From positions 5,022,001-5,086,000 of the forward strand of contig CP097466.1 in NCBI GenBank assembly GCA_041874725.1: 64,000 nt of DNA, read 5' to 3'. Shown one piece after another: positions 1 to 64,000 of this stretch; within the stretch, counting starts at the first letter, position 1; each line of letters begins with the position of its first letter. The DNA comes from Duganella sp. BuS-21. Its GTDB lineage: Bacteria; Pseudomonadota; Gammaproteobacteria; Burkholderiales; Burkholderiaceae_D. A program made the position numbers and the translations under genes. The notes under the pieces are model-generated. The model was not told where the DNA came from. It did not search any database and was given only the letters and a program-made list of their open reading frames with translations.

Positions 1-28
1 TTACGGGAATAGGTTTGGCATGATGGGC

Positions 29-245
29 TTGACGTTGCTTATCGCTGTAAAAGCACGCGGCACCACCCCAACCCGCACACCGCTGCGACCAGGGTCAGAC
101 CCCGCAGGGTCTGACCCTTTCGTTCGGAGTGCTTTTAAGGACGACTATTGAGTCGCCAACGAAAATTCATCGTGAGCACCCCGGGACCGCTCGAAGTGGC
201 TTCCGGAAGATTCAGGCCGCGTTTCCCGGTAATCCGTGAAGAACC
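29..245 (+). repeat. Dispersed intergenic repeat, copy 1 (longest)
   Basis: The first 248 bases hold no gene I can support. From about 29 to 95 the sequence matches stretches at 13440-13523 and 24600-24735: a GACGTTGCTT start, a TAAAAGCACGCGGCACCA middle and a CCAACCCGCACACCGCTGCG end. The tail at 215-245 (CCGCGTTTCCCGGTAATCCG then TGAAGAACC) matches the tail of the 24.7 kb copy. An extra 100 bases between head and tail hold a perfect hairpin. It is noncoding, family unknown. Confidence 0.75.
91..118. repeat. Perfect 12-bp-stem hairpin inside repeat copy 1
   Basis: AGGGTCAGACCC (91-102) pairs perfectly with GGGTCTGACCCT (107-118) across a four-base loop. No T-run follows on either strand, so it looks like a repeat-borne palindrome rather than an intrinsic terminator. 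Confidence 0.7.
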
Positions 246-248
246 TTT

Positions 249-548
249 TTATTTGGGCGCCGGCGGCGTCAGGTAGATTACGATGGGCTGTAGCGGTTGC
301 AGCGCTTGCGTCTGCGCAGGCTGAGCTGCAGGCGCCTGCACCACCACCGGCGCCGCCTGCGGCAGCGGCTTCAGAAATTGACCGAGCGCAGCCGCAAGGC
401 CGCAGAAGCCGACGAACAGACCAATCATGCTGCCGACCATCCACTTGTGTATATCGGCGCGCAGTGACTCGACGTCGGCCTTGGTTGCCAAGGTCGGCAG
501 TATCGTATCGAAGCGCGCCTCCAGCGCGGTTTGGCGTTCGTTGTCCAT
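249..548 (-). CDS. Small single-pass membrane protein, function unknown
   Basis: A 99-residue protein. Residues 1-34 are charged and probably helical (acidic and basic residues around TKADVESLRADIHKW), followed by one hydrophobic segment at about 36-58 (GSMIGLFVGFCGLAAALG). The C-terminal tail is rich in Pro, Ala and Gln. The layout recalls small coiled-coil plus one-TM proteins of the DUF1640/phage-type class, but I cannot assign a family. It ends in TAA at 249 and starts at an ATG at 548. The gene stands alone, facing away from the CYTH gene's stop by 28 bases. Expression is plausible but unproven. Confidence 0.55.
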   Translation of the reverse strand: MDNERQTALEARFDTILPTLATKADVESLRADIHKWMVGSMIGLFVGFCGLAAALGQFLKPLPQAAPVVVQAPAAQPAQTQALQPLQPIVIYLTPPAPK

Positions 549-576
549 TCCTACAGCTTAGGACAATGCCGCGCCA

Positions 577-1041
577 TTACCAAGTGCTGAACGGCTGCTT
601 AATCAGGTTGGAGTTGAGGTAGCGCAGATCGGCCGTGACTTCCTCTGCTACCCAGTCCGGCTTGTCGAACTGCTGGTCTTCCGACTGTAATTCAATCTCG
701 GCCACCACCAGCCCGGCGTTCACGCCGAGGAACTCGTCCACCTCCCACACATTGCCGGCGAACGGAATGCGGCGGCGGTACTTCTCGATCAACGGCTGCT
801 CGCACAAACCGTCGAGCAGCTCGGCCGCGTCGGCGACGGGGATTTCGTACTCCCATTCGCCGCGCGTGGCGCCCTGGTTGGCGCCCTTGATCGTCATCAC
901 CGCCCGCTCGCCCTCGATGCGCACGCGCACCACGCGCTCCTTGTGCGAAGACAGATAACCCTGGCGAAAAAACACCGGCTCGCCCAGGCTCTTCCAGCCA
1001 TCACCGCCCAGCAGGAACTTGCGTTCGATTTCAACGCCCAT
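577..1041 (-). CDS. CYTH domain protein (class IV adenylate cyclase/thiamine triphosphatase-like)
   Basis: A 154-residue protein that is a single CYTH domain. It opens with the diagnostic ExExK signature (VEIERKFLL, residues 3-11). The domain forms a beta-barrel tunnel that binds triphosphates with metal; bacterial members are mostly inorganic tripolyphosphatases or thiamine-triphosphatase-like. Charged strand motifs follow (VVRVRI, MTIKG, WEYEIP, WEVDEF, VVAEIEL), all typical. I chose the ATG at 1041, just past the ExExK motif, because it sits 2 bases after the stop of the upstream peptidase gene. Longer readings upstream only retranslate that gene. The two are probably co-translated. Substrate is not predictable from sequence. 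Confidence 0.85.
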   Translation of the reverse strand: MGVEIERKFLLGGDGWKSLGEPVFFRQGYLSSHKERVVRVRIEGERAVMTIKGANQGATRGEWEYEIPVADAAELLDGLCEQPLIEKYRRRIPFAGNVWEVDEFLGVNAGLVVAEIELQSEDQQFDKPDWVAEEVTADLRYLNSNLIKQPFSTW

Positions 1042-1043
1042 GA

Positions 1044-2171
1044 TCAGTAGTCGTTCAGCGACAGCAGGATAGGCTGCAGGATCGCCGCGCCCAGCGCCGC
1101 GCTGCGCGCGCCGTTCCAGCCCACATGCGCATCCGGCAGATCGGCGTTGTCCTTGAACGGCATCTCCAAGGTCAGCGCCAGGCAACCGAAGTGGTGGCCG
1201 ACGTACTTGGAGGCCAGCGTCAGCATGTCTTCCTTGTACTTGCTGGCGGCATAGCCCACCTTGTCCTGGAAGTCCGGCGACGCATCCTTGTAGCGATCGA
1301 TGAAAGCCTGCTGCTTGGCGCGGCGTTCGTCGCTGAAGTTCTCCAGCATCTCGTTGCCGGCCACGAAGTTGTACGGCAGCGCTTCGTCGCCATGAATATC
1401 GAAGAACATGTCGATGCCGGTTTCGTGCATCTTCTGCTTCACGACCAGCACTTCCGGGCTGCGCTCGACGGTCGGCGTCATCCACTCGCGATTCAGGTTG
1501 GCGCCGGCCGCGTTGGTGCGCAGGTTGCCGCGCACCGAGCCGTCCGGATTCATGTTCGGCACGATGTAGAACACGCAGCGCTGCAGCAGCTTGCGGGCGA
1601 TCGGATTGGCATCGTCGAGCAGTGTATCGATCAGGCCTTCGATAAACCACTCGGCCATCGACTCGCCCGGATGCTGGCGCGCGATGAACCAGATTTTCTT
1701 TTCCGCGTCCGGCTTGCCGATGACGACCAGGTTCATGTCGCGGCCATCGACCGTGCTGCCCAGGTCTTCCACGCGCGCCAGCGGATGCTCGCCCACTTCG
1801 CCCAGCAGGCGCAGATGGCGCTCGAACGAATACGGCTCGAAGTAAGCGTAATAGATGCTGTCGGTATCGGGCGCATGCTTGATCGTCATGACCTCGCCGT
1901 CAAAGGTGGTCGGCACGCGGAACCAGTTCTCGGTGTCGTAGCTGGCCACGGCCTGGTAGTCTTCGTAGCCCTTGGCGTAGGTGGCCTGGCCGGCGTTCAG
2001 AAAGCGCAGGTTCAACTTCTGGCCGCGCGCGCCCTGCACGCGGAAGTGGAACCACTGGTGGATCTCGGCGTGCGAGTCCTTGCGCAGGTTCAGTTCAATG
2101 GTGGCTGCACTGTCGGTGCGCAGCACTTCGATGGCGCCGGAGTCGAAGTTCTGGCTGATTTTGATGGTCAT
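1044..2171 (-). CDS. M14-family zinc carboxypeptidase (cytosolic carboxypeptidase-like)
   Basis: A 375-residue protein without signal peptide. Residues 1-125 form the beta-rich N-terminal domain that precedes M14 catalytic domains of the AGBL/CCP subfamily. The catalytic domain shows zinc ligands H167 and E170 (RQHPGES), H260 (FDIHGDE) and the general base E336 (LTLEMPF); NMNPDG and NLNREW are also family hallmarks. It should remove C-terminal residues from peptides or proteins in the cytoplasm. Bacterial members of this subgroup have no settled substrate. The gene is followed after 2 bases by the CYTH gene, so the two probably form one operon. Confidence 0.9.
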   Translation of the reverse strand: MTIKISQNFDSGAIEVLRTDSAATIELNLRKDSHAEIHQWFHFRVQGARGQKLNLRFLNAGQATYAKGYEDYQAVASYDTENWFRVPTTFDGEVMTIKHAPDTDSIYYAYFEPYSFERHLRLLGEVGEHPLARVEDLGSTVDGRDMNLVVIGKPDAEKKIWFIARQHPGESMAEWFIEGLIDTLLDDANPIARKLLQRCVFYIVPNMNPDGSVRGNLRTNAAGANLNREWMTPTVERSPEVLVVKQKMHETGIDMFFDIHGDEALPYNFVAGNEMLENFSDERRAKQQAFIDRYKDASPDFQDKVGYAASKYKEDMLTLASKYVGHHFGCLALTLEMPFKDNADLPDAHVGWNGARSAALGAAILQPILLSLNDY

Positions 2172-2204
2172 GTTGATCCAATAATAAGGGTATCCCGATA
2201 GCCC

Positions 2205-3407
2205 TTATTTTACCAGCATGCCCCCTTCCGGCAGCTCGTGGATGGCGATGCCTTCGATAGGATCGATGGGCTGGTCCCACGGCCGCAGCTTGATGAAGCG
2301 CAGCGTGTCGTCGTAGCCGGCCTGCCAGCGCGCGCGGATGCCGGTCGCGCTGAAGTCGATGTCCTTGGTATGGTCCTCGTTGCCGATGCGCGGCGCGCGC
2401 AGCGACACCACGTGCATGTCGGTGCCGCAGCCCCACGAGGCCAGGTCGCGCACCTCCTGTAGCGCCAGCTGATCGGCCGGCAGATGCCTGGCCAGCTCGC
2501 GGATCACATGGCGCAGGCGGTGCAGCTTGCGCTGCTGGGCGATATTGCTGGCGCGGCTGGCGTACTGGATCTCCTTGTACTTATCCAGCACATCGAGAAT
2601 GCTTTCCGGCTCGCTGCCGTCCGGATTCCACACCTGCACCGAAAAGATCACCGAACTGCGGCGCGGTTCATCGTCCAGCACCGCCTCGATCGGCGTGTTG
2701 GAATAGATGCCGCCGTCCCAATAGGGCTGGCCGTCGATGCGGATCGCCGGGAAGGCAGGCGGCAGCGCGCCGGACGCCATCACATGCTCCACGCACAGCG
2801 GCTCAATGCGGGTATCGAAATAGCGCATGGAACCGGTGCGCGCGTTGACCGCGCCCACCGTCATGCGCATATGCTTGTCATTGAGGTAGTTGAAATCGAC
2901 CAGCTCCTGCAGCGTGTTGTGCAAGGGCGTGGTCTGATAATAGGAAGCGTGCTCGATGCCGACGCGCGCCTCGGGGTTCCACCAGGAAGACAGATTCGGT
3001 TCGAAGAAGGCCGGTATGCCCTGCCCCACCGTGATCGCATTGGCGATGGCGCGCGGCATGGTGGCGAAGCCGAAGGCGTTGCGCTCCATGCGGTGCCAGA
3101 ACTCGCGCAACCGATCCAGCCGGCATGCGGGTTCATTGCCTGCAATGATGGCGCCATTGATGGCGCCTATCGAAGTACCGATCACCCAATCCGGCTCGAT
3201 GCCCGATTCGTGCAAGGCCTGGTACACGCCTAGCTGATAGGCGCCAAGAGCGCCGCCGCCCTGCAGGACCAGAACAACCTGGCCCGGCAAGGATGACGAC
3301 GGCGAATAAGTTGGTTGAGACTTCAAGTCTGGCCTCCACTGTGCACTGCAACATAGCCATTGTAGCGGTCGGTTAACCAAGCTGCTTTGTTTTTTGGAAT
3401 TACTCAT
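2205..3407 (-). CDS. Patatin-like phospholipase/acyl hydrolase with DUF3734-type C terminus
   Basis: A 400-residue protein. The patatin domain begins at about residue 42 with the oxyanion-hole loop (LQGGGALGAY), then the nucleophile elbow GTSIG (S79) and the catalytic Asp in WDGG (D231). This Ser-Asp dyad hydrolyses acyl ester bonds of lipids. Residues 300-400 resemble the DUF3734 extension found in larger bacterial patatins. The first 40 residues are unlike the family and are encoded in AT-richer DNA without a clear ribosome site. Translation may begin further in, at a non-ATG codon near residue 40. It is not a clear operon member. Confidence 0.85.
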   Translation of the reverse strand: MSNSKKQSSLVNRPLQWLCCSAQWRPDLKSQPTYSPSSSLPGQVVLVLQGGGALGAYQLGVYQALHESGIEPDWVIGTSIGAINGAIIAGNEPACRLDRLREFWHRMERNAFGFATMPRAIANAITVGQGIPAFFEPNLSSWWNPEARVGIEHASYYQTTPLHNTLQELVDFNYLNDKHMRMTVGAVNARTGSMRYFDTRIEPLCVEHVMASGALPPAFPAIRIDGQPYWDGGIYSNTPIEAVLDDEPRRSSVIFSVQVWNPDGSEPESILDVLDKYKEIQYASRASNIAQQRKLHRLRHVIRELARHLPADQLALQEVRDLASWGCGTDMHVVSLRAPRIGNEDHTKDIDFSATGIRARWQAGYDDTLRFIKLRPWDQPIDPIEGIAIHELPEGGMLVK

Positions 3408-3471
3408 AGGTAGCCATCTTTTCCGAGAGGGCGTTCACCTTGCTTGCAAGCGTTATTTCAGGGTATTCTGA

Positions 3472-3861
3472 AGAGTTGGAGTAAACGCGACCCCCGAAGT
3501 CATGGCCGCTTACCTCGGGCACATTTTAGATTGGAAAGTTGAAAGTGACGTTGTTCAGGCGAACGTGGTTAACCACACTGGTGCGAGTGGATTTTCCAGG
3601 CTGGCCAAGCAAGCCTTCTTCCAAGGGATTGTGCCGCCAGAACTGTACGTTATTGTCGATGACTTTATTGGACAAGGCGGAACAATTGCAAATCTGCGTG
3701 GGCATATTCACGAGCAAGTCCGTGTCGCAAAGGCCCGCTTGGACAATGCTCGTCGCGACTTCGAGAAAGTCCGTTGGTCGTCATCAGAGACTGATCTAGA
3801 CTTTAACGAGTGGCTCACTAAACATGGTCATTCTGACCTTGTCATCGGGCTGCAGCGATAA
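3472..3861 (+). pseudogene. Truncated, possibly chimeric phosphoribosyltransferase remnant
   Basis: The frame is open from just after a TGA at 3469 but has no credible start. It reads through a stretch typical of bacterial type I phosphoribosyltransferases (MAAYLGHILDW, VVNHTGASGFSRLAKQA) to the PRPP-binding loop YVIVDDFIGQGGT at about residues 49-61 counted from the ATG at 3502. About 70 N-terminal residues of the family are missing. After LRGHI the sequence stops resembling the family and ends in about 50 unrelated, charged residues, so the 3' part looks replaced. The DNA is AT-richer than its neighbours. I call it a decayed gene; a short expressed protein of 119 residues from 3502 cannot be excluded. 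Confidence 0.6.
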
Positions 3862-3942
3862 GTTTGCGGTCGCCATAGCGGCCGTCGTACCGGTCACCGA
3901 CATTTACTGTCTATCTAAAATTCCTCTTTGACATGGGTTTCC

Positions 3943-4092
3943 ATGCATCGTTTTTTGCAGTGGGTCGGCGCGACGGCGATAGCCTTGATCGTGCTGACAG
4001 CGGGATTCGTCGCAATATTCTGGATCTGGCGCCTGCCGATTTGGATCAGCCTTGACGCAGGCAAGTTGGGCACGCGCGGCGCCCAACTTTAG
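3943..4092 (+). CDS. Possible 49-residue single-TM protein
   Basis: An ATG at 3943 opens a 49-codon frame ending in TAG at 4090-4092. The product has one strongly hydrophobic span (TAIALIVLTAGFVAIFWIW, about residues 11-29) flanked by MHRFLQWVG and a charged tail. The stop falls 3 bases from the convergent catalase stop. There is no strong ribosome site upstream. It could be a real small membrane protein or chance; nothing else occupies 3862-4095. Confidence 0.35.
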   Translation: MHRFLQWVGATAIALIVLTAGFVAIFWIWRLPIWISLDAGKLGTRGAQL

Positions 4093-4095
4093 CGA

Positions 4096-5550
4096 CTACA
4101 TCAGACCGACGCCGCGCGCTTTCAACGCCGCGCGCACGCCGGCGCCGTAGGCGGGATCGGCCCGATCAAAGTGCCCCAATTGGCGGGCGATGATCTCGGC
4201 ATTCACCTGGCTCAAAGGACCGGCGATGTTGTTGAACAGGTTATGCTGTTCATCGGCCGGCATCAGGCGGAACAGGTCGCCGGCCTGGGTGTAGTCGTCC
4301 TCCTTGCCGCGACCGTCGTAACGGCCGGCGGCGCCGTCCAGCGCCAGCGGCGGTTCGCCGTGGCCCATGCCGTGCGGATTGCTGCCTGCCGCCTGCACCG
4401 GATCGTAGTTCTGCGACGCGCCGCCGTTGGCCGCCGCCATGGCGCCGTCGCGCTGCTGGTTGTGGAACGGGCAGCGCGGCGCGTTGACCGGCAGGTGCTG
4501 GTGGTTGGTGCCCACCCGGTACAGCTGCGCATCGTGGTAAGCGAACAGGCGTGCCTGCAGCATCTTGTCCGGCGAATAGCCGAGGCCCGGCACCACGTTC
4601 GACGGCGACAGCGCGGCCTGCTCCACCTCCGCGTGATAGTTGACCGGATTGCGGTTCAGTTCCAGCACGCCGACCTGCTGCAGCGGAAAGTCACCGTGCG
4701 GCCACACCTTGGTCAGGTCGAACGGATTCCAGCCGGTGCGCGCTTCCCACGCGGCCAGTTCGGCCTCGCTGGCGACTTGCACCTTGACGTCCCAGCGCGG
4801 GAAGTCGCCGCCGGCGATGGCGTTGAACAGGTCGCGCTGCGAGTAATCCGGATCGCTGCCGGCGATGCGCACAGCCGCCTCGGCGCTCAGGTTCTTGATG
4901 CCCTGCTGCGTCAGGAAGTGCCACTTCACGTAGACACGTTGGCCGGCGTCGTTTATCAGGCTGTAGGTGTGGCTGCCGAAGCCGTGCATGTGGCGATAGC
5001 CGTCCGGCGTGCCACGGCTGGAGAACAGCGTGGTGACCTGGTGCAGGCTCTCCGGCGTGCGGCTCCAGAAATCGAACATCATGGTCGGCGATTTCAGGTT
5101 GGTCTGCGGGTCGCGCTTTTGCGTGTGGATGAAGTCGGGGAATTTGATGCCGTCCTTGAGGAAGAACACCGGCGTGTTATTGCCGACCAAATCCCAGTTG
5201 CCTTCTTCGGTGTAGAAGCGCAAGGCGAAGCCGCGTGGATCGCGTTCGGTATCAGCGCTGCCCTTCTCGCCGCCAACGGTGGAGAAGCGCAGGAAGGTCT
5301 CGGTCTGCTTGCCCACCTGGGCAAACAGCTTGGCCTTGCTGAATTGGGTGATGTCGTGGGTGACGGTAAAGGTGCCGTAAGCGCCCGAGCCCTTGGCGTG
5401 CACCACGCGCTCGGGTATGCGTTCGCGGTTGAAGTGCTGGAGCTTTTCGATCAGGTGGAAGTCTTGCAGCAGGACCGGACCGCGCGGGCCGGCGGTCAGG
5501 GAGTTCTGGTTGTCGGCAATGGGAATGCCGGAGGCGGTGCTGAGTTTCAT
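4096..5550 (-). CDS. katA: Clade 3 (small-subunit) haem catalase
   Basis: A 484-residue monofunctional catalase, normal length for clade 3, which converts hydrogen peroxide to water and oxygen. Visible active-site residues are the distal His (H51 in VVHAKGSGAYG), the distal Asn (N124 in LVGNNTPVFF) and the proximal haem-ligand Tyr (Y338 in RLFAYHDAQ). There is no signal peptide, so it is cytoplasmic. A strong ribosome site (GAGGAG) lies 7 bases before the ATG at 5550. Immediately upstream are a long palindrome and an ATAG-N7-CTAT element, which suggests peroxide-responsive control by OxyR. katA is used for the family; the exact allele name is not derivable. Confidence 0.95.
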   Translation of the reverse strand: MKLSTASGIPIADNQNSLTAGPRGPVLLQDFHLIEKLQHFNRERIPERVVHAKGSGAYGTFTVTHDITQFSKAKLFAQVGKQTETFLRFSTVGGEKGSADTERDPRGFALRFYTEEGNWDLVGNNTPVFFLKDGIKFPDFIHTQKRDPQTNLKSPTMMFDFWSRTPESLHQVTTLFSSRGTPDGYRHMHGFGSHTYSLINDAGQRVYVKWHFLTQQGIKNLSAEAAVRIAGSDPDYSQRDLFNAIAGGDFPRWDVKVQVASEAELAAWEARTGWNPFDLTKVWPHGDFPLQQVGVLELNRNPVNYHAEVEQAALSPSNVVPGLGYSPDKMLQARLFAYHDAQLYRVGTNHQHLPVNAPRCPFHNQQRDGAMAAANGGASQNYDPVQAAGSNPHGMGHGEPPLALDGAAGRYDGRGKEDDYTQAGDLFRLMPADEQHNLFNNIAGPLSQVNAEIIARQLGHFDRADPAYGAGVRAALKARGVGLM

Positions 5551-5559
5551 CTATGACTC

Positions 5560-5598
5560 CTCGTTGATTAATAGCGTAGAGCTATTCTAATCAACGAG
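5560..5598 (-). promoter_or_regulatory. Palindrome with OxyR-like ATAG-N7-CTAT core upstream of catalase
   Basis: CTCGTTGATTA (5560-5570) is perfectly inverted at 5588-5598 (TAATCAACGAG). Nested in the centre is ATAG (5571-5574), seven bases, then CTAT (5582-5585), the spacing of an OxyR half-element. It lies between the catalase ribosome site and its likely promoter, so it could act as an operator or as a leader hairpin. Confidence 0.5.
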
Positions 5599-5623
5599 AG
5601 CCATTAAGAAAAACTATTTAAAT

Positions 5624-5644
5624 CTATGGCAATGATAGCCATAG
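5624..5644. promoter_or_regulatory. Inverted repeat CTATGGC-N7-GCCATAG
   Basis: Perfect 7-base arms at 5624-5630 and 5638-5644, 12 bases beyond the cphA stop and 75-95 bases upstream of the catalase start. On the minus strand it is followed by a short T-rich stretch, so it may be a weak terminator for cphA, a second peroxide-regulator site, or both. Confidence 0.4.
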
Positions 5645-5655
5645 TCTAAACCTGA

Positions 5656-8226
5656 CTAAACTTCCTTGATGCGCTTGGCGATGTGCGCCAGCGCGTCCTC
5701 CACCTGATCGATCAGGATCAGGCACAGGTCGCCGTCCTGCAGACGTGCCAGGGCGGTATCGATGGCCTTGAACTCGCCATAGATCTCTTCGATGTGGCTG
5801 GTGCGCGGCGCGCCGTTCAGGCCCGAGCGCAGCAGCCCCACCACTTCGCCATCCACCCGGCCACGCTGGCAGGCGTCTTCATAGAGCAGCACATCGTCGA
5901 AGGCGCGGCCGAGGATCTCGGTCTGCTGCGTGATGTCCTGGTCGCGGCGGTCGCCGGCGCCCGAGATCACCACCACGCGGCGCTTGGCCGGCATGGTTTC
6001 CACCGCCTGCACCAGCGCCAGGATGGCGTCAGGATTGTGGCCGTAGTCGGCGATCACGGTCGCGCCCTTGTAATCGAACACGTTGAAACGACCCGGCGCA
6101 TTGTCGGAATCGTTGGCGAAGGTTTTCAGGCCCAGGCGGATCGCATCCCAGCTGATGCCCACGCCCCATGCGGCGGCCACGGAGGCCATCACATTCTCCA
6201 CCTGGAAGCCGATGGCGCCGTTGCGGGTGATCGGCACCTGCGACAGCGAAATGCTGTGCTGCTCGCGGCCTTCGGCTGCGACGATGTGGCCATTTTCCAC
6301 ATACACGGTGCGGCAGCCCTGCGCCAGGTGCGTAGCGATGACCGGATGCGTGCGATCGGCGCCGAAGAAGATCACCTTGCCGCGGCAATTGGCCGCCATG
6401 CCGGCGACGATAGGGTCGACCGCGTTCAGCACGGCGAAGCCGCTTTCCGAGACGTTCTGCACGATCACGCGCTTCAGCACCGCCAAGTCTTCCACCGTGG
6501 TGATGTAGTTCAGGCCCAGGTGGTCGCCCATGCCGATGTTGGTCACCACCGCCACCTGGCAGCGGTCGAAGGCCAGGCCCTCGCGCAGGATGCCGCCGCG
6601 CGCGGTCTCGAACACCGCCGCATCCACATCCGGGTGCAGCAGCACGTTGCGCGCGCTGCGCGGGCCGCTGCAGTCGCCGCTGTCGGTCTGGCGGCCTTCG
6701 ATGTAGACGCCGTCGGTATTGGTCATGCCGGTGCGCAGACCGCTGGCCGTCAGCAGGTGCGCGATCAGGCGCACGGTGGTGGTCTTGCCGTTGGTGCCGG
6801 TCACCGCCACCACCGGAATGCGGCCGTTGTTACCCGGCTCGAACATGGTGTTGACGATGGCCTCGCCCACCGCGCGGCCCTTGCCGAACGATGGCGCGAT
6901 GTGCATGCGCAGGCCCGGTGCGGCGTTCACTTCCACCACGCCGCCGCGCTGGTTTTCGATCGGCGACAACACGTTGTCGCACACCACGTCCACGCCGCAC
7001 AGATCGAGGCCGATCATTTGCGCCGCTTCCACCGCGCGCGCCGCCACTTCAGGATGCACGTCGTCGGTGACGTCGGTGGCGGTGCCGCCGGTCGACAGGT
7101 TGGCGTTGTTGCGCAGGATGACGCGCTGGCCCTGGTCAGGCACCGAGTCCGCCTTCAGGTCCTGCAGCGCCAGGCGCGCGATGGCGATGTCGTCGAAACG
7201 GATCTTGGTCAGCGAGGTCGAATGGCCGGAGCCGCGACGCGGATCGGCGTTGACGATGTCCACCAGCTGACGCACGGTGTGCTTGCCGTCGCCCACCACA
7301 TGCGGCGGATCGCGGCGTGCCGCTGCAATCAGCTTGTTGCCGATCACGAGCAGGCGGTAATCGTGGCCCGGCAAATAGCGTTCGACCATGATGTCGTCGC
7401 GGAATTCCTTGGCGGTGCGGAAGGCCGCTTCCAGGTGCTCCCTGGTCATGATGTTGACCGTCACACCCTTGCCCTGGTTGCCGTCCTTAGGCTTGACCAC
7501 CACCGGCAGGCCGATTTCCTGCGCCGCCTTCCAGGCGTCGGCTTCATCTTCCACCGAACGGCCGATCGGCACCGGCACGCCGGCCGCGTGCAGCAGCTTC
7601 TTGGTCAGTTCCTTGTCCTGCGCGATGGCTTCGCCGATGGCGCCGGTGCTGTCCATTTCGGCGGCCTGGATGCGGCGCTGTTTCGAGCCCCAGCCGAACA
7701 TCACCATCGAGCCTTCGGTCAGGCGGCGGAACGGAATGTCGCGCGCTACGGCGGCGCTGACGATGGCGCCGGTGCTCGGGCCCAGGCGCACGTCTTCATC
7801 GAGGTCGCGCAATTCTTCCAGCACGGCGGCCAGCTCGAACGGCGTGTCGTTCAGCGCGGCGTTGATCAGGTTTTCCGCCTGCTCCATGGCGCGGCGGCCG
7901 ACCGCTTCCTCGGTGTATTCGACCACGGTCTGGTAGATGCCTTCTTCCAGCGTGGCGGTGGTGCGGCTGAAGGTGACCGGGCAGCCGGCCTGCGCCTGCA
8001 GGCTGAGCGCCGCCACTTCCAGCACGCGCGACAGCGGCACGGCGCCGGAGGTGCCGGTCGGGTGCAGTTCGCCGACGGCGGGGAAGCGCGCGCGCAGACG
8101 CTGCTCGAAGCCGGTCAGCGCGGCGATCGATTGTTGCTCCGGCGGGCAGGAGACGATGACCTCCACCGCAGTATGGTGGCTCCACAGATTCGGGCCGCGA
8201 AGGGCGCGGGTGCGTATGACTTCCAT
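5656..8226 (-). CDS. cphA: Cyanophycin synthetase CphA (full-length)
   Basis: An 856-residue enzyme of the usual CphA1 length. It builds multi-L-arginyl-poly-L-aspartate, the nitrogen storage polymer, using ATP. The N domain starts RALRGPNLWSHHTAVE. The ATP-grasp domain (about 200-470) has the typical VVKPKDGNQGKGVTVN loop and VEVNAAPGLRMH. The Mur-ligase-like part has an intact P-loop, GTNGKTT at about 477-483, the central DHLG region and a complete C-terminal lobe (NAPGRFNVFDYKG to DQVEDALAHIAKR). It lies 64 bases downstream of the shorter cphA-like gene on the same strand, probably in one operon. No cyanophycinase gene is in the window. Confidence 0.97.
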   Translation of the reverse strand: MEVIRTRALRGPNLWSHHTAVEVIVSCPPEQQSIAALTGFEQRLRARFPAVGELHPTGTSGAVPLSRVLEVAALSLQAQAGCPVTFSRTTATLEEGIYQTVVEYTEEAVGRRAMEQAENLINAALNDTPFELAAVLEELRDLDEDVRLGPSTGAIVSAAVARDIPFRRLTEGSMVMFGWGSKQRRIQAAEMDSTGAIGEAIAQDKELTKKLLHAAGVPVPIGRSVEDEADAWKAAQEIGLPVVVKPKDGNQGKGVTVNIMTREHLEAAFRTAKEFRDDIMVERYLPGHDYRLLVIGNKLIAAARRDPPHVVGDGKHTVRQLVDIVNADPRRGSGHSTSLTKIRFDDIAIARLALQDLKADSVPDQGQRVILRNNANLSTGGTATDVTDDVHPEVAARAVEAAQMIGLDLCGVDVVCDNVLSPIENQRGGVVEVNAAPGLRMHIAPSFGKGRAVGEAIVNTMFEPGNNGRIPVVAVTGTNGKTTTVRLIAHLLTASGLRTGMTNTDGVYIEGRQTDSGDCSGPRSARNVLLHPDVDAAVFETARGGILREGLAFDRCQVAVVTNIGMGDHLGLNYITTVEDLAVLKRVIVQNVSESGFAVLNAVDPIVAGMAANCRGKVIFFGADRTHPVIATHLAQGCRTVYVENGHIVAAEGREQHSISLSQVPITRNGAIGFQVENVMASVAAAWGVGISWDAIRLGLKTFANDSDNAPGRFNVFDYKGATVIADYGHNPDAILALVQAVETMPAKRRVVVISGAGDRRDQDITQQTEILGRAFDDVLLYEDACQRGRVDGEVVGLLRSGLNGAPRTSHIEEIYGEFKAIDTALARLQDGDLCLILIDQVEDALAHIAKRIKEV

Positions 8227-8254
8227 ATAAATCTTCTTATTCTTTCAATGATGA

Positions 8255-8298
8255 ATAGCAGTGATCTATCAGTGAGTTATCAGTGAGCTATCAGTGAT
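8255..8298. repeat. Four tandem 11-bp units at the cphA-like/cphA junction
   Basis: On the plus strand the units are CTATCAGTGAG (8266-8276), TTATCAGTGAG (8277-8287), CTATCAGTGAT (8288-8298) and a degenerate copy at 8255-8265 (8 of 11 matches). The stop codon of the upstream cphA-like gene lies inside the last unit, so in transcription order the TGA is followed by repeated TCACTGATA units for most of the intercistronic gap. Confidence 0.8.
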
Positions 8299-10465
8299 GG
8301 ATGCGCTTCGGATTGGCGTCGAAGGTGCGCAGGCCGGCGCCGATCAGCTCCGGCGTCAGGCCCAGCGCCCAGCCGGCGGCAATCGCGGCCAGCACCGCTT
8401 CCGGCGGCACCAGCGGCGACAGCGGCAGGCTGCAGATTTCCTCCTGGCCGACGGCCAAGACGATGCTGTCCTGCTGCCCGTCCTTGCGCTCGAACACCAC
8501 GCGCTTGCCCTGCTGGCGATGCGCCGCGATGGCGGCCAGCTGCTCGTTCACGCCGTAGAAAATCACTTCGCCGTCGCACAGGTCGGCCATGTCCACCACT
8601 TGCGGATCGGCGGCGTTGAGCACCGCCACGCCGCTCGGCAGCACCACGTCCACCTGCGTGCGCAGCACGTTGTAGAGTTTATCCAGGCTCTCGATGTGGA
8701 ACTCGCTCAGCTCCTCGAAGTCGCTGACGTCGGTCACCACGCCCACTGCGCATTTGTCGTAGGCCAGGCCTTCGCTCAGGATCATGCGCGCGCTCGATTC
8801 GAACACGCCCGCTTCCACGTTCTTGTTGAGCAGCAGCCGCTCGCCGGTTTCCCAGTCGCTGAAGCCGTCGCGCGGCAGCAGGCGGCCGTTGACGAACAGG
8901 CCGTCGGCGCAGGTCAGGCCGGTTTTCTTGCCGCTGATTTGCAACAGCCAGGCGATCAGGCGCGCGGCCATGGTGGCGCCATGCTTGCCGGTGATGCCGA
9001 CGATCGGCATGCGGCCGGTGGCCTCGCCGAACAGGTGCTCGACGATCGCTACACCGACGTTGCGCGCTTCGCCCTCGGCAGGCTTGAGGTGGGCCAGCAG
9101 GCCCGGACTGGCGTTGACTTCGATGATGGCGCCGCCCGTTTCTTCCAGTGGACGCGAAATATCGGAAGTCACCAGGTCGATGCCGGCGATGTCCAGGCCG
9201 ACCACGCGCGCCGCCAGTGCGGCCATGGCCGCCACTTGCGGGTGCACCTTGTCGGTGACGTCGATGGCGACATTGCCGTTCGGCTGGATCAGCACTTTCT
9301 GGCCTTCGGCCGGCACCGAACCATGGGTCAGGTTCTGGCGCTGCAGTTCCAGGATGATCTCTCCCGATTCATTCGGCTTGACGCGGCCGAGCGGGAATTC
9401 CTCGGTCTCGCCGCGGCGCGGATCGGTGTTGATCTGGGTGTCGCACAATTCCAGCACCGAGGATTTGCCGTCGCCGGTGACCCACAGCGATTCGCCGGCG
9501 GCGGCAGCCACCACGCGGCGGCCCACCACCAGCAGGCGGTGTTCATCGCCGACGATGAAGCGTTCGACGATCACGCTGCTGCTGTCGCCTTCTTTCGCGG
9601 CCAGCGCGTAGGCGGCGGCGACGTCGGCTTCGGTGCTCAGGTTGAGCGAGACGCCACGACCATGGTTGCCGTCGTAAGGCTTCAGCACCACCGGCAGGCC
9701 GATGTCCTGCGCCGCGTCCCAGGCTGCGGCGGCGCTCTCGACCAGCTCACCTTGCGGCACCGGCACGCCGCAGGACGACACCAGGGTTTTGGTCAGGTCT
9801 TTGTCGCTGGCGATGCCTTCGGCGATGGCGCTGGTATGTTCGGTTTCGGCGGTCCAGATGCGGCGCTGCGCGGCGCCATGGCCCAACTGCACCAGGTTGC
9901 CGTCGGTCAGGCGGATGAACGGAATCTTGCGCACGCCGGCCGCATCGACGATGTTGCCGGTGCTCGGGCCCAGGCACAGGCTCTCGACCATGTCGGTCAG
10001 CCTGGCAACGGTGGCGTCGAGGTCGTAAGGCTGGTCGTCGATCATGGCCATCAGCAGATCGCGGCCGGCGGCCAGCGCGGCGCGGCCGACTTCTTCCTGG
10101 CGCGTGCGGAAGGCCATTTTATACAGGCCGGTGTCGACGCCGATCTGGCGGGTCTTGCCGAAACCGGTCTTCATGCCGGCCAGGTTTTGCAACTCCAGCA
10201 CCACGTGTTCCAGGATGTGGCCGGCATAGGTGCCGTCGCGCAGGCGCTCCAGGAAACCGCCATGCTCGCCCACGCCGCAGCGATGCACGATCAGCCCCGG
10301 CAGGATGGTCGTCAGGCGCTCATACAAACCGGGCAACAAATTCGAGGGGAAATTCTCCAGCTCGCCAATATCCAGCCACGCCTCGATCACCGGGCGATAG
10401 GTCCAGATATTCGGGCCGCGCAAATGGGTCACGCGGAGAACTTCGATGTCTTTCTTCTTGGTCAT
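8291..10465 (-). CDS. CphA-like cyanophycin synthetase paralogue lacking the Mur-ligase C-lobe
   Basis: A 724-residue paralogue of CphA. The N domain (VTHLRGPNIWTYRPVIEAW) and ATP-grasp domain (VVLKPYDGNHGRGVSLN, IIEVNASPGLLAH) are intact. The Mur-like P-loop at about 490-498 reads GITGKHGAT instead of GTNGKTT, losing the GKT core, and the protein stops (GLRTFDANPKRIHH) exactly where the C-terminal ligase lobe begins in the neighbouring CphA. It should keep the ATP-grasp amino-acid ligase activity only. Cyanobacterial CphA2 is a known enzyme with one remaining active site. A matching role here, such as using beta-aspartyl-arginine units, is inference. It is first gene of the pair and divergent from the ABC transporter. 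Confidence 0.92.
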   Translation of the reverse strand: MTKKKDIEVLRVTHLRGPNIWTYRPVIEAWLDIGELENFPSNLLPGLYERLTTILPGLIVHRCGVGEHGGFLERLRDGTYAGHILEHVVLELQNLAGMKTGFGKTRQIGVDTGLYKMAFRTRQEEVGRAALAAGRDLLMAMIDDQPYDLDATVARLTDMVESLCLGPSTGNIVDAAGVRKIPFIRLTDGNLVQLGHGAAQRRIWTAETEHTSAIAEGIASDKDLTKTLVSSCGVPVPQGELVESAAAAWDAAQDIGLPVVLKPYDGNHGRGVSLNLSTEADVAAAYALAAKEGDSSSVIVERFIVGDEHRLLVVGRRVVAAAAGESLWVTGDGKSSVLELCDTQINTDPRRGETEEFPLGRVKPNESGEIILELQRQNLTHGSVPAEGQKVLIQPNGNVAIDVTDKVHPQVAAMAALAARVVGLDIAGIDLVTSDISRPLEETGGAIIEVNASPGLLAHLKPAEGEARNVGVAIVEHLFGEATGRMPIVGITGKHGATMAARLIAWLLQISGKKTGLTCADGLFVNGRLLPRDGFSDWETGERLLLNKNVEAGVFESSARMILSEGLAYDKCAVGVVTDVSDFEELSEFHIESLDKLYNVLRTQVDVVLPSGVAVLNAADPQVVDMADLCDGEVIFYGVNEQLAAIAAHRQQGKRVVFERKDGQQDSIVLAVGQEEICSLPLSPLVPPEAVLAAIAAGWALGLTPELIGAGLRTFDANPKRIHH

Positions 10466-10691
10466 GTGTTGATTCTTGTAACTTTGTTATCTGCCATTGC
10501 GAGCCCGCGCCGTATTGTAAACCCAGTATCCCTGCCCTGCTGCTGTGCGGTATACTTGCCATCGAGTTGCCGCCTAGCTTGTCCCCGCCGCAAATCTCCG
10601 GTTTTGTTGTTCTCTGTCAAATGTTAATCACTGACAGAATACCGTAAATAAGCCGTTATAACAGCCCTTTTCCCCCGGAGTACGCCACACG
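10466..10691. promoter_or_regulatory. Divergent intergenic region with CTGTCA-N12-TGACAG inverted repeat
   Basis: 226 bases separate the cphA-like gene from the ABC transporter and must hold both promoters. CTGTCA (10614-10619) and TGACAG (10632-10637) form a perfect 6-base inverted repeat, a candidate operator. A TATAAC lies at about 10658-10663 on the plus strand, but its only good -35 partner (CTGACA) is 20 bases away, so I do not assign a promoter. Confidence 0.35.
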
Positions 10692-12959
10692 ATGACAACC
10701 CAACAACTTTCCACCGTATCCAGCCTGAGCGAGCTTCCCGAACGCTGGCGTTCCGAGATACAGGCACAACTTTCCCAAGGGGAAAACGTTGTAAGTGCCT
10801 TGGAGGTTGACCTGGATCAGCAACTTCGTTTCGCAAAAGGTGTAATCGCCGTCACCGAGGGCCGGATTCTGGCGCGCGCGCCGGGCGCGGCCCAGTGGGA
10901 AGCCTGGCCGTTCACCCCCGATCTGACGCTGAAACATCACGATCACGCCGGCGTCGGCCACCTGGAACTGGTCAACGCGGCCGGCCGCCTGGGCGCCTGG
11001 CGCTTCACGCTGGGCCAGAACCTGGCGGCGATCCGCCTGGTCGAACAATTCGACGCCCACCTCGATAGCCACGCCAGCGGCGAGCCGGTGGTGATGGACG
11101 ACAAAAGCATCTGCCCGAGCTGCAAGGCGCCGATGGAGCCGGACCAGGAAGAATGCCCGGTCTGCACCAAGGTGGTCTACACGCCGCCGTCGACCTGGAC
11201 CCTGTTTCGGCTGTGGCGCTTCGCCAAACCGTACAAATGGCAGCTAGCGCTGGGTTTCACGCTGATGCTGCTGTCGACCGGCGCCCACATGATTCCGCCC
11301 TATCTGACCATCCCGCTGATGGACAATGTGCTGATTCCTTACCAGAGCGGCAAGCCAGTCGATCCCTCGCTGGTGGCGTTGTACATGTCCGGCCTGGTCG
11401 GCGCGGCGGTGATGGCTTGGATTTTCGGCTGGGCCAAGACCTATGTGCTGGCCTTGGCGTCGGAACGCATCGGCGCCGACCTGCGCACCTCCACCTACGA
11501 ACACCTGCTGCAACTGTCGCTCGAATACTTCAGCGGCAAGCGCACCGGCGACCTGATGTCGCGCATCGGCTCCGAGAGCGACCGCATTTGCGTATTCCTG
11601 TCGCTGCACCTGCTGGACTTTTTGTCCGACTGCCTGATGATCGTCATGACCGGCATCATCCTGTTCAACCTCGATCCGTGGCTGGCCGTCTGCACGCTGG
11701 CGCCGCTGCCCTTCATCGCCTGGATGATCCACCTGGTACGCGACCGCCTGCGCACCGGCTTCGAAAAGATCGACCGCGTGTGGGGCGAAGTGACCAACGT
11801 GCTGGCCGATACCATACCCGGCATCCGCGTAGTGAAAGCCTTCGCGCAGGAAGCGCGCGAAGCGAACCGCTTCCGCACCGCCAACAAGCACAATCTGGCC
11901 GTCAACGACAAGCTCAATAAAGTATGGTCGCTGTTCTCGCCGACCGTGTCCTTCCTGACGGAGCTGGGCCTGCTGGTGATCTGGGTGTTCGGCATCTACC
12001 AGGTCTCCAAGGGCAATATCACGGTCGGCGTGCTGACCTCCTTCATCGCCTACGCCAGCCGCTTCTACGGCCGCCTGGATTCGATGAGCCGCATCGTCTC
12101 GGTGACGCAGAAATCGGCGTCGGCGGCCAAGCGCATCTTCGACATTCTCGACCATGTATCGTCGGTGCCGGAACCCATCAATCCGGTCAAGCTGGAGCGG
12201 ATCGAAGGCAATATCAGCCTGCGTGAAGTCGGCTTCCGCTACGGCAACCGCGCGGTCAATCGCGGCATCAACCTGGACATCAAGGCCGGCCAGATGGTGG
12301 GCTTGGTGGGCCACTCGGGCTCCGGCAAATCGACGCTGGTCAACCTGATCTGCCGCTTCTACGACGTCGCCGAAGGCGCGATTTTGCTGGATGGCGTCGA
12401 CATCCGCTCGTTCGCGGTATCGGACTACCGCCGCAACATCGGCCTGGTGCTGCAGGAACCGTTCCTGTTCTTCGGCACCATCGCCGAGAATCTGGCCTAC
12501 GGCAAGCCGGACGCCACGCGCCAGGAAATCATCGCCGCCGCGCGCGCCGCGCATGCCCACGAATTCATCCTGCGCCTGCCGCAGGGTTACGACTCGATGG
12601 TCGGTGAACGCGGCCAGGGCCTGTCGGGCGGCGAGCGTCAGCGCATCTCGATCGCGCGCGCGCTGCTGATCGATCCGAAGATCCTGATCCTGGACGAAGC
12701 CACCGCCTCGGTGGACTCGGAGACGGAAAAGGAAATCCAGCGCGCGCTGGACAATCTGGTGCAAGGCCGCACCACCATCGCCATCGCCCACCGCCTGTCG
12801 ACGCTGCAGAAGGCCGACCGCCTGGTGGTGCTCGATCGCGGCGTGGTGGTGGAAGACGGCCCGCACGACGAACTGATGGCGCTAGAAGGCGCTTACTACC
12901 GCCTGTATCAAGCGCAGGCGCGCAATGTCGACGTTGATCTGGACGACAGCAAGGAATAA
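10692..12959 (+). CDS. Cyanophycin-locus ABC exporter-type transporter with N-terminal PH-like domain and zinc ribbon
   Basis: A 755-residue half-transporter (membrane plus ATPase). Residues 1-125 form a soluble beta-rich domain unlike standard exporters. A zinc-ribbon follows with C141, C144, C155 and C158 (CPSC...CPVC). Six-TM exporter domain from about 170 to 480, then the ATPase with Walker A GHSGSGKST (540-548), signature LSGGERQ (644-650) and Walker B ILILDEA (664-670). Proteins of this layout travel with cphA in Burkholderiales and are named after cyanophycin metabolism, but their substrate is not known. The DUF1854 gene starts 4 bases after its stop, so the two are co-translated. Confidence 0.92.
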   Translation: MTTQQLSTVSSLSELPERWRSEIQAQLSQGENVVSALEVDLDQQLRFAKGVIAVTEGRILARAPGAAQWEAWPFTPDLTLKHHDHAGVGHLELVNAAGRLGAWRFTLGQNLAAIRLVEQFDAHLDSHASGEPVVMDDKSICPSCKAPMEPDQEECPVCTKVVYTPPSTWTLFRLWRFAKPYKWQLALGFTLMLLSTGAHMIPPYLTIPLMDNVLIPYQSGKPVDPSLVALYMSGLVGAAVMAWIFGWAKTYVLALASERIGADLRTSTYEHLLQLSLEYFSGKRTGDLMSRIGSESDRICVFLSLHLLDFLSDCLMIVMTGIILFNLDPWLAVCTLAPLPFIAWMIHLVRDRLRTGFEKIDRVWGEVTNVLADTIPGIRVVKAFAQEAREANRFRTANKHNLAVNDKLNKVWSLFSPTVSFLTELGLLVIWVFGIYQVSKGNITVGVLTSFIAYASRFYGRLDSMSRIVSVTQKSASAAKRIFDILDHVSSVPEPINPVKLERIEGNISLREVGFRYGNRAVNRGINLDIKAGQMVGLVGHSGSGKSTLVNLICRFYDVAEGAILLDGVDIRSFAVSDYRRNIGLVLQEPFLFFGTIAENLAYGKPDATRQEIIAAARAAHAHEFILRLPQGYDSMVGERGQGLSGGERQRISIARALLIDPKILILDEATASVDSETEKEIQRALDNLVQGRTTIAIAHRLSTLQKADRLVVLDRGVVVEDGPHDELMALEGAYYRLYQAQARNVDVDLDDSKE

Positions 12960-12963
12960 GACT

Positions 12964-13434
12964 ATGACGACGACTACCTTTGAACTGATCCGCAATCCCT
13001 TCGGCCGCCTGGTGCTGACCACCAACGACGGCGTGGTGCACGAAGGCGTCTCGCCGGTGCGCGCCTTCCCGGTGCAGGCGCCCGACGACGGCCTGTCGCT
13101 GCTCAACGGCGACGGCAAGGAAGTGGCATGGATCGAGCGCCTGGGCGACCTGCCGCCGGCCATCGCCGCGCTGGTGGAAGCGGAATTGAGCGGGCGTGAA
13201 TTCATGCCCGAAATTGCGCGCATCAACAGCGTCACCAGCTACGCCACGCCGTGCACCTGGTCGGTGGCGACCGATCGCGGCGACACCGAGTTCGTGCTGC
13301 GCGGCGAAGAAGACATCCGCCGCCTGACGGTGGACACGCTGCTGATCTCCGACATCCACGGCATCCACTACCTGATCCGTGACCTGCGCGAACTGGACAA
13401 GCACAGCAAGAAAATCATCGACCGCTTCCTGTAA
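12964..13434 (+). CDS. Cyanophycin-locus DUF1854 family protein
   Basis: A 156-residue soluble protein with no signal or TM segment. It carries the DUF1854 pattern, with an N-terminal FELIRNPFGRLVL strand pair, the VRAFPVQAPDDGLSLLNGDG block and a C-terminal HYLIRDLRELDKHSKKIIDRFL helix. I chose the ATG at 12964, 4 bases after the ABC transporter stop; an upstream start at 12925 would overlap the transporter. DUF1854 proteins accompany this transporter in cyanophycin loci. A role as its partner or regulator is inference; no catalytic residues are evident. Confidence 0.88.
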   Translation: MTTTTFELIRNPFGRLVLTTNDGVVHEGVSPVRAFPVQAPDDGLSLLNGDGKEVAWIERLGDLPPAIAALVEAELSGREFMPEIARINSVTSYATPCTWSVATDRGDTEFVLRGEEDIRRLTVDTLLISDIHGIHYLIRDLRELDKHSKKIIDRFL

Positions 13435-13439
13435 GGGGA

Positions 13440-13523
13440 TGGGGTTGAAGTTGCGTGCCGCCGTAAAAGCGCGCGGCACCAACCCAACCCGCACACCGCT
13501 GCGGCTCAGGGTCGTTCGGGGTA
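13440..13523 (+). repeat. Dispersed intergenic repeat, copy 2 (short)
   Basis: Matches the head of the 29-245 and 24600-24735 copies (TTGCGTGCCGCCGTAAAAGC, GCGCGGCACCA, CCAACCCGCACACCGCTGCG, CAGGGTC) in the same orientation. The tail is missing. It fills most of the 119-base gap between the DUF1854 gene and the oxygenase stop; a GTAAAAGC remnant at about 13521 suggests local rearrangement. Confidence 0.7.
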
Positions 13524-13553
13524 AAAGCTGACAGCGAACCTGACTGAGGCAAA

Positions 13554-14195
13554 CTACATCGCTAGAGACGCACCCCGAGGCCGGCGGCGGAACCAGCCAG
13601 CCAACGATAGCCGCTCATGCGTGGCCGGCAGCACCTCGTGCGGCATGTCGGCCGACAGGAACACCACCAGCCGTCCGCCGAGCGGACTGACATCGCTGGT
13701 GGGCGCGTGCAGTGGATGCAGGCGCAACGCACCGCCCTGCGCCACCGGCCAATCCGGATTCAGGTAAATCACCACCGACACGGTGCGCAGGTCGTCGTCG
13801 CGAAAGCGGTCCAGGTGCTTCTGATACGAGGCGCCGGGCGCGTAGTGGGCGAAGTGGCTCTCGTAGCTGTCCAGACCAAGAAAAAACGCCTGGTTCAGCG
13901 CCAGCCGCACATGCTCCATCAGCAGCAGATAGCTGTCGCAGGCCGCCGAGCGGCCGGGCCGCAGCCACAGGATGCTGTCGCCACGGATTGCCGTGCGCAC
14001 CGCGCGCGCCGCGCCGCGCCCCACTGCGGCGGGCAGCAGCGCACCGCCGGCCGCTTCGCTACGGCATTCGGCGGCCAGCGCCAGCGTCAATTCATCGGAT
14101 AAAAAAAGATTCTGCTGAGACCAGCCATGCAGCGCCAGTCGATTCAACGTCAGCGGGCTCAAGCAAGGGCCGGCGACGGGGAGTTCATTGGGCAT
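13554..14195 (-). CDS. 2-oxoglutarate/Fe(II)-dependent oxygenase (prolyl 4-hydroxylase/SM-20-like)
   Basis: A 213-residue protein with a double-stranded beta-helix oxygenase domain. The iron triad is visible: H127 and D129 in QKHLDRF, and H186 in MPHEVLP. The 2-oxoglutarate-binding Arg is R195, followed by SLAGWFRRR. It should hydroxylate a substrate, possibly a protein side chain, while decarboxylating 2-oxoglutarate. I chose the ATG at 14195, which has GGAG 6 bases upstream; a start 14 codons earlier has none. It is 69 bases downstream of the membrane protein gene on the same strand. Substrate unknown. Confidence 0.85.
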   Translation of the reverse strand: MPNELPVAGPCLSPLTLNRLALHGWSQQNLFLSDELTLALAAECRSEAAGGALLPAAVGRGAARAVRTAIRGDSILWLRPGRSAACDSYLLLMEHVRLALNQAFFLGLDSYESHFAHYAPGASYQKHLDRFRDDDLRTVSVVIYLNPDWPVAQGGALRLHPLHAPTSDVSPLGGRLVVFLSADMPHEVLPATHERLSLAGWFRRRPRGASLAM

Positions 14196-14264
14196 AGGAC
14201 TCCAGGTGAGCGGGCATGGTAACACCATCCCGCACAACCTGGATAAGCGGCGCTGGCCGGCAGG

Positions 14265-15287
14265 CTAAAGCCGGGCGCGCAAAGCGTCAATAAAGGCATC
14301 CGGCTTGTCCAGGCTGAGGTAGAGCGCCGATACCGGGCGCTCGCCGCCGAAGTTCGTCGCCAGGCGGCCGCCTGCGCGCAGGCGGATTTCCACATTCAGA
14401 CTGCCGAACTGGCGGAAGCGCAGGATGCCGCGTTGGCGGCTGATGTCATTGCCGCAGCGGGTCACCGATTCGATCATGCTGTAGTCGACCGTGCGGTCGG
14501 CGGCGAACACGCCGTTCCGCACCAGCAGCGCGTTGCGGTCCAGCGAAATCGGGCGCCACTGGCTGGCGCGGTATTCGGCCACCAGATACAGCATCGACCA
14601 CAAGGTCAGCACATCGAGCGTCCACGCCACCCAAGGCTGCACCGACATCAGGTGCACCATCAGGTGCGAGAGCGGCATCTCGAACAATACGACCATGATG
14701 AAGGCGAACTGGTTGGAGACATTGCCGTTGTTCTTGTCATAGGTGAAGTGCTGCTCGCCGCGAAAACGCAATTGCTCGCCCTTGCGCATGAACAGACCGT
14801 AGTACCAGATCCGCATTTCAAACAAGGCGAACCGCGCAAAGCCTTTGCTGCCCAAGCGGCTGCGCACCGCCCCTTCCAGGGCCTCGTCGGCGTTCCCACT
14901 CAGGCGCAACAGCGCTCTCACGCGGCGCGCCACCAGCACCAGCAAATACAGCTCCAGCGCCGCTTCAACCATGACCAGCAGCAGCCAGTAACCTTCGATC
15001 TCGCGCCACAGCTGCTTGCTCTCGTCCGGAATCAACAGGCGGCCAAGCAGCACGCCAGCGGCGCCGATTCCCGCCCACGCTGGAACAAACTGCTTGAGCG
15101 ATGGCCGGAACATGAAGTAATACAGCAGAGGGAAGGAAATCAGCGCGTCGGCCAGCAGTGGCCATTCAGCCATGTTGCGGCCATAGTCGTTGGCGACAAA
15201 GGGCACGCGGAAAAAGAAGTAATGCGCGGTTAGCGTCACCGCCACGATCAATGTAAACCACTGTTTCCTGCTTATAGCGCCAACCAT
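14265..15287 (-). CDS. Multi-pass membrane protein of unknown function
   Basis: A 340-residue protein I do not recognise. Hydrophobic segments occur near residues 8-26, 38-58, 65-82, 98-118 and a pair at about 195-230. The C-terminal 100 residues are soluble and strand-rich (SMIESVTRCGNDISRQRG), perhaps a PH-like domain. The start at 15287 has GGGAG 5 bases upstream; the ATG at 15299 abuts a terminator and has no ribosome site. It faces the same way as the oxygenase gene, and the terminator just upstream separates it from the sugar transporter. Confidence 0.7.
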   Translation of the reverse strand: MVGAISRKQWFTLIVAVTLTAHYFFFRVPFVANDYGRNMAEWPLLADALISFPLLYYFMFRPSLKQFVPAWAGIGAAGVLLGRLLIPDESKQLWREIEGYWLLLVMVEAALELYLLVLVARRVRALLRLSGNADEALEGAVRSRLGSKGFARFALFEMRIWYYGLFMRKGEQLRFRGEQHFTYDKNNGNVSNQFAFIMVVLFEMPLSHLMVHLMSVQPWVAWTLDVLTLWSMLYLVAEYRASQWRPISLDRNALLVRNGVFAADRTVDYSMIESVTRCGNDISRQRGILRFRQFGSLNVEIRLRAGGRLATNFGGERPVSALYLSLDKPDAFIDALRARL

Positions 15288-15300
15288 ACACACTCCCATA

Positions 15301-15327
15301 AAAAAAGCTCCCCGAAGGGAGCTTTTG
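15301..15327 (-). terminator. Intrinsic terminator after the sugar MFS gene
   Basis: AAAAGCTCCC (15304-15313) and GGGAGCTTTT (15318-15327) form a 10-bp stem with a 4-base loop. On the minus strand it is followed by a run of T residues (A-run at 15301-15307 on the plus strand). It ends the GH5-GH1-GH3-MFS transcript. Confidence 0.9.
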
Positions 15328-15345
15328 AGCGAAGAAGGATTCCCC

Positions 15346-16632
15346 TTATTTTTCGCTGTACATATTAGCGTATTTCAGGCCGAAGTACAGGATGAACAGA
15401 TAGCACGCGGCCGGCACCAGGAAGGACAGCTGCAGGCTGATGGTGTCCGCCAGATAGCCTTGCGCGAACGGCACCAGCGCGCCGCCGACGATGGCCATGC
15501 ACAGCAAGCCAGAACCCTGGCCGGTCAACGGACCCAGTTTGTTCAGCGCCATCGAGAAGATGGTCGGGAACATGATGGAGTTGAACAGGCCAACCGCCAG
15601 CAGCGCCCACATCGCCAGGTGCCCGCCGCTGAAGATCGCCAGCAGCACCAGCGCGATCACCGCCGCCGCATTGAAGGCCAGCGCCTTGCCCGGGCTGACC
15701 TTGCGCATCACGACAAAGCCGATGAAGCGGCCGATCATCGCGCCGCCCCAGTAGAAGCTGACGTAGTGCGCCGCATCGGCCGCCGTCATGCTGACCACGT
15801 TCGGGTCGCCCAGGAAGTTGATCAGGAAGCTGCCGATGCTGACTTCACCGCCAACGTACAGGAAGATCGCCACCACGCCCAGCGCCAGGTGACGGTGCTT
15901 CAGCACTTCCGAGTAGCCGCCTTGGGCGGTGATCGCTTCGGCATCGACGATCTTCGGCAAACGCGCCATCGCAAACAGGATCGCCAGCACCAGCAAGGCG
16001 CCGGCCAGCACCAGGTACGGGCCCTGAACGCTCGCCGCTTCCTTGGCGTGGTACGCGGCCTGCTCCGCCGCCGGCAGCAGCGCCAGTTCGGACGAGCTCA
16101 GAACCACGCCGCCCAGAATCAGCATGCCGCCCAACGCCGGCGCCACCGTGGTGCCCAGCGAGTTGAAGGCCTGGGTCAAGGTCAGGCGGCTGGAAGCCGT
16201 CTGCGGATCGCCCAGCACCGTCACGTAAGGATTGGCCGCCACCTGCAGGATGGTGATGCCGCCCGCCAGCACGAAGAAGGAGATCAGGAACAGCGTGTAG
16301 CCGCTGGTTGCCGCCGGATAGAACAAGGCGCAACCGGCAGCCGCGATGGTCAGGCCGACCACCGCGCCGTTCTGGTAGCCGATCTTCTTGATCAGCATAC
16401 CGGCCGGCAGCGAGACGATGAAGTAGGCGCCGAAGAAGCAGAACTGCACCAGCATCGCCTGCACATAGGTCAGCGTGTAGACCGCCTTCAGGTGGGGAAT
16501 CAGCACGTCGTTCAAGGACGTCAGCAGACCCCACATGAAGAACAGGATGGTGACGATGACCAGCGGTCCGGTATTCCCGCCCGCGTGCGACTGCCCGGAT
16601 GCCACCGGCGCAGTGTGCGAATAGTGTTCCAT
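15346..16632 (-). CDS. Sugar MFS transporter, FucP/glucose-galactose type
   Basis: A 428-residue permease with about 12 membrane segments. The start of the membrane part ([28 protein letters not shown]) and the [28 protein letters not shown] block are hallmarks of the FHS (fucose/glucose/galactose:H+ symporter) family. It should import a monosaccharide across the inner membrane. It is the last gene of the glycosidase run, 38 bases after GH3, and is followed by a strong terminator. Glucose released by the three upstream beta-glucosidases is the likely substrate; that is inferred from context. Confidence 0.9.
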
Positions 16633-16670
16633 ACTTTTACTTTCTCCTCGTTTTATCGCGATTTATATAA

Positions 16671-19205
16671 TTATTTAAAGTCCCCGCACGCCAGCGCATC
16701 CTTGTCCTTGGCGGCGCCGCCAACGATTTGAATGTTGGCGAACGTCGCGGCAAACGGAGCGTCGGCAGCGACGCTGAAAGGCGTGCTCAACGCCGCCAGG
16801 GCCAAGCCACGGGTAGCGAAGCACGACAGAGGGATTTTGACCGTCTGCTTGCCTTTGCCGGCCAGCTGCTGGAATACAGTGCTGGCGTCCAGCGCTACCG
16901 TTTCGATGCCGATTTGTACCTTGCCCTGCGGCGCAGCCGACACGATAGCATCAAACTGCAGCGCGCCGTCAGTGATGGCATACGCCGGCAGCTTGACCGC
17001 CTTGCCGGCCTGCGCTTCCAGCTTGGCCGCGCCGGTCCAGGTCAGGCGCTTGGCGTCCTGCTGGGTGTTGATCTGCGCGGTTTCCACCTTCACGGTCGGC
17101 AGGTTGAAGACCGCGTTCAGGTCCGCCCCCAGGGCCACACGCTGGCCGCCGCTGGTCACGTACAAGGCATAGGTAAAACGGTCGGTCGGATTGTACACCG
17201 GGACGGCCAGCGATTTGCCACAGCCGCCTTCAGGATAGCTTTGGTCCAGCAGCGGCACGGTCACTTTGCTGGCGTAGCTCAGGCCGTAGCCGTATTTGAA
17301 CAGCGGATCGTAGTTCGCATCGCCCACGTTCAACGGCGACTGGCAGGCCGATTTCGGCCAAGAGAACGACAGCTTGCCGCGGAAGTCCGCGTTCACCTTG
17401 CCGTCCGCCTTGCGGAACAGGACATCGGTCACACCCTTGCCTTCGGTGCCCGGCAGCCAGGCGGCCACCGCGCTGTCGGACAAGTTGAAAATGTCGTTGC
17501 TGTACAACGGACGGCCGGTCACCAGCAGCGTCACCACCGGCTTGCCCTTGCCGGACACCGCCTGCAGCACCGCCAGGTCTTCCGGATGGCGGCCGCTCAA
17601 GCGCAGCGTGCCGGCCGGGCCGATGTCGCCATCGCCCTCCGCGTACGGCGTTTCGCCGATCACCGCGATCACCGCGTCGAACTTGCCGACGTCGACGCCG
17701 GCGGCGGTTTCGCTGTAGGTGACGTTGTCCTTGCCGGCCACTTCCTGGATCGCGGTCAGGATGGTGTCGCTGTATGGATAGTCGCTATTCTTGTTGTCGG
17801 TGCCCTGCCAGGTCAGCGACCAGCCGCCCGACTGGTTGGCCATGCTATCGGCGCTTTTGCCGACCACCAGGATCTTCTTGCCGCGCGCCAGCGGCAGCAC
17901 GCCGCCGTTATTCTTCAGCAGCACCAGCGATTCGCGCACCGCCTTGCGCGCCAGCGCGCGGTCCTGCAGCGCTTCCTGCTTGCCGGCGTAGATGTTCTGC
18001 GACGGCTTCTTGCCGTCGAACAGACCGGCGCGCAGCTTCACGCGCAGGATGCGGGTCACGGCGTCGTCGATGCGCGCCATCGGGATCTCGCCCTTCTCCA
18101 CCTGCGCGATGGTGTTGGCGATGAAGGTCTTCCACTTCTCCGGCACCATCACCAGGTCGACGCCGGCGTTGATCGAAGCGGCGCAGCTGTCTTCGGCGCA
18201 GCCGGGTACTTCGGTGATGGCGTTCCAGTCGCTGACCACCAGGCCGTCGAAGCCCATTTTCTCTTTCAGCGCCACGGTCAGCAGCTCGCGGCTGCCGTGC
18301 ATCTTGCCGTGGTCGGTCACGCCCTTGACGTCGTTCCAGCTGTTGAAGGACGCCATCACGGTCTGCACGCCGGCCTGCAGCGCCGGATAGTAGCCCTGCG
18401 CGTGGATGTTGATCATCTCGGCCATGGTGGACTGGTTGACGCCACGGTCCTTGCCCTCATTGGTGCCGCCGTCGCCGACGAAGTGCTTGGCGGTGGCGAC
18501 CACGGTGCTGTCGTCCTTCAGGTTGCCCTGCAGGCCCTTGACGTACACGCCCGAGTATTCCTTGACGATGGCCGGATCTTCCGAGAAGCTCTCGTAAGTG
18601 CGGCCCCAGCGATCGTCACGCACCACGGCCAGCGTCGGCGCGAACACCCAGTCGATGCCGGTGGCGCGCACCGCCTTGGCGACCGACTTGGCCATCTCGC
18701 CCACCAGCTTGGCGTTGCGCGCGGCGCCCAGGCCGATGTTATGCGGGAACAGCGTGGCGCCGTACATATTCGAGTTGCCGTGCATGGCGTCGATGCCCCA
18801 GATGACCGGGATCTGCACCTTCATGTCGGTGCTCATGGAAGCGTCGTAGTAGGCGTCGGCCAGCTTGACCCAGTCGGCCGCGCTGGCATGCTTGTTATTC
18901 TGCGGCCAGCTGCCGCCGCCGTTCAGCACGGAGCCGATGTAGTAGGTGCGGATATCTTCCGGCGAGCTGAATTTGATTTCCGGCTGCGTCATCTGACCGA
19001 CCTTCTGCGCCAGCGTCATGCCGGCCACGATCTGCTGGATGCGCGCTTCCATCGCCTTGTCTTGCTTGACGACGCTGGTGATGTGCGGCCAGTCGGCCAG
19101 CGGCTTGGCGACAGGTGCGGCAGGATTGGCGATGGCGGCGCTGGCGCCGAGGGCCAGGGTGGCGGCCAGCACTGCGCGGCGCAGGATGTGATTGTGCGAA
19201 TTCAT
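16671..19205 (-). CDS. GH3 exo-beta-glucosidase, exported
   Basis: An 844-residue enzyme. A signal peptide spans about 1-26 (HILRRAVLAATLALGASAA). The GH3 N domain has the KH motif (K240 H241, AKHFVGDG) and the catalytic nucleophile D326 in GLVVSDWNAI. The GH3 C domain follows (VLLKNNGGVLPLARGKKILVVG) and then a C-terminal carbohydrate-binding-like domain of about 170 residues found in exo-1,3/1,4-glucosidases. It should release glucose from beta-glucan or cello-oligosaccharide ends in the periplasm. I chose the ATG at 19205 because the signal peptide starts there and GGAGAG lies upstream. It sits between GH1 and the MFS gene. Confidence 0.92.
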   Translation of the reverse strand: MNSHNHILRRAVLAATLALGASAAIANPAAPVAKPLADWPHITSVVKQDKAMEARIQQIVAGMTLAQKVGQMTQPEIKFSSPEDIRTYYIGSVLNGGGSWPQNNKHASAADWVKLADAYYDASMSTDMKVQIPVIWGIDAMHGNSNMYGATLFPHNIGLGAARNAKLVGEMAKSVAKAVRATGIDWVFAPTLAVVRDDRWGRTYESFSEDPAIVKEYSGVYVKGLQGNLKDDSTVVATAKHFVGDGGTNEGKDRGVNQSTMAEMINIHAQGYYPALQAGVQTVMASFNSWNDVKGVTDHGKMHGSRELLTVALKEKMGFDGLVVSDWNAITEVPGCAEDSCAASINAGVDLVMVPEKWKTFIANTIAQVEKGEIPMARIDDAVTRILRVKLRAGLFDGKKPSQNIYAGKQEALQDRALARKAVRESLVLLKNNGGVLPLARGKKILVVGKSADSMANQSGGWSLTWQGTDNKNSDYPYSDTILTAIQEVAGKDNVTYSETAAGVDVGKFDAVIAVIGETPYAEGDGDIGPAGTLRLSGRHPEDLAVLQAVSGKGKPVVTLLVTGRPLYSNDIFNLSDSAVAAWLPGTEGKGVTDVLFRKADGKVNADFRGKLSFSWPKSACQSPLNVGDANYDPLFKYGYGLSYASKVTVPLLDQSYPEGGCGKSLAVPVYNPTDRFTYALYVTSGGQRVALGADLNAVFNLPTVKVETAQINTQQDAKRLTWTGAAKLEAQAGKAVKLPAYAITDGALQFDAIVSAAPQGKVQIGIETVALDASTVFQQLAGKGKQTVKIPLSCFATRGLALAALSTPFSVAADAPFAATFANIQIVGGAAKDKDALACGDFK

Positions 19206-19232
19206 ACTGTCTCTCTCTCCGTTGTTAACTTC

Positions 19233-19293
19233 GTCACTCCCGCGCACGCGGGAGTCTATGCTGCGTATGGATTTCCGCGTGCGCGGGAATGAC
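19233..19293. repeat. REP-like palindromic element between GH1 and GH3
   Basis: GTCACTCCCGCGCACGCGG (19233-19251) is inverted at 19275-19293 with one mismatch; each arm itself contains a smaller GC-rich hairpin (CTCCCGCG/CGCGGGAG at 19237-19254). It is the familiar CCCGCGCACGCGGG-type intergenic repeat. It lies inside the presumed transcript and could process or attenuate it. Confidence 0.8.
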
Positions 19294-19295
19294 GG

Positions 19296-20660
19296 CTAGA
19301 CGCCGCGCACGAAGGCGCTGTACCACTCGCCGCTTTGCTTGACGATGCGGCGTTGCGTTGCGTAGTCGATGTAGGTCAGGCCGAAACGGCGCAGATAGCC
19401 CTCCGCCCACTCAAAGTTATCCATCAGGCTCCAGGCGAAGTAGCCCTTGATCCTGGCGCCGGCGGCGATGGCGTCGCGCATCGCCGCCAGGTGGCGGATC
19501 AGGTAATCGCGGCGTGCGGTGTCGGTCACGGCGCCGTCGGCGCCGATGTGGTCGTCGTAGGACGAACCGTTTTCGGTCACGTACAAATCGCCGGTCGGGT
19601 AATCGCGCGCGACGCGCTCCAGCAACGCCACCAGTCCTTCCGGCGCCACTTCCCAACCGAAGTCGGTGCGCTGGCGGTCCTGCGGATACACAATCTTGGT
19701 GCGCAGCGGGTATTCGTCCGGCGCATCCACCACCTCTTCAGGGAAGTAGTAGTTCACGCCGAGGAAATCGCACGGCACGGCAATGGCATGCATGTCGCCC
19801 GCCGCCACCAGCGGTGCATCCTGGCCCACCAGCGCCAGCGCGTCGGCCGGATAGCCACGGCCGTACAGCACGTCGAGGAACCAGCGGTTGCGCAGCGCGT
19901 CGTGGCGCGTCACGGCGGCCAAGTCGGCGGCGCTGTCGGTGGCCGCCTTCACCGGATGCAGGCTCAGTGCGATGCCGACCTGCGCGTCCGGCACATTGGC
20001 GCGGATCAGCGGCACGGCGCGGCCGTGCGACACCAGCACGTTGTGGCAAACCTGCAGCGCCAACGGCAAACTCTTGTTGCCCGGCGCGTGCATGCCGTCC
20101 CAGTTGCCGTGCATGGCGGTGCACCACGGCTCGTTGTGGGTGATCCAGTGCTTGATGCGCTTGCCCAGATGTTTGGTCATCACGTCGACGTATTGCAGGT
20201 AGGCGTCGATGGTGGCGCGGTTGTTCCAGCCGCCCTGGTCTTCCAGGTACTGCGGCAGATCCCAGTGGTACAGCGTGCACCAGGGCTGCAGGCCGCGCGC
20301 CAGCATGCCGTCCACCAGCTTCGAATAGAACGCCAGGCCCTTGGCGTTCGGCTCCGCATCGACGCCGTTGAAGATGCGCGTCCACGCGATCGAGAAGCGG
20401 TAGGAGTTCAGTCCCATGGACTGAGCCAGGTCCAGGTCCTGTTCCCAATGATGATAGTGGTCGCAGGCGACTTCGCCGGTGGAGCCGTCGCGGATTTTGC
20501 CCGGCGTGGCGGCGAAGGTGTCCCAGATCGACGGTACGCGGCCGTCTACGGTGGCGGCGCCTTCGATCTGGTAGGCGGACGTGGATACCCCCCAGAGGAA
20601 ATCGCTGGCAAAGTCGGAGCGCTTGATCGCCGTAGGCAGGTCAGTAAGAATCATGGTCAT
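19296..20660 (-). CDS. GH1 beta-glucosidase, cytoplasmic
   Basis: A 454-residue retaining beta-glucosidase of normal GH1 length, with no signal peptide. It shows the N-terminal FLWGVSTSAYQIEG signature, the acid/base E177 in THNEPW and the nucleophile E363 in YVTENGSS, and the aglycone-site motif SLMDNFEWAEGY. It should hydrolyse cellobiose or other beta-glucosides that reach the cytoplasm. Its start is 1 base from the GH5 stop, which implies translational coupling. The next gene in the run is GH3, after a REP-like element. Confidence 0.95.
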   Translation of the reverse strand: MTMILTDLPTAIKRSDFASDFLWGVSTSAYQIEGAATVDGRVPSIWDTFAATPGKIRDGSTGEVACDHYHHWEQDLDLAQSMGLNSYRFSIAWTRIFNGVDAEPNAKGLAFYSKLVDGMLARGLQPWCTLYHWDLPQYLEDQGGWNNRATIDAYLQYVDVMTKHLGKRIKHWITHNEPWCTAMHGNWDGMHAPGNKSLPLALQVCHNVLVSHGRAVPLIRANVPDAQVGIALSLHPVKAATDSAADLAAVTRHDALRNRWFLDVLYGRGYPADALALVGQDAPLVAAGDMHAIAVPCDFLGVNYYFPEEVVDAPDEYPLRTKIVYPQDRQRTDFGWEVAPEGLVALLERVARDYPTGDLYVTENGSSYDDHIGADGAVTDTARRDYLIRHLAAMRDAIAAGARIKGYFAWSLMDNFEWAEGYLRRFGLTYIDYATQRRIVKQSGEWYSAFVRGV

Positions 20661-20661
20661 G

Positions 20662-21939
20662 TTATTTAGCGAAGGGAGTAGGCGGTACGGTGGCGTTCAT
20701 CCATTTGATGGCGGTTTGCTGCGGCTGATACGGCACGCTGCCGTACCAGCGGAATAATTTTTCGATGTCGGCCAGCGGGGCCTTGGTGAAATCGAGTTTG
20801 GGAATGGCGGCGCCGGGCGCGTTGGTGACCAGGCCCCAGGTGCCCTTGCCCTGCCCGCCCTTGTTGGTCAACACCTTCCACGCCCACGCGGTCGAGGCCC
20901 AGCCGTTGGCGACATAGGTGTCGTAGGTCACGCGCATCACCTGGCCGCCGTGCTCCGCGCCCATGAAGGCCCAGGGCTGGAACTCGCCGACGAAGAAAGC
21001 GGTGTTCAGGCCCTCCAGTTTAGTCTTCCATTTGCAAACGTTGTCACCTTCGCCCACGCATTGCAGCCAGTTCTGGTGTACGTCCAGGCCCGGCTTGCCC
21101 CAGCCGAAGTGGCCGGGATAAGGGTGCATCTCGAAGGCGACATTGCTCATGCCATGGTCGGACGGCTTGCCGTAGGCGTCGATGCCCAGGTTATGGCCCG
21201 GCAGGATGATGACGTGGTTCTGGTCGATCTCGCGGATCGCCTTGTACAGCGTGCGCATGACGACGGCCAGGTTTTCCGGGGTGGTGCCCCACGGTTCGTT
21301 CAAGATGCTGTAGCCGGCCACCGCGCTGCGGTCCTTGTAGCGCGCGGCGATCTGCTGCCACAGCCAGATGGTGCGCTCCTGGTATTCCGGCGTGTCCCAA
21401 TATTTGTTCTTGCCGGCGCAGCCGCTGTGGTGTTCCCAGCCCTGGCTGCCGACGGCGCCGTGCAGGTCGAGGATCACATAGATGCCGCGCTGCTCGGCTT
21501 CGGCGATCACGCCGTCCAGGTATTTCCAGGCGTCGGCGCGCAGCTGGCGCGGATGCTTTTCGTCTTCCACCACGCTGTAGATGAACGGCAGGCGCACCAG
21601 GTTCAAATTCATTTTCGGCAGCAGATCCCAGTCGCGCTGCCGGATCCAGTTATCGCGGAACAGCGTATACAATCGCTGACGCTGCTCGTAACCGAAACGC
21701 TGATCGAGCACCGCCTCCAGCTTGCACTGATCGTCGACGGCCTTGTTTTCCTGCCCCATCATCCAGAATTCCTGGATCAGGTAATTGCCCAGATTGACGC
21801 CGCGCAGCGCCGGCTGTTTGCCGTCGGCGCCGAGCCACTTCGTGCCTTCCGTGTGCAGCATCGGCAAGGCCTGCTGCGCATGCACGTGCGCGGCGCAGGC
21901 CAGCATCAACGCCGCGCCCAGCAATCTCTTTATGGTCAT
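20662..21939 (-). CDS. GH5 glucanase (cellulase-family, exo-beta-1,3-glucanase-like), exported
   Basis: A 425-residue enzyme with a signal peptide (residues 1-21, TIKRLLGAALMLACAAHVHAQ). The GH5 barrel shows LRGVNLGNYL near the start, the acid/base E215 in LNEPWG and the nucleophile E319 in FVGEFQPW. The LRGVNLGN opening resembles exo-1,3-beta-glucanases, but subfamily cannot be fixed by eye. Longer readings toward 22176 are antisense-like extensions into the LacI gene and lack a signal. It is first gene of the GH5-GH1-GH3-MFS run, with a LacI-type operator and TATATT box just upstream. Confidence 0.93.
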   Translation of the reverse strand: MTIKRLLGAALMLACAAHVHAQQALPMLHTEGTKWLGADGKQPALRGVNLGNYLIQEFWMMGQENKAVDDQCKLEAVLDQRFGYEQRQRLYTLFRDNWIRQRDWDLLPKMNLNLVRLPFIYSVVEDEKHPRQLRADAWKYLDGVIAEAEQRGIYVILDLHGAVGSQGWEHHSGCAGKNKYWDTPEYQERTIWLWQQIAARYKDRSAVAGYSILNEPWGTTPENLAVVMRTLYKAIREIDQNHVIILPGHNLGIDAYGKPSDHGMSNVAFEMHPYPGHFGWGKPGLDVHQNWLQCVGEGDNVCKWKTKLEGLNTAFFVGEFQPWAFMGAEHGGQVMRVTYDTYVANGWASTAWAWKVLTNKGGQGKGTWGLVTNAPGAAIPKLDFTKAPLADIEKLFRWYGSVPYQPQQTAIKWMNATVPPTPFAK

Positions 21940-21972
21940 AGCCTCTCCGAACAATGGCATCAGTCGATTTAA

Positions 21973-21992
21973 TGGAATCGTTTCCAAATATA
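21973..21992 (-). promoter_or_regulatory. LacI-family operator and -10 box upstream of GH5
   Basis: TGGAATCGTTTCCA (21973-21986) is a near-perfect palindrome with the central CG typical of LacI-family operators. Reading in the gene's direction, a TATATT (21987-21992) directly precedes it, so a bound repressor would cover the transcription start. No good -35 is seen. A matching site lies at 24507-24520. Confidence 0.75.
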
Positions 21993-22043
21993 CCGCAAAA
22001 AAAGAGCACGTGACCAGCACCTGCCCTGTTTTTTTACTTCCTT

Positions 22044-23057
22044 TTATGCCTGCGGCGGTGGCGCCAGCGAGGCCCTCTGCGCCACATGCAGCCGGTATTC
22101 GCGCACCACCGGACGCGCCATCCCGTAACACTGGTTGAGCAGGTAGTTCAAGCCGTTCATGGTCATCTCGCTCCACGGGATATGCACGCTGGTCAGCTGC
22201 GGCGCGGTGAATTCCGCGCTGTGCGTATCGTCGTAGCCGAGCACCGACACCTGCTGCGGCACCCTGACCCCGGCCTTCTGGAACATGGACAAGGCCCCTA
22301 CCGCCATTTCATCATTGGCGCAAAACACCGCCGTAAACTCTTCGCCCGACTGCAGCAGCTTTTCCGCGCAAGCCAGGCCGCCTTCCGGCGTGAACTCGCC
22401 GTCGGCCATCCACATGCCGGCCGTATCCACGCCCGCCGCCTCCAGCTCCGCCTTGAAACCGGCGATACGCTGCAGGTTGTCGGGCGCCGCCGCGCGGCCG
22501 GCGATCACCGCGATTTTGCGGTGGCCCAGCTCCAGCAAGGTGCGCGCCGCCAGCCGTCCGCCGGCGTCGTGGTCCACCGTGAAGCACTGCTGCGCGATGC
22601 TGCCGAAGTCCTGGTTGATCACCACCACCTTGGACTGGTACGGCCCCAGCGCCACGAAATCCTCGTCCTCCATCGCGTTGCTCATCACGATCAGGCCATC
22701 GCTGCCGCGCTCGATCAGGAAGTTGACGCCTTCGATGGCCTGGTTGCGCGCATCACCGTCACCCACGCCGAACGCCACCACCATGTTCAAGCCCGCCGCC
22801 CGCAGCGCCGTGTAGATCGACTGCAAAATCGGCGTGTAGAACGTCCCGCTCAAATACGGGATGTAGACGCCGACCATCTGCGAACTGCCGGACAACAGGG
22901 AACGCGCCGCATGCGAAGGCCGGAAATCGAGTTCCTCGATCGCCGCGCGCACCTTGTCGATGGTGGCCTGCGATACCGATCCCTTGCCGCTGACCACGCG
23001 CGAGGCCGTGCCCAGCCCCACTCCCGCCAGCCGGGCTACGTCTTTGATGGTTGCCAC
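22044..23057 (-). CDS. LacI-family transcriptional repressor of the glucoside module
   Basis: A 337-residue regulator. Residues 1-50 form the LacI helix-turn-helix and hinge (TIKDVARLAGVGLGTASRVV, then FRPSHAARSL). Residues 60-330 form the periplasmic-binding-protein-like sugar domain (VGVYIPYLSGTFYTPILQSI). Translation starts at GTG (23057) after an AAAGGAA ribosome site. It lies between the solute-binding protein and GH5, all on one strand, and the two palindromes at 21973 and 24507 are obvious targets. The inducer is probably a beta-glucoside; that is inference. Confidence 0.93.
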   Translation of the reverse strand: MATIKDVARLAGVGLGTASRVVSGKGSVSQATIDKVRAAIEELDFRPSHAARSLLSGSSQMVGVYIPYLSGTFYTPILQSIYTALRAAGLNMVVAFGVGDGDARNQAIEGVNFLIERGSDGLIVMSNAMEDEDFVALGPYQSKVVVINQDFGSIAQQCFTVDHDAGGRLAARTLLELGHRKIAVIAGRAAAPDNLQRIAGFKAELEAAGVDTAGMWMADGEFTPEGGLACAEKLLQSGEEFTAVFCANDEMAVGALSMFQKAGVRVPQQVSVLGYDDTHSAEFTAPQLTSVHIPWSEMTMNGLNYLLNQCYGMARPVVREYRLHVAQRASLAPPPQA

Positions 23058-23108
23058 AAGTTCCTTTATCCGTTCTGTCTACGCGGCGGCAAGGATAACG
23101 CGCGCCCG

Positions 23109-24392
23109 TCAATCTTGCAACGCCGCGACGATGCCTTTTTGCGCCTTTTCCACCGGCATGCGCGTGTTCCAGTAAGTGGTCAGCACATCCTGCAGCGCGC
23201 CGTTCTGGTCCGGCGTCAGGAACACTTCGATCATGCCGACCGCGCGCGTCTTGTCCTTCAGGATCGCCATGCCGGCCTGCGCGCAAACGTCCATGCTCGA
23301 TGCATCGACATTGCTGAGGATCGGCAGCGAGCCCTTGATCTTGTTGAACTCCAGCTGCGCGGCCGGCGCCAGCATGCTGGTGGCCAGCAGTTTCTGCGCC
23401 TGCACCGCCTCGGGATTTTTGGTTTTCGGGAACACGAAGGCGTCGCCCTGGATCAGGTAAGGCACGTTGGCACCGAGGCCGGGAATGCAGCCGAAGTCCT
23501 TGCCGGCGCTCTGCTTGGCGGCGGCGAATTCGCCCTTGGCCCAGTCGCCCATGATCTGCACGCCGGCGCGGCCGCGGATCAGCATGGCGGTGGCGTCGTT
23601 CCAGTTGCGGTTGGGCGAGCCGGCGTCCACATAGCTTTGCAGGCGCTTGAAGGCCAGCAGCACCTTCTTGAACGCCTCGGAGTTGATGGCCTTGGGCGAG
23701 CGGTCGCGCAGCACCTGCAGGTACAGCTCCTTGCCGCCGACGTTGGCCAGCATGGCCTGGAACAGGATGTTCTCCTGCCACGGCTGGCCGCCGTGCGCCA
23801 GGCCGACCAGGCCGGCCGCCTTCAGCTTGTCCAGCGCGGCGAACAGTTCGTCGGGCGTGGCCGGCTCCTTGGCGATGCCGGCCTTCTGGAACGCCGCCTT
23901 GGAATACCAGATCCAGGTCGACATATGGATATCGACCGGCACCGCGTAGAAATGGCCCTTGACCTTGATGACGTCCAGGATCGCCTGCGGCATCAGCTGG
24001 TCCCAGCGATCGCGCAAGGCGATGTCGTCGACGTTGTTGAGCGAGCCCTGGTCGATCAGGTCGCGGAATTGTTTGGTGGTGTTGAACTGGGCGGCCGTCG
24101 GCGGATTGCCGCCGACGATACGGTTGATGGCCACCGCCTTGGCCTGGTCGGCGCCGGCGATGGCGGTGTCGCCCCACACGCCGCCGGCGGCGCGGTAGGC
24201 GTCGGCGAACTTGCGCACGGCGGCCGATTCGCTGCTGGAGGTCCACCAGTGCATCACTTCGGCCCGGGGCGCGGCTGCCGTGGCGGCGGCGACGTCGCCG
24301 GCGGCAAAGGTCAGCGCCGTCGCCAGCGCCAATGCCAACCGTGCCGGCAAGGTCCCGGCGCGGCGTGCGCGGCCCGTGGTGTGCTTGTCCAT
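23109..24392 (-). CDS. ABC sugar-binding protein (CUT1-type extracellular solute-binding protein family 1)
   Basis: A 427-residue periplasmic protein with a Sec signal (about residues 1-37; basic GRARR then a hydrophobic Ala/Leu stretch) and no lipobox. The mature part matches glucose/mannose-type binding proteins: VMHWWTSSSESAAVRKF, YAVPVDIHMSTWIWY, and IMGDWAKGEF. It should capture a sugar for an ABC importer, but no permease or ATPase gene is beside it. The LacI gene follows after 51 bases. Upstream are a sigma70 promoter, a LacI-type operator and an intrinsic terminator in the leader. GGAG precedes the ATG at 24392. Confidence 0.9.
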   Translation of the reverse strand: MDKHTTGRARRAGTLPARLALALATALTFAAGDVAAATAAAPRAEVMHWWTSSSESAAVRKFADAYRAAGGVWGDTAIAGADQAKAVAINRIVGGNPPTAAQFNTTKQFRDLIDQGSLNNVDDIALRDRWDQLMPQAILDVIKVKGHFYAVPVDIHMSTWIWYSKAAFQKAGIAKEPATPDELFAALDKLKAAGLVGLAHGGQPWQENILFQAMLANVGGKELYLQVLRDRSPKAINSEAFKKVLLAFKRLQSYVDAGSPNRNWNDATAMLIRGRAGVQIMGDWAKGEFAAAKQSAGKDFGCIPGLGANVPYLIQGDAFVFPKTKNPEAVQAQKLLATSMLAPAAQLEFNKIKGSLPILSNVDASSMDVCAQAGMAILKDKTRAVGMIEVFLTPDQNGALQDVLTTYWNTRMPVEKAQKGIVAALQD

Positions 24393-24444
24393 CCAGTCTC
24401 CGTATATTTTTTGTCTTCCCAGATACTACCGTCTTCCGACAGGC

Positions 24445-24474
24445 AAAAAAACCGGCGCCGCACTGGGCGCCGGT
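24445..24474 (-). terminator. Intrinsic terminator inside the leader of the binding-protein gene
   Basis: ACCGGCGCC (24451-24459) and GGCGCCGGT (24466-24474) form a 9-bp GC-rich stem with a 6-base loop. On the minus strand it is followed by an unbroken T-run (24445-24450). It lies between the promoter at 24532-24561 and the start codon at 24392, so it could attenuate that transcript. Confidence 0.85.
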
Positions 24475-24504
24475 AACTTCGCGGGGCGAAGAGACAACGG
24501 CGAG

Positions 24505-24522
24505 ATTGGAAACGTTACCAAT
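24505..24522 (-). promoter_or_regulatory. LacI-family operator upstream of the sugar-binding-protein gene
   Basis: ATTGGAAACGTTACCAAT (24505-24522) is a palindrome with central CG and one mismatched pair. It lies just downstream of a -10 box, covering the probable transcription start. The core TGGAAACGTTACCA resembles the site in front of GH5 (TGGAATCGTTTCCA). Confidence 0.8.
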
Positions 24523-24531
24523 CTTGCGCCA

Positions 24532-24561
24532 AATATAGCACCCAATGATTTTGAGTGTCAA
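24532..24561 (-). promoter_or_regulatory. Sigma70 promoter for the sugar-binding-protein operon
   Basis: On the minus strand a perfect -35 TTGACA (24556-24561) is followed after 18 bases by TATATT (24532-24537). The LacI-type operator starts about 10 bases further downstream. Confidence 0.8.
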
Positions 24562-24565
24562 CGGA

Positions 24566-24587
24566 AATGGCGGCCGGAGCCGCCATT
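24566..24587. repeat. Perfect 9-bp-stem hairpin upstream of the promoter
   Basis: AATGGCGGC (24566-24574) pairs with GCCGCCATT (24579-24587) across CGGA. There is only a short T-run on the minus strand, so it could be a weak terminator for the VOC gene. Confidence 0.6.
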
Positions 24588-24599
24588 AATTAGGGGCCT

Positions 24600-24735
24600 G
24601 ACGTTGCTTGCCGCTTTAAAAGCAGGCGGCACCACCCCAACCCGCACACCGCTGCGGCCAGGGTCGGCACGAGGATGCATCGTGCCTACCCCGCCAGGAA
24701 TCCGCGCCGCGTTGCCCGGCAATCCGTGACGAACC
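24600..24735 (+). repeat. Dispersed intergenic repeat, copy 3
   Basis: Carries both the head (GACGTTGCTTGCCGCT, TTAAAAGC, GGCGGCACCACCCCAACCCG, CACACCGCTGCGGCCAGGGT) and the tail (CCGCGTTGCCCGGCAATCCG, TGACGAACC at 24707-24735) of the family, same orientation as the other copies. With the promoter elements it fills the 354-base gap between the binding-protein and VOC genes. Confidence 0.75.
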
Positions 24736-24746
24736 ATGAGTGACGT

Positions 24747-25127
24747 CTACGCTGACATTTCCAGCGCCATCACGCGCAGGCGGTGGCCGTCGCGGTCGAG
24801 CGCCATGAAGGTGTAGCCGAAATCCAGCGCCGTGGGACGCTGGGCGATGGTCAGGCCGCGCGCCGACCAGTCCGCATACATATCGTTGACCACGCTGCGG
24901 TCGGGCACGGGAAACGCCAGCTCGCTGCAGCCGCCGGAGGCCAGCACCTTGGGCTCGACCGTGTGGCGCGACCACAGGCCGAGCTTGAGCCCGGACGGCA
25001 GCACGAACAATACAAAGGTGGGCGAGGATTCCACCGCTTGCAAATTCAGCAGGTCGGCATAGAAGGCGCCGCTGACGGCCGGCTGGTCGACATACAGCAG
25101 CACGTAGTTGGGGTGGTAGGCGCTCAT
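24747..25127 (-). CDS. VOC-superfamily (glyoxalase/bleomycin-resistance-like) protein
   Basis: A 126-residue protein with one pair of VOC beta-alpha-beta-beta-beta repeats (YVLLYVDQPAVSGAFYADLL near the start, FTFMALDRDGHRLRVMALE near the end). The family includes metal-dependent isomerases, dioxygenases and drug-binding proteins; the metal-binding residues are not all evident, so catalysis is uncertain. The start at 25127 follows a GGAGCATCCC ribosome site. It stands alone, with an inverted repeat TGACAG-TTT-CTGTCA 50 bases upstream that may be an operator. Confidence 0.8.
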   Translation of the reverse strand: MSAYHPNYVLLYVDQPAVSGAFYADLLNLQAVESSPTFVLFVLPSGLKLGLWSRHTVEPKVLASGGCSELAFPVPDRSVVNDMYADWSARGLTIAQRPTALDFGYTFMALDRDGHRLRVMALEMSA

Positions 25128-25176
25128 GGGATGCTCCGTTCAAAGTTGACAATGCAACCATCTTACGGCGGCCTCA

Positions 25177-25191
25177 TGACAGTTTCTGTCA
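25177..25191. promoter_or_regulatory. Inverted repeat TGACAG-TTT-CTGTCA
   Basis: Perfect 6-base arms around TTT, in the 143-base divergent gap between the VOC gene and tadG. It is a candidate operator for either gene; no repressor gene is adjacent. Confidence 0.45.
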
Positions 25192-25270
25192 GTAGCCTGC
25201 TTGCGCCGAATCAAGAAGGGATATTTCCTGCTGGATAGAATCGAACGGTCAGTCCATCCAGGAGACGCAT

Positions 25271-26755
25271 ATGCGCCCTCGCCGCCCGCCGCAACGTCCA
25301 TGCCAGCGCCAGCGCGGCGCCATCTTGATCATGTTTGTCGTGATGGTGCTGCTCCTGCTGGCCATGGCCGGGATGGCGCTCGACCTGGCCATGGCCTACA
25401 ACCGCAAGACCGAGCTGCAGGCGCTGGCCGACGCCGCCGCACTGGCGGCCGCGCGCGAACTGAACGGCACTGCCGCCGGCATCGACAACGCCGTCGCCGC
25501 CGCCGAAACCGCCGCCGCCAACTTCAAATATCACTACAACACCGCGCCGATACCCTGGTCCAGCGCGGCGCTCAGTTTCGCCGCCGCGCCCGGCGTGCCG
25601 GATGCCGCCTGGCGCAGCGCCGGCAGCGCCGCCACCACGCCGGCCGGCCTGCGCTACGCCAGGGTCGACACCGCCGCGCTGGACGATCTCGACGGCAGCC
25701 TCAACAACATCCCCTCGATCTTCATGCGCGCCAACGCCGGCGCCCCCACCACCTTGCGGGCCTCGGCGCGCGCGGTGGCCGGCCGCATGACCATCCCGGT
25801 GACGCCGCTGGCCATCTGCGCCCAGGCCGGCACGCCGGCGGCCATGCGTGCCAACAGTTCCAACCCCGCCTACAACGAGCTGGTGGAATTCGGCTTCCGC
25901 CGGGGCGTCGGCTACAACCTGATGAACCTCAATCCGAACGGCCTGACGCCGGAGAACTTCCTCATCGATCCACTGTCGCCGCCGGACACGCCGGGATCGC
26001 CGGCCAACTTCAGCACCGCCGTGGTCGGCCCCTTCGTCTGCGCCGGCACCATGCTGATGGCCGGCGTCACCGGCGGCACGCTCAACGTCCAGCGCAATTT
26101 TCCGCTGTCGAGTTTGTACACCCATCTGAACTCGCGCTTCGACAACTACGCGGACAACGCTTGCGCGCCCGAGGGAGCGCCGCCCGACACCAACATTAAG
26201 CAATATGCCTACACCAGCATCGGCTGGCTGTCGCCGGCCGCCGCCGCCCAGGGCGCCGCCGCCTGGACCGACGGCGGCATCCGGCTGCGCACCCGCGCCG
26301 ATCCCTTGCCCGGCCCGGCCGGCACCACGGCGGCGCAATACGGCCCCTTGTGGGCGTACGCCAAGGCGGTGCCGTACTCGGCCTACGTGGCCGCGCCGGT
26401 GGAGCCGGCCGCCGGCTACGCCACCTTCACCACCGGCGCCTGGTCCACGCTGTATACGCCGGGGCCGCCGACCGCCAACAGCTATCCATCGCTCGCCCCC
26501 ACGGCCACGCCCTACACCACCGCCGGCGCCACCTATTCCAGCGCGCCCAGCCGCACCGGCCTGCCCCGGCGGCGCGTGCTGAACCTGGCGCTGCTGGCGT
26601 GCCCGGTGCCGGCCGGCGCCACCGCCAATGCCACCGTGCTGGGCGTCGGCCGCTTTTTCATGACGGTGCCGGCCACCGCCACCGCCCTCACCGCTGAATT
26701 TGCCGGCGCAACCCCGGCCGCGTCGCTGGCCGGCACCGTCGAGCTACAGCCATGA
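25271..26755 (+). CDS. TadG-like protein (Flp pilus-assembly TadE/G family)
   Basis: A 494-residue protein. Residues 15-20 (QRGAIL) and a hydrophobic segment at about 19-42 (LIMFVVMVLLLLAMAGMALD) followed by AYNRKTELQALADAAALAAA are the hallmark of TadG-type pseudopilins. The rest is a large Ala/Pro-rich secreted domain with few cysteines. It should be anchored in the inner membrane with the body outside. GGAG precedes the ATG. Its stop overlaps the next gene by 4 bases (ATGA), so the three Tad genes are translationally coupled. No Tad ATPase, secretin or prepilin peptidase is nearby. Confidence 0.88.
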   Translation: MRPRRPPQRPCQRQRGAILIMFVVMVLLLLAMAGMALDLAMAYNRKTELQALADAAALAAARELNGTAAGIDNAVAAAETAAANFKYHYNTAPIPWSSAALSFAAAPGVPDAAWRSAGSAATTPAGLRYARVDTAALDDLDGSLNNIPSIFMRANAGAPTTLRASARAVAGRMTIPVTPLAICAQAGTPAAMRANSSNPAYNELVEFGFRRGVGYNLMNLNPNGLTPENFLIDPLSPPDTPGSPANFSTAVVGPFVCAGTMLMAGVTGGTLNVQRNFPLSSLYTHLNSRFDNYADNACAPEGAPPDTNIKQYAYTSIGWLSPAAAAQGAAAWTDGGIRLRTRADPLPGPAGTTAAQYGPLWAYAKAVPYSAYVAAPVEPAAGYATFTTGAWSTLYTPGPPTANSYPSLAPTATPYTTAGATYSSAPSRTGLPRRRVLNLALLACPVPAGATANATVLGVGRFFMTVPATATALTAEFAGATPAASLAGTVELQP

Positions 26756-27183
26756 AACGTGTACGCGGCGCCGTGGCGCTGGAACTGGCCTTGGTCTTAC
26801 CGACGCTGATGGTGTTGTTGGTGGTGGTGCTGTACTACGGCCGCCTGGCCTACCACTACGCGATTGTGCAGAAATCCATGGAGGCCGGCACGCGCTACCT
26901 GTCCAGCGTACCGTTCATCAATATCAGGACGTCCGCCCTGGCGCAGCATGAGAGCAACCTGACGCAGGCCATCGTGCAAACCGAACTGGCGTCGCTGGGC
27001 AACACCGCGCTGGTGGCGGTCAGTTGCAATAGCGCCCCGTGCAATATGCTTAGCGGCGTCACGCCCGCCACCATTTCAATCACAGTGAGAGTGGACGTCC
27101 CGAATATCTTTCCCGGCTATGGGGAGGAGCTGCTGGACCAACAACTACACATCGTCCGCACGGTGCGCTATGCGGGCAACTAA
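26752..27183 (+). CDS. TadE-like pseudopilin
   Basis: A 143-residue protein with the TadE pattern: short basic N terminus (KRVRGAVALE), then a hydrophobic segment at about 9-28 (LELALVLPTLMVLLVVVLYY) with the family Glu before the leader's hydrophobic run. It should be a minor pilin-like membrane protein of a Tad/Flp system. It overlaps tadG by 4 bases upstream and the next tadE-like gene by 14 bases downstream. Confidence 0.85.
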   Translation: MKRVRGAVALELALVLPTLMVLLVVVLYYGRLAYHYAIVQKSMEAGTRYLSSVPFINIRTSALAQHESNLTQAIVQTELASLGNTALVAVSCNSAPCNMLSGVTPATISITVRVDVPNIFPGYGEELLDQQLHIVRTVRYAGN

Positions 27184-27754
27184 ACCCCGGCGGCAAGGCG
27201 GCGCCACCGTGGCCGAATTCGCACTGTGCGTCGTGGTGTTTTTTACCGCGATGTTTTTTGTGATCGAAGCGATGCGGGCAATGTATATGTGGAACACCCT
27301 GCAGGAAGTCACGCGCCGCGCCGCGCGCGCCGCCGCCATCGGCGACTTCAGCGATCCCGCCGCCATGGACGCGATCCGCCAGGCGGCGGTGATGCGCGAC
27401 AGCGCCGGCACACTGCCGCTGGGCACACCCGTGACCGACGCCCACATCCGCATCGACTACCTGTCGCTGACGCGCAATGCGGATGGCAGCCTGTCGCTGA
27501 CGCCGATCCCGGCGGCCAGCCTGCCGGCGTGCCCGGTGCGCGCGCACCTCAACTGCATCGCCAACCCCAACGGCGCCAGCTGCATCCGCTTCGTGCGCGT
27601 CCGGCTGTGCGCACCGGGCGGCGCCGGCTGCGACGCCGTCAACTACGAACCACTGTTCCCGTTGACGGGCATCCGCCATGCGCTGTCCCAGGCCACCACC
27701 ATCGCCAAGGCCGAATCGCTGGGCTACCAGCCGGGCGCCGCCATCTGCCCGTGA
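27170..27754 (+). CDS. Second TadE-like pseudopilin
   Basis: A 194-residue protein starting RATKPRRQGGATVAEFALCV, with a hydrophobic span at about 14-33 (VAEFALCVVVFFTAMFFVI), again a TadE/TadG-type leader. Six cysteines in the C-terminal part may form disulfides. I chose the ATG at 27170, inside the end of the preceding gene; a start at 27119 would add unrelated residues. It ends 20 bases from the convergent esterase gene. It is the last gene of the three-gene Tad set. Confidence 0.85.
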   Translation: MRATKPRRQGGATVAEFALCVVVFFTAMFFVIEAMRAMYMWNTLQEVTRRAARAAAIGDFSDPAAMDAIRQAAVMRDSAGTLPLGTPVTDAHIRIDYLSLTRNADGSLSLTPIPAASLPACPVRAHLNCIANPNGASCIRFVRVRLCAPGGAGCDAVNYEPLFPLTGIRHALSQATTIAKAESLGYQPGAAICP

Positions 27755-27774
27755 GGGCGGCCAGGGCGCTGCGC

Positions 27775-28734
27775 TCAGGGAACCATCTTCACGCCGTGCA
27801 GCCACTGGACGAAATGCTCGACCCAGTGGTCGGCGCTGGTGCCGACCTGGCGCATGCTGAAGCCATGCTCGCCGGCCGAATAGATATGCAGCTCGGCGGA
27901 GCGGCCGGCGGCACGCCATGCTTCGAAGATCGGCACGCCGGCATACGCCATGATGCCGTCGTCGGCGGCCAGCGCCACGAACACCGGCGGCGCATCCTTC
28001 GGCACCGGCCGCTCCGGACCCGCGCCGTAGATGGAGCCGACAAAGTCGGGCCGGCTGGCGCCGTCGTAGCCGGTGGCGACGTTCATCGCCGTCATGCCGC
28101 CGGCGGAAAAGCCGATGATGCCGATCCTGGCCGGATCGACGCCGTACTCGCCCGCATGGGCGCGCACCCAGCGCAGCGCCGCCAAGCCATCTTCCTGCGC
28201 CAGCAGGATGCCCTTGGTCTCGGCGAAGTCGACATGCGTGCGGTTCGGCTTACCGTTGCGCATGCGGTTCTCCACCACGTCGAGGAAAGCCTTGCCGTCC
28301 TTGGGCGTCTGGTCGACGCGGTATTTCAGCACGAAGCAGGTGATGCCGCGTTCGGCCAGATACTTCGCCACCAGGATGCCTTCATTGTCGAAGGCGAGGC
28401 TGAGGAAGGCGCCGCCCGGCGCGATGATCACCGCCGTGCCGTTGGCCTTGCCGGCCGCCGGCCGCACCGGATACAGCGCCGGCTGCGTCACATTGCGCAC
28501 CACCCGGTGGCCGAACATATTGGCCCAGTCCTCGCTGCCGGGCGAGCCTGTCGCCGCTGCTGTCGCCAGCGGAATCGAAGGCTCGGTGGCGGCGGCAATC
28601 GGCTGCGGCGGATGCGCGGCCAGGAAGGCCGTCATGTCCTGCATGGTGAGCGGCTTGCCGCCGGGCTGCTGCGCGCACGCAGGAGCCGACAGCGCCACGC
28701 TAACCAGAAGTGCTGCGATCGCAGGTTTCTGCAT
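27775..28734 (-). CDS. Exported alpha/beta-hydrolase (esterase/acetylesterase-like)
   Basis: A 319-residue protein with a Sec signal (residues 1-21, KPAIAALLVSVALSAPACA). The oxyanion-hole motif IAPGGAFLS and the nucleophile elbow GFSAGG are clear; an Asp in ALAADDGI and the His in SAGEHGFSM complete the triad. Such enzymes deacylate sugars or aromatic esters. I start at 28734, which has a G-rich ribosome site; an ATG at 28749 overlaps the TonB-receptor stop by one base and is also possible. As last gene of the left arm, it may remove acyl groups from an incoming glycoside (inference). Confidence 0.88.
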   Translation of the reverse strand: MQKPAIAALLVSVALSAPACAQQPGGKPLTMQDMTAFLAAHPPQPIAAATEPSIPLATAAATGSPGSEDWANMFGHRVVRNVTQPALYPVRPAAGKANGTAVIIAPGGAFLSLAFDNEGILVAKYLAERGITCFVLKYRVDQTPKDGKAFLDVVENRMRNGKPNRTHVDFAETKGILLAQEDGLAALRWVRAHAGEYGVDPARIGIIGFSAGGMTAMNVATGYDGASRPDFVGSIYGAGPERPVPKDAPPVFVALAADDGIMAYAGVPIFEAWRAAGRSAELHIYSAGEHGFSMRQVGTSADHWVEHFVQWLHGVKMVP

Positions 28735-28748
28735 TATGGCGCCCCCCA

Positions 28749-31004
28749 TCAGAAGCGGTAGTCGACGGTGACGCCGACGCGGCGGAACGAGTTGTCGCCC
28801 AGGCTGTAGGCGTAGCCCGAACCGGCGCCCTTGCCTGGCAGCGGATACAGGATGCCGTTCGGCGCGCGCGTGTCGTTCAGGTTACGGCCGTACAGCGTGG
28901 CGCTCCACTTGTTGTCCGGCGAATTGAGCGTCAGGCGCATCGACGAAATCGTGTGGCCGCGGAAGCTGCACTCGACATCGTTCAGGTTACAGAAACGCAC
29001 GCGGCTCTTGTAGACCAGGTCACCACCGAGCTTCAGCTCATAGTCGCCCGGCAGTTCCCAGCTGTAGTCGGCCGACAGCGTGGCTTTCTGCTTCGGCGAA
29101 TACAGCAGGCGCTGGCCGCCGACATTGCTGTTGTCGAACACGAAGCCGGTCGGATAAGCCGTATCCAGGATCACCGCCAGGCTCATGCCCAGTTGCAGTG
29201 CCGGCACGGGGCGCGCACGGATGTCGGCCTCGAAGCCCTTGCTGATCACCTCCGGCACGTTGACCGGGATGCAGCTCAACGCGCCCACCGAGGTCAGGGT
29301 GCAGTTCTGTTCCTGGAAGTCCTTGATCTTGGTGTGGAACACGGCCAGGTCCACATCCAGGCGGCGATTCAGGTAGGACAGCTTGGTGCCCAGTTCCAGG
29401 CTGGTCGGCAGTTCCGGCTTGACCAGCTTGCCCTGGTAGTTGCCGGCGACTGTGGCGGCGCTGACCGGCGATTCATTGTCGATCTGCGGCCCCTTGTAGC
29501 CACGGCTCAGGGTCGCGTAGACATTGGCGTCTTTCGACCAGGTGTGCTGCAGGCCGACCTTGCCGGAGACGTTGGTCTCGGTGGCGCTGCCGGCGGCGGT
29601 GTTGACGGTGGCCGGCAGCGAGAAGCCGGTGAAGCTCACCACGCTGGACTGCTGGTAGTCGCTGCTGACGCTGTCGCGGGTATAGCGCAGGCCGGTGATC
29701 AGGCTGGTGGCGTCGCTCAGGCGGAAGGTGGTCTGGCCGAACAACGCCTTGGTGGTCAGCTTGGCCTGCTCCATCGAATCGGTGACGATGGAACGCGGCA
29801 CCGGTGGCGACGGCAGTACGGGATTCGGCAGGATGGTGGTGATGGTGCGGCGATCGACATCGGAATCGGCGTAGAACGCCCCCACCACATACTCGAACGG
29901 CTGCTTGGCCGGCGAAGCCAGGCGCAACTCCTGCGAGAACTGCTTCACATCCTGATACGGCGTGTAGTTGCGCACCTTGTCGTAGCCCTGCGACATATCG
30001 ATCGACACCTGGTTCGGACCGACTTCGCGCTTGCGGTAGGCGGTGATCGAGGTCAGCGTATCGCCGTTGCCGAGGCTCCAGTCAAGCTGACCGGAGAAAC
30101 CGCGCACCTGCGCGCGGGTCAGCTCCGGGCCGTCCGAGCACACCTGGTTGTTGGTCTTGGAGACCGTGACGCCGCAGGCCGCGAATTCCGCCAGCGGCTT
30201 GTGGTTGCCGGCGGTGTTGCTGGCGTAGGCCACGGCCGGCGCGAAGAACACGGCGTTTTCGGCGCGCGTATTGGACGCTTCGGCGATCAGGTTGAATACC
30301 AGGTCGCTGTTCGGCTTGAGCAGGTAGCGGATGCGCGCGCCGCTGTTCTTGGTCAGGCTATCCTTGTCGGTGAAGACGTTGTGGTACACGCCCTCATTGC
30401 GCTCGGTCAGGCCGGAGATGCGCAGCGCCGACATATCGTTGATCGGGATGTTGGTGGTGGCGCGCACTGCGGCGCCGTGATTGCCCTTGTACTCCAGCTG
30501 CACATTGCCGCTCATATCGCCGATGATCGGCGCCTGGGTCGACATGTTCAGCACACCGGCCGATGCGTTCTTGCCGAACAGCGTACCTTGCGGGCCGCGC
30601 AGCACTTCCACCCGCGCCAGGTCCAGCATCAAGCCGCTGGCGGTCGAACCTTGCGGCACGCCGTCCACCACCACGCCCACCGAGCTCTCGGCCGAAATCG
30701 TCATCACGGCGGTGCCGATGCCACGGATCGAGGCACTGCCGCCAGGGCCGGCGTTGGTATTCGGATCGCCGAATTCGAGCGCGGCGGCGGTCTTCGACAA
30801 ATCGCTGATGTCCTTGACGCCGGCGCGCTCCAGCTGCGTGGCGTTGACCACGGTAATCGCCACCGGTACTTCCTTGATGCTCTGGCTGCGTTTTTGCGCC
30901 GTCACGACCACGGTTTCGATTTCGGACTTGCTGTCGGATTGCGCGGAAGCCGGTTGCCAGATAGCGGCCAGGCTCATGCTCAGAATGGTCAGATGCGTTT
31001 TCAT
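28749..31004 (-). CDS. TonB-dependent outer-membrane receptor
   Basis: A 751-residue receptor with a signal peptide (about 1-21). A TonB box-like segment (IETVVVTAQKR) is followed by the plug domain (VPVAITVV, SIRGIG, VEVLRGPQGTLFGKNASAG) and a beta-barrel ending in Phe (VGVTVDYRF). It actively imports a substrate too large or scarce for porins. Its place directly after the ring-cleavage genes points to an aromatic compound or its glycoside rather than iron. It lies 47 bases after the FAD monooxygenase gene. Confidence 0.95.
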   Translation of the reverse strand: MKTHLTILSMSLAAIWQPASAQSDSKSEIETVVVTAQKRSQSIKEVPVAITVVNATQLERAGVKDISDLSKTAAALEFGDPNTNAGPGGSASIRGIGTAVMTISAESSVGVVVDGVPQGSTASGLMLDLARVEVLRGPQGTLFGKNASAGVLNMSTQAPIIGDMSGNVQLEYKGNHGAAVRATTNIPINDMSALRISGLTERNEGVYHNVFTDKDSLTKNSGARIRYLLKPNSDLVFNLIAEASNTRAENAVFFAPAVAYASNTAGNHKPLAEFAACGVTVSKTNNQVCSDGPELTRAQVRGFSGQLDWSLGNGDTLTSITAYRKREVGPNQVSIDMSQGYDKVRNYTPYQDVKQFSQELRLASPAKQPFEYVVGAFYADSDVDRRTITTILPNPVLPSPPVPRSIVTDSMEQAKLTTKALFGQTTFRLSDATSLITGLRYTRDSVSSDYQQSSVVSFTGFSLPATVNTAAGSATETNVSGKVGLQHTWSKDANVYATLSRGYKGPQIDNESPVSAATVAGNYQGKLVKPELPTSLELGTKLSYLNRRLDVDLAVFHTKIKDFQEQNCTLTSVGALSCIPVNVPEVISKGFEADIRARPVPALQLGMSLAVILDTAYPTGFVFDNSNVGGQRLLYSPKQKATLSADYSWELPGDYELKLGGDLVYKSRVRFCNLNDVECSFRGHTISSMRLTLNSPDNKWSATLYGRNLNDTRAPNGILYPLPGKGAGSGYAYSLGDNSFRRVGVTVDYRF

Positions 31005-31051
31005 GTGTGTCTCCTGTTTTTTTAATGAGTGCAGCTTCGTAGTGGACGAGG

Positions 31052-32620
31052 TTAAACGGTAACGGTGCGCGCCTCCCAGTCGTCAAGCAGCGCGGCCAGG
31101 GCCTCGCCGGTGGCGGCTACGCCATACACGTAGTGATCGGGACGGACGATCGCCGCACAGCAGGCGAAACGCGCAAACCATGCGGCCAGCACGCCGTCGC
31201 ATTCCGTCTCCGGGCCGACGTGCACCAGCGTGCCGAAGGCCTCCACGCGCGCGGCCAGCGCCGGCGGCAGCGACCAGGCGGGCAAGCTGGTGACCACGCG
31301 CCAGCCGCAGCCGGCCAGTTGGTCCATCAACTGCGGTCCTTGCGCTTGGCGCAGGCGCGGTTGCGGGAACAGCGTGCCGACGCCGCTCTTCGGCGCCAGT
31401 TCGATGCCGTCGCCGCCGCCGGCCAGCAGGCCGTGTTCCAGCGGCGGAATGATGTCCTGACGCGCCATGGTGCGGATCTCGCCGCCGGCGGCGGCAATCA
31501 GGCCGGCGTCGCGTTCGCGGGCGCGCTGCGGATCGCGCTCGCAGATCACGCGGCCGATGTCCTTGATGCGCGCGGTCAGCCGGCGCACATGGGCGCCGCG
31601 TTCCTTGCCGTAGCTGTCCAGCAGCGCCTCGCCGCCCTTGCCTTCCAGCGCGGCGCGCAGCTTCCACACCAGGTTGGCAACGTCGCGCACGCCCTGGCAC
31701 ATGCCCTGTCCCAGGAACGGCGGCTGCTGGTGCGCCGCATCGCCGGCGACGAACACACGGCCGTTGCGCCACTCGCGCGCCACCAGCGCATGAAAGCGGT
31801 AGCTGGCCTGGCGCCACAGCGCGCCGTCCTGCGGCGTGATCCAGCGTTTCAGCGCGCTCCATGCGCCTGCTTCGGTCGCCATATAGGCCGGGTCTTCATC
31901 CGGCAGCAGCGAAATCTCCCAGCGGCGGTGCATGCCGGGGCCGATCACGTAGGTGCAGGGACGCGCCGGTTCGCAATACTGCACGCTGGTCTTCGGCAGC
32001 TTGACCAGGCCGCGTTCATTGATCTGCACATCCACCACCAGCCAGGGCTCATCGAACTCCAGATCCTCCAGCGTGATGCCGACGGCGTCGCGCACCGTGC
32101 TCGATGCGCCGTCGCAGCCGATCACGTAGCTGGCGTGGACGCTGCGCTGCAGGCCTGCGTCGTCCATCAACAACAGCGTGGCCTGGTCGGCGTCCTGGCG
32201 CAGCGTGGCCAGACGCTGGCCCAACGCCACCGTCACCGACGGCAGCGCCGCCACGTGGGCGCGCAGCACGCGCTCCACTTCCGGTTGGGTGAACACCATC
32301 GACGGCGTGTGGCCGAGCGGGTACGGCGGCGCCACCGTCGCCAGGCGCTTGATCAACTGGCCGTCAGCGCCGTAATACTCGGACGGCGTGAACGGCTCGC
32401 AGTAGCGCGAGATCTCTTCGTCCAGGCCCAGTTGCTGAAACACGCGCATGATCTCGTGATCGAGGGCGATGGCGCGCGGCCGGTCGTACACGGCGAGGCT
32501 GCGGTCCACCACCAGCGTGCGCACGCCGGCCTGTCCCAGCAGCGCCGCCGCAACCGCGCCAGACGGCCCGAAGCCGACGATGGCAACGTCATAGCGGGCG
32601 TTGTCTTGCAGGCCGCTCAT
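31052..32620 (-). CDS. FAD-dependent aromatic monooxygenase (MhpA/FdeE-like)
   Basis: A 522-residue class A flavoprotein hydroxylase. It shows the FAD dinucleotide fold GFGPSG (residues 16-21), the GCDGASSTVR motif near 168-177 and the GD motif VAGDAAHQQPPFLGQGM near 285-300, plus the C-terminal thioredoxin-like domain of the phenol-hydroxylase family. Using NAD(P)H and oxygen, it should hydroxylate a phenolic ring ortho to an existing hydroxyl, readying it for extradiol cleavage. MhpA acts on hydroxyphenylpropionate and FdeE of Herbaspirillum on naringenin. Its neighbours, 1 base upstream FAH hydrolase then extradiol dioxygenase, fit this. Exact substrate is inferred. Confidence 0.9.
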   Translation of the reverse strand: MSGLQDNARYDVAIVGFGPSGAVAAALLGQAGVRTLVVDRSLAVYDRPRAIALDHEIMRVFQQLGLDEEISRYCEPFTPSEYYGADGQLIKRLATVAPPYPLGHTPSMVFTQPEVERVLRAHVAALPSVTVALGQRLATLRQDADQATLLLMDDAGLQRSVHASYVIGCDGASSTVRDAVGITLEDLEFDEPWLVVDVQINERGLVKLPKTSVQYCEPARPCTYVIGPGMHRRWEISLLPDEDPAYMATEAGAWSALKRWITPQDGALWRQASYRFHALVAREWRNGRVFVAGDAAHQQPPFLGQGMCQGVRDVANLVWKLRAALEGKGGEALLDSYGKERGAHVRRLTARIKDIGRVICERDPQRARERDAGLIAAAGGEIRTMARQDIIPPLEHGLLAGGGDGIELAPKSGVGTLFPQPRLRQAQGPQLMDQLAGCGWRVVTSLPAWSLPPALAARVEAFGTLVHVGPETECDGVLAAWFARFACCAAIVRPDHYVYGVAATGEALAALLDDWEARTVTV

Positions 32621-32621
32621 C

Positions 32622-33488
32622 TCAGGCTTCCTGCTCGATGGTGTTGACCAGCAGGCCGACCTTCTCGATCTCGATTTCGATCTTGTCGCCGTTTTTCATC
32701 CACACCGGCGGCGTGCGCGATTGGCCCACGCCGGCCGGCGTGCCCATGACGATCACATCGCCCGGTTCCAGCGTCACGCACTCGCTCAGCAGCGCGATGG
32801 TTTCGGCGACGTTCCAGATCATGTCGGTGGTGTTCGCATCCTGCATCACTTCGCCGTTCAGGCGTGCCTGGATTTTCAGGTTTTTGGCGCCCGGCTCCAG
32901 TTCGTCGGCCGTCACCAATTGCGGACCGAAGCCGCCGGTGCGGTCGAAGTTTTTACCGATGGTCCATTGCGGCGTGCGTTTCTGGTAATCGCGCACCGAC
33001 ATGTCGTTGAAGCAGGTGTAGCCGAAGACGTGCTGCAAGGCGTCGTCCTGGCTGACGTGGCGCGCGCGGCTGCCGATCACCACCGCCAGTTCGGCTTCGT
33101 AGTCGAAGCGGTCCGACACGCGCGGCAGCAGCGCCGCTTCGCCGTGCGCCAGCAGCGAGGTGTCGCAGCGCAGGAAGAACCATGGATAGACCGGCTTCTC
33201 GCGACCGCTTTCGGCGGCGTGGTCGTAGTAGTTCAGGCCCAGGCAGATGGTCTTGCCCGGCGACGGGATCAGCGGCGCCACGCTCACTTGCGACAGCGGC
33301 AGGCGATCCGCAGGCGTGGCCTGCGCCACGGCGACGCGGGCGGCGGCGCTCAGGTCGATACCGGCCAGCAGCGCCACCTTCAGATCGGATGGTACTTGCG
33401 GCAGCACGCGGTTGATGTCGATCACGCTGCCTTCACTGAGCACGCCGAGACGGGTGGTGGAACCGGAACGGAAGGTAATGAATTTCAA
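32622..33488 (-). CDS. Fumarylacetoacetate-hydrolase-family protein, first copy
   Basis: A 288-residue FAH-fold enzyme. Metal ligands lie in DYEAELAVVIG, and the fold continues with NDMSVRDYQ, TIGKNFDRTGGFGP and MGTPAGVG. Family members hydrolyse or decarboxylate the diketo acids made by ring cleavage. The start is TTG (33488) with a strong AGGAG site 9 bases before; the next ATG is far inside. It is 12 bases after the dioxygenase gene and 1 base before the monooxygenase gene, so it probably handles the product of that dioxygenase. Confidence 0.92.
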   Translation of the reverse strand: MKFITFRSGSTTRLGVLSEGSVIDINRVLPQVPSDLKVALLAGIDLSAAARVAVAQATPADRLPLSQVSVAPLIPSPGKTICLGLNYYDHAAESGREKPVYPWFFLRCDTSLLAHGEAALLPRVSDRFDYEAELAVVIGSRARHVSQDDALQHVFGYTCFNDMSVRDYQKRTPQWTIGKNFDRTGGFGPQLVTADELEPGAKNLKIQARLNGEVMQDANTTDMIWNVAETIALLSECVTLEPGDVIVMGTPAGVGQSRTPPVWMKNGDKIEIEIEKVGLLVNTIEQEA

Positions 33489-33500
33489 GGTCGTACTCCT

Positions 33501-34397
33501 TTATTGATTTGCGAAACGAATTTTTTTCTGTGCTTGCTTGATGCGGTCCGACGGCGGCTTCGATACGCCCCACTGGTCGAAGCGGCCCGGCGGCCAGGTC
33601 CAGTCTTCCGGCTTGCCGACGCGGTAGCTGTCGTCCACCTGCAGCACTTCGGCCGTGTACTCGATGACGAAATCGTCCGGGCCGATGAAGTAGCTGAAGA
33701 CGTTGTTGCCGGGACCATGACGGCCCACGCCCCATTCGATCGGGTAGCCGGCGTCGGTCATGCGTCCGCCGCCGCGCATCACCGCGTCCAGGTCCGGCAT
33801 GACGAAGGCGATGTGGTTCAGCGTGTTGGCGTCGGCATCGGCCAGCGCGATGCTGTGATGGTCGCTGCCGCAGCGCATGAAGGCCATGATGCGGGTGCGG
33901 TCCGACAGCGAGAAGCCCAGCGCGCGCTCGTAGAACGCCTGCGCCGCCGCCACGTCCGCGCTGTTGAACACCACGTGGGTGATGCGCACCGGGGCATCGG
34001 CGTTGGCCTCGCTGGCCGCATGCACCGCCGGCGCGTGCACAAAGCGCAGATGGCGACCCTGCGGGTCCTGCACGTCCAGCGCGCTGCCGCCATCGGCCTC
34101 CGTATTGTCATGCACATCGGCCAGCACCTGGCCGCCGTTGGCGCGCACGCCGTCGGCGATGCGTGCCAGGTCTTGCGCCTGCGCGACCACGAAATCGACA
34201 CGCCGCACATCCGGCTGCTGGCTGCGATGCAGCGCCAGGATGTGGTGATCCGCGCCGCTGCCGCGCAGGTAGACCGCATCGTCGGTGCGCGCGACCGGCG
34301 CCAGATGCCAGGTCGATACATAGAATTGTTCCGCCGCCGCCAGATCGGTCACGCCGATGGCGATGCTGCGTAATTTACCGGCAAGGGATGCAGGCAT
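33501..34397 (-). CDS. Two-domain extradiol ring-cleavage dioxygenase (VOC superfamily)
   Basis: A 298-residue protein with two VOC domains (about 8-122 and 138-270), the layout of catechol 2,3-dioxygenase-type enzymes. The iron triad is H141 (ITHVVFN), H195 (LNHIAFVM) and E246 (DFVIEYTAE). It should open a dihydroxylated ring next to the hydroxyls, using Fe(II) and oxygen. FdeC of the naringenin pathway is of this class. It sits between the ACMSD-like amidohydrolase (9 bases) and FAH (12 bases) genes. Confidence 0.92.
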   Translation of the reverse strand: MPASLAGKLRSIAIGVTDLAAAEQFYVSTWHLAPVARTDDAVYLRGSGADHHILALHRSQQPDVRRVDFVVAQAQDLARIADGVRANGGQVLADVHDNTEADGGSALDVQDPQGRHLRFVHAPAVHAASEANADAPVRITHVVFNSADVAAAQAFYERALGFSLSDRTRIMAFMRCGSDHHSIALADADANTLNHIAFVMPDLDAVMRGGGRMTDAGYPIEWGVGRHGPGNNVFSYFIGPDDFVIEYTAEVLQVDDSYRVGKPEDWTWPPGRFDQWGVSKPPSDRIKQAQKKIRFANQ

Positions 34398-34406
34398 GGT
34401 CAGTCC

Positions 34407-35429
34407 TTATTGCAAAGTGGATGGAAGGCCGAGGAATCGCTCGGCGTTGTGCGTAATAAGCCGCGTGCGCAGCGCGGCGTCGGCCACGGCGTCGTTGATC
34501 GACGCCAGAGGCTTGCATTCATGGAAAGCGAACGGGTAATCGGTGCCGATCATCAGCTGGCTCTCGCCAAAGCTTGCCAGCAGGTGCTGCAAGGTTGGCG
34601 CATCGAACACCAGCGCGTCGTAGAACAGCCGGCGAGCCTGCTCGGATGGACCGCAAGGCATGGCCTCCTGCAGCGCAGGGAACACGCGGCGTGCCTGCTC
34701 AAGGCGCGGCAGCAGCGCCGCCAAGGTGCCGCCGCCGTGGCTGAAGGCGATGCGCAATTTCGGATGGCGCTCGATCAGGTTGGTGGTCAATACCGACGCT
34801 GCGGCCAGGCCGATATCGGTCGGATAGCCGAGCGCTTGCTGCAACTGTGCCGGCCCCACCAGGCGTTCCTTGCCGGCCGGGCGCAGCGCATGCACGAATA
34901 CCGCCGCACCTTTGGCCTCCGCCGCCGCAAAGAACGGCGCGAACTCCGGCGCACCGGGCGGCTTGCCGTTGATATTGCTGCCGATTTCCACGCCGGCGAA
35001 ACCCAGCCGGTCGACCACGTAGTCGAGTTCCGCCAGCGCCAGGTCCATATCCTGCAGCGGCACCGCGCCCAGCGCGCACAGGCGGCCACCGGACAGGCCG
35101 ACCATCTCCGCCATCTGCTCATTGATATAGCGTAGCAGCTGCGCGGCGGCGGCCGGCGCCATCCAGTAGGACAGCAGCTCCGGCATGGGCGAAATCACCT
35201 GCAGCGACAGGCCCATGGCATCCATGTCCTCGATGCGGCGCGTAGGACTCCAGCAACGCTCGGACACCGTGCGATACACCTTGCCCGAAATGACCACATG
35301 CCGATGGCACGCATACGCCGGCGCCATCGACGGCCAGTCGGCCGGCGCGGCACTGCCCAGGTATGCCGGAAAATGCTCGGGCACGACGTGGCTGTGGATA
35401 TCGATGCCGCAGGTGCAGGAAGCTTGCAT
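34407..35429 (-). CDS. Amidohydrolase-2 family decarboxylase/hydrolase (ACMSD-like)
   Basis: A 340-residue protein with the metal-binding HxH at the start (IDIHSHVVPEHFP), an internal SHGGGTLAALLPR (His ligand) and a C-terminal Asp in MIGTDYPFAFHE. This is the amidohydrolase-2 group, which includes aminocarboxymuconate semialdehyde decarboxylase and aromatic acid decarboxylases. In this operon it likely decarboxylates or hydrolyses an aromatic or ring-cleaved acid (inference). It starts 1 base after the stop of the HbpS-like gene, so the two are coupled. Confidence 0.9.
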   Translation of the reverse strand: MQASCTCGIDIHSHVVPEHFPAYLGSAAPADWPSMAPAYACHRHVVISGKVYRTVSERCWSPTRRIEDMDAMGLSLQVISPMPELLSYWMAPAAAAQLLRYINEQMAEMVGLSGGRLCALGAVPLQDMDLALAELDYVVDRLGFAGVEIGSNINGKPPGAPEFAPFFAAAEAKGAAVFVHALRPAGKERLVGPAQLQQALGYPTDIGLAAASVLTTNLIERHPKLRIAFSHGGGTLAALLPRLEQARRVFPALQEAMPCGPSEQARRLFYDALVFDAPTLQHLLASFGESQLMIGTDYPFAFHECKPLASINDAVADAALRTRLITHNAERFLGLPSTLQ

Positions 35430-35430
35430 G

Positions 35431-35856
35431 TCAGTCCGCCTTCAGGCCGGCGGTGACGATGCCGTGGATGCAGATCGCCTCGTCCTCGTCGCCGGTGCCG
35501 CCGCTGGCGCCCACCGCGCCGAGGATATTGCCCTCGGCGTCTTTGACCAGCACACCACCCACCTGCGGGATGAACTTGCCCTGGCCCGTGCTGGCCAGCG
35601 CGCCGAAGAAGCTTGGATTGTCGGCCGCGCGTTTCATCAGCGCGCGGCTATGCACGCCCATCGCCACCGCCGCCCAGGCTTTGCCGGTGGCGATATCGGC
35701 GCGGAACATGCTGGCGCCGTCCTGGCGTTGCATGGCGACCAGGTGGCCGCCGGCGTCCAGCACCACGGCGGACATCGGACGATAGCCCTTGCTGCCGGCT
35801 TCCTGCAGGGCGGCGTTGAGAATGATATTGGCGGCGGCGAGATTCAGTTCGGTCAT
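35431..35856 (-). CDS. GlcG/HbpS-family (haem-degrading-like) protein
   Basis: A 141-residue single-domain protein: GYRPMSAVVLDAGGHLVAMQ followed by a conserved Ser/Arg-rich helix and PQVGGVLVKDAEGNILGAVG, then SGGTGDEDEAIC at the end. The family is often found in aromatic or glycolate operons and some members bind haem or a small ligand, but many have no known reaction. No signal peptide. It sits 24 bases after the MFS gene. Its role in the pathway is unassigned. Confidence 0.88.
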   Translation of the reverse strand: MTELNLAAANIILNAALQEAGSKGYRPMSAVVLDAGGHLVAMQRQDGASMFRADIATGKAWAAVAMGVHSRALMKRAADNPSFFGALASTGQGKFIPQVGGVLVKDAEGNILGAVGASGGTGDEDEAICIHGIVTAGLKAD

Positions 35857-35880
35857 GATGGTTAGCTCAAGTGGATAAAA

Positions 35881-37035
35881 TTATTTGACGACGGCCAGCG
35901 GCGTGCCGGCGGCGCTGCGTCCGTGGCGGCTGACGTAGGCAAAGGCGCAGGTGGCGGCAATGCCCACCACCACCGCCAGCACGGCCAGTCCGTCGAAACC
36001 GGCGCGCATGGCGACGCTGCCGGCCAGCGCCGGACCGATGGCGGCGCCGGTCATCATCATGGCCGGCGTGGAAGCAACCGCGCGGCCGCTGGGATCGAGC
36101 CTGGCGATCAGGCCAAACAGGAAGGTATGGGTGAAGATCATCACCGCAGCGAACACACTGGCGGCCAGCGCATACGGTTCAAAGGTCGGCGAGCTGGCAA
36201 TGATCACCGCCAGCGTGGCCTGCACCAGCGGCGCTATCAAGGCCACGCGGGTCGCCGACAAGCGCTGTTGCAGCAGCCCCGCCAGCACCGCAGGCAGCAG
36301 GTTGACGAAGCCGCACACCAGCAGCACCATGTTGACGCGCTCCTGGCCGAAGCCCCGCATCACACCCACGCGGTCCAGCATGGCGAAGGTAATCGATTGA
36401 TTGAGCGCCATGCAGGTCACGCCCAGCACCGCCAGCCACGCCACCCGCGATAGCGGCGCATGCCTTTGCGCATGCTGCGGGTCGGTGGCGATGTGCGGGA
36501 AGGCGCTGCAGGCGGCGGCGGTCACCGCCATCAAGCCGGCAAACACAAAGAAGAGAGTCTGGCCGCCGCCGGCGGCAATCGCTGGTGGCACCGCACCATA
36601 AAACACCACCGCGCCCACGCCCAGCGCGGCGCCGGCCATGGCGAACAGGCGGTGCGGATTGGCGCTACGGCCGATGGCGCCGTGTACCATCGACAAGCCG
36701 GTGCCGAGGCAGAGGCCAGCCAGCGCATGCAACGGCAACAACACAGCGAAATCGCTGACCTGCGAAGCGCAGGCGAAAGCCACGGCGGCGCCGGCGTAGC
36801 CGCCCATGGCCAGCAGGCGATGCGGAAGTATATTGAATCGCGGTGCAGCAAGCAGGCTGGCGACCACGGCGCCGAGGAGGAATGCGGTGACGACCATGCC
36901 CGCATGCTCCAGATCGAACCGATAATGCTGCACCAGCGCACCGACCCAGACCGGCAAGGCCACCAGGTCGATCATGCCGGCGAAGTGCGCCAGCATTAAT
37001 ACAGCGCGGCCACGGCCGCTGCTTGCATGGTTCAT
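35881..37035 (-). CDS. MFS transporter, first gene of the aromatic catabolic operon
   Basis: A 384-residue major facilitator with about 12 hydrophobic segments and no large soluble domain. It begins RGRAVLMLAHFAGMIDLVALPVWVG. I chose the ATG at 37035 with GGAGAC upstream; a start at 37098 would run into the promoter region. Its place at the head of the left operon suggests uptake of the aromatic substrate or export of a product; the family (YbfB-like) does not tell. It diverges from the first amidohydrolase gene. Confidence 0.88.
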   Translation of the reverse strand: MNHASSGRGRAVLMLAHFAGMIDLVALPVWVGALVQHYRFDLEHAGMVVTAFLLGAVVASLLAAPRFNILPHRLLAMGGYAGAAVAFACASQVSDFAVLLPLHALAGLCLGTGLSMVHGAIGRSANPHRLFAMAGAALGVGAVVFYGAVPPAIAAGGGQTLFFVFAGLMAVTAAACSAFPHIATDPQHAQRHAPLSRVAWLAVLGVTCMALNQSITFAMLDRVGVMRGFGQERVNMVLLVCGFVNLLPAVLAGLLQQRLSATRVALIAPLVQATLAVIIASSPTFEPYALAASVFAAVMIFTHTFLFGLIARLDPSGRAVASTPAMMMTGAAIGPALAGSVAMRAGFDGLAVLAVVVGIAATCAFAYVSRHGRSAAGTPLAVVK

Positions 37036-37111
37036 GGAATGTCTCCGTCGTTTTAATTTTGTGACGACGAAGATATCAGCGGAACCCTGCAATCTCATAA
37101 GCCAGTGTTTT

Positions 37112-37175
37112 GATATGAGCTATCGCGGATTGTGATTCCTTTGCGCGATAGCTGGTATCACCAAATTAGGCTTTG
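37112..37175. promoter_or_regulatory. Divergent regulatory region with two GATA-N5-TATC boxes and a NodD-type ATC-N9-GAT
   Basis: The 202-base gap between the two arms holds GATATGAGCTATC (37112-37124) and GATAGCTGGTATC (37147-37159), 35 bases apart. The second box continues CACCAAATTAGGCTTTG and is repeated near 45232. ATC (37122-37124), nine bases and GAT (37134-37136) match the ATC-N9-GAT half-site of NodD-type LysR regulators. Likely target of the LysR protein at 44284. Confidence 0.6.
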
Positions 37176-37237
37176 GTCGTCTACGGGGCGTAGATAGACT
37201 TTCCCTCCATTCGATCACTAGAAAATTTGGAGACTCC

Positions 37238-38470
37238 ATGAACGGCATCATTTTCAACAATGTGCGCATTTTCGACGGCACGCACATGCTGGACACCTCG
37301 GGCAAAGGCGCGGTACGCGTCGAAGGCCAGCGCATCACCCAGGTCAGCGCCGATGGGAACATCGCTCCTCAGGACGGTGACCGCGTCATCGACGGCGCCG
37401 GCGCCACGCTGATGCCCGGCCTGATCGAAGCCCACGCCCACCTGTCCTGGCCCAGCTCCGTGGAGCGCTTCGTGCCCGGCATGGCGCTGCCGCTGGAAGA
37501 CCTGGTGCTGACCACCGCGCGCAACGCCCGCATCCTGCTGGACCACGGTTTCACCGGCGCCTACTCGGCCGGCTCGCTCAGCAAGACGGTGGAAACCACG
37601 CTGAAAACCTTTATCGACAGCGGCGGCATGCCCGGCCCGCGCCTGGTCGCATCGTCGATCGAACGCTCGCCGCCGAGCGCCGATGAACTGAGCCCGGGCC
37701 AGGTGGAAGAACACGGCACCGGCCCGGAAGCGGTGCGCGGCTTTGTGCGCGACTGCGCGGCGCTTGGCGCCAAGTCGGTCAAGTTCCTGCTCTCCGGCGA
37801 AGACGCCCTGCTGCCTGGCGCCTCGCAACAGCTGCTCTACTCGCAGGAAGAAGCCAGCGCCGCCGGTGAACAGGCGCGCGAATCGAATGTCTGGCTGGCG
37901 GCCCACGCTCAGGCATCGGACGCGGTGAAGATGGCGATACGCGCCGGCTTCCGTGTGCTGTACCACTGCACCTACGCCGACTCCGAAGCGCTGGACATGC
38001 TGGAAGCGGCGCGCGACGACATCTTCGTCGCCCCCGCCATCGGCATCATCCAGGCCACGCTGGACGCCGCGCCGCCGCCGCACTTCGACATGAGCCACAT
38101 GAAGCGCAGCGCCGCCGAAGTGCTGGAATTGCAATCGAAGCTGATACCGGAACTAAAACGACGCGGCGTGCGCATCCTGCCGGGCGGCGACTATGGCTTC
38201 CCGTTCAATCCCAACGGCCGCAACGCGCGCGATCTGGAACTGTTCGTGCGTCTGTTTGGCTACACGCCGGTGGAAGCGCTTTCAGCGGCCACGCTGCTGG
38301 GCGGCCAGTTGATGGGCCAAGGCGAGGAACTGGGCCAGATCAAGCCGGGCTACCTGGCCGACCTGCTGCTGGTGGACGGCGAACCGGATCAGGATGTGAC
38401 GGTGCTGCAGGACCGCAAGCGTCTGCGCGCGATCATGAAGGACGGCGCCTTCCACAAAGATCCACGCTGA
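37238..38470 (+). CDS. Amidohydrolase-family (metal-dependent imidazolonepropionase-like) protein, copy 1
   Basis: A 410-residue TIM-barrel hydrolase with the N-terminal beta-sandwich (IFNNVRIFDGTHMLD). H66 and H68 (LIEAHAHLSW) bind metal, K in SVKFLLSG is the likely carbamylated Lys, and AAHAQ, YHCTYAD and LPGGDYG carry the other ligands. Its relative at 45317 has the same length and very similar sequence (ARNARILLDHGFTGAYSAG vs ARNARILLDHGYTSAYSAG). Substrate unknown; in this locus it may cleave an aromatic ester, lactone or C-C bond (inference). First gene of the right arm. Confidence 0.9.
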   Translation: MNGIIFNNVRIFDGTHMLDTSGKGAVRVEGQRITQVSADGNIAPQDGDRVIDGAGATLMPGLIEAHAHLSWPSSVERFVPGMALPLEDLVLTTARNARILLDHGFTGAYSAGSLSKTVETTLKTFIDSGGMPGPRLVASSIERSPPSADELSPGQVEEHGTGPEAVRGFVRDCAALGAKSVKFLLSGEDALLPGASQQLLYSQEEASAAGEQARESNVWLAAHAQASDAVKMAIRAGFRVLYHCTYADSEALDMLEAARDDIFVAPAIGIIQATLDAAPPPHFDMSHMKRSAAEVLELQSKLIPELKRRGVRILPGGDYGFPFNPNGRNARDLELFVRLFGYTPVEALSAATLLGGQLMGQGEELGQIKPGYLADLLLVDGEPDQDVTVLQDRKRLRAIMKDGAFHKDPR

Positions 38471-38479
38471 GGAAGCGCC

Positions 38480-39367
38480 ATGTCCCATCCTTTCGAAGCA
38501 GTGATCCGCGCGGCGGGCGCGGTGATCGACCCGCCGTTCGCCCGCAATCTCTACGCGCCGGTGCTGGAACAGTCGCCGCAAGGCGGCACGGTGGAGCGCG
38601 ACCTGTCCTACGGCAGCCATGCGCGCCACAAGCTTGACGTGTACCGCCCGCTGGGCGAGGCGCCGCAAGACGGCTTTCCGGTGCTGATCTTCCTGCACGG
38701 CGGCGGCTTCCTGCGCGGCGACAAGGCCGAACGTGAAAACTTCGGCCGCTACTTCTCGCGCAACGGCGTGTTGAGCATCGTGCCGAACTACCGCCTGGCG
38801 CCTGAAGTTCAGTGGCCGGCCGGTGCGCAGGACGCCTCCTCCGTTTTCGCCTGGGCACGCGAGAACATCGCGCGCCACGGCGGCAATCCTGCGCACATCG
38901 TCATCGCCGGTGAATCCGCCGGCGCCGCACACGTGGCGGCGGCCACGCTGATCCAGCGCTTCCAACCCTCCGGCGGCGTGCATCCGGCCGGCGTGGCGCT
39001 GGTCTCCGGCGTCTACAACGCAGGGCTGGAGCTGCGCGCGCGTGAACAATTCGGCATCGCCACGCCCGATCCGCGCAACGAGGCCTACTTCGGCGCCGAC
39101 CTGTCGCGCCACGCCGCCATGTCCACCGTGGACCTGATCGACGCCGCGCCCCTGCCCACCTTCATCAGCTATGCGGAACTCGATCCGCCACAGATGCAGG
39201 TGCAGTCCGGCGAACTGTTTGCACGCCTGGTCACGCGCCACGGCTACCACCCTTACATCCACGTGGTGCGCGGGCACAATCACCTCACCCAGGTCTACGC
39301 CGTCAACACCGGCGACGACAGCCTGTCGGCCGCGTTGCTGAAATTCGTGCGCGATCTGGATTCGTGA
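38480..39367 (+). CDS. Alpha/beta-hydrolase (hormone-sensitive-lipase-type esterase)
   Basis: A 295-residue esterase with no signal peptide. The oxyanion motif HGGGFLRGDK, nucleophile elbow GESAGA and a late His in VRGHNHL are clear; an Asp near YAELDPPQ may complete the triad. It starts 9 bases after the amidohydrolase stop, with a GGAAGC ribosome site. Alpha/beta hydrolases in such loci split esters or lactones of aromatic acids or a ring-fission product; which applies is unknown. Confidence 0.9.
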   Translation: MSHPFEAVIRAAGAVIDPPFARNLYAPVLEQSPQGGTVERDLSYGSHARHKLDVYRPLGEAPQDGFPVLIFLHGGGFLRGDKAERENFGRYFSRNGVLSIVPNYRLAPEVQWPAGAQDASSVFAWARENIARHGGNPAHIVIAGESAGAAHVAAATLIQRFQPSGGVHPAGVALVSGVYNAGLELRAREQFGIATPDPRNEAYFGADLSRHAAMSTVDLIDAAPLPTFISYAELDPPQMQVQSGELFARLVTRHGYHPYIHVVRGHNHLTQVYAVNTGDDSLSAALLKFVRDLDS

Positions 39368-39454
39368 TACGTGCTATTGCAACTCATCGTTTTACTGATG
39401 GACGCCGCACTGTTATGGTGTGATCACTAAAAAAGCCGTACAACGGAGACAACC

Positions 39455-42400
39455 ATGCATCAATCCCGCACCGGGCGGGCGCCACACAGCGCCGCGCCGC
39501 GCCTGCTCGCACTCGCCGCCGCTGTCGGCATGTCCTGCGCGGCCTACGCGGCCGATCTGGCCTCGTTCGAAAAACCGCCACAGGAAGCCCGTCCGCGCGT
39601 CTGGTGGCACTGGATGAATGGCAACGTCGACAAGCAAGGCATCCAGCTCGACCTGGAATGGATGAACCGCATCGGTGTGGGCGGCGTGCATATCTTCGAC
39701 GTCGACCTGGGCACGGCGCAGTATGTCGCGCAGCCGGCCGAGTTCATGTCGCCGCGCTGGCTGGACAGCCTGCGCTACACCACCACCCTGGCCGGAAAGC
39801 TGGGCATGGAAGTCGCCGTTGCCGGCGGCAGCGGCTGGAGCGAATCCGGCGGCCCGTGGGTCACGCCGCAACAAGGCATGAAGAAATACGTCTGGACCGA
39901 GACCAAGGTGGAAGGGCCGCGCCGCTTCAGCGGCACGCTGACCGCACCGCCGGCAGTCAGCGGCCCGTTCCAGAACATTCCCATCCACCGCCAGTCCGAC
40001 CACGCGCCCATGCCGGACGGCTCGCCCGGCGGCCAGCCGTACAGCCGTCAGAAATTCACCGTACCGCAGTGGTACGCCGACGCCGCCGTCATCGCCTACC
40101 GCCTGCCGGATGCGGAAGCCGCCGCGCCGGCCCGCACCATCACCGCCAGTAGCGGCGACTTCACCGCTGCTGCGCTGGACGATGGCGATTTCGAGCAAGC
40201 GCAAAAGCTGCCGGTATCGGCCGATGCCAACCAGCCGGCCTGGGTACAGATCGAATATGCACAACCGGTACGCGCGCAAGCCGTCACGCTGTCGCTCGGC
40301 CAGGTGCAGATTCCGGATGGTGCGGTCACGGTCAGCGCCGACGGCGTGCGCTGGGACACCGTGGCCACCCTGCCCGGCTCCGTGCACTCGGGCCTGAGCA
40401 CCACCACCGGCGTGCGCACCTACGCCTTCGCCGAACGCGCGGTGCGCTACGTGCGGCTGGAACTGGGCAAGCCGGCGCGTAACTTCCTCGACGATGTGAT
40501 GGGCAAGCCGCATCAAACGGCCCACGACATCGCCGAATTCTCGGTCGCCACCAGCGGTCGCGTACATCGCTACGAAGACAAGGCCGGCTTCTCCATCGCC
40601 GAAGAATACGAAAGCCTGGGCACACCGGCCGTCGCCGCCGACATGGCCGTGCGCAGCCAGTCCGTGATCGACCTGACCGGCAAGCTAGGTGCCGACGGCA
40701 GCCTCGATTGGGAGGTGCCGGCCGGCCGCTGGGCCGTGCTGCGCCTGGGCTACTCGCTCACCGGCCAGACCAACGACCCGGCCACGCAGCAAGGCGTGGG
40801 ACTGGAAGTGGACAAGCTGGATCGCGCCGCCGTCACCGCGCACTTTGAAACCTACCTGGGAAAAATGGCCGAGGCCAAAGGCCTGAGCCACCTGATGCTG
40901 GACAGCTGGGAGGCCAATCAGCAAAACTGGAGCGCCAACATGCTGGCCGAATTCCGCCAGCGTCGCGGTTACGATGCGCTGCCATGGCTGCCGGTGCTCA
41001 GCGGCCGCGTGGTCGACAGCGCCGAGGCCAGCGACCGCTTCCTGTGGGACTTCCGCCGCACCATCGCCGACCTGATCTCCGACAACCACTACGCCGCCGC
41101 CACCGAGGTGGCGCACAAGCATGGCATGCAGGTGTATGCCGAGGCGATGGGCGTCAACCTGCCGACCACCGGCGACGGCCTGCAGGCCAAGGGCCGCGTC
41201 GATATTCCGATGGGCGAGTTCTGGGACCGCAATCCCGGCGACAAGCCGATTCCGAACCAGGTGTCCGATGTGCGCGAGGCCGCATCGGCGGCGCACATCT
41301 ACGGCAAGCAGCTGGTGGCGGCGGAAGCCTTCACCGCCACGCCGATGATTCCATCGTTCAGCCGTAGCCCGCGCGACCTGAAATGGATCGCCGACCAGTA
41401 CATGGCGCTGGGCGTGAACCGCTTCGTCATCCATGCCTCGCCGCACCAGCCGTTCGACGGCCGCAAGCCGGGCGTGAGCCTGTGGCGCTTCGGCCAGCAC
41501 TTCACCCGCAATGAGACCTGGGCCGAGCAGGCACGCCCGTGGATGGATTACCTGAGCCGCGCCTCGTACATGCTGCAGCAAGGCCGCTCCGTCAACGACA
41601 TCGCCTACTTCTACGGCGAAGGCGCGCCGGTGTCCGCGCCTTTCGGTGAACAGGACCGTCCCGCAGTGCCGGCCGGTTACGGCTACGACTACGTCAATGC
41701 CGAAGTGCTGCAGCAACGCGCCAGCGTGCGCGACGGCCGTCTTGAATTGCAGGGCGGCGCCTCCTACCGCCTGCTGGTGCTGCCGACCACCACCACCGCC
41801 ATCAGCCTGCCGCTGTTGCGCAAGCTGCGCGACCTGGTCGAAGCCGGCGCCACGCTGCTTGGTCCCAAGCCGCGCAGCACGCCAGGCATGGGCGACCAGG
41901 CCGAGTTGAGGCAGATAGCGGAAGCCATGTGGGGCGATGCCGACGGCCGCACCGTGGCCGAGCACCGCTACGGCAAAGGCAAAGTCGTTTCCGGCCGCGA
42001 GATCGCCGCCGTGCTGGAAGGCTTGAAGGTGACGCCGGACTACGCCTTCAGCCGCCAGTACGCGGACTCGGAGGTCGTCGCTACGCACCGCAGCGAGAAT
42101 GGCACGGAGATCTACTTCGTCGCCAATCAAAAAGCACGCCCAGAGAAGTTTGAGGCCAGCTTCCGCGTCAGCGGTTTGCGTCCGGAGCTGTGGTACGCGG
42201 ACAGCGGCAAGACCGCACCTGCCGCCTACCGCACCGAGAACGGCCGCACCATCGTCTCGCTGGAACTGGAAGAGCAAGGCTCGGTGTTCGTCGTCTTCCG
42301 CGCGGCCGCAACTTCCGCCACGCCGCCGGTCACGCCACCCGTAACGACTACGCGCCCGCTGGCCACGCTGTCCGGCCCATGGAAACTGGACTTCGCACCG

Positions 42401-42850
42401 GGCGGCGGCGCACCCGCCAGCATCACACTGCCAGACCTGTCCTCCTGGAGCGCATCCCGGGTGGACGGCGTGAAGTACTACTCCGGCAGTGCCACCTACC
42501 GCCGCGAACTGAAAGCCGATGCAGCCTGGCTGCGCAAGAACACCAGCGTGCTGCTGGACCTGGGCGACGTTCAGGTGATGGCGCAAGTCAAACTGAATGG
42601 CAAGCCGCTGCCGCTGCTGTGGAAGCCGCCCTATGTGGCCGACGTCACCGGCCTGCTGAAACCGGGCAGCAACGCGCTGGAAGTCACCGTCACCAACCTG
42701 TGGCCGAACCGCCTGATCGGCGACGCCCAGCCGGGCGTAACGCAGCCTTACACCTTTAGCACTTTCAAACCGTATCAAGCCGACGGCAAATTGATGCCTG
42801 GCGGCCTGCTGGGCCCTGTACGGCTGCTCTCGCGCAGCACCGAAAAATAA
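39455..42850 (+). CDS. GH106-type alpha-L-rhamnosidase, exported
   Basis: A 1131-residue enzyme with a signal peptide (residues 1-28 or so, LLALAAAVGMSCAAYA). The opening FEKPPQEARPRVWWHWMNGNVDKQGIQLDLEWM is the hallmark of the GH106 rhamnosidase group, and length matches. A central barrel (SHLMLDSWEANQQNW, MQVYAEAMGV) and a C-terminal galactose-binding sandwich (about 960-1060, LSGPWKLDF) follow. It should remove terminal alpha-rhamnose from plant glycosides such as rutin or naringin (family knowledge; not proven). GH1 follows 18 bases later, which would remove the next glucose. Confidence 0.85.
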   Translation: MHQSRTGRAPHSAAPRLLALAAAVGMSCAAYAADLASFEKPPQEARPRVWWHWMNGNVDKQGIQLDLEWMNRIGVGGVHIFDVDLGTAQYVAQPAEFMSPRWLDSLRYTTTLAGKLGMEVAVAGGSGWSESGGPWVTPQQGMKKYVWTETKVEGPRRFSGTLTAPPAVSGPFQNIPIHRQSDHAPMPDGSPGGQPYSRQKFTVPQWYADAAVIAYRLPDAEAAAPARTITASSGDFTAAALDDGDFEQAQKLPVSADANQPAWVQIEYAQPVRAQAVTLSLGQVQIPDGAVTVSADGVRWDTVATLPGSVHSGLSTTTGVRTYAFAERAVRYVRLELGKPARNFLDDVMGKPHQTAHDIAEFSVATSGRVHRYEDKAGFSIAEEYESLGTPAVAADMAVRSQSVIDLTGKLGADGSLDWEVPAGRWAVLRLGYSLTGQTNDPATQQGVGLEVDKLDRAAVTAHFETYLGKMAEAKGLSHLMLDSWEANQQNWSANMLAEFRQRRGYDALPWLPVLSGRVVDSAEASDRFLWDFRRTIADLISDNHYAAATEVAHKHGMQVYAEAMGVNLPTTGDGLQAKGRVDIPMGEFWDRNPGDKPIPNQVSDVREAASAAHIYGKQLVAAEAFTATPMIPSFSRSPRDLKWIADQYMALGVNRFVIHASPHQPFDGRKPGVSLWRFGQHFTRNETWAEQARPWMDYLSRASYMLQQGRSVNDIAYFYGEGAPVSAPFGEQDRPAVPAGYGYDYVNAEVLQQRASVRDGRLELQGGASYRLLVLPTTTTAISLPLLRKLRDLVEAGATLLGPKPRSTPGMGDQAELRQIAEAMWGDADGRTVAEHRYGKGKVVSGREIAAVLEGLKVTPDYAFSRQYADSEVVATHRSENGTEIYFVANQKARPEKFEASFRVSGLRPELWYADSGKTAPAAYRTENGRTIVSLELEEQGSVFVVFRAAATSATPPVTPPVTTTRPLATLSGPWKLDFAPGGGAPASITLPDLSSWSASRVDGVKYYSGSATYRRELKADAAWLRKNTSVLLDLGDVQVMAQVKLNGKPLPLLWKPPYVADVTGLLKPGSNALEVTVTNLWPNRLIGDAQPGVTQPYTFSTFKPYQADGKLMPGGLLGPVRLLSRSTEK

Positions 42851-42868
42851 ACCAACACTGGAGACACC

Positions 42869-44206
42869 ATGGAAGACAAGAAAATCATCGCATCCCGCCG
42901 CAGCACGTTGAAAGCCGTCGCCGCACTGACCGGCACCGCGCTGCTGTCGCCGCTGTCGTTCGCAGCAGACAAAGCCTACCGCTTCCCGAAAGGCTTCCTG
43001 TGGGGCGCGGCCACCGCCGGCCACCAGGTCGAAGGCGACAACGTCCACAGCGATGCGTGGCTGCTGGAGAACGTCAAGCCATCCATCTTCGTCGAACCAT
43101 CCGGCGCCGGCGTGGACCATTACCGCCTGTTCGACCAGGACATCGCCATGCTGGCGTCGCTGGGCCTGAACAGCTTCCGCTTTTCGATCGAATGGGCGCG
43201 GGTGGAACCGGAAGAAGGCATGTTCTCGGTGGCGGCGATTGAACACTACCGCGACGTGCTGGCCTCCTGCCACAAGCACAAGGTAAAAGCGGTGGTCTCG
43301 TTCAACCACTTCATCACGCCTTACTGGTTCGCCGGCCGTGGCGGCTGGGAAGCCGAAGGTGCGGCGCAGCTGTTCGCGCGCTACTGCACCAAGGTCGCCA
43401 CCGAGCTGGGCGACAAGATGGACCTGGCCACCACCTTCAACGAACCGAATCTGGCGCAGCTGCTGTTCGGCATTCCAGGCCCGTTGTCCGGCCTGACCGG
43501 CATCCCGCCGGAGAAAGCCATGCTGAAAGCAGCGGGCGAGCGCGCCGGCACCGGCAAATTCTCCTCGTGGATATTCGGCGACTTCGCCAAGATCCAGACC
43601 GGCATGCTGGAAGGCCATCGCCTCGGCTACCAGGCCATCAAGGCCGCATGTCCGAAACTGCCGGTGGGCGTGTCGCTGGCCATCGCCGACGACCAGGCCG
43701 TGGGCGACGCGACCATGCGCGACCGCAAGCGCGCGATCGCCTACGAGCCGTGGTTCAAGGCCGTCTCCGAACACGGCGACTTTATCGGCGTGCAGACCTA
43801 CACCCGCAGCCTGATCTCGTCCGAAGGCGAACTGCCGCCACCGGCCGGCGCGCGCCTGACCAGCAACCACATGGAATTCTGGCCGGAAGCGCTGGGCGCC
43901 ACCATCCGCTACACCGCCCAGCACGTGAAGGTGCCGATCTACGTCACCGAAAACGGCATCTCCGCCGACGACGACAAGCAGCGCGAGGAATACATCCAGC
44001 GCGCACTGAAGAGCACCGCCGACTGCCTGCGCGACGGCATCGACGTGCGCGGCTACCTGCATTGGTCGCTGCTGGACAACTTCGAATGGATCTTCGGATA
44101 CAAGCCACGTTTCGGCCTGATCGCCGTGGACCGCTCGACGATGCGCCGCACCATCAAGCCAAGTGCGCGTCTGCTGGGTGGCATCGCCCGCAAAAACAGC
44201 ATCTGA
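42869..44206 (+). CDS. GH1 beta-glucosidase with twin-arginine signal
   Basis: A 445-residue retaining glucosidase. The N terminus has a Tat motif (SRRSTLKAVAAL, residues 9-20) and an Ala-rich signal ending near FAADKA. Catalytic residues are the acid/base E192 (TFNEPN) and nucleophile E361 (YVTENGIS), with the SLLDNFEW substrate motif. It should act in the periplasm on the beta-glucoside left after rhamnose removal. GGAGAC precedes the ATG, 18 bases after the rhamnosidase stop. It is distinct from the cytoplasmic GH1 at 19296. Confidence 0.93.
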   Translation: MEDKKIIASRRSTLKAVAALTGTALLSPLSFAADKAYRFPKGFLWGAATAGHQVEGDNVHSDAWLLENVKPSIFVEPSGAGVDHYRLFDQDIAMLASLGLNSFRFSIEWARVEPEEGMFSVAAIEHYRDVLASCHKHKVKAVVSFNHFITPYWFAGRGGWEAEGAAQLFARYCTKVATELGDKMDLATTFNEPNLAQLLFGIPGPLSGLTGIPPEKAMLKAAGERAGTGKFSSWIFGDFAKIQTGMLEGHRLGYQAIKAACPKLPVGVSLAIADDQAVGDATMRDRKRAIAYEPWFKAVSEHGDFIGVQTYTRSLISSEGELPPPAGARLTSNHMEFWPEALGATIRYTAQHVKVPIYVTENGISADDDKQREEYIQRALKSTADCLRDGIDVRGYLHWSLLDNFEWIFGYKPRFGLIAVDRSTMRRTIKPSARLLGGIARKNSI

Positions 44207-44223
44207 TGCGGGAGGCATTGCCT

Positions 44224-44243
44224 GCTTGCGCGGCCGCGCAAGC
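44224..44243. other. Perfect 20-bp palindrome between GH1 and the LysR gene
   Basis: GCTTGCGCGGCCGCGCAAGC is fully self-complementary. With no T-run on either strand it may be a regulator-binding site for the lysR promoter or a weak terminator for GH1. Confidence 0.55.
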
Positions 44244-44283
44244 ATCGCGTACCATGTACCAGTCGGAACATGGAGGGTAGGTC

Positions 44284-45222
44284 ATGCGATTCAACCGTCT
44301 GGACCTGAACCTTCTGCTGGCGCTCGACGCGCTGCTGAAGGAACAGAACATCACGCGGGCAGCGGCGCGCGTCAACGTCAGCCAGTCCGCCATGAGCGGC
44401 ATGCTGGCACGCCTGCGCGAGTTCTTCGAAGACGAGCTGCTGGCGGCCGTCGGCCGCAACATGGAACCGACGGTGCTGGGCCGCCAGCTGGAAGCGCCGG
44501 TGCGCGATCTGATCCTGCACATCCACGCCACGGTCGGTATGCGCGTCAGCTTCGACCCGGCCAAGGAAACCCGCTGCGTCAAGATCATGGTGTCTGATTA
44601 CGCCACCGAAGTATTCCTCAACCGCGTGGTGGCGCGCGTGCTGCGCGACGCGCCCAACATGACGCTGGACCTGGTGCCGCTGGCCGACGACGCCAGCGAA
44701 CAACTGCGGCGCGGCGAGAATGACTTCCTCATCATTCCCCGCACCTTCCTGGCCGAAGAACATCCACAACGGTTGCTGTTTGAAGACAGCTACTGCGCGC
44801 TTATCTGGGAGGGCAACACGCAGGTCGGCGACACGCTGGATGCCGAAACCTACCTGCGCCTGCCGCACGTGGCACCGATGCTGGGCCGTCCGCGATCGGC
44901 AACCTTTGAGGAACTGATGCTGCAAGGCCTGGGCGTGCAGCGTCGCATCAAGGTCACCACTTCGGACTTCGTCAGCATGGCCTCGGTCCTGATCGGCACC
45001 GACCTGGTGGCGACCATGCACACGCGCCTGGCGCAAGCCTGCGCGCGGCGCCTGCCGGTGCGCCTGCTGCCCCTGCCCTACACGCTGCCGCTGATGGCGG
45101 AATGCGTGCAGTGGCACCGCTTTCAAGAGAACGATCCGTGCCACATCTGGCTGCGCGGCGTGATGCTGGAAGTGGCCAAGGCCATGCCGCCTTACGACGT
45201 GCTGGCCGCGCAGGTACGGTAA
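44284..45222 (+). CDS. LysR-type regulator, NodD/FdeR-like
   Basis: A 312-residue regulator. Residues 1-60 (MRFNRLDLNLLLALDALLKE, then ARVNVSQSAMSGMLARLRE) carry the LysR helix-turn-helix in the style of NodD-type, flavonoid-sensing members; VKIMVSDYATEVFL starts the inducer domain. NodD and FdeR respond to flavonoids (established for those proteins); the similarity here is by eye. GGAGGGTAG precedes the ATG. It sits between GH1 and the second amidohydrolase and probably controls both arms through the GATA-N5-TATC and ATC-N9-GAT sites at 37112-37175 and 45232. Confidence 0.9.
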   Translation: MRFNRLDLNLLLALDALLKEQNITRAAARVNVSQSAMSGMLARLREFFEDELLAAVGRNMEPTVLGRQLEAPVRDLILHIHATVGMRVSFDPAKETRCVKIMVSDYATEVFLNRVVARVLRDAPNMTLDLVPLADDASEQLRRGENDFLIIPRTFLAEEHPQRLLFEDSYCALIWEGNTQVGDTLDAETYLRLPHVAPMLGRPRSATFEELMLQGLGVQRRIKVTTSDFVSMASVLIGTDLVATMHTRLAQACARRLPVRLLPLPYTLPLMAECVQWHRFQENDPCHIWLRGVMLEVAKAMPPYDVLAAQVR

Positions 45223-45231
45223 GGACGGCGT

Positions 45232-45260
45232 GATAGCAGGTATCGCCAAAATCAGCTTCG
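45232..45260 (+). promoter_or_regulatory. GATA-N5-TATC box upstream of the second amidohydrolase
   Basis: GATAGCAGGTATC (45232-45244) followed by GCCAAAATCAGCTTCG aligns with the box at 37147-37175 (GATAGCTGGTATC then ACCAAATTAGGCTTTG). It lies 10 bases after the lysR stop and 73-85 bases before the amidohydrolase start. Confidence 0.6.
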
Positions 45261-45316
45261 CTATGGCCTGATGCGGCGCTATGCTGTTTTCTGGGCTATC
45301 AATCGGAAGGAATGCC

Positions 45317-46549
45317 ATGCCCGGCATCGTTTTTCACAACGTGAGTATTTTTGACGGCAGCGGACCGCTGCCGGGCATCGGCGCCGTGCGCATCGAAGGG
45401 TCGAGCATCGTCGAACTGGCGGCCGACCTGGCCTCGCTGAGCGGCGTGGCGGACCGCATCATCGATGGCGGCGGCCGCACCCTGATGCCGGGATTGGTGG
45501 AAGCGCATGCGCACCTGTCGTGGCCCAGTTCCGTGGAGCGGTTCGTGCCGCGCCTGTCGCTGCCGCCGGAAGACCTGATCCTGACCACCGCGCGCAACGC
45601 CCGCATTCTGCTCGATCACGGCTACACCAGCGCCTACTCGGCGGGGGCCTTGAGCAAGACCATCGAAGTGACACTGAATTCATTCATCCAAAGCGGCGGC
45701 ATGCCGGGACCGCGTTTGATCGCCTCGTCGATCGAACGCGAACCGCCAACCTGCGGCGCCTTCGACGGCGGCAAGGTCGATCCGCACGGCAGCGGCCCGG
45801 AAGCGGTGCGCGCCTTCGTGCGCGAGTGCGCCACGCTGGGCGCGAAGTCGGTCAAGTTCTTGTTGTCGGGCGAAGACGCGCTGAAACCGGGCAGTTCGCA
45901 GGAGCTGCTGTACACGCAGGAAGAAGCCGATGCGGCCGGCGACCAGGCGCGCATCTCGGGCGTCTGGCTGGCGGCGCATGCGCAGGCTGCGGCGGCGGTG
46001 AAGATGGCCCTGCGCGCCAACTTTCGCGTGCTGTATCACTGCACCTGGGCCGACGTCGAAGCGCTGGACATGATGGAATACAAGCGCGACGAAATCTTCG
46101 TCGGCCCGGCGGTCGGCATCATCCAGGCCACGCTCGACACCGAACCGCCGCAAGGCATCGACATGACGGAGATGAAACGCAGCGCGGCGCTGGTGCTGGC
46201 GCGCCAGCGCGAACTGATACCGGAACTGCGCCGGCGCGGCGTGCGCGTACTGCCGGGCGGCGACTACGGCTTCCCGTTCAATCCCACCGGCCGCAACGCG
46301 CGCGACCTGGAACTGTTCGTGCACCACTTCGGCTACACGCCGTGCGAAACGCTGGAAGCGGCGACGCGGCTGGGCGGAGAACTGATGGGCATGGGCCACC
46401 TGCTCGGCCGCATCAAAGCCGGCTACCTGGCCGACCTGCTGCTGGTCGACGGCGACCCGTTGCAAGACATCACCATCCTGCAAGACCGCAGCCGCCTGCA
46501 CGCCATCATGAAGGATGGACGCTTTCACAAAGAGCCGGCATGCGGCTAG
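45317..46549 (+). CDS. Amidohydrolase-family protein, copy 2
   Basis: A 410-residue paralogue of the protein at 37238, same length, with the same ligands (VEAHAHLSW, SVKFLLSG, AAHAQ, YHCTWAD, LPGGDYG). I chose the ATG at 45317 with GGAAGGA upstream; this restores length parity with copy 1. The two genes bracket the right arm. Duplicates could serve two substrates, two products of one pathway or different stereoisomers. Confidence 0.9.
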   Translation: MPGIVFHNVSIFDGSGPLPGIGAVRIEGSSIVELAADLASLSGVADRIIDGGGRTLMPGLVEAHAHLSWPSSVERFVPRLSLPPEDLILTTARNARILLDHGYTSAYSAGALSKTIEVTLNSFIQSGGMPGPRLIASSIEREPPTCGAFDGGKVDPHGSGPEAVRAFVRECATLGAKSVKFLLSGEDALKPGSSQELLYTQEEADAAGDQARISGVWLAAHAQAAAAVKMALRANFRVLYHCTWADVEALDMMEYKRDEIFVGPAVGIIQATLDTEPPQGIDMTEMKRSAALVLARQRELIPELRRRGVRVLPGGDYGFPFNPTGRNARDLELFVHHFGYTPCETLEAATRLGGELMGMGHLLGRIKAGYLADLLLVDGDPLQDITILQDRSRLHAIMKDGRFHKEPACG

Positions 46550-46560
46550 GTTCCGTTTTA

Positions 46561-46612
46561 TCCGGTGCGCGTAAAACATCGGCCTTCAGGCCGGTGATGT
46601 AAGCGCACCGGA
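46561..46612. repeat. Nested inverted repeat
   Basis: TCCGGTGCGC (46561-46570) is inverted at 46603-46612 (GCGCACCGGA); inside it CATCGGCC (46577-46584) faces GGCCGGTGATG. There is no T-run, so it looks like a palindromic repeat element rather than a terminator. It lies 11 bases after the amidohydrolase stop. Confidence 0.65.
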
Positions 46613-46699
46613 TTAATCCCGGATGCGCCGCAGGTTCACCAGTCTCAATTTCATTACACCTCGCCACCCGTTTCTGACGGTAATTGCCGCAGCACACGA

Positions 46700-46999
46700 C
46701 TACACCAGCCATGGTGCCGCGATATTGGAAAAAGCCAAAGAGCCACCGAGGATCGCAATCACCTTGATGACGCCCTCTAGGAACTCAAAGATGCGCTGGC
46801 GCTCTTGATAGTAAATACGGTTCATCAGCACACGTGGCTGTATCGCACAACGGCGGTTCAATAAATACCTGACAACAGCTTCGCGGTGTGTAGCCCGCTC
46901 ACCCTGATCAGCAACGCCTTTTATGCGAGTCTTGTCCATCGGCTCATGATTTACGATCCGCACTTCCTTCCCACGGTCGCTTACTGGCAACGACCGCAA
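46700..46999 (-). CDS. Unassigned small membrane-associated protein, perhaps truncated
   Basis: A 99-residue frame. A charged region (YYQERQRIFEFLEGVIKV) precedes a hydrophobic stretch (VIKVIAILGGSLAFSNIAAPWLV) that ends abruptly at the stop. The layout, short charged helix then one or more TM segments, recalls small proteins of mobile islands. The start is unclear; an ATG at 46939 is an alternative. The DNA is AT-richer than the core, and lies in the patch beside tRNA-Pro. It may be a fragment. Confidence 0.35.
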   Translation of the reverse strand: MRSLPVSDRGKEVRIVNHEPMDKTRIKGVADQGERATHREAVVRYLLNRRCAIQPRVLMNRIYYQERQRIFEFLEGVIKVIAILGGSLAFSNIAAPWLV

Positions 47000-47168
47000 G
47001 CATTGATTCAGTGCGTCCCCAAATAGTATTTCCTAATGAAGGGAAATATACCTATCTGAAGATCGGGTCAGGCATAACTAGTTCATACATATCAATTTTA
47101 GTGCTACCGTTCAAAGCTCCCGGCCCCTACTGCGCCGCAATATGATTTTTTGAAAAACCGGAGCTGAC

Positions 47169-47957
47169 GTGAAAAAAACCCTATCCTCTCTAGCTGCAAC
47201 CACCCTGCTCGCTGGCGCAGCGATGACCCAGCAAGCTGCGGCGGTGGAAGCTAAACCAACCATCATTTTGGTGCACGGCGCCTTTGCTGACTCATCGAGC
47301 TGGGATGGCGTCATCGCAAAGCTGCAAAAGGACGGCTACAGTGTAATCGGCGCAGCCAACCCTCTGCGCAGCGTCAAAACTGATGCGGACTATGTGGCAG
47401 GGATAGTCAAGAGCGTGACCGGTCCAGTAATTCTGGTTGGCCACTCGTATGGCGGTTCTGTGATCAGCGCCGCCGTTCAAGGAAATTCCAACGTCAAGGG
47501 TTTGGTTTATGTGGCTGCGTTCGCGCCGGAGAGCGGCGAGACGGCTGTCGGACTATCGGGAAAATTCCCTGGCAGCAGCCTGGGGCCGACACTTGCGCCC
47601 CCGGTAGCACTGCCGAGTGGGGGCAAGGATTTGTATATTCAATTGGCGAAGTTTCATGACCAGTTCGCTGCCGACGTTCCAACGCTGAAAGCCCAGCAAA
47701 TGGCAGCTGGCCAACGCCCTGTAACGGATGCCGCCCTGAATGAAGCGTCTCCAGCGCCAGCATGGAAAACGTTGCCGTCGTGGTTCATCTACGGCAAGGC
47801 CGACAAGAACATCCCCGCCGCAGCGCAAGATTTCATGGCCAAGCGAGCGAAATCGAAAAAGACGGTGGTCATTGATGGTGCATCGCACGTTGTGATGACA
47901 TCCCACCCGACTGAAGTGGCCACGTTGATCGAAGAAGCGGCGCTGACCGTGAAATAG
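47169..47957 (+). CDS. Exported alpha/beta-hydrolase
   Basis: A 262-residue protein with a Sec signal (about 1-25, KKTLSSLAATTLLAGAAM). It starts with GTG after a CGGAGC ribosome site. The oxyanion region IILVHGAFADSSSWD, nucleophile elbow GHSYGG, an Asp in YGKADKNIP and His in GASHVV form a complete catalytic set of the small RsbQ/haloperoxidase-type hydrolases. Substrate unknown. Base composition is visibly less GC-rich than the surrounding genes, a sign of transfer. It is alone on its strand. Confidence 0.85.
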   Translation: MKKTLSSLAATTLLAGAAMTQQAAAVEAKPTIILVHGAFADSSSWDGVIAKLQKDGYSVIGAANPLRSVKTDADYVAGIVKSVTGPVILVGHSYGGSVISAAVQGNSNVKGLVYVAAFAPESGETAVGLSGKFPGSSLGPTLAPPVALPSGGKDLYIQLAKFHDQFAADVPTLKAQQMAAGQRPVTDAALNEASPAPAWKTLPSWFIYGKADKNIPAAAQDFMAKRAKSKKTVVIDGASHVVMTSHPTEVATLIEEAALTVK

Positions 47958-48095
47958 AACGCAGCCGCCTACAGCGCAAGATCACAGACGCCGCATGCGG
48001 TAGCGCCGCGAAGAAAAGTCACCCTTCGCTGCGATCTATCGCCGCTCGCTTTGAGCAGTCCCCTTTTTATGCGATGAGTGCTCTTTCGGTGCGTA

Positions 48096-48127
48096 GAAAA
48101 AACAAAGGCCAATCGGAAGATTGGCCT
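48096..48127 (-). terminator. Intrinsic terminator of tRNA-Pro
   Basis: AGGCCAATC (48106-48114) pairs with GATTGGCCT (48119-48127) across GGAA; on the minus strand it is followed by a T-rich run (A-run 48096-48106 on the plus strand). It lies 20 bases past the 3' end of the tRNA. Confidence 0.85.
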
Positions 48128-48146
48128 AAGTGTTTGATTTGATTGT

Positions 48147-48223
<77 letters not shown>

Positions 48224-48263
48224 ACTAACCGCACAATTATAGCAGCGGCTTTAAGTATTTGTC

Positions 48264-48580
48264 ATGTTTGCTTCGCACGATCACGATACTCGCATAAACC
48301 CCGCAGATATCGAGGGCGCCGCCGCCCTCCTCGCCCAGGCCGATCTGCTGATCGTGGCCGAGGGGCCGGCATGGAATTCACAAGCGCGGCCTCGCCCAGC
48401 ACTTTCCGCAGCGATCCCAGGCTGGCTTGCGGTTGTATCGCCATCGGCTCAATCTCTACCGTGCGACCACGCCGCATGAGGTCTTCGCGCTGCCGGGGAA
48501 ATGGGGCGGCACGGTTAAGGCGTTTTCACCAGCAACGGCGCACGCTCACGCGGCGCTCACCGCGAATCGATCGGCTTATA
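48264..48580 (+). pseudogene. Decayed Sir2-family (NAD-dependent deacetylase) gene
   Basis: Three reading frames together give a degraded Sir2-type N-terminal half. Frame one, from the ATG at 48264, gives IEGAAALLAQADLLIVAEG; frame two gives GAGMEFTSA then STFRSDPRLACG; frame three gives YRHRLNLYRATTPHEVFAL. These match consecutive parts of Sir2-family NAD-binding and helical regions, but the order needs two frameshifts and a deletion. The 3' part is missing, cut by the converging FAH gene. No functional product is expected. Confidence 0.65.
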
Positions 48581-49283
48581 CCAGTTTGACCGTAATCGGC
48601 GACAGGCCCGCCACTCTACCTTCCAGCACCTGACCGCGCAGCACCGCGCCCACACCTTCCGGCGTGCCGCTGAAAATCAGGTCGCCCGGCGCCAGCGTGA
48701 ACAGCGTCGACAAGTTGGCGATGGTTTCATTGATCGACCAGATCAAATGCGAAATCGACGACGATTGCTTGGTCACGCCATCGAGGTCCAGCTGGATCGC
48801 GGCGTGGTTGATGTCGCCGGCGTCTTCCGCCCGGTGTATCAGGCCGATCGGCGCCGAGTAGTCGAAGGCCTTGCCGATTTCCCACGGACGGCCCGCATCG
48901 CGCATTTTGAATTGCAGGTCGCGGCGCGTCATGTCGAAACCGACCGCGTAACCGAAGATGTGCGAGGCCGCGTCTGCCACCGCAATATTTGCGCCGCCCT
49001 TGCCGATGGCGACCACCAGTTCGCACTCGTAGTGCAGGTTGCTGGTCTGCGGCGGATACGGCAGCTCCAGTATGCGGTTCGGCGCGGCCGGCACCACGGC
49101 CTGCGCATCGCCCGGCTTGCAGAAGAAGAACGGCGGTTCGCGCTCAGGGTCGGAACCCATCTCGCGCGCATGGCCGGCGTAATTGCGGCCGACGCAGTAC
49201 ACGCGGCGCACCGGGAATAGATCGACGGTGCCGGCAACCGGCAAACCGACGATGTCTTGCGCGGGAATAACATAGGTAGTCAT
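48576..49283 (-). CDS. Fumarylacetoacetate-hydrolase-family protein, second copy
   Basis: A 235-residue FAH-domain protein of the short (fumarylpyruvate hydrolase-like) type: CVGRNYAGHAREMG, ECELVVAIGKGG (metal ligands), GFDMTRRDLQ, FSGTPEGVG. It should cleave a ring-fission diketo acid such as fumarylpyruvate. It is longer in no direction and lies downstream of the TetR and efflux genes, 20 bases after tetR. It is a different subtype from the 288-residue copy at 32622. Whether it serves the flavonoid locus or an unrelated gentisate pathway cannot be told. Confidence 0.92.
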   Translation of the reverse strand: MTTYVIPAQDIVGLPVAGTVDLFPVRRVYCVGRNYAGHAREMGSDPEREPPFFFCKPGDAQAVVPAAPNRILELPYPPQTSNLHYECELVVAIGKGGANIAVADAASHIFGYAVGFDMTRRDLQFKMRDAGRPWEIGKAFDYSAPIGLIHRAEDAGDINHAAIQLDLDGVTKQSSSISHLIWSINETIANLSTLFTLAPGDLIFSGTPEGVGAVLRGQVLEGRVAGLSPITVKLV

Positions 49284-49303
49284 GGCACTCCTTTAAAGAT
49301 TGG

Positions 49304-49915
49304 TCAGGTCAGCAGCAAAGCCGTCAATGCAACGCGGTAGCCTTCCACCAACGCCTCGCGATTAATCTGCGGGCGATGCAGCGCGCGGATCGGCAGGCCA
49401 TGGAACAGCGACACTACGGTGTCGATGCGGCCGTCGAGCAGCGCATCGTCCACCGGCAGGCCGCGCCGCTCACGCTCGCGTTTAATGATGGGACGGAAGC
49501 GGTCCATCGCCGCCTGGTCGCCGGCGCGCAGGGCTTCGGCGATCTTGGGATTGCGCGCCGCTTCGGCAAACATCTCCAGCGGCAGCTGGAAGAATTCCGG
49601 GTCCAGGTTGTCGTCCACATGCCGGGGTGCGTCGTCAATCATCGACTGCAGCGGATCGTCCTTGCCCTCCAGTTCGCGCAACTGCCCGGTCACATGTTCT
49701 ATTTCAAGGTCAACGAAGGCCATCACGATGGCCTCCTTGTTCTCGAAGTAGTTGTAGATGTGGCCCGCGCTCATGCCCGCTTCCTTGGAAATCTCGGACA
49801 TGCTGGCGCCATGGAAGCCGCTGCGCGCGAAGCACGCAGCGGCTGCCTGCAAGACCTGGTTGCGGCGGTTCTGCGCCCGTTCCGGGTCTGTGCGCCGTTT
49901 GACGTCGAATTTCAT
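49304..49915 (-). CDS. TetR-family repressor of the RND efflux operon
   Basis: A 203-residue regulator. Residues 15-60 form the TetR DNA-binding domain (ILQAAAACFARSGFHGASMSEI-type helix pair, then EAGMSAGHIYNYFENKEAIV), and the rest is the ligand-binding all-helical domain. It lies 45 bases downstream of the OprM-like gene on the same strand and 20 bases before FAH, so it may be co-transcribed. The perfect palindrome TAGAATGA-ACGA-TCATTCTA in front of the efflux operon is its likely site. The inducer is unknown. Confidence 0.88.
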   Translation of the reverse strand: MKFDVKRRTDPERAQNRRNQVLQAAAACFARSGFHGASMSEISKEAGMSAGHIYNYFENKEAIVMAFVDLEIEHVTGQLRELEGKDDPLQSMIDDAPRHVDDNLDPEFFQLPLEMFAEAARNPKIAEALRAGDQAAMDRFRPIIKRERERRGLPVDDALLDGRIDTVVSLFHGLPIRALHRPQINREALVEGYRVALTALLLT

Positions 49916-49960
49916 GAAGCGATCCTTGGGTAATTTGCCTGAGGCAGTCGATTATAGCGT

Positions 49961-51400
49961 TCAGCCGCGCGGCTGCGGCGGCAATTCCGGCTGCCAGCCG
50001 CCGCCCAGCACCTTGTACAGGGTGACGGCGTTGCCGGTCTTGGCCAGGCGCGTGGAGATCAATCCCTGCTGAGCCGAATACAAGGCGCGTTGCGACACCA
50101 GCGCGTTCAGGAAGGAATCCGCGCCCTTGCTGTAGCGCGCCTGGTTGATGTCGTAGCTCTTCTGTGCCGCCGCCACCAGCGCCTGCTGCGAGGCCAGGCG
50201 CTGATCCAGCGTGCCGCGCGTGGCCAGCGCATCGGCCACTTCGCGGAACGCCGTCTGCACGGCTTTTTCGTACTGCGCCACCGAGATGTCGCGGTCGGCC
50301 TTGGCGATGGTCAGGTTGGCGCGGTTGACGCCAGCGTCGAAGATCGGCAGGTTGATCGACGGCGCAAAGCTCCACGTCCCCGAACCGGACTTGAACAGGC
50401 CGGACAGGGTCGAGCTGGCGCTGCCGCCCGACGCCGTCAGCGAAATGCTCGGGAAGAAGGCGGCGCGCGCCACGCCGATATTGGCGTTGGCCGCGCGCAG
50501 CGCGCGCTCCGCTTGCTGCACATCGGGACGCGTTTGCAGCAGGTCCGACGGCAGGCCGGCCGGAATCGCCGCCAGTTGGGTGACTTCGTTCAGGTCACCG
50601 GTCGGCAGCAACTCGTCCGGCACCGCGCCGCCCACCAGCAGCGTCAGCGCGTTCTGGTCCAGCGCCACTTGCGCGGTATACACCGCCGCGTCGTTGCGCG
50701 CCGATTCCAGCGTGGTCTGCGCATCATACATGTCGGTGCCCGCCACCACGCCCAGGTCGAAACGCTTCTTGCTCAAGTCATAGCTGGTCTGCTGACTTTT
50801 CAGGGTTTCCTGCGCCAACTTCAGGCGCTGCTGATCGGCGATCAGGGTCAGGTAGGCGTTCGCCACTTCCGACACCAGCGTGATCTGCTGCGTGCGACGC
50901 GCTTCCTCGGTGCCGAGGTAGCTCTGCAAGCCGGCCTCGGACTGGTTGCGCACCTTGCCGAAGAAGTCCAGCTCATACGAGGACATCACCAGCCCGCCGT
51001 TGTACTGGCGGTTGATGGCCGCCTCGCCGGTGCCGGTCATATTGGACGGCGTGCGCGATGCGCTCTGGCCGACGTTGGCCGAAAGACGCGGCAACAGCGC
51101 CGCCGTCTCGATGCCGTATTGGGCCTTGGCCTTTTCGATGTTCAGCACCGAGACGCGCAGGTCGCGGTTGTTCACCAGCGCCAGCTCGATCACCTTGCGC
51201 AGCTTCTCGTCGGCGAAGTAATCGCGCCACTGGATCTGCGACACCGGCTTGGCGTCGGCGGCGGCGGCAGGCACGCCCTGGTAGGCGGCGCCCGCAGGAA
51301 AGGCTTGCGGCACCGGTTGCGCCGGGCGTTCATACACCGGCGCCAGGCTGCAGCCGGCCAGCACGGCCGCAGCCGCCATCGTGAATAAGGACTTTTTCAT
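49961..51400 (-). CDS. RND outer-membrane factor lipoprotein (OprM/AdeK-like)
   Basis: A 479-residue outer-membrane channel subunit. The start is a lipoprotein signal (KKSLFTMAAAAVLAGC), with Cys17 as the lipidation site. Two repeats of the OEP family follow (VELALVNNRDLRVSVLNIEKA, RADVQQAERALRAANANIG-type). With the AcrA- and AcrB-like partners it forms the exit duct across the outer membrane. I chose the ATG at 51400, 19 bases after the pump gene's stop, because the signal begins there. Confidence 0.93.
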   Translation of the reverse strand: MKKSLFTMAAAAVLAGCSLAPVYERPAQPVPQAFPAGAAYQGVPAAAADAKPVSQIQWRDYFADEKLRKVIELALVNNRDLRVSVLNIEKAKAQYGIETAALLPRLSANVGQSASRTPSNMTGTGEAAINRQYNGGLVMSSYELDFFGKVRNQSEAGLQSYLGTEEARRTQQITLVSEVANAYLTLIADQQRLKLAQETLKSQQTSYDLSKKRFDLGVVAGTDMYDAQTTLESARNDAAVYTAQVALDQNALTLLVGGAVPDELLPTGDLNEVTQLAAIPAGLPSDLLQTRPDVQQAERALRAANANIGVARAAFFPSISLTASGGSASSTLSGLFKSGSGTWSFAPSINLPIFDAGVNRANLTIAKADRDISVAQYEKAVQTAFREVADALATRGTLDQRLASQQALVAAAQKSYDINQARYSKGADSFLNALVSQRALYSAQQGLISTRLAKTGNAVTLYKVLGGGWQPELPPQPRG

Positions 51401-51419
51401 AGCTATGCACCTAGTCATA

Positions 51420-54400
51420 TTAATACACCTCTGCAGTTGCAGGGGCGGCCTTCTTCGGCGTGAAGTAGCCGCGCACCAGTACAAAGAACAACGGCACGAA
51501 GAAGATGCCAAGGAAAGTGGCCGTCAGCATGCCGCCCAACACCCCCACGCCGATCGCGTTCTGGCTGCCGGAACCGGCGCCGCTGCTGATCGCCAGCGGC
51601 AGCACGCCCAGGCCGAAGGCGATGGAGGTCATCAGGATAGGACGCAGTCGCAGTTTCACCGCCTGCAGCGTTGCTTGCTTCAGTTCCACGCCCTGCTCCT
51701 GCAGCTCTTTGGCGAATTCCACGATCAGGATCGCGTTCTTCGCCGCCAGGCCGATCACGGTCAGCAGGCCGACCTGGAAGTAGACGTCGTTCGACAGCTT
51801 GAACACATAGGTCGACAGCACCGTGCCCACCACGCCCAGCGGCACCACCAACAGCACCGAGAATGGCACCGACCAGCTTTCATACAGCGCGGCCAGGCAC
51901 AGGAACACGATCAGGATCGAGATCGCATACAGCTGCGTGGTCTGCGAACCGGAGTCGCGCTCCTCGGTCGACAAGCCGGTCCACTCGTAGCCGATGCCCG
52001 GCGGCAGTTGCGCCGCCAGCTTCTCGATTTCCGCCATGGCCGCACCCGAGCTTTGACCCGGCGCAGGCGCACCCAGGATCTCGGTCGACGGCAAGCCGTT
52101 GTAGCGTTCCAAACGCGGCGAAGCGTAGATCCACTTGCCGGTCGAGAAGGCCGAGAAAGGCACCATCTGACCGTCGGCGTTCCGCACGAACCACTTGTTC
52201 AGGTCTTCCGGCGTCATGCGCGAATCGGCCGAGCCTTGCAGATACACCTTCTTCACGCGGCCGCGGTCGACGAAGTCGTTGACGTAGGCGCTGCCCCAGG
52301 CGTTGCTCAACACCTTGTTCACATCCGCCACCGACAGGCCCAAAGCGATGGCTTTCTGCTGGTCGACGGTGATCTTGTACTGTGGCGTATCTTCCTGGCC
52401 GTTGGGACGCACGCCGACCAGCACAGGGCTCTTGGACGCCATGCCCAGCATCTGGTTGCGCGCGCCCATCAGCGCTTCGTGACCGACGCCGCCGATATCC
52501 TGCAGCTGCAAATCGAAGCCGCTGGCGTTACCCAGTTCCAGCACCGCAGGCGGCGCGAAGGCGAACACCATCGCGTCCTTGATCTGCGAGAACTTGCCCA
52601 TGGCGCGGCCGACAATCGCGTTGACGCGGTTGGCGGCGCCCGGACGCTCGGACCAATCCTTCATGCGCACGAAGGCGATGCCGCTGTTCTGGCCATTGCC
52701 GCTGAAGCTGAAGCCGGCCACCGCGAACACGGAAGCGACGGCGTCCTTCTCTTCGTTCAGGAAGTGGTTCTCGACTTTCTCGATCACTTTCAGCGTGCGT
52801 TCCTGCGTAGCGCCGGTCGGCAGCTGGATCTGCGAGAACAGCACGCCCTGGTCTTCTTCCGGCAGGAAGGAGGTCGGCAGGCGCATGAACACCACCGCCA
52901 GCACCGCGACGATCAGGCCATACACCAGCAGCGAACGGCCGCTGCGGTTCAGGATAGAGGCGACGAAGCCCTGGTACTTGTTGGTGCTGCGCTCGAACGT
53001 GCGGTTGAACCAGCCGAAGAAACCCTTGTTGGTCAGGTGATGACCTTTTTCCACCGGCTTCAGAATGGTGGCGCACAGCGCCGGCGTAAAGATCATCGCC
53101 ACCAGCACCGACAGCACCATGGCCGAAACAATCGTGATCGAGAACTGGCGGTAAATCACGCCGGTCGAACCGCTGAAGAAGGCCATCGGCACGAACACCG
53201 CCGACAGCACCATGGCGATGCCCACCAGCGCACCGCTGATCTGGCTCATGGACTTGCGGGTTGCCTCCAATGGCGACAAGCCCTCTTCCGTCATCACGCG
53301 CTCGACGTTTTCCACCACCACGATCGCATCGTCCACCAGCAGGCCGATGGCCAGCACCACGGCGAACATGGTCAGCGTGTTGATCGAATAGCCCAGCGCC
53401 GACAGGATGGCGAAAGTACCCAGCAACACCACCGGCACCGCCATGGTTGGAATCAGCGTGGCGCGGAAGTTTTGCAGGAACAGGTACATCACCAGGAACA
53501 CCAGGACCACCGCTTCCACCAGCGTCTTCACCACTTCCTCGATCGACAGCTTGACGAACGGGGTGGTATCGAAAGCCACCACCGCCTTCAGGCCCTGCGG
53601 GAACTGCTTCTCCAGCTGGGCGACCTTGGCCTTGACGGCGTTGGCGGTATCGAGCGCATTGGCGCCGGTGGCCAGCTTGATGGCGACACCGGAAGCGGCC
53701 TTGCCGTTGTAACGCGCCAGGATGTTGTAGTTCTCGCTGCCCAGCTCCATGCGGGCGACATCGCGCAGATGCACGGTGGCGCCGCTGGCGGTGGTCTTCA
53801 GCAGGATGGCGCCGAATTGTTCGGCGGTTTGCAGACGGCTTTGCGCAGTCACCGTGGCATTCAGCTGCTGGCCCTTGACGGCCGGCAGGCCGCCCAGCTC
53901 ACCGGCCGAGACTTCGGTGTTCTGCGCGGTGATGGCGCTGGAGATGTCGGCCGGCGTCAGCTGATAGCTTTGCAGCTTGGCCGCATCGAGCCAGATGCGC
54001 ATGGCGTACTGCGAACCGAAGTTGGTGACATCGCCCACGCCTTCCACGCGCGAGATCGGATCGATCACGCTGGCGGCCACGTAGTCGCCGATGTCGGCTT
54101 GCTTCATGCTGCCGTCTTCGGACACGAAGCCCAGTACCATCAGGAAGTTCTTGGTGGCCTTGGCCACCACCAGCCCTTGCTGCTGCACCACGGCCGGCAG
54201 CAGCGGCGTCGCCAGCTGCAGCTTGTTCTGCACCTGCACCTGCGCGATGTCGGGATTGGTGCCGCTCTTGAAGGTCAGCGTGATGCTGACGCCACCGGTC
54301 GAATCGGACGACGCCGACATGTAGCGCAAGCCGTCGATGCCCTTCATCTTCTGCTCAATGATCTGGGTGACGGCGTCTTCCACCGTTTTGGCGGAAGCGC

Positions 54401-54551
54401 CCGGATAGGAGCCGCTGATCGAAATCGACGGCGGCGCAATGCTTGGATATTGCGAGATCGGCAGGCCGAGAATGGCAATCACGCCGGCAAGCATGATGAC
54501 AATCGCGACCACCCACGCAAAAATCGGGCGGTCAATAAAGAAACGTGACAT
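51420..54551 (-). CDS. RND multidrug efflux pump (HAE1, AcrB/MexB-like)
   Basis: A 1043-residue inner-membrane proton antiporter of full length. It shows the first TM and [19 protein letters not shown], the porter domains, the TM4 Asp pair in [16 protein letters not shown], and the HAE1 signature ([19 protein letters not shown]). It exports drugs, bile salts or plant phenolics from the periplasm to the outside with the MFP and OprM-like proteins. A strong AAGGAG ribosome site lies before the ATG, 11 bases after the MFP stop. Confidence 0.97.
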
Positions 54552-54562
54552 GAGCTATCTCC

Positions 54563-55765
54563 TTACTGCGCGCTTTTGGCGGCGGCGGGCTGGCTGCCTG
54601 CGGCCACGGCGGCAGCAGGCTTGGCGGCGTTGGCCGGCGCGCCCGGTTTCACTTTCTGCACGCCTTCCACGATCAGCAGGTCGCCTTCGTTCAGGCCCGA
54701 TTTCACCAGCCACTTGGCGCCCAGCGTGCTGCCGGTCACCAGGATGCGCTGCTCAACCTTGCCTTCCTTGTTCAGCACCAGCGCGGTCGCTTCGCCTTTC
54801 GGGTTGCGCGTTACGCCCTGCTGCGGCACGGCGATGGCGTGCTCGTTGAGGCCCGACTCGATCACCGCGCGCACAAACATGCCCGGCAGCAGATCGTGCT
54901 TCGGATTCGGGAACAGCGCGCGCAGGGTCACATTGCCGGTGCCCGGATCGACCGAGACGTCGGAAAACTGCAGCTTGCCCTCTTCGGCGTACTTGCTGCC
55001 GTCGGACAGCAGCAAGGTCACCTTGGCCAGGCCGCCGTTCTTTTTCAGGCCGCCGTTTTCGATTTCACGTTTCAGGCGCAGCATGTCTTCGCTGCTCTGG
55101 GTGACGTCGACGTAGATCGGGTCGAGCTGCTGCACGGTGGTCAGCGCGGTGGTCTGGTTGGCGGTGACCAGCGCGCCCGGCGTCACGGTCGAACGGCTGA
55201 TACGGCCGCTGATCGGCGCATCGACGTGGGTGTAATCGAGATTGATCTTGGCCTGTTCCAGCGCGGCGGCGGCCGACTCGACGTCGGCCTTGGCCTGCTC
55301 GTGGGCGGCGATGGCGTCTTCATAGTCCTGGCGGCTGACGCCTTCGATGGCCACCAGCTCCTTGTAGCGCGCTACTTTCGGCGCGGCGGTCAGCAGGTTG
55401 GCCTTGGCCTTGGACAGCGCCGCCCTGGCCGCATTGTAGGAGGCCTGATAAGTGGCCGCATCGATCTGGTACAGCGGTACGCCGGCTTTCACGTCGGCGC
55501 CTTCGACAAACAGGCGTTTCTTGATCAGGCCACTGACCTGCGGGCGCACTTCGGCCACTTGATAAGCGGCGGTGCGGCCCGGCAGTTCGGTGGTGATCTG
55601 CAGCGCTTCCTGCGCCACTCTGAATACGCCCACTTCCGCCACCTGCTGCGTGCGAGGTGCTTCGGTCGTGGATTTGGAGCAAGCAGCCAACAGGGCGATT
55701 GCGGTGAGGATAGCGACGGTACCGGTGGTCCGCAGCATGGTTTTTTTGCAGAAATAGGCTGCCAT
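54563..55765 (-). CDS. RND membrane-fusion lipoprotein (AcrA/MexA-like)
   Basis: A 400-residue periplasmic adaptor. The start contains a lipobox (TAIALLAAC) and the classical RND-MFP core (ELPGRTAAYQVAEVRPQVSG, TYQASYNAARAALSKAKANL hairpin, VDAPISGRISRSTVTPGALV). It links the AcrB-like pump to the outer-membrane channel. Starts at 55765 or, with a shorter leader, 55738 are possible; neither has a strong ribosome site. It is first gene of the efflux operon. Confidence 0.93.
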   Translation of the reverse strand: MAAYFCKKTMLRTTGTVAILTAIALLAACSKSTTEAPRTQQVAEVGVFRVAQEALQITTELPGRTAAYQVAEVRPQVSGLIKKRLFVEGADVKAGVPLYQIDAATYQASYNAARAALSKAKANLLTAAPKVARYKELVAIEGVSRQDYEDAIAAHEQAKADVESAAAALEQAKINLDYTHVDAPISGRISRSTVTPGALVTANQTTALTTVQQLDPIYVDVTQSSEDMLRLKREIENGGLKKNGGLAKVTLLLSDGSKYAEEGKLQFSDVSVDPGTGNVTLRALFPNPKHDLLPGMFVRAVIESGLNEHAIAVPQQGVTRNPKGEATALVLNKEGKVEQRILVTGSTLGAKWLVKSGLNEGDLLIVEGVQKVKPGAPANAAKPAAAVAAGSQPAAAKSAQ

Positions 55766-55804
55766 AGTATGTGGGCTTTCTGTATAAAATTTAAGCACAG
55801 ACTA

Positions 55805-55824
55805 TAGAATGAACGATCATTCTA
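55805..55824. promoter_or_regulatory. Perfect TetR-type operator upstream of the efflux operon
   Basis: TAGAATGA (55805-55812), ACGA, TCATTCTA (55817-55824): 8-base perfect arms, the size of TetR/AcrR operators. It lies 40 bases upstream of the MFP start, in the promoter zone, and faces away from the GGDEF gene. Confidence 0.75.
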
Positions 55825-55919
55825 ATTAAGTCAAGCAACATTCTTGTGCGGTGCGGCAAGCTTAAGCGCGTCTTAAGGATGCGAAAACCACATCCCGCTG
55901 CGGTATGCGCGGCCGGCGA

Positions 55920-55928
55920 TGCTACAAT
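55920..55928 (+). promoter_or_regulatory. Extended -10 promoter element before the GGDEF gene
   Basis: TGC-TACAAT (55920-55928) is an extended -10 box about 47 bases before the ATG at 55975. No matching -35 is evident. It supports the 55975 start over upstream candidates. Confidence 0.45.
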
Positions 55929-55974
55929 CAATCAATTTCTCAAAGACATCTTTTTCGGCCCGCCAGTGCAGCCC

Positions 55975-58140
55975 ATGTCCCCGCCGCCACCCGCCAACCG
56001 CCCGCGCCTGACCACCCTGGTCACGGTCGGCGTCAGTGCGACGGTGTTGCTGACGGTGCTGGCGCTATTGATCCTGGTCGACCATTTCGCCATCGGCTAC
56101 GCCCGCCGCGAAGCCGAGCAGCGCCTGCAGCAACTGTCCTGGCAAATGCGCGACTCGCTCAACGGTGTGGTGCGCAAGGCCATCGGCGACGTCGAGCTGC
56201 TGAGCGAACTGCCGCACGTGCGCGCCTCGCACACGCCGGCCGAAGTGCGCCAGGTGCTCGAAAGCCTGCAGAAAACCTTCCCCGACTACGCCTGGATCGG
56301 CCTCACCGACCCGGATGGCAAGGTGTTCGCCGCTACCCAGGGGGTGCAGGAAGGCGTCGACGTCAGCGTGCGCGAATGGTTCCGCGACGGCCGCGTCAAA
56401 CTCTACGCCGGCGACTTTCACCCGGCCTCCCCGCTGGGCAAGAAAATTCCTTCCAGCGCCGATCCATGGCGCTTTGTCGACGCCGCCGGCCCGGTACTCA
56501 GCGCGGACGGCAGCTACCGCGGCGTGCTGTGCGTGCACATGAGCTGGGGCTGGGCGCGCCGCATGGTGCAAACCATCCTGGCGCCGGCCGACCAGCAGTA
56601 TGCGGCCGAGATCTTCGTGGTGCGCGGCGACGGCACGGTCATCCTCGGCCCGCAGGGCATGGAGGAACAAAAGATCAGCAGCGCCAGCCTGACGCTGGCC
56701 CAGAGCGGCGCCTCGGGCGCGCTCAAGGAAACCTGGGCCGACGGCCGCGACTACCTCACCGGCTATGCCCGCAGCGGCCAGCCCGGCGATCCGGCCACCC
56801 TGACTTGGTCTATCCTGGTGCGCCAGCCGGAAGCACAGGCCCTGTCCGGCGCCCGCGCGCTGGAACGGCAGATCCTGCTGCTGGGCGCGATCCTGGGCGT
56901 GGCGATGGCGCTGGCGGCGGCCGTGGTGGCGGGCCGCCTGACCCGCCCGCTCAATGCCCTCAGCCGGGCGATCGAAGCGCGCCTGGCCACGCCGGCCGAT
57001 GCGGCCACTCCGACCGGTCACGCCAGCCTGCCGGACCTGCAGCAGCACGACGGCTATCACGAGGTGCAGGTGCTGTCGCGCGCGCTCAATGAAATGCTGC
57101 GCACCGAACAGGGCCACCTCGGCGCCCTGCGCAGCCTGAACGAAAAGCTGGAATCGACGGTCGGCGAGCGCACCCGCGAAATCGCCCGCAAGGCGCTGCA
57201 GCTGGAACGCGCGCTGGCCCAGGAACAAAGCACCCAGCAACTGCTGCAGGAGCGCGCCGCCGAGCTGCGGGCCATCCTCGACAACGCCCACGACGCCTTT
57301 ATTGCCCTCGATCCGGGCGGGGTGGTGCGTGAATGGAATTTGCAGGCCGAACAGTTGCTGGGCTGGAAGCGCAGCGAGGTGATCGGCCAGCCGCTGGCGG
57401 CCATGATGCTGCCGCCCCTGCTGCGCCGCGCCTACGAACGCGACATGCGCCAGCTGGCCGAGAGCGCCGACATCGCCGCCGCCATGCTGAGCCGGCGGGT
57501 GGAACTGACGCTGCACAACCGCGCCGGCCAGGAGCTGCCGGTCGAAGTCTCGCTGGCCTACGTGGCGCGCAGCAGCGGTCACCTGTTCATCGCCTTCCTG
57601 CACGACATCAGCGAGCGCAAGCAGCTATTCGCCTCGCTGGAGGAAATGGCGCTGAAAGACACCTTGACCGGCCTGCCCAACCGGCGCGCGCTGATGCAGG
57701 CCCTGCCCGAGGCGCTGCAGCGCGCCAACCGCCTGCGCCAGACCTGCGCCGTGTTCTTCCTCGACCTCGACCGCTTCAAGCAGGTCAACGACCGCTACGG
57801 CCACGAGGAAGGCGACGAACTGCTGCGCCAGTTCGCCCAACGCGTGCGCGGCGCCGTGCGCAAGACCGATACCGTCGGCCGCCTGGCCGGCGACGAGTTC
57901 ATCGTCATCCTCGAAATGCTGCACAGCGACGCCGATGCGCAGGAGGCGGCCGACAAGCTGCTGCCGATCCTGCAGCAGCCGTTCATCCTGAAGACCGCCA
58001 GCGTCGCGCTGAGCGCCAGCATCGGCATCGCCCTGCACCATCCGGACGACCCGCAGGATATCGAAATGCTGCTGGGCCGGGCCGACCGCGCCATGTACCG
58101 CCACAAGCAGCAAGGCATGCAGCAGCGGGCGCGCCGCTAG
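55975..58140 (+). CDS. Membrane-bound diguanylate cyclase with PAS domain
   Basis: A 721-residue sensor. A TM segment at about 13-36, a periplasmic Cache-like domain (to about 290), a second TM (about 297-318), a HAMP-like linker and a PAS domain (about 425-550, AILDNAHDAFIALDPGGVV) lead to the GGDEF domain (about 560-715). The active site is A638-G-D-E-F and the c-di-GMP inhibitory site R629xxD lies exactly 5 residues before it. It should make c-di-GMP from GTP in response to a periplasmic cue. Upstream starts (55846, 55879) lack ribosome sites. The next gene is the KaiC-like protein, 91 bases on. Confidence 0.9.
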   Translation: MSPPPPANRPRLTTLVTVGVSATVLLTVLALLILVDHFAIGYARREAEQRLQQLSWQMRDSLNGVVRKAIGDVELLSELPHVRASHTPAEVRQVLESLQKTFPDYAWIGLTDPDGKVFAATQGVQEGVDVSVREWFRDGRVKLYAGDFHPASPLGKKIPSSADPWRFVDAAGPVLSADGSYRGVLCVHMSWGWARRMVQTILAPADQQYAAEIFVVRGDGTVILGPQGMEEQKISSASLTLAQSGASGALKETWADGRDYLTGYARSGQPGDPATLTWSILVRQPEAQALSGARALERQILLLGAILGVAMALAAAVVAGRLTRPLNALSRAIEARLATPADAATPTGHASLPDLQQHDGYHEVQVLSRALNEMLRTEQGHLGALRSLNEKLESTVGERTREIARKALQLERALAQEQSTQQLLQERAAELRAILDNAHDAFIALDPGGVVREWNLQAEQLLGWKRSEVIGQPLAAMMLPPLLRRAYERDMRQLAESADIAAAMLSRRVELTLHNRAGQELPVEVSLAYVARSSGHLFIAFLHDISERKQLFASLEEMALKDTLTGLPNRRALMQALPEALQRANRLRQTCAVFFLDLDRFKQVNDRYGHEEGDELLRQFAQRVRGAVRKTDTVGRLAGDEFIVILEMLHSDADAQEAADKLLPILQQPFILKTASVALSASIGIALHHPDDPQDIEMLLGRADRAMYRHKQQGMQQRARR

Positions 58141-58231
58141 GCGGCTGCTCTTTAAGTGCGCTACCGAACATCATGGTTTTCCCGCTTGGGGTAGGATTTC
58201 TAGAACAAAATCATTGGTTCCGGACATACCC

Positions 58232-59725
58232 ATGGAAGAGCAAAACAGCATCACCAACGACTTTCTCTCAACCGGCGTGCCTGGTCTGGACAGCGTCCTG
58301 ACCGGCGGCCTGACCAGCGACCGCCTGTACCTGGTCGAGGGCGAGCCCGGCTCCGGCAAGACCACGCTGGCGCTGCAGTTCCTGCTCGAAGGCGTACGCC
58401 ACGGCGAATCGACGCTGTACATCACGCTGGCCGAAACCAGCGTGGAGCTGCGCAGCGTGGCGCAGTCGCACGGCTGGCGCATGGACGGCATCCACATCGA
58501 GGAAATCATCCCTGATGAAAAAGCGCTCGATCCCGACCAGCAGTACACCGTCTTCCATCCGTCCGAAATCGAACTGAGCAGCACCACCCAGCGCATCCTG
58601 GCGGCGGTCGATCGATACCGCCCGCGCCGCGTGGTGCTCGATTCCCTGTCCGAGCTGCAGCTGCTGGCTGAAAGTCCGCTGCGCTACCGACGCCAGGTGC
58701 TGGCGCTGAAACAGTACCTGTCCAGCCGCAATTGCACCACCATCCTGCTCGACGACCGCACCGCCCTCAGCACCGACCTGCAGGTGCGCAGCGTGGCGCA
58801 CGCGGTGCTGACGCTGGAAATGGTCGACCAGGCCTACGGCGCCGAACGGCGCCGCCTGCGGGTAGTCAAGTACCGCGGCGTGGCCTATCGTGGCGGCGCG
58901 CACGACTACAAGATCATCCAGGGCGGCCTGTACGTGTTTCCCCGCCTGGTGGCGGCGCACACGCGCGAGAACAGCGAGCGCAACCAGCGTTCCAGCGGCC
59001 TGGCGGCGCTCGACGCGCTGGTCGGCGGCGGCCTGGAAGACGGTACCAGCACCCTGATTTCCGGCCCGTCCGGCACCGGCAAGTCATCGCTGGCGGCGCA
59101 GTTCGTGCATGCGGCCACACAGCGCGGTGAGAAATGCGCGATGTTCCTGTTCGAGGAAGCGCGCGGCAATTTACTCAACCGCTGCGCCAACCTCGGCCTG
59201 GCGCTGGAGCCGGTCCTTGAACAAGACCTGCTGAGCATACAGCAGATCGATCCGGCCGAATTGTCGCCGGGCGAATTCTCCAGCGCCGTGGTCCAGGCGG
59301 TGGAGGAAGGCGCGCGGTTGGTGGTGATCGACAGCCTGAACGGCTACCTGAACGCCGTGCCCGACGAACGCTTCCTCATCACCCATCTGCACGAGCTGCT
59401 GACCTTCCTGGGCCAGCGCGGCGTGGTCAGCATCATCGTCGGCGTCCAGCAAGGCATGGTGGGCGGCGCCATGAAGAACAGCATCGACGCCAGCTACCTG
59501 GCCGACAACGTTATTATGCTGCGCTACTTTGAAACACAGGGCGAAGTGCGGCAAGCCATTTCGGTCTTCAAGAAACGCGGCAGCGCGCACGAACGCACTC
59601 TGCGCCGCTTCGAGCTGAGCTCCGGCGGCGTGCGGGTGGGGCCGGTGCTAAAGGACTTCCAAGGCGTACTGACCGGTGTGCCGAGTTACCACGGCGCCCC
59701 CATCGCAGAACGCGCGGCCGGTTGA
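58232..59725 (+). CDS. KaiC-like double-domain ATPase
   Basis: A 497-residue protein with two RecA-like KaiC domains. The first has GVPGLDSVLTGGL and Walker A GEPGSGKTT (37-45); the second has Walker A GPSGTGKSS (278-286) and the EEARGNLL catalytic region. No KaiA or KaiB is nearby, so it is probably a signalling ATPase of the KaiC-histidine kinase type rather than a clock. I chose the ATG at 58232 over a TTG 6 codons earlier. The hybrid kinase follows after 5 bases. Confidence 0.92.
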   Translation: MEEQNSITNDFLSTGVPGLDSVLTGGLTSDRLYLVEGEPGSGKTTLALQFLLEGVRHGESTLYITLAETSVELRSVAQSHGWRMDGIHIEEIIPDEKALDPDQQYTVFHPSEIELSSTTQRILAAVDRYRPRRVVLDSLSELQLLAESPLRYRRQVLALKQYLSSRNCTTILLDDRTALSTDLQVRSVAHAVLTLEMVDQAYGAERRRLRVVKYRGVAYRGGAHDYKIIQGGLYVFPRLVAAHTRENSERNQRSSGLAALDALVGGGLEDGTSTLISGPSGTGKSSLAAQFVHAATQRGEKCAMFLFEEARGNLLNRCANLGLALEPVLEQDLLSIQQIDPAELSPGEFSSAVVQAVEEGARLVVIDSLNGYLNAVPDERFLITHLHELLTFLGQRGVVSIIVGVQQGMVGGAMKNSIDASYLADNVIMLRYFETQGEVRQAISVFKKRGSAHERTLRRFELSSGGVRVGPVLKDFQGVLTGVPSYHGAPIAERAAG

Positions 59726-59730
59726 AGCCC

Positions 59731-61260
59731 ATGGAAAACCGTATCCTGATCTTCGCTCCCACTGGCCAGGATGCGGCACTGACGGCCAAGGTGCTGGCCA
59801 TGGCCGCCATCGACACCTGCATCTGCGCCACGCTGGCCGACCTGGGCGAGGAACTCGAGCGCGGCGCCGGCGCCGTGCTGACGGTGGAGGAAGCGCTGGC
59901 CCCTGGCGCCTTCCAGCTACTGCAAGGCTGCGTGGCGCACCAGCCCGACTGGTCCGACCTGCCCATCCTCCTGCTGACCCATCGCGGCGCCGATTCGCCC
60001 GCCGTGCGGCAGGCGGTGGCCGGCCTGGGCAACCTGGCCCTGATGGAGCGCCCGGTGCGCACCATCACCCTGATCACGGCGCTGCACTCGACCCTGCGCG
60101 CCCGCAACAAGCAATACCAGATCCGCGAGGCGGCGCGCCGCAAGGATGAGTTCCTGGCCAGCCTCGGCCACGAGCTGCGCAACCCGCTGGCGCCGATCCG
60201 TACCTCGGTGTCGCTGCTCACCCACCTGTACCCGGACGCGGCACCGGTGCGCCGCATCCGCGACATGGTGGAACGCCAGGTGCGCCTGCTCACGCGGCTG
60301 GTGGACGACCTGCTGGACGTGGCCCGCATCACCAGCGGCAAGATCACCTTGCAGCCGCAGCAGGCCTCGCTGGCTTCGGTCATCAACCACGCCAGCGAGT
60401 TGTGCCAGCAGGCCGCCGAAGACAAACGCATCCACATCGCCTGGCAGTTGCCGCCGCAGGAAGTGATGCTCAATATCGACTACGCACGCGTGGTGCAGAT
60501 CTGCGCCAACATCGTCTCCAACGCGGTCAAGTTCACGCCGCAGGGCGGCCACGTGGTGGTGCGCGCAAGGGTCGACGGCGACGATCTGGTGGTATCGATC
60601 CGCGACGACGGCATCGGCCTGGAAGGCCACACCATCCCGCGCATCTTCCGCATGTTCGAGCAAAGCAAAACCGTCAACGGTCAGTTCTCCAGCGGCTTGG
60701 GGATAGGCCTCAGCTTGTCGCGCCAGTTCGCCGAAATGCATGGCGGCAGCGTCGAGGCCTACAGCGAAGGCATGGGCAAGGGCAGCGAGTTTGTGATCCG
60801 CCTGCCGGTACTGAACCACGACGGCGTCCGCGACGCGATTCCGCTGGCGCAGCAGGCCGGCACCGACGGCCGCCGGATGCAGGTGCTGGTGGTGGACGAC
60901 AACGAGGACGCCGCCGATTCGCTCACCGCCCTGCTGGAGATCGACGGCTTCGATGCGCGCGCCGTGTACGACGGCGCCGCCGCCGTGGCAGCGGTGCAGG
61001 CGCAGGCGCCGGACATGATCATCATGGACCTGGGCATGCCCGGCATGGACGGCTATGACACCGCGCGCGCGATACGCGGCATCGCCGGCGCCGAGCGCAT
61101 CCTGCTGCTGGCCCTGACCGGCTGGGGCCAGGGCGACGCCCGCCGCCGCACGGTGGAAGCGGGTTTCGACCATCACCTGGTCAAGCCGGTGGAGCTGGAC
61201 CAGATCGTCCGCCTGGCCGGCGCGCGGCAGAACCGCGACCAGGTCCAGGCGGCGCGCTAG
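59731..61260 (+). CDS. Hybrid histidine kinase with N-terminal pseudo-receiver
   Basis: A 509-residue cytoplasmic protein. Residues 1-120 fold like a receiver, but the phosphoacceptor position lies in a GAVLTVEEAL segment with no Asp. HisKA has H147 (SLGHELRNPL), the ATPase domain shows DDGIGLEG and GLGIGLSLSRQF, and a C-terminal receiver has D433 (IIMDLGMPGMDG). The start ATG is 5 bases after the kaiC-like stop, so they are coupled and likely act together, perhaps with the kinase reading the KaiC state. No output regulator is adjacent. Confidence 0.92.
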   Translation: MENRILIFAPTGQDAALTAKVLAMAAIDTCICATLADLGEELERGAGAVLTVEEALAPGAFQLLQGCVAHQPDWSDLPILLLTHRGADSPAVRQAVAGLGNLALMERPVRTITLITALHSTLRARNKQYQIREAARRKDEFLASLGHELRNPLAPIRTSVSLLTHLYPDAAPVRRIRDMVERQVRLLTRLVDDLLDVARITSGKITLQPQQASLASVINHASELCQQAAEDKRIHIAWQLPPQEVMLNIDYARVVQICANIVSNAVKFTPQGGHVVVRARVDGDDLVVSIRDDGIGLEGHTIPRIFRMFEQSKTVNGQFSSGLGIGLSLSRQFAEMHGGSVEAYSEGMGKGSEFVIRLPVLNHDGVRDAIPLAQQAGTDGRRMQVLVVDDNEDAADSLTALLEIDGFDARAVYDGAAAVAAVQAQAPDMIIMDLGMPGMDGYDTARAIRGIAGAERILLLALTGWGQGDARRRTVEAGFDHHLVKPVELDQIVRLAGARQNRDQVQAAR

Positions 61261-61273
61261 ACGGCCGGGCGGC

Positions 61274-63181
61274 TTACTTCCAGTCGCCGCGCAGCGCCGC
61301 CACCCGCTGTTTCAGGTCGTCCGGCGACACATCCTGCGGCGCCACCGGTGCGCCCACCGCCAGCGACAGGCGCGAACGCCAGCCCTTGCGGAATACGCGG
61401 CCGAATACATTCTCGTGGTTGCGGCTCAGCAGATGGCCCCACAAGCCGCGCAGCGCCATCGGAATCACCGGCACCTTGCTGCGTTCGATGATCTTGGCGA
61501 TGCCGCCCTTGAAATCGTTGATCTCGCCGGTGCGCGTCAACTGACCCTCGGGGAAGATGCAGACCAGCTCACCCTCGTGCAGCGCCTGGGCGATATCGAT
61601 GTAGGCCTTCTCCATCAGCCACGGATCCTCCTTGGCCGGCGCAATCGGAATCGCGCGCGCGGTGCGGAAGATCCAGCCCAGCAGCGGCAACTTGAAGATG
61701 CGGTGGTCCATCACGAAACGGATCGGGCGCGGCGCGGCCGCCCCAATGACGATGGCGTCGACATAGCTGACGTGGTTACACACCAGCACCGCCGGACCCT
61801 CGGCCGGTATGCGCTCGGCATCGACGGTGTGGACCCGGTGAATGGTGTGGATCAGCAGCCAGGCCAGGAAGCGCATCAGGAATTCCGGCACCAGCGAGAA
61901 GATATAGATCGCCACCACGGCGTTCAGCAGCGCGGTGATCAGGAACAGCTGCGGAATCGTGAAGCCCTGCCCCAGCAGCACAATGGCCAGGCCGGCCGCC
62001 GCCACCATGAACAGCGCGTTCAGGATGTTCATGCCGGCGATGGTGCGCGAGATGTGGGCCGGATCGCAGCGCAACTGGATCAACGCGAACAGCGGCACGA
62101 TGAAGAAGCCGCCGAACATGCCGATCATCAGCACGTCGAACAGGATGCGCCACATGCCATGCTGCGCCAGCAGCGCAAAGGCGTCCAGGTGCAGGCCGGC
62201 CGCCAGCGCGCCGGCGCTGCCGGCGTAGGCCAGGCTGGCGAAATACAGATCGATGCCAAACACGGTCAGGCCGATGGAGCCGAACGGCACCAGGCCGATC
62301 TCCACCTTGCGGCCCGACAGGCGCTCGCACAGCAGCGAGCCACTGCCTACGCCCAGCGAGAAGATGGTCAGCAGCAGCACAAAGGCGCCGTGGTCGCCGT
62401 GCAGATAGTCCTTGGCGTAGACCGGGAACTGCGCCAGCACCAGCGCGCCGTAAAACCAGAACCACGAGTTGCCCAGCATGGACAGGAACACCGTGCGGTT
62501 CTTGCGCGAAAAATTGATATTGCGGATCGATTCGCCGACGAAGTTCCAGCTGATCTTGAGCTCGGGCGCCGGCGCTGGCGACACCGGAATGCGATAAGCC
62601 GCCAGCAAGCCCAGCACCGCGACCAGCATGGTGGCGGCCGCTTCGAGCATCAGGCCGTGCGGTTGCTGCACCACCAGCACCGCGCCCAGCACCTCGCCCA
62701 TCAGGATGCCGACGAAGGTGCCCATCTCGGTCACGCCGTTACCGCCGATCAGCTCTTCCTTGTTCAGCTGCTGCGGCAGGTAGGCATACTTGACGGGGCC
62801 GAACAAGGTGGAATGGATGCCCATGCCGACCACGCCGGCGATCAGCAGCCACAGGTGGTGCGTGATCCAGCCGAGCGCCGCCACGCCCATGATGGCCAGC
62901 TCCAGCCACTTGATAAAGCGCGTCAGGCCGGACTTCTCGAACTTGTCGGCCAACTGGCCGGCGGTGGCGGAGAACAGCACGTAGGGCAGGATGAACAGGC
63001 CGGGAATCAGGTTGGTCACCAGCGACGGCGACATCGTGGTCCAGCTCAACGCATCGAAGGTGATGATCACCACCAGCGCGGTCTTGAACAGATTGTCGTT
63101 GAAGGCGCCGAGGAACTGGGTCCAGAAAAACGGCGCGAAGCGGCGCTGCTTCAACAGGGAAAACTGGTTGGGCTGGCTCAT
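61274..63181 (-). CDS. MFS transporter-1-acylglycerol-phosphate acyltransferase fusion (LplT-PlsC type)
   Basis: A 635-residue protein. The N-terminal 400 residues form a 12-TM LplT-like lysophospholipid flippase (FAPFFWTQFLGAFNDNLFKTAL). The C-terminal part is a PlsC acyltransferase with NHVSYVD (H470, D475) and FPEGQLTRTG. It should flip lysophospholipid or a relative and re-acylate it. Larger homologues carry a third, acyl-ACP-synthetase domain; this one ends without it. It converges on the hybrid kinase with a 13-base gap. Confidence 0.93.
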   Translation of the reverse strand: MSQPNQFSLLKQRRFAPFFWTQFLGAFNDNLFKTALVVIITFDALSWTTMSPSLVTNLIPGLFILPYVLFSATAGQLADKFEKSGLTRFIKWLELAIMGVAALGWITHHLWLLIAGVVGMGIHSTLFGPVKYAYLPQQLNKEELIGGNGVTEMGTFVGILMGEVLGAVLVVQQPHGLMLEAAATMLVAVLGLLAAYRIPVSPAPAPELKISWNFVGESIRNINFSRKNRTVFLSMLGNSWFWFYGALVLAQFPVYAKDYLHGDHGAFVLLLTIFSLGVGSGSLLCERLSGRKVEIGLVPFGSIGLTVFGIDLYFASLAYAGSAGALAAGLHLDAFALLAQHGMWRILFDVLMIGMFGGFFIVPLFALIQLRCDPAHISRTIAGMNILNALFMVAAAGLAIVLLGQGFTIPQLFLITALLNAVVAIYIFSLVPEFLMRFLAWLLIHTIHRVHTVDAERIPAEGPAVLVCNHVSYVDAIVIGAAAPRPIRFVMDHRIFKLPLLGWIFRTARAIPIAPAKEDPWLMEKAYIDIAQALHEGELVCIFPEGQLTRTGEINDFKGGIAKIIERSKVPVIPMALRGLWGHLLSRNHENVFGRVFRKGWRSRLSLAVGAPVAPQDVSPDDLKQRVAALRGDWK

Positions 63182-63252
63182 GTCGGGCGTGTCCGTTCAG
63201 GAAAGATTGACGGATTATAACCGCATGCCGGAACCCTCCGGCATGCGTTCCA

Positions 63253-64000
63253 TCAAGCCGCCTGCTGCATCGCCCCCTGCGTCGGCGGCGCCGGGCGCAG
63301 CGACCAAACGCTGTGCGGATCGCCGTGGCGGCCCCGATGCAGAACGGCGCGCGCCATCTTCCAGTACAGGGCGGCGAACAGCAGCGCCACCAGCGCCACG
63401 CCGACCACCACGCCGTCGCCTTGCAGCAGCGCCAGCAGCGGATTGAGGCCGGTGCGCCACCAGTGCGCGAACGGCACGGCCAGGGTCAGCGCCGCGCACA
63501 ACACCAGCAGTTCATGCGCCGCGCGCGCCGGCGGGCGGGCGTAGGCCCACAACACGCACGCGAAGAACACGGCGTAGTAGCTGCGCTCTTCCCACAGCGG
63601 CAGCTGCCCGTCCGGTCCCAGCTTATTGGCCAGGAACACCGCCGCCACGCCCGCCACGCAGCCCAGGCACACCCCCAACGTGGCCTGCGCCATCAGTCTG
63701 CCGCTGCGCGGCTGCACCAGCTTCTGGCGTTTGCGGCGCGCTTCGATCCACAGCAGGTTACCGCTGTAGAACAGGAAGGCGCCCGCCATGCCCAGCACAA
63801 AGTACATCCACTGCACCGCCGCCTCGCCGAAGCTGCCGAAGTGCAGCGTCTGCAAACTGCGCAGGAAGCGCGTGCCGGCGCTGTAGTTGTCCGGCATGAC
63901 CACGCGCTCGACCTTGGCGCTGCTGGCGTTGAGCACCACCGCGCCGACATTGGCCACGGCTTTCTGATGCAGATGGCCGTAGGCCTGCACTTGCGCGTTG
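63253..64000 (-). CDS. PepSY-domain membrane protein, 5' end outside the window
   Basis: The frame is open to the window end, so the start is missing. The visible 249 residues include the FLRSLQTLHFGSFG segment, then four or five TM segments (WMYFVLGMAGAFLFYSG, TLGVCLGCVAGVAAVF and further). PepSY-TM proteins sit near siderophore receptors and may regulate or take part in iron reduction. Its 5' neighbour is not visible. Confidence 0.8.
   Translation of the reverse strand, partial: NAQVQAYGHLHQKAVANVGAVVLNASSAKVERVVMPDNYSAGTRFLRSLQTLHFGSFGEAAVQWMYFVLGMAGAFLFYSGNLLWIEARRKRQKLVQPRSGRLMAQATLGVCLGCVAGVAAVFLANKLGPDGQLPLWEERSYYAVFFACVLWAYARPPARAAHELLVLCAALTLAVPFAHWWRTGLNPLLALLQGDGVVVGVALVALLFAALYWKMARAVLHRGRHGDPHSVWSLRPAPPTQGAMQQAA

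What the first reader, a model, noticed from the sequence alone, without database searches (positions are those of the whole stretch)
27775..46549. Predicted flavonoid-glycoside catabolic locus with deglycosylation, ring cleavage and a NodD/FdeR-like regulator in one block
Seen: a GH106-type rhamnosidase and Tat-exported GH1 glucosidase sit beside a FAD aromatic monooxygenase, extradiol dioxygenase, FAH hydrolase, ACMSD-like and other hydrolases, TonB receptor, MFS and LysR gene. Known: Herbaspirillum seropedicae degrades naringenin with a flavin monooxygenase (FdeE), an extradiol dioxygenase (FdeC) and LysR regulator FdeR; GH106 and GH1 enzymes can strip rhamnose and glucose from rutinosides. 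Inference: this locus unites uptake, deglycosylation and ring attack of a glycosylated flavonoid. The twin amidohydrolases, HbpS-like protein and esterases would be new pathway members.
Basis: partly seen in the sequence, partly recalled or inferred. Interest (0 to 1): 0.82.

Follow-up and report, generated by a model that had tools for sequence, protein, structure and literature searches.

The report
Plant phenolic-glycoside degradation regulon
A soil bacterium carries one apparently co-regulated set of genes that looks built to take up a sugar-decorated plant phenolic, probably a flavonoid, strip its sugars outside the inner membrane and break its ring inside the cell, with ring-breaking enzymes of a different kind from the known flavonoid pathway.

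Summary
The locus behaves as one unit. Its glycosidases, esterases, receptor and FMO/EDO/FAH genes recur together, rearranged, in two sphingomonads and an erythrobacterium. In 74 genus genomes the close FMO and close GH1 occur in the same 8, always clustered. A 13-bp dyad, GATA-N5-TATC, marks its promoters (4 in the window, 0.12 expected; 39 in 11 relatives, 0.47 expected). Sequence suggests an outer-membrane receptor, periplasmic esterase, rhamnosidase and glucosidase, an inner-membrane importer and a cytosolic ring-cleavage core. The importer is one of two FdeF-like MFS proteins in the genome; the LysR is FdeR-like. PP1Y's version of the locus holds the GH106 of PDB 6q2f. The FdeE/FdeC analogy fails: the FMO is 23% identical to FdeE-type, no Rieske partner is present, and a separate fde-type operon lies 1.23 Mb away. 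The core has the hcd/mhp-like layout FMO, type I extradiol dioxygenase, FAA hydrolase, common in Burkholderiales without nearby glycosidases. Flavonoid is the likeliest aglycone, unproven; the link to fde fails outside the genus (0 of 5). New variant of a known kind.

The parts
27775..28749 (-). est1: alpha/beta hydrolase (acetylxylan/pectin acetylesterase-like) with signal-peptide-like N-terminus; putative periplasmic deacylase
   Evidence: relatives (44-46%) in the loci of PP1Y, TomTYG65 and Croceibacterium
28749..31004 (-). TonB-dependent receptor; outer-membrane uptake (a 28% identical one stands there in D. guangzhouensis)
31052..32620 (-). FMO: class A flavin monooxygenase, 522 aa, MhpA-like (NF004829, 501.8 bits, cut-off 390); not FdeE-type
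32622..33488 (-). FAH: fumarylacetoacetate-hydrolase family, probable hydrolase of the ring-cleavage product
33501..34397 (-). EDO: two-domain type I (VOC) extradiol dioxygenase, H141/H195/E246 conserved
34407..35429 (-). AH2: amidohydrolase-2 (ACMSD-like) decarboxylase or hydrolase
35431..35856 (-). HbpS-like small protein of the ring-cleavage core
35881..37098 (-). MFS: FdeF-like importer (one of two in the genome at E<=1e-5); real start probably 37035
37112..37124 (.). GATA-N5-TATC dyad, divergent MFS/AH1a promoter (overlaps the T-N11-A box ATC-N9-GAT at 37122-37136)
37147..37159 (.). second GATA-N5-TATC dyad of the divergent promoter
37238..38470 (+). AH1a: amidohydrolase-1 (prolidase/imidazolonepropionase-like), no signal peptide seen; often with the core
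38480..39367 (+). est2: HSL-type alpha/beta hydrolase (HGGG, GESAG), cytosolic by sequence
39366..39378 (.). degenerate dyad (GATACGTGCTATT, one mismatch) 77 bases before GH106; perfect dyads lie 77-78 bases before GH106 in L006 and L007
39455..42850 (+). GH106 alpha-L-rhamnosidase, 1131 aa, signal-peptide-like N-terminus
42869..44206 (+). GH1 beta-glucosidase, Tat-type N-terminus, NEP and TENG glutamates
44284..45222 (+). LysR regulator of the FdeR-like group
45232..45244 (.). GATA-N5-TATC dyad between LysR and AH1b
45281..46549 (+). AH1b: paralogue of AH1a (72% identical)

Best explanation
The block is one regulon for growth on a rhamnose- and glucose-bearing plant phenolic. Proposed route: (1) the TonB receptor takes the glycoside across the outer membrane; (2) in the periplasm est1 removes an acyl group, GH106 a terminal rhamnose and the Tat-exported GH1 the glucose; (3) the FdeF-like MFS brings the aglycone into the cytosol; (4) AH1a/AH1b and est2 open an ester, lactone or C-ring-derived bond; (5) the MhpA/HcdA-like FMO adds a hydroxyl next to an existing one, the type I extradiol dioxygenase opens the ring, and FAH with AH2 hydrolyses or decarboxylates the acylpyruvate-like product. 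The FdeR-like LysR switches the units on, probably through the GATA-N5-TATC / T-N11-A promoter sites. The aglycone is most likely a flavonoid or flavonoid fragment (about 0.55), handled alongside, not by, the genome's separate fde-type operon. Shown by sequence: gene content, conserved residues, conserved co-occurrence, shared promoter dyad, FdeF/FdeR kinship. Inferred: localisation, order of steps, aglycone, and which protein binds the dyad.
For: Related sets, rearranged: Sphingobium TomTYG65 (AH1-FMO-HbpS-EDO-FAH-TBDR-est2-GH1-est1-GH106, 12868-26615 of L107), Novosphingobium PP1Y (the same ten gene types), Croceibacterium (est1, GH1, est2, TBDR, FAH, FMO, EDO, GH106). In 74 genus genomes the close FMO (70% or more) occurs in 8 and the close GH1 (69% or more) in the same 8, gaps 96-10249 bases; GH106 lies within 7 kb of the FMO in 7 of the 8. 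Dyad: 4 in the window against 0.12 expected; 39 in 11 distinct relatives against 0.47, 36 of them within 250 bases before MFS/TBDR, AH1a, GH106, GH1 or est1. FdeF-type MFS has two homologues in the genome at E<=1e-5: in the fde-type operon (58%) and here (54%). LysR 41% to the fde-type LysR, third of 9 hits. PP1Y's GH106 in its version of the locus matches PDB 6q2f over all 1099 residues given, 2519.7 bits; a PP1Y GH106 is reported to act on flavonoid glycosides (PMC10653915, passage). All 8 locus-bearing genus genomes also carry an FdeE-type gene (67% or more), against 20 of 74 overall. A C-glycoside deglycosidase beta subunit lies within about 5 kb of an FdeC-like gene and an FdeR-like LysR elsewhere in the genome.
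Against: No gene is assigned to a substrate by orthology to a characterised ring-attacking enzyme; FMO and EDO are far from FdeE/FdeC. The same core is common in Burkholderiales loci without GH1 or GH106 within about 10 kb, and a TctC-type receptor gene, typical of small aromatic acids, occurs in 46 of 89 loci (one member of that cluster scanned). Outside the genus the link to fde fails: of 5 other family genomes with the FMO, 0 have an FdeE-type match, and two of these (L016, L113) carry glycosidases in the locus. AH1a was found in only 2 of those 5. AH2 and the MFS were not found in the three alphaproteobacterial loci, nor AH1 and HbpS in Croceibacterium. GH106 can also act on saponins (SpGH106-1, PMC10653915). 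The dyad was not found in L098 or L112. Genus co-occurrence is not corrected for phylogeny.
Confidence: 0.55

Rival explanations
1. The aglycone is a different plant phenolic, such as a hydroxycoumarin, hydroxyphenylpropionate/cinnamate ester (phenylethanoid glycoside) or other resorcinol-type acid. The core works as in hcdABC: FMO to a trihydroxy ring, extradiol cleavage, FAA hydrolase.
For: hcdABC of Pseudomonas mandelii 7HK4 is FMO + type I EDO + FAA-family hydrolase (PMC6222606, passages and sections 8-9). The FMO passes the NCBI 3-HPP/3-hydroxycinnamate hydroxylase subfamily cut-off. TctC receptor genes in 46 of 89 loci suggest an aromatic acid. Two esterases and two amidohydrolases fit an ester or lactone substrate.
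Against: No match like HcdE-G (alcohol dehydrogenase, cupin, FMN reductase) among the locus genes scanned. FdeF-like MFS and FdeR-like LysR point to flavonoids. Rhamnosyl-glucosides are typical of flavonoids (general knowledge).
Confidence: 0.3
2. One reading: a flavonoid locus in which this FMO and EDO are functional FdeE/FdeC equivalents (C8 hydroxylation, A-ring cleavage).
For: FdeR-like LysR and FdeF-like MFS; FMO + EDO + FAH logic is shared with fde; glycosidases present. In L016 and L113 the glycosidase-bearing locus stands in genomes without an FdeE-type match, where redundancy is no objection.
Against: 23-24% FMO identity and no Rieske partner found; an fde-type gene exists in the same genome and in all 8 locus-bearing genus genomes, so there this pair would be redundant.
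Confidence: 0.1
3. Two unrelated neighbours, a glycan/saponin deglycosylation set and an aromatic-acid set, brought together by chance.
For: Each half occurs alone elsewhere: core without glycosidases nearby, GH1-GH106-TBDR without the core in the 19 kb fetched (L108, L109).
Against: Recurrence in distant lineages, 8-of-8 co-occurrence, shared promoter dyad, and FMO-GH1 gaps of 96-166 bases in four genomes.
Confidence: 0.05

Closest known systems
fde operon of Herbaspirillum seropedicae (naringenin; FdeE FMO, FdeD Rieske, FdeC dioxygenase, FdeR)
   Same: FdeR-like LysR and FdeF-like MFS; general logic of hydroxylation, extradiol cleavage, FAH hydrolase
   Different: FMO and EDO belong to other subfamilies; no Rieske, cupin, epimerase or cyclase match among the locus genes scanned; glycosidases, TonB receptor, AH1, AH2 and HbpS-like genes added; a separate fde-type operon is in the same genome
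hcdABC of Pseudomonas mandelii 7HK4 (7-hydroxycoumarin via 2,4-dihydroxyphenylpropionate)
   Same: class A FMO (62 kDa there, 522 aa here), type I extradiol dioxygenase and FAA-family hydrolase together
   Different: HcdE-G-like genes not seen; glycosidases and amidohydrolases not mentioned in the passages read; sequences could not be compared
ifc cluster of Variovorax V35 (isoflavones)
   Same: flavonoid A-ring logic; FMO + glyoxalase-type dioxygenase
   Different: IfcA/IfcB are reported as relatives of FdeE/FdeC (36.3%, 65.8%) and IfcA acts on aglycones; no cupin like IfcD1/D2 among the locus genes
RHA-P, GH106 alpha-L-rhamnosidase of Novosphingobium PP1Y (that PDB 6q2f is RHA-P is recalled)
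   Same: GH106; the PP1Y protein in L003 is 39% identical over 1131 aligned positions, matches 6q2f, and sits in the related locus
   Different: the surrounding locus is not described in the passages seen; the original RHA-P papers were not seen

Membership tests
fde operon | FdeE-type FMO (about 375 residues) | tested here: not met
   window FMO 522 aa, 23.4% to the genome's FdeE-type FMO (376 aa), which is 66% to that of L112
fde operon | Rieske partner FdeD next to the FMO | tested here: not met
   no Rieske match in the window genes scanned; present in the fde-type operon
fde operon | FdeC-type dioxygenase | tested here: not met
   28.7-38.2% identity (best alignments 144-268 of 298 residues), against 60-81% among the three fde-type proteins compared
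fde operon | FdeR-type LysR regulator | tested here: met
   41% to the LysR of L112, third of 9 hits in the genome; two other loci have closer ones (55%, 47%)
fde operon | FdeF-position MFS | tested here: met
   54%, E 1.9e-105; one of two homologues in the genome; the letter F is inferred from gene order, and that it carries flavonoids is not shown
fde operon | Induction by naringenin | not testable with these tools
   needs expression data
hcd-type pathway | FMO + type I EDO + FAA hydrolase adjacent | tested here: met
   31052-34397; family level only
hcd-type pathway | Orthology to HcdA/B/C | not tested
   sequences MH346032-4 not held
hcd-type pathway | HcdDEFG upstream genes | tested here: not met
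   no ADH, cupin or FMN reductase match among the locus genes
mhp (3-HPP) pathway | MhpA-type FMO | tested here: met
   NF004829, 501.8 bits against cut-off 390; other MhpA models below their cut-offs
mhp (3-HPP) pathway | LigB-type MhpB and MhpCDEF | tested here: not met
   dioxygenase is VOC type; no MhpD/E/F model among the locus genes
GH106 alpha-L-rhamnosidase | Pfam GH106 above cut-off with conserved acidic residues | tested here: met
   937.5 bits, cut-off 29; D483 and E486 in 16 of 16, E563 in 15 of 16
GH106 alpha-L-rhamnosidase | Activity on flavonoid rhamnosides | not testable with these tools
   enzyme assay needed

The most novel reading that the evidence does not exclude
The locus encodes a second, undescribed bacterial route into flavonoid rings: an FdeR-family regulator acting at GATA-N5-TATC sites controls a full path from glycoside import to ring opening. 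Its FMO/EDO/AH1/AH2/HbpS core attacks a ring or fragment that the Fde enzymes do not handle, and some genomes carry both routes to finish both halves of the molecule.
Probability: 0.3. Interest if true: 0.7.

Novelty: new variant of a known kind. Interest (0 to 1): 0.52.

Why it matters
Plants ship most flavonoids and many phenolics as glycosides (general knowledge), but the soil catabolic operons in the passages read here (fde, ifc, hcd) start from aglycones or small phenolics. This locus would link glycoside import and periplasmic sugar removal to ring cleavage under one control, and it places a structurally solved rhamnosidase (PP1Y) in a probable physiological context. It also shows how a common ring-cleavage core is combined with exchangeable glycosidases and receptors, and it gives a testable operator.

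Tried and rejected
FAH as an L-rhamnonate-pathway hydrolase (NF053535, 195.6 bits, cut-off 500): rejected, since FAH stays with the core in many loci with no rhamnosidase nearby.

Genomic island at tRNA-Pro (48147-48223): no second copy of its 3' end (16-25 bases) in the window; integration not supported. The empty site was not tested.

Obligate partnership with fde: 8 of 8 genus genomes but 0 of 5 other family genomes; so not obligate. In some searches only 5-6 candidates per genome were scored, so weaker matches could be missed.

Dyad in fde-type regions: none in L098 or L112; L099 has one, inside a VanA-like ORF; so the site is not a general FdeR-family site. Of the window's four perfect dyads one (29153) is inside TBDR. 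Of the 39 in relatives, 36 lie within 250 bases before a start, one (L008 771) lies next to the end of LysR as in the window, and 2 are inside TBDR and EDO genes.

The Croceibacterium gene labelled quercetin 2,3-dioxygenase shows only cupin-type matches; not used as evidence of quercetin use.

Literature: searches listed no paper that I recognised as describing such a locus (listings only; one search returned nothing; the library holds open-licence PMC papers only). Seen: PMC11069340 (abstract, outline, passages, section 15), PMC6222606 (passages, sections 8-9), PMC7913881 (passages, figure legends); passages only of PMC11303751, PMC8552027, PMC10799723, PMC6828813, PMC10653915, PMC8563793; PMC4440368 held none of the terms sought; PMC6073497 and PMC8147964 gave reference entries only. 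The Marin 2013/2016 fde papers, De Lise 2016, Mensitieri 2018 and the 6q2f paper were not seen.

L114 is the same contig as L016 and was left out of the tree, the residue counts and the 39 dyads. The FMO tree is a quick one and its own output warns of long branches meeting. No structure prediction was run. Statistics ignore phylogeny.
Full report
What is there. The window lies in a 6.49 Mb single-contig genome (positions 5022001-5086000). Its closest relatives by protein identity are Duganella and other Oxalobacteraceae. Two divergent groups start from 37.1 kb: MFS-HbpS-AH2-EDO-FAH-FMO-TBDR-est1 on the minus strand, and AH1a-est2-GH106-GH1-LysR-AH1b on the plus strand. The checked residues are conserved. 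By N-terminal sequence, est1, TBDR, GH106 and the Tat-type GH1 look exported; FMO, HbpS, AH1a/b and est2 do not (by eye).

It is one unit. (a) tblastn of the window proteins against 84 loci shows glycosidases together with ring-cleavage genes in Duganella, Massilia, Telluria and Pseudoduganella. Related sets, rearranged, stand in Novosphingobium PP1Y and Sphingobium TomTYG65 (AH1, FMO, HbpS, EDO, FAH, TBDR, est2, GH1, est1, GH106) and in Croceibacterium (the same without AH1 and HbpS); AH2 and the MFS were not found in these three. (b) In 74 genomes of the genus the close FMO (70% or more) occurs in 8 and the close GH1 (69% or more) in exactly the same 8; FMO-GH1 gaps are 96-10249 bases. GH106 lies within 7 kb of the FMO in 7 of the 8; in G023 (the contig of L008 by position) the GH106 genes are on other contigs. 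Six more genomes have an FMO of 45-48% without the close GH1; in G034 a GH106 lies about 37 kb away on the same contig. (c) The dyad GATA-N5-TATC occurs 4 times in the window (0.12 expected) and 39 times in 11 distinct relatives (0.47 expected); 36 of those 39 lie within 250 bases before MFS/TBDR, AH1a, GH106, GH1 or est1, one lies beside the end of LysR and 2 are inside genes. In the MFS promoter a LysR-type T-N11-A box (ATC-N9-GAT) occurs in the window and all 11 Oxalobacteraceae relatives aligned (L114 dropped) and in 2 of 6 other rows. Seventy other loci with the core, nearly all without glycosidases, hold 7 dyads. Glycosidases and ring-cleavage genes therefore share a likely control element.

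Modules. In Paraburkholderia L022, L042, L045 and L065 the core comes with AH1a, est2, a LysR 51-52% identical to the window's and the MFS but no glycosidase match in the locus, so these genes belong to the aglycone part. In D. guangzhouensis (L008) alignment runs from the start of GH106 straight to GH1 without the rest of GH106, and the TonB receptor is a different one. In Massilia-type relatives GH106 is only 39-42% identical although the FMO is about 70%. The FMO tree separates six alphaproteobacterial plasmid enzymes from the others by a long branch, and the label 'glycosidases in the locus' needs 6 changes (quick tree). Glycosidases and receptor thus look exchangeable around a stable core; whether the association arose more than once or was lost repeatedly is open.

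Not the fde pathway proper. Papers give FdeE as an FAD monooxygenase and FdeC as a glyoxalase-type dioxygenase (PMC11069340, passages), FdeD as a Rieske partner and FdeA as a relative of a 'phenol degradation protein' (PMC8552027, passages), with the fdeR-fdeA intergenic region as promoter (PMC10799723, passages). The window's genome has the counterpart at about 3.808-3.824 Mb (LysR | DUF1302, DUF1329, YCF48-like, MMPL, S9, VOC, Rieske, FMO, MFS, cupin, SDR, FAH, epimerase), some 1.23 Mb away. The window FMO is 23.4% identical to that FMO and the window EDO 29-36% to the genome's two FdeC-like proteins. No Rieske match was seen among the window genes scanned.

Why flavonoid remains the best guess. 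The MFS of L112's fde operon has two homologues in this genome at E<=1e-5: the one in the fde-type operon (58%) and the window's (54%). L112's LysR ranks the window LysR third (41%), after the fde-type operon's (55%) and one at 3.862 Mb (47%). All 8 locus-bearing genus genomes also carry an FdeE-type gene, against 20 of 74 overall (8.4e-6 by a count that ignores phylogeny). The genome further has, at 3.852-3.870 Mb, an FdeC-like gene (80% to the operon copy), GFO/IDH, AP_endonuc_2 and a C-glycoside deglycosidase beta subunit, another GH1, and two FdeR-like LysR genes, which resembles the DgpA/C/B set for a flavonoid C-glycoside (PMC8563793, passages). PP1Y's GH106 inside its version of the locus matches PDB 6q2f over all 1099 residues given (2519.7 bits; identity not printed); that 6q2f is RHA-P I recall, no call says so. 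A PP1Y GH106 is reported to act on flavonoid glycosides (PMC10653915). Against: outside the genus 0 of 5 genomes with the FMO show the FdeE-type gene, two of them with glycosidases in the locus, and TctC receptor genes in 46 of 89 loci suggest that the core itself takes a small aromatic acid.

What the core most resembles. FMO + type I extradiol dioxygenase + FAA-family hydrolase is the composition of hcdABC, where a trihydroxylated ring is cleaved and the product hydrolysed (PMC6222606). The NCBI subfamily match of the FMO is the 3-HPP/3-hydroxycinnamate hydroxylase group. AH2 is nearest to ACMSD among solved structures. I therefore propose that the core opens a resorcinol- or phloroglucinol-type ring or a C6-C3 acid released from the aglycone, with AH1 and est2 acting before it. 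This is inference.

Verdict. Observation confirmed; interpretation partly supported. A coherent, apparently co-regulated plant phenolic-glycoside locus with a different ring-cleavage core from the one named; new variant of a known kind.

Noticed in passing
G000 C1:3852390-3869823 (L100, L115): Probable C-glycoside locus: FdeC-like VOC, TonB receptors, GFO/IDH oxidoreductase, AP_endonuc_2 protein (352 aa) and C-glycoside deglycosidase beta subunit (PF19906), LacI and two FdeR-like LysR genes, another GH1.
   Followed up: partly
G000 C1:3808080-3823740 (L098, L099): A separate fde-type operon (FdeC-D-E order) with DUF1302/DUF1329/YCF48/MMPL genes where L112 has a Phenol_MetA_deg gene.
   Followed up: partly
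L002 (Massilia putida plasmid) 13004-36888; L004 (N. aromaticivorans pNL2) 8851-24867: Core genes lie beside a second set of aromatic genes (M. putida: FAD oxidoreductase, VOC, Rieske, hisD, SDR, FAH; pNL2: FAH, cupin, SDR, hisD, VOC, FAD monooxygenase) on plasmids of two proteobacterial classes.
   Followed up: partly
L108 9355-16321; L109 8865-16969: GH1-GH106-TonB receptor sets without the ring-cleavage core in the 19 kb fetched; L109 also has a LysR 42% identical to the window's.
   Followed up: no
window 16671-24392: GH3 (16671-19247) and a second GH1 (19296-20660) glycosidase near a solute-binding protein (23109-24392), perhaps a separate oligosaccharide-use operon.
   Followed up: no
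window 25271-27754: TadE/TadG-like pilus genes directly beside est1; Duganella relatives L006 and L007 keep this left flank.
   Followed up: partly
window 46550-47168: Stretch without a picked gene between AH1b and an alpha/beta hydrolase (47169-47957); the 46001-48000 bin has the lowest G+C of the 2-kb profile (0.578).
   Followed up: no
window 48576-49283: Small FAA-hydrolase-family protein (235 aa) just outside the locus; could be an acylpyruvase for the last step.
   Followed up: no
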